Source: Anaerolineales bacterium (GTDB taxonomy: Bacteria > Chloroflexota > Anaerolineae > 4572-78 > NAK82). Taken from it: a stretch of 37,550 bases of DNA. Shown here one piece after another: positions 1-37,550 of the stretch. The notes below the pieces were generated by a model. It was not told the origin of the DNA. It did no database searches and saw nothing but the letters and a program-made list of their open reading frames with translations. The position numbers and the translations under genes were made by a program. Where the stretch lies: contig JAHELX010000004.1 of assembly GCA_024643945.1 (NCBI GenBank), forward strand, positions 1 through 37,550. Reading direction: 5' to 3'. How positions within the stretch are numbered: position 1 is the first letter of the stretch; each line of letters opens with the position of its first letter.

Positions 1-1
1 C

Positions 2-250
2 AAACGGATATTTGAATTGCTCTTGAGAATGCCTTATGGTCTGTTTTTCACCTTCAGCTTGCAATCGCCAAAGAACGCCAAAAAACAGCCAGATTATCCC
101 AAGGAATTAACGCGTATTGAGCTGCAAGGCATGCTGTACGGACCGTTTGGTTATCTGCGCAGCTACCGGGAAGCCCGAAGGATCACCAGGCAGTTCGGTC
201 CGCTTGCGGGACGAAGCCTGTCACCTCTTCCCAGCAGGACCGAGGCGTAA
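2..250 (+). CDS. C-terminal end of a probable glycosyltransferase (partial)
   Basis: This frame is open from the first bases of the window to a TAA at 248-250, so it is the tail of a gene that begins outside the window. The visible 82 residues are basic. They contain a segment around 117-180 ([18 protein letters not shown]) resembling the C-terminal end of many family 2 glycosyltransferases, where a Gly/Pro/Tyr stretch is followed by an Arg-rich amphipathic tail. It runs in the same direction as the deacetylase and flippase genes downstream, which fits a glycan locus. No catalytic motif is inside the window, so the family is inferred from the tail and the context only. It could instead be another membrane-associated enzyme. 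Confidence 0.45.
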
Positions 251-326
251 GCACCCTTACGCCACGAGCTTTTTGGGTATGCTGAGCGTGGCCAGTGTAC
301 AAGTCGCAATCGGAAATGACTTCCAA

Positions 327-1133
327 ATGAGTGTACAGGTTCCCATTCTTTTGTACCATAGCGTTGCGCAGCAGGTTGCTCCACGCTTCAGACGTTATGC
401 GATCAGCCCGGAGGTGTTTGCCGCCCACATGGCATTCTTGCATGACAACGGTTACACACCGATCACGGTGAGCCAATTTACCCGGAGCAGCGCCGACGGC
501 CGCCGCCGCCTGCCGGAGCGCCCTATGGTCATTACTTTCGACGACGGCTTGGCCGATTTCTACACAAATGCCTTTCCCGTACTGAAGGGTTATGGCTTTG
601 CCGCGACGCTATATGTCGTAACTGGATTCGTCGGCGGCACGAGCCGTTGGTTACGCTGCGAAGGTGAAGGCGAACGGCCTATGCTGACCTGGGAGCAAAT
701 TGACGAGATAAATACTAACGGCATCGAGTGTGGGGCGCACAGTCACAGTCACCCTCAACTTGACACCCTACCCTTAGCCGAAGCGCGCGAGGAAATCATG
801 CATAGCAAGGCAGTCCTGGAACAGCGGCTTGGCCAGCCGGTTTTGACCTTTGCTTACCCGCATGGCTATTACAGCTCTGCGGTGCGCCGGATAGTGCAGC
901 AAGCAGGCTACTCATCCGCCTGCGCTGTCAAGCACGGCGTAAGTACGCCAGCAGATGATCGCTTTGCCCTGGCCCGGATTGCGATCTATTCGAGCACGGA
1001 TGTCGAGCACTTCGCCAGATTGCTCATGGGCCGTGGTCTGCCCGTCGCCCCTATGCGAGAACGAGCACGAACAAAGAGCTGGCGCTTGGTACGCCGATCA
1101 GCCACGCTGTTGAAACGTAATGCACACTTGTAG
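327..1133 (+). CDS. Polysaccharide deacetylase (NodB homology domain)
   Basis: This protein of 268 residues is predicted to be a metal-dependent carbohydrate esterase (CE4/NodB fold) that removes N- or O-acetyl groups from a glycan. The motifs are clear: the TFDDG motif with Asp72 and Asp73, a metal-binding HSHSHP motif with His138 and His142, and a later AYPHG motif near residue 176. I start at ATG 327 because the protein then begins directly with the family's usual N-terminal strand (VPILLYHSV). The frame is open further upstream to 117, but that extension looks non-coding. No convincing signal peptide is seen. The gene lies 76 bp after a probable glycosyltransferase and just before a Tat-signal ORF, so it probably modifies the glycan made by this locus. 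Confidence 0.88.
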
Positions 1134-1149
1134 CCGAGTGGCTGGTTCG

Positions 1150-1404
1150 ATGAACACGCAGGTAACCCCAACGAAGCTGTCCCGTCGGAACTTTCTCAAG
1201 TGGGTGGCTGCAAGTATTGGTGCAGTCATGACCATAGCGTTTTCACAGCATGAGAACCTTAAAATGCCTGAGGGCGAGAGCGAACTGTTTACTTCTTGGG
1301 GGCAGATTGATCTTACCTTTGCTGATCTTGAGATCCCATACAGACAACTCAGCGACTGGTACGCAACATATTTGCCGCTCATAATGCACGCTACTGGTGG
1401 CTAG
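1150..1404 (+). CDS. Short Tat-signal ORF in frame with the downstream beta-helix gene
   Basis: This ORF encodes 84 residues. The N-terminus carries a twin-arginine motif (SRRNFLK) followed by a hydrophobic stretch (WVAASIGAVMTIAF), typical of a Tat export signal. The remaining 50 residues are polar and match no family I recognise. The ORF ends at TAG 1402-1404. The next gene (ATG 1417) is in the same reading frame, with only four sense codons between, so the pair reads like one Tat-exported protein interrupted by a single amber codon. A good Shine-Dalgarno sequence before 1417 argues that the second part can also be translated alone. ATG 1150 is preferred over the upstream TTG/ATG options because it places the Tat motif near the start. 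Confidence 0.6.
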   Translation: MNTQVTPTKLSRRNFLKWVAASIGAVMTIAFSQHENLKMPEGESELFTSWGQIDLTFADLEIPYRQLSDWYATYLPLIMHATGG

Positions 1405-1406
1405 AG

Positions 1407-1412
1407 AGAGGA
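1407..1412 (+). promoter_or_regulatory. Ribosome binding site for the beta-helix gene
   Basis: AGAGGA lies 4 bp before ATG 1417 and immediately after the amber stop at 1402-1404. It matters because it supports separate initiation of the beta-helix protein rather than dependence on read-through of the stop. Confidence 0.6.
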
Positions 1413-1416
1413 CACA

Positions 1417-2778
1417 ATGGCAATCCAAGAAGTCTTGGCCAGTCACACACCTAACAGTGGACGGCTTATATGGAATACGAATGACAGGCAACTTGAAGTA
1501 CGTCTCAATGCGTTGGCTTTAAACGTGAAGGCTGCGCCCTATAACGCTACCGGTGATGGCATCGCTGACGACCAACCCGCGATTCAAGCTGCTATTAATG
1601 ATTGTTACCAGCTTGGCGGTGGGTATGTATTTATTCCCGCTGGCACATACCTGCTCAAGACAGGCTCACTCATGCTGAAAGACGGCGTCAATATCATGGG
1701 GGCAGGGATGTATGTTTCAACGCTCAAGCTGAGCAATGGCGTTAATAAACCCGTCATGATTGACGCATCTGTCGGGGTCTCCGGCGCTTACGCCTTTGGT
1801 CGGGTTTATCTGGCAAACTTTGGCATAGATGGCAACAGGACAAACAACCCGAAGGGACAGGAAGGTATTGCTACAACCGCATATTACTCGACATTCGAGA
1901 ATCTATACATCCACAATTGCCAAACCCACGGTTTACGCATTGGCTCTGCTGAAATGGCGAATGAAGCCAGCCAAGATCGAATCGTCGGGTGTAGAATTAC
2001 CCACTGTGGTGATACCGGGGTGTATCTGGACATCAAAGGAATAGACCATACTGTTTCAGAGAGCTACATCCACGATTGCGATTACGGGGTGGTGATAAAT
2101 AACGGTGGAATAAGGGTGATCAATAATGACATCTTTGGAAACAACTCCGCCGGTATACAGGTGAAGCAAACTCCCTATGGCTTGATTATTGCAGCCAACG
2201 ATTTGAATGCAAACCGCCGACACGGGATACATATAACACGTACAACCTACGTAGACTCGAGGCCTTGGAGCCACATACTGATTGCCAACAATTCCATTCT
2301 GGGCGACAACTTGCAGTCAGACAACACATATGATGGTATCTACGTTGCAACGAGCGTTCCTGCGGGAATCAGCAAGTTAACCATCGTCGGCAACAAGGTT
2401 TTTACACTCGGCGGGCCAATCCGCTATCGTTACGGTATCAACCTGGAAAACAACATCGTAAAAACCAAGTGCAGCAGCAATCACATCAATAACGTGGCTA
2501 GTGCACAATACTATGTTGGCTCTACCTGTTCCGAGATTGAGATAGATAGTATCGGGGGCGGTGTCATAGGGCCACCGCCCATGCCTAACAACGGCACAGC
2601 ATTCACCAACCCTTATCACGCACCAGCCACAGTTTATGTAAATGGTGGTATAGTAACGGCCATTGCCATCAACGACAGTGTAACTGGTCTGGTCAGTGGT
2701 AGCTTCCGCATCCTGGCCGGGCAGACGATTACACTCACATATAGCGCTGCGCCAACCTGGACGTGGTTCGTCGACTAA
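1417..2778 (+). CDS. Parallel beta-helix (pectate-lyase-like) protein
   Basis: This is a 453-residue protein. Residues about 35-115 match the start of the pectate-lyase superfamily type 3 fold: GDGIADDQPAIQAAI, then GGGYVFIPAGTY, then a LKDGVNIMGAG strand. The centre is rich in regularly spaced Asn, Gly and Ile, as expected for right-handed beta-helix coils (for example VINNDIFGNNSAGIQV). The C-terminal 70 residues begin with a Pro/Asn-rich linker and form a small beta-rich domain. Such proteins bind or cleave acidic polysaccharides outside the cell. There is no signal peptide in this ORF. The only nearby export signal is in the same-frame ORF just upstream. The substrate is unknown, and a depolymerase or glycan-modifying role within the locus is an inference. 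Confidence 0.8.
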   Translation: MAIQEVLASHTPNSGRLIWNTNDRQLEVRLNALALNVKAAPYNATGDGIADDQPAIQAAINDCYQLGGGYVFIPAGTYLLKTGSLMLKDGVNIMGAGMYVSTLKLSNGVNKPVMIDASVGVSGAYAFGRVYLANFGIDGNRTNNPKGQEGIATTAYYSTFENLYIHNCQTHGLRIGSAEMANEASQDRIVGCRITHCGDTGVYLDIKGIDHTVSESYIHDCDYGVVINNGGIRVINNDIFGNNSAGIQVKQTPYGLIIAANDLNANRRHGIHITRTTYVDSRPWSHILIANNSILGDNLQSDNTYDGIYVATSVPAGISKLTIVGNKVFTLGGPIRYRYGINLENNIVKTKCSSNHINNVASAQYYVGSTCSEIEIDSIGGGVIGPPPMPNNGTAFTNPYHAPATVYVNGGIVTAIAINDSVTGLVSGSFRILAGQTITLTYSAAPTWTWFVD

Positions 2779-2809
2779 GCCTGTAAGGGTGGCACACCAA
2801 TTTGTTTAC

Positions 2810-2824
2810 ACAAGATAATCTTGT
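2810..2824. repeat. 15-bp perfect palindrome upstream of flippase gene
   Basis: ACAAGAT-A-ATCTTGT is a perfect dyad centred at 2817, in the 88-bp gap between the beta-helix gene and the first flippase. It is not followed by a T-run, so it is more like an operator than an intrinsic terminator. No confident -35/-10 pair overlaps it. Confidence 0.35.
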
Positions 2825-2866
2825 CTAACTTCTATTAGCTTCTTTGTAAGCAGTCCGATATAGAGT

Positions 2867-4192
2867 ATGGTTGATAAGTTGATTTTTAAGAATGCTTTGG
2901 TAGCTCACTTCGTTATACATCTGCGCACACCGCTATATCGTAACGCTTACGCATTGATGCTCGGTAGCGCTATCACGTCTGGGCTGGGTGTTATTTATTG
3001 GTGGCTAGCTGCCCGCCACTATACCGCCTACCAGGTAGGACTAAACGCAGCAGCAATCTCGGCTATCATGTTCCTATCTGGTCTGGCACAACTCAATTTG
3101 ACAGATGCGCTGACCCAATTCATCCCGATTCTTGGACGAGCGGCAACCCGATTCATTGGTTACTCTTACCTGACCAGCCTGGTTGTGGCGTTAGTGGTAA
3201 GCGTCTTATTCATCGGTGGACTTAATCTATGGTTGCCAACAAGTGATTTAGTCAAAACGAGTCCACCATTCCAGTTGGGCCTTATCGTGGCGACCATGGT
3301 CTGGGGTATCTTTGCCTTGCAAGACAGTGCACTAACAGGCTTACGACAAACTATCTGGGTCCCGATTGAGAACACGATTTTCTCAGTTTTGAAGATTGCC
3401 CTACTGGTTTCCTTTGCTACATCATTTCCACAGTATGGTATCTTCGCCTCGTGGACAATCCCGGCTGCAGTGTTGACGCTGCCAGTGAATCGTCTGATCT
3501 TTCGCACTTTCATCCCGAAACACGCGGCGACCGCTAAAAGCCAGACCGTCCCGATTGGGCCATCGCAAATAATCAAGTTCGCGGCCGCTAATTATCTTGG
3601 CTATTTATTCGATTTGATGTCCACTACGTTGCTACCCATTCTGGTAGTTAGTTACGCGGGTGCCAGTACCAACGCCCATTTTTACGTGGCCTGGACCATT
3701 GCCAATTCGCTTCAGCTTGTAGCACTGAATATGGGGACCTCACTGGCGGTCGAGGGTGCGGCCGATGAGAAAAACCTCACCCTCTACGGTCGCCATACGC
3801 TGATCCAGATGATGCGATGGCTGGGGCCGCTGAGCCTGATGACACTCATTGGGGCCCCCTATATCTTGCGTATCTTTGGGACTACTTATGCTGCCAAGGG
3901 CGTGACACTGCTTCGTCTGCTGGCAGTGGCCGTCATTCCGTACAGTATCAATACTCTCTATCTCAGTTTTGCTCGTGTGCAGAGACGCATTAGCGGGATC
4001 ATCTTTGTACAGGCGACGTTATGCGTTCTGGTGCTTATGTTGGGCTATGCTTTGTTGCCGAGTGACGGCATTGCTGGAATTGGCATTGCCTGGTTAGTCA
4101 GTCAGACTCTGGTTGCCGTGGTAATTATGTTGACACAGTTACGGCCCATCTTGCGGCCGATTATCTCAACCAACGTGGTCCGAGAGCTCTAG
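2867..4192 (+). CDS. Polysaccharide flippase-like membrane protein (MATE/Wzx type)
   Basis: This 441-residue polytopic membrane protein has about 12 hydrophobic segments. The first TM region (YALMLGSAITSGLGVIYWWLAARHY) has the look of Wzx/RfbX-type lipid-linked oligosaccharide flippases: a Gly-rich first helix followed by a hydrophilic turn. Later there is a long C-terminal half with the repeated TM pattern of the MOP superfamily. Its likely role is to move lipid-linked glycan units across the cytoplasmic membrane. It is the first of two flippase-like proteins in the locus. It ends 3 bp before the next gene, so the two are probably co-transcribed. The start site has only a weak Shine-Dalgarno sequence. 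Confidence 0.78.
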   Translation: MVDKLIFKNALVAHFVIHLRTPLYRNAYALMLGSAITSGLGVIYWWLAARHYTAYQVGLNAAAISAIMFLSGLAQLNLTDALTQFIPILGRAATRFIGYSYLTSLVVALVVSVLFIGGLNLWLPTSDLVKTSPPFQLGLIVATMVWGIFALQDSALTGLRQTIWVPIENTIFSVLKIALLVSFATSFPQYGIFASWTIPAAVLTLPVNRLIFRTFIPKHAATAKSQTVPIGPSQIIKFAAANYLGYLFDLMSTTLLPILVVSYAGASTNAHFYVAWTIANSLQLVALNMGTSLAVEGAADEKNLTLYGRHTLIQMMRWLGPLSLMTLIGAPYILRIFGTTYAAKGVTLLRLLAVAVIPYSINTLYLSFARVQRRISGIIFVQATLCVLVLMLGYALLPSDGIAGIGIAWLVSQTLVAVVIMLTQLRPILRPIISTNVVREL

Positions 4193-4195
4193 CCA

Positions 4196-5455
4196 ATGCT
4201 TCATCCACTGCTGGAATCCTTGTTTGTGATGTTTGAGCGAGAAGGGGTGCGCTGGTGCATCTTCCCAGGTGAAGACAACCTGGAGACGCCGGTTGGTGAA
4301 ATTAAACTTCTCATCGACCGTGCCGATATGGCCAGGGCACACCAGGCATTGGCCGCACTTAAATTTGTGCAGTTAACACTGGGGCTGGCTGGTTCGCGCA
4401 ATACCTGGCTCAGCTACCATGTGCCCACTGGCCGTTGGATCAGGCTACACATTCTCAGCGAGCTGGCTTACGGACCCCATTACGCCCTACAAACCCAAGC
4501 TGAGGCCGGTTGTTTAGCCCGACGCCAACGTTTAGGGGCCATTTATGTATTGGCTCCCGAAGATGCCTTCTGGACATTGCTGTTGCACTGTTTGCTGGAC
4601 AAACAGATGGTTGTCCCACAGGACAGGGTCCGTTTACAGGAACTGGTCGTTCAAGCCCGCTCAGATGGCCCGCTGGCTAAAGTCGTGGAAAAAGCCTGCC
4701 CGGCCGGATGGAATGCGGCGCGCCTGGTGGCTTGTGTGCGGCAGAGCGATTGGGCTACCCTGGCACTCTTCAGTCCTGCTTTGTCGGCGGCATGGCGGCG
4801 GCTACGTCCACTCAGTATCTGGTGGCGAACGTCTGTTCATCGTGCCTGGCAGCTAATGGACAAAATGTCGGTCCCGTTGCGCTGTCGCGGTCTGAGCGTT
4901 GCCCTGCTCGGACCGGATGGGGCGGGCAAATCGACGTTGGTTACCGCTATTCAGAACACATTCTACTTTCCCACCTGCACGCTATATATGGGCTTGAGCG
5001 AAGAACGCGTTCCGCACGTCTCCCGTCTGCGCCTGCCGGGACTTCGGGCTCCAATTTTCCTTTTTACTCTTTGGTGGCATTACCTCGTCGCCCAATATCA
5101 TCGGGTATTGGGGCGGCTGGTGATCTTCGATCGCTATACCTATGATGCTCTGCTGCCGGCACGCGAACAGCTCACCTGGCTGATGCGTGGATCGCGTTGG
5201 GTGCGTGCCCATGCCCTCCCCGCACCCAATCTCGTTTTGGTTTTGGATGTACCTGGCACAGTGATGTATACGCGCAAGGGCGAACACAGCCCGGCGCATC
5301 TGGAATCTGAGCGACAAGACTTTCTGGCCCTCCGGCACTCTGTTCCTCAACTTCAAATTGTGGATGGTTCCCGTGCCGTGACTGACGTTTGTGCCGATGT
5401 GGTTAACCGTATCTGGCAGCGACAGGCTGCCTTGTGGAGAAAGAACAAAGTATGA
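4196..5455 (+). CDS. Nucleotidyltransferase-like / thymidylate-kinase-like fusion protein
   Basis: This 419-residue protein has two parts. The first 200 residues resemble the nucleotidyltransferase-like fold found in polysaccharide loci (GVRWCIFPGEDNLETPVGEIKLLI, with the acidic pair after the first strand). Residues about 230-419 form a P-loop kinase domain like thymidylate kinase: Walker A GPDGAGKST at 239-247, an FDRYTYD segment equivalent to the kinase DRY/DRW region, and a C-terminal LVLVLDVPG strand. Such fusions are known in exopolysaccharide loci of Chloroflexota and other phyla, but the substrate has not been established, so it should not be taken as a dTMP kinase. The stop codon overlaps the start of the next gene (ATGA), indicating translational coupling. 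Confidence 0.72.
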   Translation: MLHPLLESLFVMFEREGVRWCIFPGEDNLETPVGEIKLLIDRADMARAHQALAALKFVQLTLGLAGSRNTWLSYHVPTGRWIRLHILSELAYGPHYALQTQAEAGCLARRQRLGAIYVLAPEDAFWTLLLHCLLDKQMVVPQDRVRLQELVVQARSDGPLAKVVEKACPAGWNAARLVACVRQSDWATLALFSPALSAAWRRLRPLSIWWRTSVHRAWQLMDKMSVPLRCRGLSVALLGPDGAGKSTLVTAIQNTFYFPTCTLYMGLSEERVPHVSRLRLPGLRAPIFLFTLWWHYLVAQYHRVLGRLVIFDRYTYDALLPAREQLTWLMRGSRWVRAHALPAPNLVLVLDVPGTVMYTRKGEHSPAHLESERQDFLALRHSVPQLQIVDGSRAVTDVCADVVNRIWQRQAALWRKNKV

Positions 5456-7038
5456 ACCCGACCCAGCCATTAGCGTCTGCGGAGACAAGCCCACTCCGAT
5501 TAATCTCTCACAGCGCCACCGCCCATCATATCCGCGGCTCCAGTTTGTTGCTGGTCGGCAAGCTGTTGGCCCAGGGACTGGACCTGGGTTCCCAGATTCT
5601 CCTGGTACGTTACCTGTCAAAAGCCGACTATGGTGCCTTTAGCTATGCCTTATCTGTGGCTCTATTATTCAAAGGGATTGCCATGTTCGGGTTGCCGGAC
5701 ACACTCTCGCGCTTTGTACCGCTGTATCGCGAACACAAACAGTATCGAGCTATATTCGGCAGTATCGTTCTGGCCTTCGGCGTGGTGCTCGGATTGGGAA
5801 TGCTGATCGTTGCCGGTATCAACCTGGGCCTGAATCTCTTTCACCTGAAACCGACTGACGACCCACAAGCGCTTAGACTCTTGTTGATTCTGGCTCTGTT
5901 GATCCCACTTGATGCTTTGGACGGGCTGTTCACCAACCTGTTTGCAGCTCTTGCCAGCCCGCGCGTCATCTTCTTTCGCCAGTCGATCCTGACGCCCAGC
6001 CTCAGGCTAGGACTGGTGCTCTTGTTAACAGTGTTGCGGGCTAATGTCGTAGTTTTGGCGCTGGGCTATTTAGCGATTAGCCTTGTCGGGGTGCTTTTAT
6101 ACATCTGGATGTTCGGGCAAACACTGCGCGATCAAGGATTACTGCCGGAGTGGCATCCACGCCAATTCACTTACCCGGCTCGTGAAATCTTCAGCTTTGC
6201 CCTGCCCCTGTTGGCTTCGGTACTGGTGTGGCTACTGATGGAGTCATCCGATGCCCTGCTGCTGGGCTATTTCCAAAACACTGAGGCGGTGGCCAATTTC
6301 CGAGCCGTGCTCCCAATGGCACGTCTGAACCAGGGAGTGATTCTGACCTTTGCCCTGCTCTATATGCCTTTAGCTGCCCGTCTATACGCTCGTGACGAAC
6401 ACGCTGAACTGGCTGACCTATACTGGCAAACAGCCATATGGATGACAATCCTGTCCTTTCCAGTATTTATCCTGACCTTTAGCTTTGCTCGTTCCCTGAC
6501 GGCTGGAATTTACGGAGCGCGATACTCCGGTTCGGTGCCGATCATGGCATTGCTTTCGCTCGGCTACTTTTTCCACACCACACTCGGTTTCAATGGCCTG
6601 ACGCTGAAGGTTTATAAGCAATTACGTTACACGGTTGCCATTGATATAGGCGCTGCTGTTCTGAATGTCGCCATTAATCTACTACTTGTTCCACGTTGGG
6701 GGGCATTGGGCGCGGCAATCGGTACGACCAGCACCCTGATCGTTCACAACCTGTTAAAGCAATTCGGCTTATGGCATTATACTGGCATTTCTTTGTTCAG
6801 ACGCCAATATTGGCTGACTTACGGTGCTTTGTTTGGGATGGCGCTGCTTCTGTTAGGTCTTCAGGCAACTGTGTTACCTGTCAGCATCTGGATTGCACTG
6901 CCCCTGGGGGCGGCAGCGAGCCTGGCAGTGCTGTCGGCCGGCTGGCATTCGTTGCAGATCGACAAAATATTTCCCGAACTGAGTAAGTGGCCGATTGTCG
7001 GCAGCATCCTACGCCCTTTGCTGAGGGCATCATCATGA
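5452..7038 (+). CDS. Second polysaccharide flippase-like membrane protein
   Basis: This 528-residue protein has about 14 hydrophobic segments and a polar N-terminal tail of 30 residues before the first helix (SSLLLVGKLLAQGLDLGSQI). The following LVRYLSKADYGAFSYALS segment is characteristic of Wzx/RfbX-family flippases. It is longer than the first flippase, and the two are not obviously recent duplicates. I choose ATG 5452, which overlaps the upstream stop as ATGA, over an in-frame ATG at 5434 inside the previous gene. The gene ends with another ATGA overlap into the APH-like gene. Its role is probably export of a lipid-linked glycan or a modified version of the one handled by the first flippase. 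Confidence 0.85.
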   Translation: MNPTQPLASAETSPLRLISHSATAHHIRGSSLLLVGKLLAQGLDLGSQILLVRYLSKADYGAFSYALSVALLFKGIAMFGLPDTLSRFVPLYREHKQYRAIFGSIVLAFGVVLGLGMLIVAGINLGLNLFHLKPTDDPQALRLLLILALLIPLDALDGLFTNLFAALASPRVIFFRQSILTPSLRLGLVLLLTVLRANVVVLALGYLAISLVGVLLYIWMFGQTLRDQGLLPEWHPRQFTYPAREIFSFALPLLASVLVWLLMESSDALLLGYFQNTEAVANFRAVLPMARLNQGVILTFALLYMPLAARLYARDEHAELADLYWQTAIWMTILSFPVFILTFSFARSLTAGIYGARYSGSVPIMALLSLGYFFHTTLGFNGLTLKVYKQLRYTVAIDIGAAVLNVAINLLLVPRWGALGAAIGTTSTLIVHNLLKQFGLWHYTGISLFRRQYWLTYGALFGMALLLLGLQATVLPVSIWIALPLGAAASLAVLSAGWHSLQIDKIFPELSKWPIVGSILRPLLRASS

Positions 7039-8120
7039 CACCTGTCCTCAATGCCAGCATTGGGCTACGTCTACTGCCACGCCTTGGTAAATCGTGGCGT
7101 CGTTGGGCCAACCGGCGTGACCTGATTCGGGCTTGTGACCTCGTTCCCGCCATTTTAACCACCATCCCGCCCCAACCGTCCCTGCCGCCGCCCACCACAT
7201 GGCGGATCCGCCGCGTTGAGTGGACACTTACAGATGTGGTTGTGATCGGCGTTGGTCCGCCCGCCTGGCCGCCAGCAGTTGTTCTGAAACTACCCCAAAC
7301 TGACGCCGGAGCGGTCAGTTTACAGCAGCAACAAACAATACTGACGAGCCTGCGGGCCGACTCACGTCTGGACAGTTGGCACGCCCTATTACCGGCGCCG
7401 CTGGCACAAGGCGAGATCGCCGGTCAGGCCTATTTCGTTGAACGGGCACTTCCGGGCTGCGAAGCGCGCTCGCTTATGTATGATCCGATCGCCAGTGATC
7501 GACTGCACCGCGCCGCTGCAACTGCGATTGTGCAGTTCCACCGCCTCACGGCAGCTACGACCGTGGTTGATGAGAGTATGCTGGAACGTTGGATCGACCA
7601 GCCGCTTCGCCTCATTGGCCGTTTGAACCTGAAACAACCTTATGCTGCTCACAGGAAGGCTAGCATTGAACGTTTGGCGACAGAACTCCGCGGCGCGCTC
7701 GCCGGACGGACCCTCAGCGTGAGCTGGATTCACGGGGATTTCTGGGCCAGCAATCTGTTGGTAACGGCTGACGGTGCGTCATTGAGCGGGATCGTGGATT
7801 GGGACCGGGCCGAACCAAGCGAATTGCCTATGCACGATGTGTTGCATTTGTTGGTGCAGAGGCGTAAATTGCTGGCGCAGCACCGTGAGCCGGGTGACAC
7901 GGTGCGGGCCTTGCTGAAGGGCGCTGGTTGGTCGCCCGATGAACGTGCCCTGCTCGATTTGACCGAGTTGCCCTTACCCAACGACGATGCCGGCCAACGG
8001 GCTATGCTTCTGTTATACTGGTTGCGGTGTATGGCCGTCTACCTCACCCAATCTCCTGCCCGTGCCTGCAACGAGGCCTGGGTGGCAAATAATATTGAGG
8101 TTGTAGTGCAATGCCTTTAA
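7035..8120 (+). CDS. APH-family phosphotransferase (kinase-like fold)
   Basis: This is a 361-residue protein. The catalytic loop H233-G-D235 followed by Asn240 (IHGDFWASN), and the DWD metal-binding segment at 255-257, identify the aminoglycoside/choline-kinase-like fold. The N-terminal lobe is divergent, with a possible VVLKLP strand carrying the ATP-binding lysine. Relatives in glycan loci are thought to phosphorylate sugars or other small metabolites, and nothing here points to antibiotic resistance. The start at ATG 7035 overlaps the flippase stop (ATGA), and the 3' end overlaps the next gene by 10 bp, so the gene is embedded in a tightly coupled operon. The substrate is unknown. Confidence 0.8.
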   Translation: MTPVLNASIGLRLLPRLGKSWRRWANRRDLIRACDLVPAILTTIPPQPSLPPPTTWRIRRVEWTLTDVVVIGVGPPAWPPAVVLKLPQTDAGAVSLQQQQTILTSLRADSRLDSWHALLPAPLAQGEIAGQAYFVERALPGCEARSLMYDPIASDRLHRAAATAIVQFHRLTAATTVVDESMLERWIDQPLRLIGRLNLKQPYAAHRKASIERLATELRGALAGRTLSVSWIHGDFWASNLLVTADGASLSGIVDWDRAEPSELPMHDVLHLLVQRRKLLAQHREPGDTVRALLKGAGWSPDERALLDLTELPLPNDDAGQRAMLLLYWLRCMAVYLTQSPARACNEAWVANNIEVVVQCL

Positions 8121-9304
8121 GTAAATTAGTTCCAGCAAATGAGACGGTAGTAGGTGCACCTGGAGAACCAACGAGTAACGGCCAGGTGGTTGACCATAGC
8201 GTGCATGGTCTGGTCACCATTAGATTGATCGGCGCGCCGCCATCAGCGGTCAAGTCACTTGTGCGAATCTTGGGTCAGTCGCAGGGTAGCTCGTCGGATG
8301 AGCCCGATATTTGCATCACCTTCACAGACCATCTCACCAAGACCAATGATCTCCGTTACATAGGGCTGAACGAGGCTGCCTTCGACGGTGACAGCTTCTA
8401 CTGCTTAGACAATTTGGGTTACCGTACCCAAATTGACTTCGATAGGCTTGGTGATCGCTGCGAATTAGTTTGCGAGCGTGGCGTGAGCGTAATCCCGCAC
8501 CTGGTGCCCATCCTCGGACTACGGCTGCTGCGCAAGGGCTATGTGCTGCTCCATTCCTCTGCCTTTGTATACGAAGATCAGGGCATTTTGGTGACGGGTT
8601 GGGAGAAAGGTGGCAAAACCGAAACGCTCTTGCCCTTCATGGCTGCTGGTGCCCACTATCTCGCTGACGAATGGACGATTGTTTCTCCAACCGACGGCAT
8701 CATGTGGGGACTATCAGGAATGACCCAGGTATGGAGCTGGCACTTCCGCTATCTGCCCCAGTACTGGGCCCGGATTCGGACAACTGATCGCCATCGCATT
8801 CGGCTAGTACGCCTCTATCAGCGGCTATATCACGCCCTACCGGTTGCGCTACGCGGCCGCGGCTTGCCAGCTCAATGGCTGCACCGGCTCAGCCTTGAGG
8901 GCGGCGTGCCTCTGTTGGGGCAATCCAGGTCCGCACCGGAGATCCTGTTCCGTGATCGCATTTGGCAAGGGCCGGCTAAACTCGATCGGCTGTTTCTGGC
9001 CACTTTAGCACCAGGTGAAACGCACGTTTTGCCCGTTCAAACTGTGGAGATTGCCCGCCGCATGCTTGCCTCACTGGCTTACGAGCGGCGCCACTTGCTG
9101 AACGCTTACCATCAATTTCGTTTCGCTTTTCCGGGGCGTAAGAATCACCTCTTGGAAACAGCCAGCGAACAAGAATTGCGTTTGCTATCGCAAGCCTTTG
9201 CGGGTCGGTCGGCCTACGAGATTCGCCATCCATACCCGGTGTCGCTGCCGGATCTCTACAAAACGGTACATCCATACATCGACGGAAATGGAAAAGGCCC
9301 ATGA
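8111..9304 (+). CDS. HPr-kinase-like P-loop protein
   Basis: This 397-residue protein has a central segment typical of HprK-like P-loop proteins: LHSSAFVYEDQGILVTG, a Walker A-type loop GWEKGGKT at 163-170, then AHYLADEWTIVS containing the acidic residues that follow the P-loop strand in this family. The N-terminal 130 residues are a poorly conserved alpha/beta domain. It is longer than the catalytic core of HPr kinase and lacks the normal genomic context of a PTS regulator. I therefore read it as one of the HprK-like proteins found in polysaccharide or peptide-modification loci, with unknown substrate. Its start overlaps the APH gene and its stop overlaps the LamG gene start (ATGA). Confidence 0.68.
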   Translation: MPLSKLVPANETVVGAPGEPTSNGQVVDHSVHGLVTIRLIGAPPSAVKSLVRILGQSQGSSSDEPDICITFTDHLTKTNDLRYIGLNEAAFDGDSFYCLDNLGYRTQIDFDRLGDRCELVCERGVSVIPHLVPILGLRLLRKGYVLLHSSAFVYEDQGILVTGWEKGGKTETLLPFMAAGAHYLADEWTIVSPTDGIMWGLSGMTQVWSWHFRYLPQYWARIRTTDRHRIRLVRLYQRLYHALPVALRGRGLPAQWLHRLSLEGGVPLLGQSRSAPEILFRDRIWQGPAKLDRLFLATLAPGETHVLPVQTVEIARRMLASLAYERRHLLNAYHQFRFAFPGRKNHLLETASEQELRLLSQAFAGRSAYEIRHPYPVSLPDLYKTVHPYIDGNGKGP

Positions 9305-11412
9305 GAACATCAACTTTACCTAAGTATCGAATCGTACGCCATCGGATTAACCGCTGGATCGTCCTCATCCTTGGCATGGTAACCATACTTGGCCTTGGTG
9401 TGGCAAGGACATCTCTTGCCCAAGGCACTGGGGATGTTGGCTACCGTGACTTTTACTGGTACGCCAGTGGTGTGAGCCACCCAACCGGCGAGAAGCCGCA
9501 GAGCAAGCTGTGGTTCAACGATGGTCTCTGGTGGGGCAGTCTTTTTAACCGCAGCAGCGGGGAGTACCATATTTACCGCTTCAATTGGACAACTCAGTCC
9601 TGGAGCGATACGGGTACGCTCATAGACGAGCGTAATAACTCGCATGCTGACACGCTTTGGGACGGCACTCACCTCTATGTGGCTACAGCCGGGCCAAGCA
9701 ACTCTGCCAGCGGCGATAGCGCCCGTATTTTGCGTTTTGGCTATGATGCGGCGACCAAACGCTACATACTCGACTCAGGCTTTCCCGTGACGATATCCAG
9801 CGCCGGCATGGAAGCCATCGTGTTAGACAAAGATACCACGGGCAAGCTGTGGGTGACTTATACTCAAGGGAGCAAGGTCTACGTCAATCGATCGACGGGA
9901 AACGATTTGTCTTGGGGTACGCCTTTTATTCCCCCCGTGAAGGGCACGTCTGTGAGCGCGGATGACATCTCAGCCGTGATTGCGTTCGAGTCAAAAATTG
10001 GAGTGATGTGGAGCAACCAGATCGATGACGCGATGTACTTTGCCGTCCACCTGGACAGCGACCCGGACAACGTGTGGCAAGCTAGCCGGACAGCCATCCA
10101 AGGGCCGAAGAATGCCGACGATCATCTCAATCTCAAGCAGTTGGCGGCCGATGCGAGTGGTCGAGTCTTCGCCATCGTCAAAACCTCGCTCAACGATCTG
10201 CCGAATCCCAACCCGCACGCGCCGTTGATCTTTCTACTGGTTTTGGGACAAGATGATAACTGGACCAACTATGTCTTTGGCCGGGTGGGGGACGATCATA
10301 CACGGCCGATTGTCTTGATTGATGAAGAGCATCGTATGCTCTATGTGTTTGCTGCGACACCGATAGGTGGCGGGACGATCAACTCGGGCAAGGCGCTCAC
10401 GGCCATTTACTACAAACAGACCAGCCTGGACAACATCTCCTTCCCCGATGGAAAGGGCCTGCCGTTTATCCAGAGCAGTACCTATACGGGTCTGTATGAT
10501 CCCACTTCAACCAAGCAAAATCTCAACAGCACCACTGGGCTGCTTGTGGCGGCCGCAGATACTCGCGCCGGATACTACTTCCATAATGTGATTGACCTGG
10601 GTTCGGGTACCCTAACCCCGACGCCGACGAATACACCTATTCCCGTGCCGACCGACACGCCGACGCCGACGAATACACCTATTCCCGTGCCGACCGATAC
10701 ACCGACGCCGACACCGGTGGGTACGTCAGCGGTTTCGTCTTACCAGTCTGCGGTTTTAGCCGACAACCCGGTGAGCTACTGGCGGCTGGGCGAGTTGAGC
10801 GGCACGACTGCTGCCGACAGCGTAGATGGCAACCCCGGCACAATCAAGGGTGGTGTTACGCTGGGCGCCGCGGGCGCATTGGTTGGTGATAGTGACACGG
10901 CTATGACGTTTAACGGGTCGTACGCGTATATCAACATCACCGACAACGCGAACCTCAATATAACGGGCGATTTCACCCTGGAGGCCTGGGCCAAGCTCGC
11001 CAGCTTGGATGGGGTGAGTCGGGCGGTGGTCCACAAGGGAGGAACGAGCGGTTACAGCACCTGGCAATATCGGCTCAGTGTCACTTCGGGTAATGTCTGG
11101 CGGGGAACCGTCTACATCGGGGGAAAGAGCTTTGACGTGACAGATTCGGGTACACCCACCCTCAATGGTTGGGATTATCTAGTCCTGACGCGTAGTGGTA
11201 GCACCCCCACCTTGTATGTGAATGGGGTGAGCGTAGCCACGGGTACGGCCAATGGTGCGCTCAATTCGGGTACCGGGATCTTAGCTATCGGACGGACAGG
11301 TTCCTCTTCAAGCCACTACTTTAACGGCTCGATAGACGAGGTCGCCATTTATGGCGCGGCGTTATCTGCATCCCGCATCCTTGCTCACTATAACGCAGCC
11401 ATATCTCCCTGA
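9301..11412 (+). CDS. Secreted protein with beta-propeller-like N-terminus, Pro/Thr linker and LamG domain
   Basis: This 703-residue protein has an N-terminal basic region, a hydrophobic helix (IVLILGMVTILGLGVA) and a likely signal-peptidase site near TSLAQ at about residue 41. Residues about 50-435 contain repeated Trp-rich blades (LWFNDGLWWGSLF, TLWDGTHLYVATAG), suggesting a beta-propeller or sialidase-like fold. Residues about 438-474 are a Thr/Pro-rich linker made of a 14-residue tandem repeat. The final 220 residues match a LamG/concanavalin-type domain (PVSYWRLGE, FTLEAWAKL, GSIDEVAIYGAALS). It is presumably a surface carbohydrate-binding protein delivered with the glycan. It is the last gene of the run of overlapping genes. 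No sortase or exosortase tail is visible. Confidence 0.8.
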   Translation: MRTSTLPKYRIVRHRINRWIVLILGMVTILGLGVARTSLAQGTGDVGYRDFYWYASGVSHPTGEKPQSKLWFNDGLWWGSLFNRSSGEYHIYRFNWTTQSWSDTGTLIDERNNSHADTLWDGTHLYVATAGPSNSASGDSARILRFGYDAATKRYILDSGFPVTISSAGMEAIVLDKDTTGKLWVTYTQGSKVYVNRSTGNDLSWGTPFIPPVKGTSVSADDISAVIAFESKIGVMWSNQIDDAMYFAVHLDSDPDNVWQASRTAIQGPKNADDHLNLKQLAADASGRVFAIVKTSLNDLPNPNPHAPLIFLLVLGQDDNWTNYVFGRVGDDHTRPIVLIDEEHRMLYVFAATPIGGGTINSGKALTAIYYKQTSLDNISFPDGKGLPFIQSSTYTGLYDPTSTKQNLNSTTGLLVAAADTRAGYYFHNVIDLGSGTLTPTPTNTPIPVPTDTPTPTNTPIPVPTDTPTPTPVGTSAVSSYQSAVLADNPVSYWRLGELSGTTAADSVDGNPGTIKGGVTLGAAGALVGDSDTAMTFNGSYAYINITDNANLNITGDFTLEAWAKLASLDGVSRAVVHKGGTSGYSTWQYRLSVTSGNVWRGTVYIGGKSFDVTDSGTPTLNGWDYLVLTRSGSTPTLYVNGVSVATGTANGALNSGTGILAIGRTGSSSSHYFNGSIDEVAIYGAALSASRILAHYNAAISP
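10615..10710 (+). repeat. 42-bp tandem repeat encoding Thr/Pro-rich linker
   Basis: Two nearly identical 42-bp units start at 10621 and 10663, followed by a partial third. Each encodes the 14-residue unit TPTNTPIPVPTDTP. It forms a flexible, probably extended linker between the propeller-like part and the LamG domain of the secreted protein, and is prone to copy-number change. Confidence 0.85.
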
Positions 11413-11554
11413 GTGAGTAAGAGCGTCTCCAGGAAATTACTGGCAGTGACGACTTTAGTTGCCTATTTAAGATGTCGTTTTGTGACGCGAATTTGATTGT
11501 GAGTATTCGAGTTTCGGACAAGATGCTTCTTAATGTCGGGGCTTAGTTTTAAGA

Positions 11555-13411
11555 ATGACAATATTGGGTCGAATCAGGCAATTCTCTATCATCGACGTAC
11601 CATTGAACAAATCCGCTAGAGCAATGTGGTTGGCAACAATTGGGCCTGTTTTTCTCGCTCTGTGTGCTAGTGTTGTGTGGCTCATATCGCTCAAAGGGAC
11701 CGATATCCAACGCATGACCGATCTGGGCTTGATCTCGGTATTGCCTCCGCTGGCCTTTATTGCTTTGGCACTGCTGACAATCAGTTTTTGTCTCGCGCTG
11801 CGCCAACAACCGCTGCGTGTGCCCGTTCTTTTGCTACATCTGACGGCGCTAGTTTTTATGCTCTACGGGATTACGGCTCTGGTCGAGGAGACACCGCGAT
11901 TTGCAGTCGCCTGGCTGCACGTTGGCTTTACGGAATATGTTATGCGCACTGGCCATGTCGATCCCACGTTGGACGCGCGCTTTAGCTGGCCCGGATTCTT
12001 CATCTTAAGCGCTTTCGTGACACAAATTACCGGGCTTCAAGATACAACCCCGTTTTTGATGTGGGCACCGGTTTTCTTTAGCCTGCTCTACCTGGGACCG
12101 CTGCTCATGATCTTGAGTTCGGCCACGAACGATAAGCGTCTGGTATGGCTGGGGGTGTGGTTCTTTTATTTACTGAACTGGATCGGTCAGGATTACTTCG
12201 CACCGCAGGCCTTCAATTACTTTCTGTTTCTGGTTGTTGTGGGTATTCTCCTTAAGTGGTTCAAAGCAGCCACGAGACAACCAGATTCTCTGGCGCCGCG
12301 CTGGCAAGGTTTTGGGATCTTGTCGCGCTTGTTGAACATTGCATATCATTGGTCGACACCAGTGGATGTGCCCAACACGGCGAGTTCATCCGGGCAACGG
12401 GCAGGGCTATTGGCGATCGTGGTGATCCTGTTTGCAACAATTGTCTCCAGTCATCAACTCACCCCTTTCTTTCTATTGGCCGCCGTAGCACTGCTGGTCG
12501 TTTTTAAGCGTATCTCGTTGCAGGGCCTACCCGTTCTGATGGCGGTCATCTTGCTGAGCTGGCTCAGTTACATGACTGTGGTTTTTCTGGCAGGTCATCT
12601 TTACATGATAACAGGCGACTTTGGTCAGGTTGGTGCTACCGTCAATGCCAATGTGACCGGCCGGATACAAGGAAGTTTGGAACACCGCATTGTCATTTAC
12701 ATGCGCCTGCTCCTGACTTTAGTTACTTGGGGGCTGGCCTTTCTGGGCGGCCTGCGCCGCGTGCGCAAAGGTCACCGGGATCTGACTCTGGCTCTCCTGG
12801 CGATTACGCCGTTCCCCTTTTGGGCATTTCAAAGCTATGGCGGGGAGTTACTTCTGCGAGTTTATCTCTTTGCACTCCCATTTATGGCTTTCTTTATCGC
12901 TGCCTTATTCTACACCACACCAATACTTGGCAAGTCCTGGCGTACCACAGGTGTGATCGGTTTGACAAGTGTGGCTTTACTCGGCGGCTTCCTCATTACC
13001 CGCTACGGCAACGAACGTATGGATTACTTTACATCCAATGAGGTTGATGCGGTCAAATACTTATACAGCATTGCTGAACCCGGTTCTCTCCTGGTGGCGT
13101 CTTCGTATAATCTTCCCTGGAAGTTTCGTGATTACGAGAAATACGATTACATGCCGGTGAAGGACGAAGTCTTGGTTGGCGATGTTGACGCAATTGCGCA
13201 CCTGATGAAGAACAAGAACTATGCGCACAGCTACTTCATTCTCTCCCGCAGCCAGAAAGCATATGCCCAATTGTTTTATGGGGTGCCATATCTGGCGTGG
13301 GAACGTTTCGTGGATAACGTGGCTAAATCAAATAGGTTTCGGGTCATCTACGCTAATGAAGATGCCATTATATTCGCTTTAGCCAATGATGATCATGGAG
13401 GCAACAAATGA
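11555..13411 (+). CDS. Large polytopic membrane protein, GT-C glycosyltransferase-like
   Basis: This 618-residue protein has about 12 hydrophobic segments followed by a soluble C-terminal domain of about 110 residues. After the second or third helix there is a polar loop (HVGFTEYVMRTGHVDP, then LDARFSWPGFF) with acidic residues placed as in the first external loop of GT-C glycosyltransferases. Further on, WIGQDYFAPQAFNYF resembles a conserved segment in uncharacterised glycan-locus membrane proteins. The function as a polyprenol-phosphate-sugar-dependent transferase is therefore inferred. Start codons at 11555 and 11624 are both possible, and neither has a strong Shine-Dalgarno sequence. The 3' end overlaps the next small membrane gene by 4 bp. 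Confidence 0.65.
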   Translation: MTILGRIRQFSIIDVPLNKSARAMWLATIGPVFLALCASVVWLISLKGTDIQRMTDLGLISVLPPLAFIALALLTISFCLALRQQPLRVPVLLLHLTALVFMLYGITALVEETPRFAVAWLHVGFTEYVMRTGHVDPTLDARFSWPGFFILSAFVTQITGLQDTTPFLMWAPVFFSLLYLGPLLMILSSATNDKRLVWLGVWFFYLLNWIGQDYFAPQAFNYFLFLVVVGILLKWFKAATRQPDSLAPRWQGFGILSRLLNIAYHWSTPVDVPNTASSSGQRAGLLAIVVILFATIVSSHQLTPFFLLAAVALLVVFKRISLQGLPVLMAVILLSWLSYMTVVFLAGHLYMITGDFGQVGATVNANVTGRIQGSLEHRIVIYMRLLLTLVTWGLAFLGGLRRVRKGHRDLTLALLAITPFPFWAFQSYGGELLLRVYLFALPFMAFFIAALFYTTPILGKSWRTTGVIGLTSVALLGGFLITRYGNERMDYFTSNEVDAVKYLYSIAEPGSLLVASSYNLPWKFRDYEKYDYMPVKDEVLVGDVDAIAHLMKNKNYAHSYFILSRSQKAYAQLFYGVPYLAWERFVDNVAKSNRFRVIYANEDAIIFALANDDHGGNK

Positions 13412-13770
13412 TGCGCGTGTCCGGGTTTTGGCCCATCCTCATACTTATTTCTGCACTTGTAGTTGGTCTTCTCACCATGACGGGTATTACGTCGCCATTA
13501 CGTCCTGTGCTGGCCTTATGGTTCCTTCTAGTCTGCCCGGGTATGGCGTTCGTACGTCTGTTACACCTCAGGAATGGCTTAACCGAATGGACGCTGGCGG
13601 TTGCCCTGAGTTTTGCACTTGACGCACTTGTGGTCGAGATTATGTTATACAGTGGGTTGTGGTCGCCCAAGTGGGGTCTCGCGGTGTTAATTGGCCTTAG
13701 TATGGCTGGTGTAATTCTGCAAATAAGGGACATGAAACCACAAGGAATGTCCCGGACAGGGGTAAGCTAG
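13408..13770 (+). CDS. Small membrane protein, DUF1616-like N-terminal region
   Basis: This 120-residue protein has four hydrophobic segments. The LRPVLALWFLLVCPGMAFVRLL segment, followed by a short polar turn and ALSFALDALVV, resembles the start of DUF1616-type membrane proteins, which are usually longer. It may be a truncated or minimal version. The start overlaps the preceding GT-C-like gene by 4 bp (ATGATG), implying that the two products are made together and may interact in the membrane. The family assignment is tentative. Confidence 0.6.
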   Translation: MMRVSGFWPILILISALVVGLLTMTGITSPLRPVLALWFLLVCPGMAFVRLLHLRNGLTEWTLAVALSFALDALVVEIMLYSGLWSPKWGLAVLIGLSMAGVILQIRDMKPQGMSRTGVS

Positions 13771-13852
13771 CTGGGACGGGGAGTTTGCTCTTGCATCTAC
13801 AATACTATCCAGCACGAATCGGCCGTGTGGCGCAAGATAGGATCGGAAAGCC

Positions 13853-14107
13853 ATGACAGCAATCGTCACAAACCTGATCGCAACAACCATCACCTCAAAT
13901 AGCTTCGACGCTCGCTCAGCGACCCTTGGTGCAATCGTCGTTTTGTTACTCACCGTTCTACTGGCCCTAAAAGAACTAAGGCGAGCCTTTGGCGGTCCAA
14001 GGTTCAGAGTGTGGTCTCAGACGCTGAATATCGCCATCCTCCCGCTGCTATTGGCGTTTGGCCTCATCATTACCATGCGTTTCTTGGATCTTTTTGGCCT
14101 GATTTAG
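13853..14107 (+). CDS. Small two-helix membrane protein of unknown function
   Basis: This 84-residue protein has two clear hydrophobic segments (ATLGAIVVLLLTVLLAL and TLNIAILPLLLAFGLIIT) separated by a basic, Arg-rich cytoplasmic loop. A GGAT sequence lies 9 bp before ATG 13853. I do not recognise the family. It sits between the GT-C-like operon and the CPBP-family gene and runs in the same direction, so it probably belongs to the same transcription unit. Confidence 0.55.
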   Translation: MTAIVTNLIATTITSNSFDARSATLGAIVVLLLTVLLALKELRRAFGGPRFRVWSQTLNIAILPLLLAFGLIITMRFLDLFGLI

Positions 14108-14166
14108 CCCGTGTTAACCACGCGGCAGAGGCACTGGTCGGGCAGCTAAATACAGGGGACAAATTG

Positions 14167-14973
14167 GTGCATAATTCAACATATAGAAGATTTATCTCAA
14201 CGAGCAGCAAACATATCGCTTTTGCCTCACCGACCGTTGTAATACCTGCCTACATGGTCCTCATCGGAATGTCCGAGATGCTATTGGCTGTTATGGGGGC
14301 TGCCCTGGGCATTGCATGCCACGCCATCTTGGTCCTGGGGCTGCTAAGCCATTATGCAATTAGAGGGCAAGCCCTACAGCGGCGTGCACTGCCGGTGCTG
14401 GCGCTGATGCCACTCCTACGTATCCTCAGTTTAACCGTATCCATCAAAGAGATACCCCAATATTACTGGTACGCCATGGTTGGTGTACCATGGTTGCTGG
14501 CGGCGGCTTTAACGGCGCAGCTACTTGATCTATCCTGGACGACTCTAAACCTGCGCCCATCTTCGTGGCGGCTGCAGATAGCCATTGCTCTAAGTGGGAT
14601 ACCGCTGAGCATCGCTGCATTTCTTATTCTAAAGCCACAGCCACTCGTGGCCAGGTTCGACTGGCATAAGATGGTTATCGCTGCGGGCCTTCTAACAATC
14701 TTTACCGGCTTCACGGAAGAGATTGTTTTTCGCGGCATGTTGCAACAGGTTGGCCACGAGATATTCGGGCGCGGTGATGTGCTTTTCAGTAGCGCCTTAT
14801 TTGCCCTCATGTATATCAGTTCGCTGTCGTTAGGCTATGTATTTTTTATCGGCTTGGTCGGCCTCTTTTTCGGTTGGTGCGTCAATCGGACCGGCTCAAT
14901 CTGGGGTGTGATGCTCGCGCACAGCGTGCTGGCAATAGGGATGCTGCTTGTCTGGCCCATCTTCTGGCACTGA
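14167..14973 (+). CDS. CPBP-family intramembrane protease homologue, key residues missing
   Basis: This 268-residue protein has about eight hydrophobic segments. Motif 1 of the CPBP (CAAX protease and bacteriocin-processing) family is present as EEIVFRG, which includes the catalytic glutamate pair and arginine. Motif 2, normally FxxxH, reads FALMY, so the histidine is replaced by tyrosine. Motif 3, normally HxxxN/D, reads HSVLA, so the last residue is lost. Protease activity is therefore doubtful. I choose GTG 14167 because an AGGGG sequence ends 8 bp upstream. The frame is open further upstream to 14011, but there it overlaps the small membrane protein and encodes an unlikely peptide. Loss of the catalytic residues is seen; loss of activity is inferred. 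Confidence 0.72.
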   Translation: MHNSTYRRFISTSSKHIAFASPTVVIPAYMVLIGMSEMLLAVMGAALGIACHAILVLGLLSHYAIRGQALQRRALPVLALMPLLRILSLTVSIKEIPQYYWYAMVGVPWLLAAALTAQLLDLSWTTLNLRPSSWRLQIAIALSGIPLSIAAFLILKPQPLVARFDWHKMVIAAGLLTIFTGFTEEIVFRGMLQQVGHEIFGRGDVLFSSALFALMYISSLSLGYVFFIGLVGLFFGWCVNRTGSIWGVMLAHSVLAIGMLLVWPIFWH

Positions 14974-15287
14974 GGCGGATAGCGCCAGTTTTACCGGGCA
15001 TTCGCTTTTTTCGGACCCACGATCGCGCCGCACAATAAGGCCGACAGCATTAGCGCCAAGCTGGATAATATCTTGTCGCTCGATTATCCGCCCTCCAGGT
15101 CGTCATGCAAGTGCTGTAGAGTATTGGCATCCACCGGCGGCAGTGAAAGGGCGTGGCGCATCTTCCGACCTTGCCACCGGCGTATTTCCATGGCTTCCAT
15201 CTGAACTATGCGTGCGGTGGTCTGGGATGGCCTTGGCCTGCCGTAACATTAGGACGACACTTGAGATGAGGGCGGTAGGTGAACAAG

Positions 15288-15316
15288 TTGTCACTGATGT
15301 AGGAGTGTGGTATCAT
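15288..15316 (+). promoter_or_regulatory. Sigma70-type promoter with extended -10
   Basis: TTGTCA at 15288-15293 is separated by 17 bp from TATCAT at 15311-15316. A TG lies at the extended -10 position (TGG before TATCAT). Transcription would start near 15323, inside the left copy of the 8-bp direct repeat that flanks the MITE-like element, and would read into the DUF2079 gene at 15513. Confidence 0.6.
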
Positions 15317-15320
15317 CGAA

Positions 15321-15468
15321 GAATAAGGGTTGCTACTCAGGCCAGATAATCCTTGCGAAGGTTTAGTGAGAATTTTCAGAGCAAGAATGCCTTGGTCTAC
15401 CGAAAATTGCCCTATTGGCAAAGTTATTCTTAACCTTCGCAAGGGTGGCTGAGCAGTTACGAATAAGG
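15321..15468. mobile_element. MITE-like element (132 bp) with 8-bp flanking direct repeats
   Basis: The sequence GAATAAGG occurs at 15321-15328 and again at 15461-15468, as expected for a target-site duplication. Between them, 15329-15460 begins GTTGCTACTCAGGCCA and ends with the imperfect inverse of it (GTAACTGCTCAGCCA on the other strand). A further perfect 13-bp inverted pair, CCTTGCGAAGGTT, lies at 15351-15363 and 15432-15444. Inside is another short pair, AATTTTC/GAAAATT. There is no room for a transposase, so it would be moved in trans. It lies in the predicted 5' untranslated region of the DUF2079 gene, where its RNA would form a long hairpin. Confidence 0.7.
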
Positions 15469-15512
15469 AAGGAATGAAGGTCCTTTATCTCACATAACTG
15501 AGACAGCAGAGG

Positions 15513-18176
15513 ATGGCCGAGACGGATAGGATTTTTGACCCCACTATGAAGACAATTTCCCGCTTTTCTTCTGGTATCTCTACTCCCAACATTCTACTCT
15601 GGTTCCTGATCCTGGCCTACATTGTTTTCTTCTCTGCTTATACTCTACAACGACACGCAACCTTCAATACCTTCGCAGCAGATCTCTCCTATATTGACCA
15701 GCCAATGTGGAACACGCTCCACGGCCATTTCCTGGAGCGCACCCTCGACGATCGGCAGGTGCCTCGCACAGCCGAGCACTTTGAGCCAATCATCGTTCCC
15801 ATCGCCTTCGTCTATTATCTGTGGGACGACGTGCGTGCCATTCTCATCGTCCAAACAGTCGCCCTGGCACTAGGTGCGTTGCCGGTGTATTGGATTGCGC
15901 GAGAGGCATTCACCTCGATCAAATCTCAATGGCTGCCCTTTGCCTTCGTCGTCGCTTATTTGATGTTCCCCGCCTTGCAGGCTGCCAACGTTGCCGACTT
16001 TCATGCCGATCCATTCGTCGTCGCCCCCCTCCTCTTTGCCTTCTGGTACGCCACACAGCGCAGGTACCGGACCATGTGGGCCTGGGCGATCGTCGCCATG
16101 CTGGTCAAAGAAAATCTGCCCACCCTCACCTTTATGCTGGGTCTGTACCTTTTCTTCGCTCCAGGGAATAGGGGATCAAGGGCTGAGGAATCAGATATCA
16201 GGAAATCAGGGCTTCAGAGTGTGAAATTTCCTCATTCCCTGATCTTCTCACTCCTTGATTTCCTGTTGACTGGGCGACGACTGCACGGCCTGGCGCTGAT
16301 GGTCGTCAGCCTGGCCTGGTTTTATGTAGCAACATTCCTCATCGTTGCACCATTGGCCCGCCAGGTTTATGGTACTGAGGGGCCGATCTACTTGTCCAGC
16401 CGCTACGCCGGCTTGGGGAACGGGTTGGCCGGGCTTTTGGCTCACCCGGGAAATACGCTGGCTCTGTTGCGCGAACCAGACAGGTTGCGTTATCTGGTCG
16501 GCCTGTTTGCCTCGGTCGGTTGGCTTGCACTGTTGGCGCCCGAATACTTGCTGCTGGGGCTGCCAGTGCTGGTCGCAAACACTCTGAGCAATTTCCCCGG
16601 TCAATACTCTGGCGAGCAACACTACTCGGCTCCCTTGGCCCCAGTTTTCATCATCGCCGCCATTTACGGCTTCCAGCGGCTTGTGCGGGGATTAAGCAAT
16701 GTCAATGGATTATTACCCCTACGCCTTTTTAGATGTAAGGGGATTCACAAGTGGAGAAGCAGATTCAGCGGATTATCCCGATTGAGCCTGCGGCGTTACC
16801 ACGCTACGACGTTTATAACTGTATGGCTGCTGGCCTGGTCCCTGGGCTATCATTATGTGCGCGGCTGGACGCCTCTGGCTCGCGACTTCGTTTGGCCACA
16901 GCGCACGCCCCATTATCAGTTGCTGGCTCGCTTTGCCGCCCAGATCCCTCCTAATGCTCCCCTTTCCACTACCCCGCCACTGCATCCCCATCTGGCTCAT
17001 CGGGAGAAAATCTACATCTTTCCCACTGTCGCCGACGCTGACTACGTGCTGCTCGATGTGGCGAGTCGCACCGACGTTCATCCCAACGACGTGCGAGCGA
17101 CCTTCGACGCCCTGGTTGAGTCGGGCGAATTTGAGGTGGTAGATGCAGCAGATGGGTACCTGTTGTTGAAAAGGGGGCAGGGGACGGGGGGTAAAGAGCA
17201 AGCTCTACCCAATGCCTTCTACGATTTTGCGCGCGTGCAAGATGCCCGGCCGCAATATCCGGCAATGATTGAGTTCGACAACCGGCTACGTTTTTTAGGG
17301 TATGACGTGGTGGACGATCCAAAATGGAGAGAGACCTCTCTGCGGCTGTATTGGCAAGTGCTAACCCCGCTCCCCGACAATCTTCGACTGTGGCCTTTTA
17401 TCTTCAGTGAGGATGGGGCCCTCATCGAAGATACCTCACAACGTCCGATGGTCGTTCCCCTCTGGTATCCGCTGTCACAGTGGCAGCCCGGTGAGATCAT
17501 CGTCACCAAGACGCTCCCCTGGGATTTGGGGCCACGCTTCAACATCGGCCTGACCGTCCTTAGAAGTGCCCCAGGAGCGCATGAGGAGGTTGACCCGGTC
17601 AGCGCCTTCGCTGATCCGACAAGGCGTCTTCCCATAACTTTCGCTGGTCCCGGCGTCATCCTCTTTCACGGCAATACCTGGGCTCAGGTCGGCGCCCTTG
17701 GTCGTAGTGGGCGTCACCTCGCTCTCGTATCCGACGATCTTTCTCTTTCCCCGTTTGATGTGACCTTCGCTAATGGCATCCGACTCACTAAATACCGAAT
17801 CTCAAATACTCAATCTCAGATCTCCAATTCTCCATCTCCAATGTCTATCATACTCCAGTGGCAGCTTACCACACGTATTTCCCGCGATTACACTATCTTC
17901 ATTCACCTGGTCGGCCCGGATGGAACCATCGTCACTCAGTCTGATGCCCGCCCCACTTGGGTCGTCCCGTGGCCTACTAACTTCTGGTCGCCTGACCAGC
18001 CAGTCCTCGACGGACACCGACTAGCGCTCCCACCGGATCTATCTCCCGGCCGTTACCAAGTGCAGGTGGGACTGTACTATTGGGAAAGTCTGGAACGGCT
18101 GCCCGTTCTAGACGAGACTATGCAGCAGAAAATCGGGGACCACGTAGTATTGGGTGAAATAAAGATCGAACCTTGA
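15513..18176 (+). CDS. DUF2079-family polytopic membrane protein with in-frame low-complexity inserts
   Basis: This 887-residue protein starts with one TM helix, followed by the DUF2079 signature region (ATFNTFAADLSYIDQPMWNT, then HFEPIIVPIAFVYYLW, and VADFHADPF). DUF2079 proteins are predicted GT-C-like integral membrane proteins. The C-terminal 330 residues are soluble and beta-rich. Several stretches look foreign to the fold: residues about 217-252, 395-425, 551-564 and 758-779. Their DNA is simple or inverted repeats, and they keep the frame open. The first contains a 10-bp inverted pair (16199-16208 and 16256-16265). The start may be ATG 15513 or ATG 15546. The gene is convergent with RNase D 19 bp downstream. 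Confidence 0.78.
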   Translation: MAETDRIFDPTMKTISRFSSGISTPNILLWFLILAYIVFFSAYTLQRHATFNTFAADLSYIDQPMWNTLHGHFLERTLDDRQVPRTAEHFEPIIVPIAFVYYLWDDVRAILIVQTVALALGALPVYWIAREAFTSIKSQWLPFAFVVAYLMFPALQAANVADFHADPFVVAPLLFAFWYATQRRYRTMWAWAIVAMLVKENLPTLTFMLGLYLFFAPGNRGSRAEESDIRKSGLQSVKFPHSLIFSLLDFLLTGRRLHGLALMVVSLAWFYVATFLIVAPLARQVYGTEGPIYLSSRYAGLGNGLAGLLAHPGNTLALLREPDRLRYLVGLFASVGWLALLAPEYLLLGLPVLVANTLSNFPGQYSGEQHYSAPLAPVFIIAAIYGFQRLVRGLSNVNGLLPLRLFRCKGIHKWRSRFSGLSRLSLRRYHATTFITVWLLAWSLGYHYVRGWTPLARDFVWPQRTPHYQLLARFAAQIPPNAPLSTTPPLHPHLAHREKIYIFPTVADADYVLLDVASRTDVHPNDVRATFDALVESGEFEVVDAADGYLLLKRGQGTGGKEQALPNAFYDFARVQDARPQYPAMIEFDNRLRFLGYDVVDDPKWRETSLRLYWQVLTPLPDNLRLWPFIFSEDGALIEDTSQRPMVVPLWYPLSQWQPGEIIVTKTLPWDLGPRFNIGLTVLRSAPGAHEEVDPVSAFADPTRRLPITFAGPGVILFHGNTWAQVGALGRSGRHLALVSDDLSLSPFDVTFANGIRLTKYRISNTQSQISNSPSPMSIILQWQLTTRISRDYTIFIHLVGPDGTIVTQSDARPTWVVPWPTNFWSPDQPVLDGHRLALPPDLSPGRYQVQVGLYYWESLERLPVLDETMQQKIGDHVVLGEIKIEP
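16163..16270. repeat. In-frame inverted low-complexity insert within DUF2079 gene
   Basis: A purine-rich half with GGGAATAGGGGATCAAGGG and GGAATCAG/GGAAATCAG variants is followed by a pyrimidine-rich half that repeats the same words on the other strand (CATTCCCTGATC, TTGATTTCCTG). The arms CAGGAAATCA (16199-16208) and TGATTTCCTG (16256-16265) match perfectly. It encodes a polar stretch not expected in a membrane protein and looks like an inserted repeat that happens to stay open. Confidence 0.55.
17785..17850. repeat. CT-rich degenerate tandem repeat within DUF2079 gene
   Basis: Variants of AATCTC, ATCTCC and CAATTCTCC recur about every 7-14 bp, encoding a Ser/Asn/Gln-rich stretch (RISNTQSQISNSPSPM). 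It interrupts a beta-rich domain between two normal-looking strands (FANGIRLTKY and IILQWQL), so the gene appears to have gained a simple repeat in frame. Confidence 0.5.
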
Positions 18177-18195
18177 AGCATTTCCCTTTCAATCA

Positions 18196-19356
18196 TCAGG
18201 AGAGTTGATCTTGCAGCACGTGCAGCAAATCCTTGCCGTAGGTCTGTCGCTGCCAGTCATCGAGATCCTCGACCTCGGCCAACGCTTTGGCGGTTCGAGG
18301 CGCATGTTTCGCCAATGCCATTAAAGTGCTGTTCGGGAGAATCACGTCGGGTTCTACCCTGCGTGCCTCGGCCACATCCTTGCGCCAGGCTCGCAGCGCT
18401 TCGTAACGCGCCAACGTCTCGTCACCGGGATGATGATTGCGATGGTTATGTGGATAAGAAGGGGGGGGCGCTTTGAGTCCTTTGGCAATCGTCTCTAGTA
18501 AACTATTGCCAGCGTGATGACTCATACGGTAGCTGAGGCCTTTGATCCGGCCCAAGGAACGCAGGTCGGTGGGGCGGCTCTGGGCCAGCCGGACAAGTGT
18601 TGCGTCATTGATAACTTTGAAGGGGGGACGATTGAGTTTCCGGGCGTATTCGTCACGAAAGATGTAGAGCTGGCGTAGCACTGCCTGCTCGATGGGGAGT
18701 AAGTCACGGGCTCCCCGTATGCGCCAGAAATCATTTGGATTGAAAACCTTGGGCGTCGGCTCGACTCGCGTTTGACGCTGAAATGCCTGCTGAGCCTCAA
18801 TCAGCCGATTTTTGGCCTGCAACTCGGGAACTTGCAGTTCACGTAGCGGCAACAGAAAGTGCGTGTCCAGCCGGGCGTAGTTCAGTGCCTCCTCCGGCAA
18901 GGGGCGAATTCCCCAGTTGTAACGCTGCATCCGTTTGTCCGGCCGTACGTTAAAACGGTCTTTCAGGATAGCTCCCAGCCCATATCGTTTCCAGCCCAGC
19001 ACGCGCGCAGCGATCATAGTGTCGAACAGGTTGACAAAAGTGAACCCATAATCTCGCTTGAGACACAGGATGTCGTATTCGGCGGCGTGGAATATCTTTT
19101 CACAGCGTGCATCAGCAAACATCTCACCTACGGGGGTCACGTCAACTGCCAGCGGGTCTACCAGGTAGTCAACGCCGGGGATGGAAAATTGGATCAAGCA
19201 CACTTTTTCAAAGTACACATATAGGCTGTCCGACTCGGTGTCAACGGCCAGGGTGGGTGAGTCACGCAGGCTGACAAGCATCTCATTCAGGGCCAATGAG
19301 GTATCTATCCAAACGTAAGGCGTTTCAGTTTTCGAATGTGCCAATTGAGCCTCCAT
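18196..19356 (-). CDS. rnd: Ribonuclease D (DEDDy exonuclease with HRDC domains)
   Basis: This 386-residue protein is predicted to be a 3'-5' exoribonuclease acting on tRNA precursors and other structured RNAs. All DEDDy residues are visible: Asp39 and Glu41 in VDTESD, Asp95 in HAAEYDILCLK, and Tyr160 with Asp164 in YARLDTHF. The region after residue 205 contains two HRDC-like helical domains, as in E. coli RNase D (length about 375). ATG 19356 has a GAGG directly abutting it. A TTG at 19341 is preceded by GGAGG at 5 bp, so the true start may be 15 bp inside. It is the only minus-strand gene in the window and separates the glycan and signalling loci. Confidence 0.9.
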   Translation of the reverse strand: MEAQLAHSKTETPYVWIDTSLALNEMLVSLRDSPTLAVDTESDSLYVYFEKVCLIQFSIPGVDYLVDPLAVDVTPVGEMFADARCEKIFHAAEYDILCLKRDYGFTFVNLFDTMIAARVLGWKRYGLGAILKDRFNVRPDKRMQRYNWGIRPLPEEALNYARLDTHFLLPLRELQVPELQAKNRLIEAQQAFQRQTRVEPTPKVFNPNDFWRIRGARDLLPIEQAVLRQLYIFRDEYARKLNRPPFKVINDATLVRLAQSRPTDLRSLGRIKGLSYRMSHHAGNSLLETIAKGLKAPPPSYPHNHRNHHPGDETLARYEALRAWRKDVAEARRVEPDVILPNSTLMALAKHAPRTAKALAEVEDLDDWQRQTYGKDLLHVLQDQLS

Positions 19357-19519
19357 CCTCAATTCGGTGTCTTTGTAATGGAATCAAGCATACCGCTGAC
19401 GGTATATGTATATGATACCCGCGTTAGTCAAAACTGCCAAGATTGAGCGGCGCCTGAAAAATACTTGGTTGCCAAGACCTCAGAGCTTGGGACTATCTTC
19501 TTATTGTGATTCTGTGGCT

Positions 19520-19548
19520 CCTGGTGATATAGTATAAATTACACCAGG
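19520..19548. repeat. Interrupted palindrome around an AT-rich core
   Basis: CCTGGTG (19520-19526) and CACCAGG (19542-19548) flank a 15-bp AT-rich core containing TATAGTATAAA. The arrangement looks like a repressor site spanning a -10 element, with a possible -35 at 19504-19509 (TTGTGA, 18-bp spacing). It is a candidate only. Confidence 0.35.
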
Positions 19549-19621
19549 TTTTAAGGTTTAGAGAGTCAGGGGGCTCCGGTGCGAAAGGAGATCGTTCAGA
19601 TCTTTAGGGTGCTAAAAGAGA

Positions 19622-19650
19622 TTGACTTAAGAGATGAGAGAGGGTATAAT
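19622..19650 (+). promoter_or_regulatory. Strong sigma70-type promoter for the DUF4388/GTPase genes
   Basis: TTGACT at 19622-19627, a 17-bp spacer, and TATAAT at 19645-19650 differ from the consensus by a single base. Transcription would begin about 160 bp upstream of ATG 19817. Confidence 0.75.
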
Positions 19651-19673
19651 TGACCCATCTGGTGGCTGGGGTT

Positions 19674-19701
19674 TTGGACGCGATCCTGCACCTCGTATAA
19701 T
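19674..19701 (+). promoter_or_regulatory. Second, weaker promoter candidate
   Basis: TATAAT at 19696-19701 is a perfect -10, but the -35 candidate (TTGGAC at 19674-19679, 16-bp spacer) is poor. Together with the upstream promoter it would form a tandem pair driving the DUF4388 gene. Confidence 0.4.
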
Positions 19702-19816
19702 TTTTCACAGGTATTCATATCTTTTTAACCCAAGGTAGTTTCGGCGGGAAATATCCCCGGATGGCATCACTCTGAGGCCAACCAGCCTGCAGATTCCGCA
19801 CTGAGGACAAGAAGCG

Positions 19817-20650
19817 ATGGCATTAAAGGGAAATCTGCGCGACTTTAGCACCACACAGCTCCTCAATTTAGTCAACCTGGCTCGCAAGACTGGACTGTTG
19901 ACCATCCAGCGCTCAGCAGGTACTGCTGCTCGGCTGTATTTTAGGGAAGGCAAACTCATTCACGCCAATACGGGCAGTGAAGATGGTCATTTGGCTGATA
20001 TGCTTCTCAAAGCGGGCAAGCTTTCTGCTGAGCAGGCAAAGATGATTCAGACCCGGGCGGAGATGCGCAGCGACAAACAGCTTGGCCTGGCTCTAATGAA
20101 CGCTGGTTATGTGACGCAAGACGACATTGTCCAAAGCGTCAAAAACTATATGCTGGACATCGTCTATACACTATTCAGTTGGAACGAAGGTCAATTCCAA
20201 TTCGATCAGAATATATTGCCTTCAGATGACCGTATTGCTGTGCCCATTAGCCTTGAAAATGTGATCATGGAGGGCAGTCGTCGTGTTCAGGAGAGTGAAC
20301 GGCTACAAGACGAATTGCCCGACCTGACCAGTATTGCCTTACGGTTCACCGACAATCCCGACGCACGCTTGCGGAATGTCAATCTGAGTGTGGAGGAGTG
20401 GCGGGTGATTTCGTTCATCAACCCTCGAAACACGATCAAGCAGATTGCACAATCGAACAATATGGGCGATTTTCAGATCCGCAAGATCGTCTATGGTATG
20501 TTGCAAGCCGGGCTGGTGGAACTGACGCGACCGGAAGGAATGGCTATATCGAGTGCTGTAGCTGGTAGCCGTCGACGTGGGGTGGAGAAGCCACCGGCGG
20601 TCAAGCGTAACGTGGTCGAGCGGTTGATCGACCGCATCAAGCGTATTTAA
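19817..20650 (+). CDS. DUF4388 (PATAN-like) regulatory protein
   Basis: This is a 277-residue soluble protein. Residues 1-100 match the DUF4388/PATAN domain: MALKGNLRDFSTTQLLNLVN, followed by KTGLLTIQR, ARLYFREGKLIHA and a helical part with DMLLKAGKLS. A second helical and winged-like region follows (residues about 190-245, IKQIAQSNNMGDFQIRKIVYGMLQAGLVEL), and the tail is basic. In cyanobacteria PATAN domains occur in phototaxis regulators (PatA/PixG), and in myxobacteria and Chloroflexota DUF4388 proteins occur beside MglA-type GTPases. A GAGGA sequence lies before ATG 19817. It is likely the first gene of a module with the GTPase and roadblock genes, though gaps of about 117 bp separate them. 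Confidence 0.85.
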   Translation: MALKGNLRDFSTTQLLNLVNLARKTGLLTIQRSAGTAARLYFREGKLIHANTGSEDGHLADMLLKAGKLSAEQAKMIQTRAEMRSDKQLGLALMNAGYVTQDDIVQSVKNYMLDIVYTLFSWNEGQFQFDQNILPSDDRIAVPISLENVIMEGSRRVQESERLQDELPDLTSIALRFTDNPDARLRNVNLSVEEWRVISFINPRNTIKQIAQSNNMGDFQIRKIVYGMLQAGLVELTRPEGMAISSAVAGSRRRGVEKPPAVKRNVVERLIDRIKRI

Positions 20651-20691
20651 TCTCTGCGCCGGACGCCCGTAGGCGATATACACTTGTGGCT

Positions 20692-20719
20692 AGGTACTCT
20701 GAGTGCCGGTACCTTATTT
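20692..20719 (+). terminator. Weak hairpin after the DUF4388 gene
   Basis: AGGTAC (20692-20697) pairs with GTACCT (20709-20714) over an 11-nt loop, followed by TATTTC. The T-run is poor, so it may be a partial terminator or an RNA-processing site that sets relative levels of the DUF4388 and GTPase products. Confidence 0.25.
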
Positions 20720-20767
20720 CTAATTCTCTCGATGCTCTAAAAGCCATTATCTGAGGCAGGTCGATCT

Positions 20768-21304
20768 ATGCAAACCGTCAAGATGGTCATCACAGGCCCT
20801 TTCAGTGCCGGCAAGACCGAGTTCATCCGCAGTATCAGTGAAATTGACGTAATATCCACTGAGCGCAAAATCAGTAGCGAAGCCGAACGCGTGAAGGAAG
20901 AGACTACCGTCGCCATGGATTTCGGTCGCATCACGGTGGATGACGATTTGGTGCTATATCTCTTTGGCACACCGGGTCAGCGTCGCTTCGACTTTATGTG
21001 GGAGATTCTGTCGGAAGGGATGTTGGGTTTTATCGTACTCATTGATAGTGTCCGGCCTGAGACCTTCCGAGAAGCCAAGCACATCTTAGAAATCTTCCGT
21101 AGTTACGCACCGACGCCCTACGTAGTAGCCGCCAATAAGCAAGATCTGCCTGATGCTTGGTCATCTGAAGACTTGCGTATTGCCCTCAAGATAGACTCAA
21201 ACATAAAGGTCCTGCCCTGTGTGGCCACAGACAAAGAGCAAGTAAAGAACGTTTTATTGGAATTACTCTACTCGATCCTTGAAATTATGGAAGAAGAGTC
21301 ATAG
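20768..21304 (+). CDS. Small Ras/Arf-like GTPase (MglA-like)
   Basis: This is a 178-residue single-domain GTPase. The P-loop is GPFSAGKT (10-17), a switch I threonine is present in EETTVAMDFG (44-53), the G3 motif is FGTPGQ (66-71), and the G4 motif is NKQD (123-126). The usual G3 aspartate is replaced by Gly67, a feature also seen in related prokaryotic Arf-like GTPases. MglA proteins control cell polarity and gliding in Myxococcus. Here the GTPase sits between a DUF4388 gene and a roadblock gene, the latter being the usual partner or GAP family. A role in polarity, motility or surface organisation is inferred from that context. Confidence 0.88.
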   Translation: MQTVKMVITGPFSAGKTEFIRSISEIDVISTERKISSEAERVKEETTVAMDFGRITVDDDLVLYLFGTPGQRRFDFMWEILSEGMLGFIVLIDSVRPETFREAKHILEIFRSYAPTPYVVAANKQDLPDAWSSEDLRIALKIDSNIKVLPCVATDKEQVKNVLLELLYSILEIMEEES

Positions 21305-21320
21305 TGGACCACTAACGGGG

Positions 21321-21354
21321 CTGACTTGTCCTCAAAGCGTACTTTACAGGTCAG
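21321..21354 (+). other. Hairpin between GTPase and roadblock genes
   Basis: CTGACTTGT (21321-21329) pairs with ACAGGTCAG (21346-21354), with one G-U pair and a 16-nt loop. There is no T-run after it. It may stabilise the upstream message or reduce read-through. Confidence 0.3.
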
Positions 21355-21421
21355 GCACTCTCTAAGGGGCCTACCTAAGCAAAGTGATCCATATAGCTAA
21401 TCGGGGCGTGCGTTGGGGGCT

Positions 21422-21796
21422 ATGGCTAATCGTAAGCGGAAGCCGTCAAGGCAGACGGCCTTGGAACGGACTTTGAGAACGCTAATACAAGAGGGGCAGT
21501 TCCGTGGGGCTGTGGTAGCCTCGATTGACGGGCTGCCACTGGCAATGGCGGGACGCAGCGCCGATAAAGAGTTGATGGCTGGCGTGGCTGCCTGGCTCAA
21601 GGAATTTGCCGAGCGTACTCACATCTCGTTGGATGAGATTGTGGCTCGCGACACCAAAGGCAACCGGATTGTCAGTCGTTATTTCAGCGTCGGCAATGAC
21701 CCATTGTTGTTGGCCGTTAGTATCCCGCCCCGGAGAGCGCATCGACGGCTGATCAACACAGCCATTAGAGAGATTCAACGCATTTGGGAAACGTAA
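21422..21796 (+). CDS. Roadblock/LC7-domain protein (MglB-like)
   Basis: This 124-residue protein has a basic N-terminal extension of about 15 residues followed by a roadblock/longin-type domain: a helix (ALERTLRTLIQEGQ), then strands RGAVVASIDGLPLAMAG, a helix MAGVAAWLKEFAERT, and C-terminal strands ending in LLLAVSIPPRR. Roadblock proteins bind small GTPases and, in MglB, act as GTPase-activating partners. The gene lies downstream of an MglA-like GTPase, which supports that pairing. I choose ATG 21422. An in-frame TTG at 21413 is possible but less likely. Confidence 0.82.
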   Translation: MANRKRKPSRQTALERTLRTLIQEGQFRGAVVASIDGLPLAMAGRSADKELMAGVAAWLKEFAERTHISLDEIVARDTKGNRIVSRYFSVGNDPLLLAVSIPPRRAHRRLINTAIREIQRIWET

Positions 21797-21870
21797 AGCA
21801 TGTCCTGAATCAGTCAGCAGCGATAAAACGCCGATAGGAGTGAGTCTTCTCGTTATCCAGTGGCCAGCCC

Positions 21871-22656
21871 ATGAGCTCGATCGTTACAGACCAAGGCATT
21901 GTACATTATGAAACTTACGGACAGGGCCAACCTGTAATTCTGCTTCACGGGTGGTTAGGCTCTTGGGGCTACTGGCTCGACACGATGGAGGCCCTGGGAC
22001 ACAACTATCGCTTATATGCCCTCGACTTTTGGGGATTTGGCGACTCTGGAAAACGCCGTGATCGGTACTTGATTGGCGATTTCGTTGACCTGGTTGATCA
22101 ATTTATGGATCGGCTGGGGATCGTGCAAGCTCCAATTGTCGGACACTCAATGGGAGGTACGGTAGCTCTTAGTTTGGCCTTGAGCCGGCCTAAGCGTGTG
22201 TGCAAAGTGGTCGTGGTGGGTTCACCTGTGGTAGGCGATTCGTTGAACATCTTTTTGCGTCTGGCTGGCCGTCCCTGGATCGCCTACGTGGTCTGGCAAA
22301 TGCCAATGGCTCTACGATGGGGAATCAAGCTCTTCTCACCCAAAATCACCCGAGAATGGCGCAAATGGTACAATATGCAAATCCAAGATCTATCGAGGAC
22401 GACGTTGGAAGCCTTTTTTTCCAGCATTGGCTCATTACGCCGCGTTGACCTGCGGCCGAAGTTGAGTGTGCTGCATACCCCGGTAATGAGTGTTAATGGC
22501 GTCGGTGACAATGTGGTCAATCCCAATCAGGCAGCTATCATCAAGCGTTATGTCTCGGGAGCCCGCATCGAGATGATGGCCCATTCGCGCCATTTTCCTA
22601 TGCTCGATGAGCCAGAGGTATTTAATGAACGGCTTCACTCTTTTTTAAGAAATTGA
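21871..22656 (+). CDS. Alpha/beta hydrolase (copy A of hydrolase/V4R module)
   Basis: This is a 261-residue soluble hydrolase with no signal peptide. The oxyanion region is LLHGWLGSW (24-32), the nucleophile elbow is GHSMGG with Ser93, the acid is probably Asp213 in NGVGDNVV, and the histidine is His241 in SRHFPML. It is the same length as the hydrolase at 35836 and strongly similar throughout the first 100 residues and around the histidine, so the two are paralogues. Both are followed by a V4R-domain gene. The substrate is unknown: an ester, lactone or thioester of a hydrophobic compound would fit the V4R partner, but that is inference. Confidence 0.88.
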   Translation: MSSIVTDQGIVHYETYGQGQPVILLHGWLGSWGYWLDTMEALGHNYRLYALDFWGFGDSGKRRDRYLIGDFVDLVDQFMDRLGIVQAPIVGHSMGGTVALSLALSRPKRVCKVVVVGSPVVGDSLNIFLRLAGRPWIAYVVWQMPMALRWGIKLFSPKITREWRKWYNMQIQDLSRTTLEAFFSSIGSLRRVDLRPKLSVLHTPVMSVNGVGDNVVNPNQAAIIKRYVSGARIEMMAHSRHFPMLDEPEVFNERLHSFLRN

Positions 22657-22706
22657 CAAATGAACTCTTTCGTCGTCGCATCTCCATAAAAACCGGACCT
22701 TGCGCT

Positions 22707-23348
22707 ATGCCCACCGAGAACTTGTCAGAGACAAGCGGGTTTTACTATCCTAATAATATGGGACGCATTGTGCTCCAGGCACTGGAAGAGGTGATGGGGC
22801 GTAATGGCGTTAACGCTTTGCTGACACTTGCCAAGCTTCGGCATCTGGTCAACAACTTTCCGCCCAACAACTTGGAAAAAGGCTTTCGCTTCGAAGATTT
22901 CGGGGCTATTACGCAGGCCTTGGACGATATGTATGGCCCTCGAGGCGGGCGCGGGTTGGGCACCCGAGCTGGGCGGGCTGCTTTTAAGTACGCACTCAGA
23001 GAGTTCGGTGCTGTGCTCGGCATTGCGGACCTGGCTTTCCGACTTTTACCCTTAGGTATGAAAATGAAAGTCGGCATCAATACCTTTGCCGAAACCTTTA
23101 ACAAGTTCTCGGATCAGGTAGTCCGGCTGGAGGAAGACGAAGAGCACTTCATTTGGGTCATCGAGCGTTGCCCGGTGTGCTGGGGCCGCACGACAGAGGC
23201 GCCATGCTGTCACGCGGCTGTCGGGATTTTACAGGAGGGAGCACATTGGCTGAGCGGCGGCAAGAGTTTTCGTGTAGAAGAAGTGGAGTGCATTGCTGCT
23301 GGTGCTGAAACCTGTAAAATATTAGTGGACAAACGACCGCTCGATTGA
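22707..23348 (+). CDS. V4R (4-vinyl reductase) domain protein, copy A
   Basis: This 213-residue protein has an N-terminal helical part with a PPNN motif (NNFPPNNLEKGF) and a YGPRGGRGL turn. A C-terminal V4R-type domain follows, with cysteines in CPVC, in APCCH and in the final VECIAAGAETCKI strand-turn-strand. V4R domains occur in BchJ and in the ligand-sensing part of XylR/DmpR-type regulators, and they bind hydrophobic small molecules or metal. The Cys pattern suggests a metal site. ATG 22707 aligns with the start of the paralogue at 36911. A TTG at 22653 would overlap the hydrolase stop. It is probably co-transcribed with the hydrolase. Confidence 0.75.
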   Translation: MPTENLSETSGFYYPNNMGRIVLQALEEVMGRNGVNALLTLAKLRHLVNNFPPNNLEKGFRFEDFGAITQALDDMYGPRGGRGLGTRAGRAAFKYALREFGAVLGIADLAFRLLPLGMKMKVGINTFAETFNKFSDQVVRLEEDEEHFIWVIERCPVCWGRTTEAPCCHAAVGILQEGAHWLSGGKSFRVEEVECIAAGAETCKILVDKRPLD

Positions 23349-23404
23349 TCGCTTGCCCTTTATACTCAATAACTTGTTTCGTTGTTACTGAATCTGACCA
23401 ACAG

Positions 23405-24712
23405 ATGATTAAAATTATTATTCGTGACGAGACGCTCATTCCACCGTTTAATGAGCCTGCCCGTTCTCTACGTGTCCTTAACAAACCACTCTGGTTATTC
23501 CAACGGGACGTGTTGAGCGCTTATTGTTCTCAAGAGATTGAAGTAACAGGAATAACCCATTTGACACAGATCCCAGAAAAGTTAGGTCAGGAGCTTCCGA
23601 CAAACCAGGAACTTCTCGTTTACCGAGACAACTTATTCTTTGATGAGCACTTAGTGGCCGCGTTTCTTGAGAGGGCCAAGGCAAAGGCAAGCTGGGAGAA
23701 TAAGGCCAGCCAAGTTGCCTTCTCGCTCAACGACGCGGCCATCGTCAATCATGCTTTGTGTCTGCAAGAGGGTATACGGCGGGAGGGAGATGTTTACGTA
23801 GCTGATTTGTGGTACTTTCCTCACGGCTTTACCGATCAGGTGGAGCCGGTGGTTGTAGATACATTGTCGCGCGAAATTGGCTACTACCACGTCCCAACCT
23901 ATATGGCTGACCGATCTGGTGACCTGGCTTATCAGATACCCCTGCGAGCTCTGCTTTCTATTGAAAACTGGGCCCATATCTTTATAGCGAATACGCCCTT
24001 TGGCATCGTCGCCCACGGGGCACGTATTGAAGCATCGCTGGAGCAGCCACTGCGTCTATTGCATATCTTGTTCCGATCCCTGGTCGAACGTAAGCAGTTT
24101 TTGTCCAGTTCAGCTATGGTCCAGGTAGGAAGGAATGCGCACATTGACCCCACTGCTATCATCCAGGGGCCGGCAATTATTGGCGACAATGTGGTGATCG
24201 AAGCCGGCGCCGTTGTCACCAATAGCGTCATCGGCAGTAATGTCACGATTGGGCAGGGGGCCCAGGTAATGGCCAGCGTCGTCAGTGATGGCTGCTATTT
24301 GCCTTTTCGTGCGGCTGTGTTTATGACGACTTTGATGGAAAATGCCATGGTCGCTCAAAATGCCTGTTTGCAATTGTGCGTCATCGGGCGTGATACCTTC
24401 ATCGGAGCTGGTAATACGTTCACCGATTTCAATTTGCTGGGAAAACCCATCCGCACTCTGCACAAGGGTCAATTACAGAAGGTGGGCCTACCAGTTCTGG
24501 GAGCCTGTGTAGGTCACAACTGTCGTATTGGGTCCGGCCACGTCGTTTACCCAGCGCGGATAATCGAATCGGACGTGGTGCTTTTTGCCCGACCCGATCG
24601 ACAGGTCATTACCAAAAACGTTCTGTTTGAGGAGAGTGACCACCATGGCTGGCCGGATGAATTGCATCAATCAAAGTATCCGCATTGTATGGGGGAATTA
24701 ATGCGTCACTGA
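23405..24712 (+). CDS. GlmU-like protein with left-handed beta-helix domain
   Basis: This is a 435-residue protein. The first 235 residues resemble the divergent N-terminal nucleotidyltransferase-like domain of GlmU-like proteins (LIPPFNEPARSLRVLNKPLWLF, then LLVYRDNLFFDEHLVAAFL). They lack the GxGTRMxP loop, so transferase activity there is doubtful. From residue about 239 there are hexapeptide repeats of a left-handed beta-helix (IDPTAIIQGPAIIGDNVVI, then GNTFTDFNLLGKP, and GHNCRIGSGHVVYP). Such domains act as acyl- or acetyltransferases or as nucleotide-sugar enzymes. Its stop overlaps the ATG of the reductase gene by one base (TGATG), so the two products are probably made in equal amounts and may work in the same pathway. 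Confidence 0.7.
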   Translation: MIKIIIRDETLIPPFNEPARSLRVLNKPLWLFQRDVLSAYCSQEIEVTGITHLTQIPEKLGQELPTNQELLVYRDNLFFDEHLVAAFLERAKAKASWENKASQVAFSLNDAAIVNHALCLQEGIRREGDVYVADLWYFPHGFTDQVEPVVVDTLSREIGYYHVPTYMADRSGDLAYQIPLRALLSIENWAHIFIANTPFGIVAHGARIEASLEQPLRLLHILFRSLVERKQFLSSSAMVQVGRNAHIDPTAIIQGPAIIGDNVVIEAGAVVTNSVIGSNVTIGQGAQVMASVVSDGCYLPFRAAVFMTTLMENAMVAQNACLQLCVIGRDTFIGAGNTFTDFNLLGKPIRTLHKGQLQKVGLPVLGACVGHNCRIGSGHVVYPARIIESDVVLFARPDRQVITKNVLFEESDHHGWPDELHQSKYPHCMGELMRH

Positions 24713-25788
24713 TGGACAATTTTGCCTTCGTCATCCACCCGGTAGATCCCAAAAAGGACGTTTCACGTAAGTTTCCCTTGCTGGGTACTTATCTGTCGGT
24801 AGGAGCCATCAACTTCTTTTCGCGTTACTTTCCACCGGTCTACGTCTCGCACATCACTGGCGTGCGCTCACAGGCGACTGGCAAGGAGATTGAGGGGTGG
24901 TTCGTGGCTTGCCCTCTCACACCGCAGCGGTCCCTGGAGTTGCCGCCGTCGGTGGTTTACAAGAAAGTCATCCAGACCGGCCGATTGGCGCAGAGACTGG
25001 GAGCGCGCTTGCTGGGGTTGGGTGGCTTCACCTCGGTGGTGGGCGATGGTGGCGTGACTATCGCCAAGGGGCTGAACATCCCTGTCACCACTGGTGACAG
25101 CTACACCGTGGCCACAGCTGTGCAGGCAACCTGGTTGGCGGCTGAGCGCATGGACATTAATCTGGCGAAGGCAACAGCCGCCGTGGTGGGGGCCAGCGGT
25201 GCCATCGGGCGAGTGTGCGCCCAGCTTATCGGGCAAAGGGTGCCACACTTGCTGCTCATCGGTCGGCGACCGGCACCGCTGGCCGAGGTAGCTCACCTTA
25301 TCCAGGGCCAAAACGGCACCGAGGTCAGGTTCAGTACCGAGATGCATGATTTGCGCCACGCCGACATAGTGCTCACTGTAACTAGTGCTATCCATACCGT
25401 TATCGAGCCGGAACATCTCAAACGTGGTGCCGTCGTCTGTGACGTGGCTCGTCCCCGCGATGTGTCTCGGCGGGTGGTGGAGGAACGGGACGACGTACTG
25501 GTGATTGATGGTGGCATGGTCGCTGTGCCAGGGCCGGTTGATTTTGGTTTCGACTTTGGCTTCCCGCCTGGCATGGCTTTCGCCTGCATGGCGGAGACAA
25601 TGATCCTTGCGCTGGAAGGCCGCTACGAGAGCTATACCTTGGGCAAAGACATCGACTTGACACAAGTGGAAGGTATCGCTAAACTGGCTTCTAAGCATGG
25701 CTTCAGCGTTGGGGGCTTTCGCTGCTTCGAGCAACCGGTTACCGATGAACAGATTGAACGAATTAAGAGAATTGTGGGTAAAAGGTAG
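24712..25788 (+). CDS. Acyl-ACP reductase (AAR)-like NAD(P)-dependent oxidoreductase
   Basis: This is a 358-residue protein. The order of motifs matches cyanobacterial acyl-ACP reductases: an N-terminal FVIHP segment followed by KDVSRK, a LGGFTS motif (103-108), a TTGDS/YT segment (126-132), a Rossmann GASGAIG (160-166), an IDGG segment (266-269), and MAFACMAETMILALEG with Cys292. The cysteine lies at the place of the catalytic Cys of AAR (FACFAEA). AAR converts acyl-ACP or acyl-CoA to aldehyde. Automated tools often call such proteins shikimate or saccharopine dehydrogenase. There is no aldehyde-deformylating oxygenase here, so an alkane pathway is not supported; a fatty aldehyde or related product is inferred. 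The stop-start overlap ties it to the beta-helix gene. Confidence 0.65.
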   Translation: MDNFAFVIHPVDPKKDVSRKFPLLGTYLSVGAINFFSRYFPPVYVSHITGVRSQATGKEIEGWFVACPLTPQRSLELPPSVVYKKVIQTGRLAQRLGARLLGLGGFTSVVGDGGVTIAKGLNIPVTTGDSYTVATAVQATWLAAERMDINLAKATAAVVGASGAIGRVCAQLIGQRVPHLLLIGRRPAPLAEVAHLIQGQNGTEVRFSTEMHDLRHADIVLTVTSAIHTVIEPEHLKRGAVVCDVARPRDVSRRVVEERDDVLVIDGGMVAVPGPVDFGFDFGFPPGMAFACMAETMILALEGRYESYTLGKDIDLTQVEGIAKLASKHGFSVGGFRCFEQPVTDEQIERIKRIVGKR

Positions 25789-25819
25789 CGCCGAAAGTCG
25801 GTAGATTGCTCGCAGCTAG

Positions 25820-25929
25820 GCAGACTGAATTGAAACGAGGGTCTGCTTAGTCGGCCATCTGTTTAATCTACTCAATTAAACGGACCCATCCCCCGAGGGG
25901 ACCTATGGGCAGGCACTCACCCAGGAGGT
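25820..25929 (+). promoter_or_regulatory. Structured leader and ribosome binding site before the response regulator
   Basis: Three inverted repeats follow each other: GCAGAC/GTCTGC (25820-25825 and 25841-25846), GTTTAAT/ATTAAAC (25861-25867 and 25875-25881), and a nested CCCAT/ATGGG (25885-25889 and 25905-25909) enclosing a C-rich/G-rich pair. A strong AGGAGGT at 25923-25929 lies 6 bp before ATG 25936. The first hairpin could help end the upstream transcript, though no T-run follows any of them. Confidence 0.4.
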
Positions 25930-25935
25930 AGAACG

Positions 25936-26829
25936 ATGAGCAAAGGTCGAATTTTGGTGGTGGAAGACGACCTGGACATCTCTCAAATGCTGCGCCTTTA
26001 CTTCGATTCCCAGGGATACGAAGTGCTGACGGTAATGCGTGGTAATGATGCATTAGAGATGTGTCGCAAAAAGCAGCCAAACGTGGTAGTACTCGACATC
26101 ATGTTACCCGATATGGATGGTTATGATGTCTGCCGAGAGCTACGCGGCAATTTGCGTACCAGCCACATTCCCATCATCTTCCTCACGCAAAAAGACGAGC
26201 GCAGCGACAAGATAGCCGGCCTGGAGTTGGGCGCTGACGACTATATTACCAAACCCTTCGACATCGAGGAACTGAAATTGCGTGTGCAGGGCGCCATGCG
26301 CCGTGCGGAAGCAACCAGCCTGACCGATCCCACCACCGGATTACCCAGCGCCAAGCTCATCGAAGAACAGCTCAAGCAATTGGTAACCCGCGACGATTGG
26401 GCTATGCTTTACGTCGTCCTCAATCATATCGATGCCTTTACTGAGACGCAGGATATTATGGCTCGGGATGACTTCCTGCGCTTTGTGGCGATGAGCCTCA
26501 ATGATGCGGTAGAGGCCTATGGTACCTCCAACGACTTCATTGGGCACACCAGCGGCAATGACTTTATGATCATCACCATGCCCGCTGTGGTTGATCCCAT
26601 CAAAGCAGAGTTTTCACAACGCTTCGAGCAGACTGTGCCTACCTTTTACGATTTCCTCACCCGTGAGCAAGGCTACGTGGTCTACATCGACCGGGATGGC
26701 AATGAGCAAAAATCACCGTTGATGAGCCTTTGCATTGGCGTGTTGACTGCCGCTGATGGCCCCTTCCCTGACATTCGCATGCTGGCGGCCGAAGCGCGCC
26801 GCCGGGCGACTCGTGCTTGCGGAGGGTAA
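25936..26829 (+). CDS. Response regulator: receiver domain plus degenerate GGDEF domain
   Basis: This is a 297-residue protein. The receiver domain (residues 1-125) is complete: acidic pair in VVEDDLD, phospho-acceptor Asp54 in VVLDIMLPDMDGYD, and TKPF with the conserved lysine. The following 160 residues keep the start of a GGDEF domain (LTDPTTGLPSAKLIEEQL). The signature is SGNDF instead of GGDEF, and the substrate Asp region is altered (VLNHIDAF). Diguanylate cyclase activity is therefore unlikely; it may bind a nucleotide or a partner instead. It lies just upstream of the giant hybrid kinase and in the same direction, so it may receive phosphate from it. Confidence 0.85.
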   Translation: MSKGRILVVEDDLDISQMLRLYFDSQGYEVLTVMRGNDALEMCRKKQPNVVVLDIMLPDMDGYDVCRELRGNLRTSHIPIIFLTQKDERSDKIAGLELGADDYITKPFDIEELKLRVQGAMRRAEATSLTDPTTGLPSAKLIEEQLKQLVTRDDWAMLYVVLNHIDAFTETQDIMARDDFLRFVAMSLNDAVEAYGTSNDFIGHTSGNDFMIITMPAVVDPIKAEFSQRFEQTVPTFYDFLTREQGYVVYIDRDGNEQKSPLMSLCIGVLTAADGPFPDIRMLAAEARRRATRACGG

Positions 26830-26834
26830 CAGGG

Positions 26835-27027
26835 ATGCCTGCCGGATTTACAGGACTGGATGCCACTGTAAACAATGCTTCTGTCGCTGACGCAGGGGAG
26901 ATCGTCAAGGGAAGGAATAGTTGGGCGCCTTACCTTCGGCGTCAGTGGCGATACCGTTATTATGACCGTCAATGGCAACGTGGTCCATAATGGTGCGTTT
27001 GCATACCTGGAGACGCTGGCTCCCTGA
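26835..27027 (+). pseudogene. Possible small gene broken by a frameshift
   Basis: A GGAGG at 26821-26825 precedes ATG 26835 by 9 bp. That frame reads MPAGFTGLDATVNNAS and on to about residue 27 with normal composition, then becomes Arg/Tyr/Trp-rich until TAA 26990. In the +1 frame the following codons give a beta-like sequence (GRLTFGVSGDTVIMTVNG) ending at TGA 27027, just before the kinase gene. One frameshift near 26910-26925 would join them into a protein of about 63 residues. It could instead be chance, or a sequencing error in an intact small gene. No family is recognised. Confidence 0.3.
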
Positions 27028-27049
27028 TGAAGCGGACAGGATGTGAGGG

Positions 27050-30000
27050 ATGATTGGTGCGGTGGTTCGGAGATTAGGCCGCCTGGGGGTAAGGCTCTGG
27101 GGACCCTTCCTGTTGCTGGCGCTGGTGTCGCTGGTAGTGGGTAGCGTGGCGTTGTATACCACCTATACCGATCAGCGTCGCTACGTCGTCAGCCTGCAAG
27201 AAGATGTTGCCGCACGCACTAGCCTGTATATGTCCGATTATTTGCATGGCATTGAAAACAGTTTGATTGCCGGCACTCGAACCTTGAGCTTTGTCGGGGA
27301 TGACCCCACCGCTCAGCAGCATTACCTCGAGTCATTGCTTGAGGCCAATTCTGCCTTCTTTGAACTGGCCCTTATTGACATGGATGGTCGGGAAACGGCC
27401 AAGGCTGTACGGGATCGACCAGCAGCCGACCAGGACTTGTTGGACCAGTCTAACACCGAGAAATTCCTCATTGCCAGTCAGGGACAATACTACGTCAGTT
27501 CCGTCTATGTCTCTGAGTTCGGCGTGCCTTTTTATACATTGGCTGTTCCCGTCTACAATGATGCCAGCCGTGTCGTGGGGGTCTTGGCCGCCGAAGTAAA
27601 CGCCGACGAAATGTGGAACGTCGTCGACCGCATTCTGGTCGGCCAAGCCGGCTACGTTTACCTGGTGGACGGTATGGGCAACCTCATCGCCTACCGAGAC
27701 CTGGAACTGGTAATGCAGCGGCCCAACGTATCACAGCAGGTCGTCGGTGTGCAGCGCTTCCTGGCAGGGGATTCTCAGGTGATGGAATATCAGGGACTCG
27801 ACGGTCAGCCCGTTATCGGTGCCCGCCGGCGGGTCCCTGGCACCGATTGGGGCGTGATTGCTGAATTGCCAGCCCGCGAAGCGTATCACACTGCTAATCT
27901 CTTTGCCCTCACTTCGGTCCTGGTCTTTTTGGTAGTTGTGGCTGTAGCATTGGCGATGGGCTGGTTCATTACCAGGCGTGTGGTGCAGCCTTTGGTGGCG
28001 TTGTGTGAGGGGGCGGCTATCTTGGGCCGCGGCAACCTGGATTACCGTATCCAGGTAGATGCGCGTGGCGAAATCGGGGAACTGGCGGCCGAGTTCAATG
28101 CTATGGCTGCCAGCCTTCAGCAGTCGCAGGCCGAAACCCAAGCTCGGCTGCGTGAGGTCTCATCACTGGTCGAGGCTGGGCGAGCCATCACTTCGCTGGA
28201 CCTTCAATGTGTGCTTAACACGCTAGCCAAAGAGGCAGCGCGGGCGGTGGCAGCGCAGGCGTGCGTTATCTATATCGTCAATGAGCTTTCCCTAACGCTG
28301 GAACCGAGGTCCACGTGGAGTCAGCCAGGCTTCGAATGTGACCCTCCACCCCAGCCAGTGGGAGAAGGTGTCGCCGGTTGGATTGCGAAGCACGCCCAAA
28401 TCCTGTGCGTCGAAGATGTGCACGCTGATCCCCGCTTTGCCGATCAGGACGTTGTCTTTCCACACCGTAGCCTGATGGGATTGCCCATGATGGTAAGTGG
28501 TAGGCTAGTCGGCGTATTACTGGTGAGCGGCAAGCTTAATGGAGGGCATAGCTTTATCTCTAGCGACGAGCGCTTATTGCAGGCCTTTGCTGACCAAGCA
28601 GCTGTCATCATCGAAAACGCCGAACTGTATGGCGAAGAACGCCGTCGCTCGCGTGAATTGGCACTGGTCAACCGCATCAGCCGTACCATCACTGCCAGTC
28701 TTGACTTAGAAACCACCCTGGATGCCATTCTGGCCTCCGTGCGTGACCTGCTGCCTTATGTGGCTGCCGAAATCTGTTTGTGGGACCCGGAAAAGAAGCG
28801 ACTCTTCCCTGGGGGCTGGGGGGGCGATCCGGACTACCGTCACCTGGATGCTGGCGTGTACGCCATGGACGAAGGCTACACTGGCTGGATCGCACGTCAT
28901 CAGAAACCGCTTTTCATCCCCGACATCAGTGCCTTTGACGAAGTCAGGCCAAAGCTGGCCTCGGCTCAAGTGCTCGCGGGCAGCTATATTGGTGTGCCGC
29001 TGATGGTTGGGGATACCTTTGTGGGCACTCTGGAATTAATAAGCCATGAGGCGAGCCCTTACAAGCCGCAAGACCTGGACACATTGCAGACGGTAGCTAA
29101 TCAAGCGGCCGTGGCCATCGAAAACGCCCGGCTTTACCATCAGGAGCAACGGCGGCTGCGCGAAGCAGAAGGTATGCTGCGGGTCACCGGAGTGCTCTCT
29201 TCGGGCCGATCTCTGAGACAAGCCCTGGAGGAAGCAGCTCATCAGATTAGTGCTTTGTTCGATGCGTACCGAGTTGCCTTTATACTCTTCAACAATGACC
29301 GAACAGCGGTGCAATCAGTTGTTGGCTTGCTTCCTGATCAGACTGACCGGGTATACGAAAATTACCGCTATCTGACCCACATCTTCGAGGCTGACCAACT
29401 GGCTACGCAGCATTCGCCATTGATTGAGCAGTGCCTATTATGCATAGAAGATTGGGATGAACTCGACGATATCCAGGGTCAGCAAAGCGACCTCAGCGTA
29501 ATGCGTCACATATTTCCGGATGCCCGTTCGCTCTTTCTGCTGCCGCTGGCGACATCCGAGCGCCTCAGCGGTGCGATGGCCCTTCAGTGGCGTGAACCGC
29601 GTCGCTTCGCCGAGGACGAGATTAACCTGGCGATCGCGATTACCCAACAGGCGGCAGTTGCCGTTGAGAAAACACGACTGCTTGAAGAGGCCCGTCACGC
29701 CGCCGACGTGCAGGCAGGGGTAGCTCGCATTGCTCACATCGCTGTCTCTACCCTGGATCTGGATGAATTGATCAGCCGTACGATGGCTGAGGCAATAAGG
29801 TTGGTGGACGCCGAAAAAGGCGCATTGCTGCTGTGGGACAAACATCAAGAGGAGTTGATCGCTCACCCGGCGGGAGCCGTTGGCGCGGCACCGCAAGAAG
29901 TGGCCGACTTTCGTATCAAAGCTGGCGACCCGGCTTTTGAAGTGAGCGTTCTCAGCCAGGGACGGCCTTTCATCTCTGATAACGCGTCCCAGGACAGGCG

Positions 30001-33000
30001 TATTCTCGAAGCCTATCGTCCGTTCGTCCGACGCTTCGACGTCAAGACATTGCTGGCTGTACCTCTGACACTGCAAGAGCAGAGTATTGGCGAACTGTAT
30101 GCCGTCAACAAGGCAACCCCCTTTACCCAGGAAGACGTCCGCTTTATGACGGCGATTGCGGCTTACATGGCGGCGGCGATTGAAAACGCACGACTGTTTG
30201 CCGCTACCGAGCGCAACATGCGCGAAGTTTCTATCCTCTATCAGACTACCTCGGCGCTTTCACCCAAGTTGTCGGTAAATGAGTTGTTGAATGATCTGGA
30301 GCAGCGAATGTCGCTCGCCTTGGAAGCTGACGAATGTGCCATATCAGAGTGGGACGAAGCCAGCGGTATATTGCGAACAAGAGAGAGGAGGCCTTACCCG
30401 GTTGCCGACTTCCCTGCCACAGCCGAGGTATTGCGCAGCCAGCAGCCAAAGACCGTGGAGGTCTCTGACCCTCAAGCCGACCCGGCCGAAGTGACACTGC
30501 TGCAAGAGCTGGGTTATCGGTCGCTGCTCATGCTGCCGCTGGTAGTACGCGATGCTGTGACTGGTCTCGTTGAGATTTACGATGTCAAGGATCGGCACTT
30601 CACGCATGAAGAGATACGGTTGGCGCTGGCCCTCACCGGCCAGGCGGCCATCGCGCTTCAAAATGCGCAACTCTTTAGCCTCACCGACGAGCGGTTGCAC
30701 AAACGAATTAAAGAACTTTCCGGACTGCAACGGGTCAGCCAAGAGCTAAACAGCACCCTCGATCAAGATCGCATTCTTCAATTGGTGCTCGAAGAAGCGG
30801 TACGCGCTACCGGCGCTGATTTTGGCAACGTGAGCCTGCACGACCGAAGTTCCGGTCGGCTCTTGGCTTATGTCAGCTTTGGCTTCGATGACGAAAAGAA
30901 GACACGGTTGAAAGAAGGCGAGTTCTACGTCGCAACCGGCGTGATGGGACGAGCGCTGCAAACAGGGGAACCGGTTTTGGTACCTGACGTTTCCCTGGAT
31001 CCCGACTACATGATGGGTTCCGATGAGTCCCGCTCGGAGGTGGCGGTGCCCATCTTTTATGCTGGGGATGTGGCCGGTGTCATCAATTTGGAAAGCCGAC
31101 AATTAAACGCCTTTAGTGAGGAGCAACTGCAATATTTGCAGGCGCTGGCCAACCAGGCGGCCGTCGCCACCCGCAATGCTCTGGCCTATGAAGAGCAGCG
31201 ACAGCAGCGCGAGTTGCTGCGGCAACGAGCAGAGCAACTGGCGCGTCTGTCGGAGATTAGCCGGGCCTTCCGGTCCGACCAGCCCCTTGAGTCGGTGTTG
31301 GAGGATATTGCCTACGCCATCCAGGAGACGCTGGGCTTCAACGTAGTTCTTGTCAGCGTGATGTCAGGCGATTCCCCTGTGTTGCATCGGGTGGCAGGGG
31401 CCGGCATTCCGTTGGTCGAGCTAGAACGCCTCAAGGCCACCCCCCAATCACCAGAAGTGGTAATGGATCTGATGCAGGACCGCTTCCGATTAGGACTCCA
31501 ATCGTATTACATCCCGCATACTTATAAGGAGCTTTGGGAAGACCGCCTCGACGCGCACTACACCCCGCCAGAGTATTTGCCGGAGTCGGATGAGCAGTGT
31601 TGGGATGTCGACGACTTGTGTTTTTCGCCGCTCTACAACTCGGAACTGCAACTCATTGGGGTGATTTCTGTAGACAATCCTCGAGATGGGCGAGTGCCTA
31701 CCCGGCAAGTGATGGAGACGTTGGAGTTGTTCGCCAACCAGGTGGCGGCCGCCATCGAAAATGCCTACCTGTTCCACTCTGAGCAAGAACGCCGCCGGCT
31801 GGCCGATACCCTTCGCGAAGTGGCTGCCGTCGTCAACTCTACCTTGAGTGTGGATCAGGTGATTGAGGCGATCCTCGATCAGTTACGGCACGTTGTCCCT
31901 TACGATAGTGCCACCGTGCAGGTGCTAAGCGGAGATCATTTGATCATTACCGGCGGACGGGGTTGGGATAACATAGAGGATGTGCTTGGACTGGCTTTTC
32001 CTGTGGCAGGCGACAATCCCAACGCTGTTGTGGTGCGTACCCGGGCTCCCTACATCGTTCCCGATACCCAGGCAGCCCACGCCGCCTTCCGCGAACCGCC
32101 CCACAAGCACATTCGCTCGTGGTTGGGCATTCCATTGCTCTTTGGCGATAATTTGCTGGGCATGATCGCTCTGGATAGCGTGGATCTGGATCATTATACC
32201 CAGGAGCACGCCCAATTGGCTCTCACCTTTGCCAACCAGGTAGCTGTGGCACTGCAAAATGCCCAACTTTTTGAGCAGGCGCGCCATTATGCTGACCAAC
32301 TACGGGTTATCAACGAAGTAGGAGTAGAGATCACTTCAATCCTGAACGTAGATCAACTGATCGCCCGCATCAGCCAGTCAGTGGAGGATAACTTCGGCTA
32401 TCATGCCAATATTGGCCTGATCGAGGATGATTATTTGGTCTTGCGCAGTCGTGGCGACCATGGGAATGGAGGGGGCGGAAGGGACGCCTACAGAGAGACG
32501 TATCGCCTAAGAGTGGGCGAAGAGGGTATCACGGGATGGGTTGCTGCATCGGGGCAGACGATGGTTGTGCCTGACATAACCCAAGATCCGCGCTACCTCG
32601 CAGGCCCTCAGCACGAGAGAGGTCCCGACAGGGGAGTAACACGCTCAGAAGTTGCCATCCCGCTGAAAGTGCAAGATCGCATCATTGGCGTGTTCGACGT
32701 GCAGAGCGATGTCACCGAAGGCTTTACTGAAAACGATGTGTTGGTGCTACAGTCTCTGGCCAACCAGGTGGCTGTAGCTATCACCAATGCACAATTGTTC
32801 GAACACGTCAGCCAGTTGGGGCAAGAACTTGAGCAGCGGGTGCAAGAACGCACTGAAGCATTGGCCAAAACGTTGGAAGATCTGACCCTGGAGCGCGACC
32901 GAGTAGAGACGCTCTATCGCATCACTCGTGAGCTTTCGGCCAGTCTTGACCTGGATCGGGTGTTGGCTGAGGCACTAAGTCTGATCAACCGGGCTGTAGG

Positions 33001-35332
33001 TGTTTCGCACGGGTCCATCATGTTGCTGGACTCCGGCACTGGCAATCTGATCTATCGGGCTGCACTGGGACGCTCCAAGGGATTGCCCCGGGGTGGCATA
33101 CTGACCCGCTACCGCAGGGGCGTGGGCTTGGCGGGGTGGGTGCTCGAAACTCGTGAGTCAGTCATCGTCCCGGATGTGACTCAAGACCCGCGTTGGGTCC
33201 CAGATGAGAAAAAGCCCACCCCAGAACGTAAGTCAGCAATAGCGGTGCCTCTAACCGCTGGCGAAGATGTGCTGGGTGTGTTGCTCCTCTTCCATCCAGA
33301 GGTTGGCTATTTTACGCCTGATCATCTCAAACTGGTCAGTGCAGCAGCTATTCAAGTGGCAACGGCCATCAACAATGCGGAGCTATATCAGCTCATCACC
33401 GACCAGGCCGAACGGCTTGGTCTGATGTTGCGCACCCAAAAGGCCGAGGCGGCCAAGCACCAAGCCATAGTGGAGGGCATCGCTGACGGCGTACTCGTGC
33501 TCGACACCAACCGCTATGTGGTGCTGATGAACCCAGCGGCAGCCCGTATCCTGGGGGTGAAAGACGCCAGTGCTGTCGAAGGACAGCACATACGTGAGAT
33601 CCTGAAGCTGGCCGGGTCGCCCATGGACCAGGTCTTGGCGCGGCAACTCTATGATAAACTGATGACTGGTATAGAGCACTTCAGTACTTTGGAGGCCTCG
33701 CAGGAGGGTCCGGTGCCTGGTCTTGGCTTTCGGCTGGAAGCAGAAGAGAAAGTGATTGTGGTCAGCCTATCGCCAGTCTCGCTGGGCAGTGGCGAGTTGC
33801 CCAGTCTGGTCACCGTCTTAAGGGATATTAGCCGCGAGGCCGAGGTCGAACGCCTGAAGAATGAGTTCATTTCCACCGTATCTCACGAGTTACGCACGCC
33901 GATGACTTCCATCAAAGGCTACACTGACTTGCTGGTCAGCGAAAAGGTCGGGACTCTCAGCGAACAGCAGCGCCGCTTTGTGCACGTCATTAAGAGCAAT
34001 GCCGACCGCTTGACTGCTCTGGTTAATGATATCCTCGACATTTCACGCATCGAGACCGGCCGCATTAAGCTCAAGGTCACATCCATAAACCTGGCCAGGT
34101 TGATCGATGATATGGCCGATAACTTCCGGGGGCGGATGGTCGAAAAATCGCTGGAACTGATACTCGACTTGCCGTCAAAATTACCTCTGATACGTGGCGA
34201 TGAGGTCCGGTTAGTCCAAATCCTGGAGAATCTTGCCAGCAATGCCTGGAAATATACCCCGGAAGGGGGAAAGGTGACTGTCAAGGCCAGGGTTGTGGAT
34301 GGCTTTGTGCAGGTAGATGTGGTGGATACCGGTATTGGCATTGCCCAAAGAGACCTGGCGCACATCTTCGACCGCTTCTATCGTACTGAACAGGCAGAGG
34401 TTCGAGCCGTGGACGGCACTGGATTGGGCCTGGCCATTGTAAAAATGTTCGTGGAGTTGCTGGGAGGTAAAATCTGGGTCCAAAGCGAAGTCAACCGGGG
34501 CAGCACTTTTAGCTTTACCCTGCCGTTGGCCGTCGAGACCCCTGTAGGATCATCTAATGGGGATACAACCGCGCCCAAGATTCTGGTCGTTGACGACGAT
34601 GAGCATATCTTGCAACTGTTGCGCCATCACTTAGAGACGGAAGGATACCAGGTGTTGACAGCACAGCGCGGTGAGGATGTATTCAAACTGGCTTACAGCG
34701 AACAGCCTGCCCTTATTACTCTCGACATCATCCTGGCAGACATGGATGGATTTGAGGTGTTGGAAAAACTCAAAAAAGACCCTGTGACGGCTGGTATCCC
34801 AGTCATTATCGTCTCCGTCGTCCCCGATGCTGAAACACGTGGGCTGGCTCTGGGAGCAGCCGGCTACATTGGTAAACCTTTCGAGGAAGTTCAAGTGCTC
34901 AATCAGGTCCGGAAGGTGCTGGCCTCATTGGGCATCACGGAGAATGGACGGCTCAACCATGTGCTGGTGGTAGACGACGACCGTCATATCGTGGATTGGC
35001 TGAAGGAAGCACTGACCAACAGCGGATTCGTCGTGCAGGGAGCTTACAACGGGCACGAGGCACTGGCCTTGGCGCGTGAAGACTCTCCCGACCTGATCTT
35101 GCTGGATCTTAAGATGCCTGATATGGACGGCTACGAAGTCATTCGCAATCTGCGTCGTGAACAAGCGACTCGCAGCATTCCTGTGATTGTCATCACTGGC
35201 AGTTCTTTCGATGACGACTATGACCACGTCGAGATTTTGGGGATGGGGGTTGAGCATATGCTTACCAAACCGTTTAGCGTCGAAACATTGGTGGAGGAGA
35301 TTAAGCGAGTGGGGCATGGGACAGCCGGCTGA
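27050..35332 (+). CDS. Giant hybrid histidine kinase: dCache-HAMP-10xGAF-PAS-HisKA-HATPase-REC-REC
   Basis: This 2760-residue membrane sensor has TM1 at about 16-36, an extracellular dCache-like domain at about 45-280, TM2 at about 284-308 and a HAMP domain at about 310-365. Ten GAF domains follow, each ending with a helix like NQAAVAIENARLY, at about residues 525, 692, 877, 1047, 1207, 1377, 1574, 1739, 1914 and 2111. A coiled coil of about 50 residues precedes the tenth GAF. A PAS domain lies at about 2130-2260. HisKA has the phospho-acceptor His2279 (SHELRTP), and the HATPase has NLASNAWKYTP, DTGIGI and GTGLGLAIV. The two receiver domains have Asp2559 and Asp2686. It is probably the central sensor of this locus. 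GAF ligands cannot be read from sequence. Confidence 0.93.
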   Translation: MIGAVVRRLGRLGVRLWGPFLLLALVSLVVGSVALYTTYTDQRRYVVSLQEDVAARTSLYMSDYLHGIENSLIAGTRTLSFVGDDPTAQQHYLESLLEANSAFFELALIDMDGRETAKAVRDRPAADQDLLDQSNTEKFLIASQGQYYVSSVYVSEFGVPFYTLAVPVYNDASRVVGVLAAEVNADEMWNVVDRILVGQAGYVYLVDGMGNLIAYRDLELVMQRPNVSQQVVGVQRFLAGDSQVMEYQGLDGQPVIGARRRVPGTDWGVIAELPAREAYHTANLFALTSVLVFLVVVAVALAMGWFITRRVVQPLVALCEGAAILGRGNLDYRIQVDARGEIGELAAEFNAMAASLQQSQAETQARLREVSSLVEAGRAITSLDLQCVLNTLAKEAARAVAAQACVIYIVNELSLTLEPRSTWSQPGFECDPPPQPVGEGVAGWIAKHAQILCVEDVHADPRFADQDVVFPHRSLMGLPMMVSGRLVGVLLVSGKLNGGHSFISSDERLLQAFADQAAVIIENAELYGEERRRSRELALVNRISRTITASLDLETTLDAILASVRDLLPYVAAEICLWDPEKKRLFPGGWGGDPDYRHLDAGVYAMDEGYTGWIARHQKPLFIPDISAFDEVRPKLASAQVLAGSYIGVPLMVGDTFVGTLELISHEASPYKPQDLDTLQTVANQAAVAIENARLYHQEQRRLREAEGMLRVTGVLSSGRSLRQALEEAAHQISALFDAYRVAFILFNNDRTAVQSVVGLLPDQTDRVYENYRYLTHIFEADQLATQHSPLIEQCLLCIEDWDELDDIQGQQSDLSVMRHIFPDARSLFLLPLATSERLSGAMALQWREPRRFAEDEINLAIAITQQAAVAVEKTRLLEEARHAADVQAGVARIAHIAVSTLDLDELISRTMAEAIRLVDAEKGALLLWDKHQEELIAHPAGAVGAAPQEVADFRIKAGDPAFEVSVLSQGRPFISDNASQDRRILEAYRPFVRRFDVKTLLAVPLTLQEQSIGELYAVNKATPFTQEDVRFMTAIAAYMAAAIENARLFAATERNMREVSILYQTTSALSPKLSVNELLNDLEQRMSLALEADECAISEWDEASGILRTRERRPYPVADFPATAEVLRSQQPKTVEVSDPQADPAEVTLLQELGYRSLLMLPLVVRDAVTGLVEIYDVKDRHFTHEEIRLALALTGQAAIALQNAQLFSLTDERLHKRIKELSGLQRVSQELNSTLDQDRILQLVLEEAVRATGADFGNVSLHDRSSGRLLAYVSFGFDDEKKTRLKEGEFYVATGVMGRALQTGEPVLVPDVSLDPDYMMGSDESRSEVAVPIFYAGDVAGVINLESRQLNAFSEEQLQYLQALANQAAVATRNALAYEEQRQQRELLRQRAEQLARLSEISRAFRSDQPLESVLEDIAYAIQETLGFNVVLVSVMSGDSPVLHRVAGAGIPLVELERLKATPQSPEVVMDLMQDRFRLGLQSYYIPHTYKELWEDRLDAHYTPPEYLPESDEQCWDVDDLCFSPLYNSELQLIGVISVDNPRDGRVPTRQVMETLELFANQVAAAIENAYLFHSEQERRRLADTLREVAAVVNSTLSVDQVIEAILDQLRHVVPYDSATVQVLSGDHLIITGGRGWDNIEDVLGLAFPVAGDNPNAVVVRTRAPYIVPDTQAAHAAFREPPHKHIRSWLGIPLLFGDNLLGMIALDSVDLDHYTQEHAQLALTFANQVAVALQNAQLFEQARHYADQLRVINEVGVEITSILNVDQLIARISQSVEDNFGYHANIGLIEDDYLVLRSRGDHGNGGGGRDAYRETYRLRVGEEGITGWVAASGQTMVVPDITQDPRYLAGPQHERGPDRGVTRSEVAIPLKVQDRIIGVFDVQSDVTEGFTENDVLVLQSLANQVAVAITNAQLFEHVSQLGQELEQRVQERTEALAKTLEDLTLERDRVETLYRITRELSASLDLDRVLAEALSLINRAVGVSHGSIMLLDSGTGNLIYRAALGRSKGLPRGGILTRYRRGVGLAGWVLETRESVIVPDVTQDPRWVPDEKKPTPERKSAIAVPLTAGEDVLGVLLLFHPEVGYFTPDHLKLVSAAAIQVATAINNAELYQLITDQAERLGLMLRTQKAEAAKHQAIVEGIADGVLVLDTNRYVVLMNPAAARILGVKDASAVEGQHIREILKLAGSPMDQVLARQLYDKLMTGIEHFSTLEASQEGPVPGLGFRLEAEEKVIVVSLSPVSLGSGELPSLVTVLRDISREAEVERLKNEFISTVSHELRTPMTSIKGYTDLLVSEKVGTLSEQQRRFVHVIKSNADRLTALVNDILDISRIETGRIKLKVTSINLARLIDDMADNFRGRMVEKSLELILDLPSKLPLIRGDEVRLVQILENLASNAWKYTPEGGKVTVKARVVDGFVQVDVVDTGIGIAQRDLAHIFDRFYRTEQAEVRAVDGTGLGLAIVKMFVELLGGKIWVQSEVNRGSTFSFTLPLAVETPVGSSNGDTTAPKILVVDDDEHILQLLRHHLETEGYQVLTAQRGEDVFKLAYSEQPALITLDIILADMDGFEVLEKLKKDPVTAGIPVIIVSVVPDAETRGLALGAAGYIGKPFEEVQVLNQVRKVLASLGITENGRLNHVLVVDDDRHIVDWLKEALTNSGFVVQGAYNGHEALALAREDSPDLILLDLKMPDMDGYEVIRNLRREQATRSIPVIVITGSSFDDDYDHVEILGMGVEHMLTKPFSVETLVEEIKRVGHGTAG

Positions 35333-35359
35333 GTGTAATGATATGGTGCTCTATACTTA

Positions 35360-35409
35360 CTGCTCCGTCCCAGTTCACGTTTGAGGCACGTACTGCAACT
35401 ACGGAGCAG
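35360..35409 (+). other. Long hairpin before the single-domain response regulator
   Basis: CTGCTCCGT (35360-35368) pairs perfectly with ACGGAGCAG (35401-35409) over a 32-nt loop. AGGAG at 35411-35415, the ribosome binding site of ATG 35427, begins 2 nt after the stem. Folding could limit translation of the regulator relative to the giant kinase. There is no T-run, so it is not a typical terminator. Confidence 0.4.
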
Positions 35410-35426
35410 CAGGAGTTGCTTAGGCT

Positions 35427-35825
35427 ATGGATGTACCTTTAATTTTGGTCGCCGAAGACGAGCGAGACATCCGTGAATTGATTGTCATCACTCTGCAAAC
35501 TCATGGTCTTACCAATGTGATCGAAGCGCGCAATGGCGAAGAAGCGATTGCTCAGGCGAGGACTCACAAACCAGACCTGATCCTTATGGACGTGCGTATG
35601 CCCAAAATGACCGGTTATGAAGCGTGCAAAGTGCTGAAGGATGATCCCCGCATGAACGGTATTCCCATCGTCTTCCTCTCGGCCAAAGGGCAAGAAACAG
35701 AAATCAAGCTGGGGATAGAGTTGGGCGCAGAGGAATACATTATCAAACCCTTTGCGCCAGATGAGCTATACTATCGGGTGGCCGAGATTCTGAAGGGAGC
35801 CGGTCACCATGTGCCATCGCGCTGA
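35427..35825 (+). CDS. Single-domain response regulator (CheY-like)
   Basis: This 132-residue protein consists of one receiver domain: acidic pair in VAEDERD, phospho-acceptor Asp55 in LILMDVRMPKMTGYE, a switch-type LSAKGQ segment, and IKPF with the conserved lysine. There is no output domain, so it acts by binding a partner or as a phosphate shuttle. It follows the hybrid kinase by 94 bp and precedes the second hydrolase by 10 bp, so it is likely part of the same relay. Its target is unknown. Within this window the roadblock/GTPase module and the degenerate-GGDEF regulator are plausible partners. Confidence 0.9.
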   Translation: MDVPLILVAEDERDIRELIVITLQTHGLTNVIEARNGEEAIAQARTHKPDLILMDVRMPKMTGYEACKVLKDDPRMNGIPIVFLSAKGQETEIKLGIELGAEEYIIKPFAPDELYYRVAEILKGAGHHVPSR

Positions 35826-35835
35826 GTGAGGTGTT

Positions 35836-36621
35836 ATGAGTGCGATTGTCATTGGCGGAGGTTTAATTCATTACGAGGCCTTTGGGCACGGCGAGCCAAT
35901 TCTGTTTATCCATGGCTGGCTTGGCTCGTGGCGCTATTGGATGCGCACGATGGAGGCGCTCGCTTCTGATTACCGCACTTATGCCCTGGACCTTTGGGGG
36001 TTTGGAGATTCTGACAAGTCAAAGGAACGCTATTCGGTGGCCGACTATACCACTTTGATCCACGATTTTATGGACCAATTGGGTATCGCCAAAGCTTCGC
36101 TCGTAGGACATTCTCTGGGGGCTGTCGTGGCCTTACACTTTGCTACCGAATACCCAGCTCTCATCTCCCGCTTGGCTATCGTGAGTCTCCCCTTCACCTC
36201 CGACGCCATCAACGGCCGTCTGCTGGATTTTTCCAGTAATTCAGTCCTGGCCAAGATGTTCTGGTGGCGGCAGATAACTCACAAAGAGGTTCAGCAAGAA
36301 GTCGAAAAGATGGCGACAAACGTCATCGCGCTGAGTGTGCAATCGACCTTTGAGATTGATGCTCGGGCCCTCATCGAGCGTATACGTCAGCCGACTCTGG
36401 TCATTTATGGCGAAAAAGACGGCGTGATAGATCCGGAACCGAGTCGCATTTTGAATGGCGAGCGTCATAGCCTGCGACCGATCGGCTTGTCCGAGTCCAG
36501 GCACTTCCCGATGCTAGAAGAAGCGAACAAGTTCAATCGCTTGCTCAAAGATTTCCTGGAAGCAGGTGACGACCTATCTATTTTGGAGCTGAAAGAAGAG
36601 TGGAAGCGCCGCACCCGATGA
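35836..36621 (+). CDS. Alpha/beta hydrolase (copy B of hydrolase/V4R module)
   Basis: This 261-residue hydrolase is paralogous to the one at 21871 and has the same length. The oxyanion region FIHGWLGSW, the nucleophile Ser93 in GHSLGA, the acid Asp195 in YGEKDGVIDP, and His223 in SRHFPML form the expected triad. The final Gly of the elbow (GHSMGG in copy A) is Ala here. The cap region between residues 120 and 180 differs most from copy A, so substrate preference may differ. It is 10 bp after the response regulator, so a shared message is likely. The V4R gene that follows has its own promoter, unlike copy A. Confidence 0.88.
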   Translation: MSAIVIGGGLIHYEAFGHGEPILFIHGWLGSWRYWMRTMEALASDYRTYALDLWGFGDSDKSKERYSVADYTTLIHDFMDQLGIAKASLVGHSLGAVVALHFATEYPALISRLAIVSLPFTSDAINGRLLDFSSNSVLAKMFWWRQITHKEVQQEVEKMATNVIALSVQSTFEIDARALIERIRQPTLVIYGEKDGVIDPEPSRILNGERHSLRPIGLSESRHFPMLEEANKFNRLLKDFLEAGDDLSILELKEEWKRRTR

Positions 36622-36724
36622 ATGTGGCCTCACTCCCTCCCCGGCTTTCCGGTGTCCCCGATGAGACATTGCCTGCCCAGTTGAAATCCCGCGCTATAGT
36701 GCCCTTCCTCCTCTTTTGTTCACA

Positions 36725-36753
36725 TTCACAACATTCCTGTTTTGTGGTATAAT
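36725..36753 (+). promoter_or_regulatory. Sigma70-type promoter with extended -10 for V4R copy B
   Basis: TTCACA at 36725-36730, a 17-bp spacer, and a perfect TATAAT at 36748-36753 preceded by TGG (extended -10). Transcription would start near 36760, giving a leader of about 150 nt before ATG 36911. Confidence 0.78.
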
Positions 36754-36800
36754 GTTGCAATAATCCAATAGTACTATAAAAAATCTCTTCGTGGGTGGGG

Positions 36801-36906
36801 TCAAAGCTTGCTTTGAATCAAGTCCCGACATAGGTGAAATATGCCACCTAATCGCGATCAAACTTGAGCAAGCTTGTGCCTCCGCATAATTCTCAAAAGG
36901 AGGTGA
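36801..36906 (+). ncRNA. Structured 5' leader of V4R copy B with alternative pairings
   Basis: A perfect stem, TCAAAG-CTTG-CTTTGA, lies at 36801-36816, and a second, TAGGTG/CACCTA, at 36831-36836 and 36845-36850. The stretch AAGCTTGCT (36804-36812) is also perfectly complementary to AGCAAGCTT (36867-36875), so the first stem and this long-range pairing exclude each other. The leader ends in a very strong ribosome binding site, AGGAGGTGA (36898-36906), 4 bp before the ATG. This is the layout of a cis-acting RNA switch, but it matches no riboswitch class I know. Confidence 0.4.
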
Positions 36907-36910
36907 GTCG

Positions 36911-37528
36911 ATGCCGGAAGACCGACCGATGCCCAATGCAACCCTGCGTGTCCTGTTTGAGGCCATTGAGGAGGTGATGGGAGCAAATGGGGCCAAGGCT
37001 GTTTTGAACTCAGGTGGTTTAGACCGTTTTATCGGCAATTACCCGCCCAACAATACCAAGTTGGAAGCTACCTTTGCCGATTACGGCGCGGCCGAGCAGG
37101 CAGTGGAGGATTTTTATGGGCCACGCGGTGCACGGGCCATGTTGACGCGTATCGGCCGGGCAACGTTTCAATATACACTCAGGGAGCAACCGGCTATTCT
37201 GGGATTGGCTGGGCTGGCGCTCAAAGCTCTGCCCATGGGCACGCGAATTAAGTTGGTGCTGGACAATATCACCAAAGCGGCCAACAAGGATGTGAATCAG
37301 CCGGCACATATACGGGAGGAGCCGGATGCCTATTACTTCGTCGTAGAGGAATGTCCCTGTCGCTGGCGCCCCAAGCACGATAAGCCGGCATGTTTCGTTA
37401 CCGTTGGAGTTTTGCAGGAGGCGATGGCCTGGGCCACTGGCAAGAATTTCAAGGTTGAAGAAGTCGCCTGTATCTCAAAGGGCGCTTTGGCGTGCGTGTA
37501 CCGGATTCCTAAACAACCTATTGAATGA
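36911..37528 (+). CDS. V4R (4-vinyl reductase) domain protein, copy B
   Basis: This 205-residue protein is paralogous to the V4R protein at 22707. The same landmarks appear in the same order: the EEVMGANGAKAVL helix, YPPNN, FYGPRGARAM, a hydrophobic helix near LGLAGLALKALPMG, then the V4R part with CPCRW, DKPACF and VACISKGALACVYRI. The cysteine at the second position of copy A's APCCH motif is absent here, so the metal or ligand site may differ. It is expressed from its own promoter with a structured leader, which suggests independent control of the sensor protein. The ligand is unknown. Confidence 0.78.
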   Translation: MPEDRPMPNATLRVLFEAIEEVMGANGAKAVLNSGGLDRFIGNYPPNNTKLEATFADYGAAEQAVEDFYGPRGARAMLTRIGRATFQYTLREQPAILGLAGLALKALPMGTRIKLVLDNITKAANKDVNQPAHIREEPDAYYFVVEECPCRWRPKHDKPACFVTVGVLQEAMAWATGKNFKVEEVACISKGALACVYRIPKQPIE

Positions 37529-37550
37529 CATTTGCCTAAATCAAACCAGT

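What the first reader, a model, noticed from the sequence alone, without database searches (positions are those of the whole stretch)
21871..37528. Two copies of an alpha/beta hydrolase plus V4R module flank a giant sensor kinase
Hydrolase A (21871) and hydrolase B (35836) are both 261 residues with the same triad layout, and each is followed by a V4R-domain protein (22707 and 36911) that is also paralogous to the other. Between the pairs lie a beta-helix protein, an AAR-like reductase, a response regulator and a 2760-residue kinase. Repeated pairing of an enzyme with a small ligand-binding protein suggests a working unit in which the hydrolase makes or destroys the V4R ligand. I know of no described system with this composition.
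Basis: partly seen in the sequence, partly recalled or inferred. Interest (0 to 1): 0.72.

Follow-up and report, generated by a model that had tools for sequence, protein, structure and literature searches.

The report
Chloroflexota GTPase–hydrolase–V4R signalling locus
A conserved row of about a dozen bacterial genes joins a Ras-like switch protein, a relative of a eukaryotic vesicle-tethering subunit, a giant sensor kinase, fat-handling enzymes and an enzyme look-alike that has often lost its active site, and looks like an undescribed way for these bacteria to respond to a greasy molecule.

Summary
It starts at 19817 with a DUF4388/PATAN protein, a Ras-like GTPase and a Roadblock-like protein, then hydrolase A, V4R-A, a GlmU-like hexapeptide protein, an acyl-thioester reductase (AAR), a receiver/degenerate-GGDEF regulator (rG), the 2760-aa kinase, a receiver, hydrolase B and V4R-B. 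This order recurs, with some parts optional, on about forty Chloroflexota contigs. Of 201 Chloroflexota genomes, 38 have hydrolase A, V4R, GTPase or AAR and 31 have all four, about half with the parts dispersed. The hydrolases are not equivalent: A keeps Ser-Asp-His, while B, a separate clade with its own tail, has Gly, Ala or Asp for Ser in 29 of 30 survey loci, though Ser in the window. V4R follows hydrolase B only in the window and two relatives; rG follows V4R in 63 of 66 readable cases. Best reading: a lipid-responsive GTPase/two-component module in which A and AAR set an acyl-type ligand, V4R binds it and hydrolase B is receptor-like. No description was found in the held library. Ligand, direction and output are inferred.

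The parts
19817..20650 (+). DUF4388 (PATAN) protein, 277 aa, first gene of the conserved unit
   Evidence: Pfam PF14332 100.8 bits; beside the GTPase in module loci; PATAN next to MglA-type GTPases is described in PMC4316618 (passages; that PATAN and DUF4388 are the same domain is recalled)
20768..21304 (+). Ras-like small GTPase, 178 aa; P-loop GPFxxGKT, G3 GTPGQ, NKQD
   Evidence: Pfam Arf/Ras/ATP_bind_1; highest mean column identity (82%, 13 sequences) of the families that I aligned with align_proteins; best PDB sequence matches an Arf GTPase (8oul) and MglA (3t12)
21422..21796 (+). Roadblock/LC7-like protein (ORF from TTG 21413, ATG at 21422), possible GTPase regulator; lineage-specific
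   Evidence: PF03259 E 0.0025, 17.9 bits, below cut-off 23; strong phmmer matches only in window, L001, L002, weaker ones in L156 and L158; divergent copies could be missed
21871..22656 (+). Hydrolase A, catalytically complete alpha/beta hydrolase (S93, D213, H241)
   Evidence: Ser 41 of 41 loci, Asp and His 40 of 41 with one gap; S-D-H 21 of 21 further loci
22707..23348 (+). V4R-A, 213 aa from ATG (open frame from 22653); predicted Zn site C168/E192/C195/C203, ligand-binding fold
   Evidence: Pfam V4R; AF2 model pLDDT 93.5; matches H-NOX, TRAPPC3/Bet3 and MopR folds; Zn ligand columns
23405..24712 (+). GlmU-like protein: nucleotidyltransferase-like N-terminal part plus hexapeptide left-handed beta-helix
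   Evidence: PF00132; Foldseek ST0452, mannose-1-phosphate guanylyltransferases (model pLDDT 74.7); alignment
24712..25788 (+). Acyl-thioester reductase (AAR/PigE-N/TamH-C like); start codon overlaps the stop of the previous gene by one base
   Evidence: NCBIfam PigE 203 bits and AcACP_reductase 106 bits, both under cut-off; PDB 4ppm, 6jzq; putative catalytic Cys (C301 in the ORF from 24685) in all 29 module AARs aligned and 12 of 12
25936..26829 (+). Response regulator with degenerate GGDEF-like domain (rG), the most constant neighbour of V4R
   Evidence: PF00072, PF00990; receiver D54 61 of 61, canonical GG[DE]EF 0 of 61
27050..35332 (+). 2760-aa hybrid histidine kinase: dCache between two hydrophobic segments, HAMP, GAF array (9 GAF stretches), PAS, HisKA, HATPase, two receivers
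   Evidence: relatives with other sensor parts
35427..35825 (+). Single-domain response regulator (rS)
   Evidence: PF00072
35836..36621 (+). Hydrolase B; Ser nucleophile present here but Gly/Ala/Asp in many relatives; conserved C-terminal K-x2-W-x-R-R tail
36911..37528 (+). V4R-B, separate clade, read directly after hydrolase B only in the window, G001 and G008

Best explanation
The block 19817-37528 is one inherited signalling unit of Chloroflexota in which a Ras-like GTPase and a large hybrid histidine kinase are tied to sensing of a hydrophobic, acyl-type molecule. Shown by sequence or model: a GTPase with its motifs, a V4R protein of the H-NOX/TRAPPC3/MopR fold with the Zn-ligand residues of the phenol sensors, an acyl-thioester reductase with the catalytic Cys, an active-type hydrolase A, a kinase with two separate receivers, and a hydrolase B whose family has often lost its nucleophile while keeping Asp, His and a family-specific tail. 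Inferred: (1) AAR turns an acyl thioester into an aldehyde or alcohol and hydrolase A cleaves or forms an acyl ester, together setting the level of a ligand; (2) V4R binds that ligand; (3) the V4R state is read by the GTPase and by the receiver/GGDEF-like regulator; (4) hydrolase B binds the same or a related ligand without turnover and, through its basic tail, acts on the receiver or kinase beside it, as receptor-type hydrolases do; (5) the hexapeptide protein is a scaffold or a second enzyme. The output is not known.
For: Order conserved over about forty Chloroflexota contigs with largely changing flanks. Co-occurrence in 201 genomes: AAR 34, hydrolase A 33, V4R 35, GTPase 34; all four in 31, any in 38. 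In 17 genomes the parts are scattered and 16 of these still have all four (G158 lacks AAR and GTPase at my cut-offs); in the three read there, V4R-hexapeptide-rG-kinase-hydrolase B stay together. Hydrolase A S-D-H kept; hydrolase B nucleophile S 5, G 4, A 3 of 12 loci, S 1, G 24, A 1, D 4 of 30, A 62, S 58 of 120 database proteins, Asp and His in 120 of 120, tail in 118 of 120; nine changes on a 70-row tree. A and B are split by one branch, 100/100. V4R followed by rG in 63 of 66 readable cases. Zn-ligand columns C168 35, E192 32, C195 38, C203 37 of 39 match DmpR Cys151, Glu172, Cys177, Cys185 (PMC7264223 passages; column match through MopR). AAR kin: PigE and TamH are described as thioester reductases (PMC8341465, PMC9594044 passages); an AAR paralogue overlaps a wax-ester-synthase gene in two genomes.
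Confidence: 0.5

Rival explanations
1. One reading: two copies of a self-standing hydrolase plus V4R unit, in each of which the hydrolase makes or destroys the ligand of its V4R partner.
For: hydrolase A directly before V4R in 41 of 84 V4R genes; hydrolase B before V4R-B in the window, G001 and G008; distances correlate.
Against: V4R after hydrolase B absent in 43 loci with at least 800 bp read (some loci share a genome); hydrolase B often without Ser nucleophile; V4R often without hydrolase beside it (33 of 84 with no module gene directly upstream, 5 with the GTPase instead); hydrolase A is closer to the hexapeptide protein than to V4R.
Confidence: 0.15
2. A lipid biosynthesis operon (aldehyde, alcohol, wax or ester lipid) with attached regulators: AAR, hydrolase A and the hexapeptide protein make a product, and GTPase and kinase only regulate it.
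For: AAR and hydrolase A keep their catalytic residues and the hexapeptide protein has many invariant polar residues; an AAR paralogue overlaps a wax-ester-synthase gene in G206 and G102.
Against: Aldehyde deformylating oxygenase (PF11266) in 0 of 34 carrier genomes and WS/DGAT (PF03007) over cut-off in 3 of 34 (none of the 14 control genomes rang for this family, so there is no positive control), so neither known end enzyme goes with the module; most of the coding length is signalling; AAR is missing in several modules.
Confidence: 0.2
3. A polarity or motility switch of the MglA/MglB kind, in which V4R and hydrolases are incidental passengers.
For: PATAN protein next to an MglA-type GTPase is known (PMC4316618 passages); Roadblock-like gene in the window; MglA is among the best PDB sequence matches.
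Against: Roadblock gene not detected in most loci; hydrolase A, hexapeptide protein and V4R are retained with the GTPase.
Confidence: 0.1
4. V4R here is a BchJ-type tetrapyrrole carrier tied to bacteriochlorophyll.
For: TIGR02019 BchJ is the only NCBIfam match of V4R-A and one of two of V4R-B; ten scattered-type genomes carry a photosynthetic reaction centre.
Against: BchJ scores 19.5 and 26.9 bits against a cut-off of 74.3; Photo_RC found in 10 of 34 carrier genomes and in none with the compact operon; no conserved His in 39 V4R sequences.
Confidence: 0.03

Closest known systems
Conservons / actinobacterial G protein systems (CvnA-D; PMC13343842 abstract, PMC4316618 passages)
   Same: One operon joins a Ras-like GTPase, a Roadblock protein and a histidine kinase; an accessory protein can modulate the kinase.
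   Different: Different phylum; DUF4388 protein instead of the CvnC unknown-domain protein; adds V4R, two hydrolases, hexapeptide protein, AAR and two receivers; Roadblock rarely detected.
MglA/MglB GTPase systems with PATAN proteins (PMC4316618 passages)
   Same: DUF4388/PATAN directly beside an MglA-like GTPase, Roadblock-like gene in the window.
   Different: The word V4R does not occur in that paper's held main text, and no hydrolase or AAR was mentioned in the passages read.
TRAPP subunit Bet3/TRAPPC3 and Asgard TRAPPC3 (PMC2253512 part 1 of 2 read, PMC10933270 passages)
   Different: About 9-13% sequence identity; no longin partner seen among the module proteins scanned; exchange activity untested.
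V4R phenol sensors PoxR/MopR/DmpR (PMC7264223 passages)
   Different: Stand-alone protein, not fused to an AAA+ ATPase; extra C155-x2-C158 pair (38 and 33 of 39); pockets not compared.
Cyanobacterial AAR, PigE N-domain, TamH C-domain (PMC9594044, PMC8341465 passages)
   Same: Thioester reductase with catalytic Cys and GxxGxxG motif.
   Different: Stand-alone in the operon; no aldehyde deformylating oxygenase in 34 carrier genomes.
Receptor-type alpha/beta hydrolases RsbQ, D14, KAI2 (PMC3548789 passages; search listing; RsbQ-RsbP partnership recalled)
   Same: Hydrolase fold used for signalling.
   Different: Those keep the Ser-His-Asp triad; many hydrolase-B relatives lack the Ser; none was among the PDB matches at E 1e-20.

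Membership tests
Conservon (AGPS) | small Ras-like GTPase | tested here: met
Conservon (AGPS) | MglB-type Roadblock protein | tested here: inconclusive
   window ORF below Pfam cut-off (17.9 vs 23 bits); strong homologues only in L001 and L002
Conservon (AGPS) | CvnC unknown-domain protein in the operon | tested here: not met
   no such Pfam match among the 12 module proteins scanned; that CvnC carries Pfam DUF742 is recalled
Conservon (AGPS) | histidine kinase in the operon | tested here: met
MglA group GTPase | PATAN/DUF4388 neighbour and MglB coupling | tested here: inconclusive
   DUF4388 neighbour met; Roadblock-like gene beside it in the window clade only; no GTPase tree against the published groups was made
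V4R domain | Pfam PF02830 over its cut-off | tested here: met
   32.2 and 35.7 bits against 31
V4R domain | Zn ligands of the PoxR/MopR/DmpR type | tested here: met
   columns C168, E192, C195, C203 in 35, 32, 38, 37 of 39
H-NOX | conserved proximal His for heme | tested here: not met
   no column with a conserved His in 39 sequences; the highest are 21 and 19 of 39; role of the His recalled
BchJ | NCBIfam equivalog cut-off | tested here: not met
   19.5 and 26.9 against 74.3 bits
Long-chain acyl-ACP reductase (TIGR04058) | equivalog cut-off | tested here: not met
   106.4 against 449.7 bits
Long-chain acyl-ACP reductase (TIGR04058) | catalytic Cys and GxxGxxG | tested here: met
   C301 and G169/G172/G175 conserved in 29 sequences; Cys aligned with PigE Cys296
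TRAPP/Bet3 GEF | fold | tested here: met
TRAPP/Bet3 GEF | nucleotide exchange on a small GTPase | not testable with these tools
   needs biochemistry
Ser hydrolase (hydrolase A) | Ser-Asp-His triad conserved | tested here: met
Ser hydrolase (hydrolase B) | Ser-Asp-His triad conserved | tested here: not met
   Ser in 5 of 12, 1 of 30 and 58 of 120; met in the window's own copy

The most novel reading that the evidence does not exclude
A bacterial counterpart of TRAPP: a V4R (Bet3-like) protein, loaded with an acyl-type ligand that neighbouring enzymes produce or remove, regulates nucleotide exchange or localisation of a co-encoded Ras-like GTPase, with a dead hydrolase as a second ligand receptor feeding a giant kinase. 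V4R also stands directly behind the GTPase without hydrolase A between them in five loci (four of these contigs end soon after) and, as a B-type V4R in a genome where neither hydrolase was found at my cut-offs, in G096 (L153).
Probability: 0.2. Interest if true: 0.88.

Novelty: new variant of a known kind. Interest (0 to 1): 0.62.

Why it matters
If right, it gives a two-component/small-GTPase system with its own lipid-modifying enzymes and ligand-binding proteins in little-studied Chloroflexota. It also offers a bacterial place where a TRAPPC3-fold protein, a Ras-like GTPase and a Roadblock-like protein are encoded side by side; the Asgard study found that in MK-D1 such genes are generally not in operons together (PMC10933270 passage). 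That makes the question of what V4R proteins did before eukaryotic TRAPP directly testable with purified bacterial proteins. The live/dead hydrolase pair is a natural test of how an enzyme fold turns into a receptor.

Tried and rejected

Caveats on counts: the 80 loci were gathered with a V4R query (80 of 90 confirmed were kept), so they say what accompanies V4R; several loci share a genome (for example L001 and G001). Genes cut by a contig edge or under 150 bits were left out of the residue counts (V4R genes at an edge were kept). The survey E-value cut-offs were mine (AAR 1e-30, hydrolase A 1e-60, V4R 1e-35, GTPase 1e-60, hydrolase B 1e-45), and the tool scored only a limited number of candidates per genome. 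The hydrolase B search also returned hydrolase A genes; of its 33 genomes one (G019) had only that cross-match, so 32 were used, and the 30 loci are the 30 best of these. In one search, 12 further matches that are the hydrolase B genes were left out of the hydrolase A list. Searches covered 34 of the 38 genomes with any part. In one search, 41 loci with both genes entered, 40 in the Mantel test. The tree took every fourth of the 120 database proteins; the trees carry long-branch warnings and midpoint roots.


Full report
OBSERVATION. Hydrolases A and B share 35% identity and the two V4R proteins 42%. The window ends just after V4R-B.

A CONSERVED UNIT. A V4R-profile search of species-representative genomes gave 80 loci, all Chloroflexota by title; where the title names a lower group it is mostly Anaerolineae-type, once Chloroflexia (L041). 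In about half the same order recurs: DUF4388, GTPase, (Roadblock), hydrolase A, V4R, hexapeptide protein, (AAR), receiver/GGDEF-like regulator (rG), large kinase, small receiver (rS), hydrolase B; all 13 loci that reach hydrolase B have kinase and rS before it. Genes outside the unit change from locus to locus, apart from some neighbours shared by close kin. Among 84 V4R genes the module gene directly upstream is hydrolase A in 41, the GTPase in 5, hydrolase B in 1 (the window), none in 33, and 4 lie at a contig edge; rG follows in 63 of 66 cases where enough contig is left, and 18 contigs are too short. So rG is the steadier partner of V4R, and a separate V4R clade lives mostly with rG and no other part of the module.

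PHYLUM SURVEY. In 201 Chloroflexota genomes (same sample each time) AAR was found in 34, hydrolase A in 33, V4R in 35, GTPase in 34; 31 have all four and 38 any. In 15 genomes hydrolase A lies next to the GTPase (14 under 600 bp, G001 at 660 bp), and V4R is within 300 bp of hydrolase A in 13 of these (in G063 and G128 the AAR-to-hydrolase B half lies on another contig, and G112 has a very divergent V4R in the slot). In 17 others the parts are scattered; 16 of them have all four, G158 lacks AAR and GTPase at my cut-offs. In the three scattered genomes that I read across the V4R-hydrolase B stretch (G118, G174, G158), V4R-hexapeptide-rG-kinase-hydrolase B are still one block, and V4R and hydrolase B lie within 16 kb in eight of the 17. 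In G126 DUF4388 and GTPase are adjacent elsewhere, and in the four such genomes where I read the AAR it carries an extra N-terminal part of about 320 residues. Ten of these 17 carry a photosynthetic reaction centre; no compact-operon genome does. Co-occurrence without linkage is the best sign that the parts work together, but the genomes are related and the cut-offs were mine.

TWO UNLIKE HYDROLASES. A and B are split by one branch with 100/100 support (midpoint root, long-branch warning), so the duplication predates the split of these loci. A keeps its nucleophile in 41 of 41 loci (Asp and His 40 of 41, one gap) and Ser-Asp-His in 21 of 21 further ones that include 17 scattered-type genomes. 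B has Ser in 5, Gly in 4, Ala in 3 of 12 loci; Ser 1, Gly 24, Ala 1, Asp 4 of 30 survey loci, with His in 30 and the acid Asp in 27 (3 Asn); and Ala 62, Ser 58 of the 120 best database matches, all with Asp and His (the window's own protein is among the 120, and G001 is in both locus sets). A 70-row tree needs nine changes among the four residues. B also has a conserved tail ending K-x2-W-x-R-R that A lacks. A pocket with Asp and His kept, a freely changing nucleophile and a new tail fits a ligand-binding, partner-docking role better than hydrolysis. The window's own copy has Ser and may still be active.

CHEMISTRY. The AAR-like protein scores below the equivalog cut-offs but keeps the catalytic Cys and GxxGxxG; work on PigE and TamH supports that this domain reduces thioesters to aldehydes (PMC8341465, PMC9594044, passages). 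One survey genome without other module parts, G153, has a TamH-like aminotransferase-AAR fusion (L112), and in two of the three genomes with WS/DGAT over its cut-off an AAR paralogue overlaps that gene. The module has no ADO partner (0 of 34). So an acyl-derived ligand is likely, its identity open.

READING. I take the locus as a lipid-responsive GTPase/two-component unit: AAR and hydrolase A adjust a ligand, V4R binds it and informs GTPase and rG, hydrolase B is a receptor-like partner of the rS/kinase pair. Genes, conservation and predicted folds are shown; the ligand, the direction of signalling and the output are inferred. Closest known are the actinobacterial conservons (GTPase, Roadblock, kinase) and MglA-PATAN loci (PMC4316618 passages, PMC13343842 abstract); the unit does not qualify as a conservon. 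I found no description of it in the held library.

Noticed in passing
window 1-18176: Upstream region looks like cell-envelope/polysaccharide genes: polysaccharide deacetylase, pectate-lyase-like protein, flippase-type polysaccharide export protein, APH-type kinase, LamG protein, CAAX protease-like and DUF2079 membrane proteins.
   Followed up: no
window 18196-19362 (-): 3'-5' exonuclease/HRDC gene (RNase D-like), a flank shared with L001, L033, L036 and L040.
   Followed up: no
L033-L038, L040, L060-L062, L070-L079: A second V4R clade mostly followed directly by an rG-type regulator (24 V4R genes with no module gene upstream), often near ftsH-like and peptidase genes or a beta-glucosidase-like gene (these neighbours named from their sequence by eye).
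   Followed up: partly
L158 3085-4467 (-): DUF4388 and the GTPase fused in one 460-aa protein, with a Roadblock-like gene next to it.
   Followed up: no
L112 2018-4567: TamH-like fusion of a class III aminotransferase with an AAR domain, directly before a kinase gene.
   Followed up: no
L181 2213-5802, L182 4368-7954: Two-domain AAR paralogue overlapping a WS/DGAT gene by 4 bp in reaction-centre genomes: a candidate wax-ester pathway.
   Followed up: partly
L110 4084-4887, L114 4670-5506: In two of four scattered-type genomes read, the AAR gene is followed by another, different alpha/beta hydrolase gene.
   Followed up: no
L154 4189-4761: Very divergent V4R-like gene (51 bits) in the V4R slot between hydrolase A and the hexapeptide gene of G112.
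   Followed up: no
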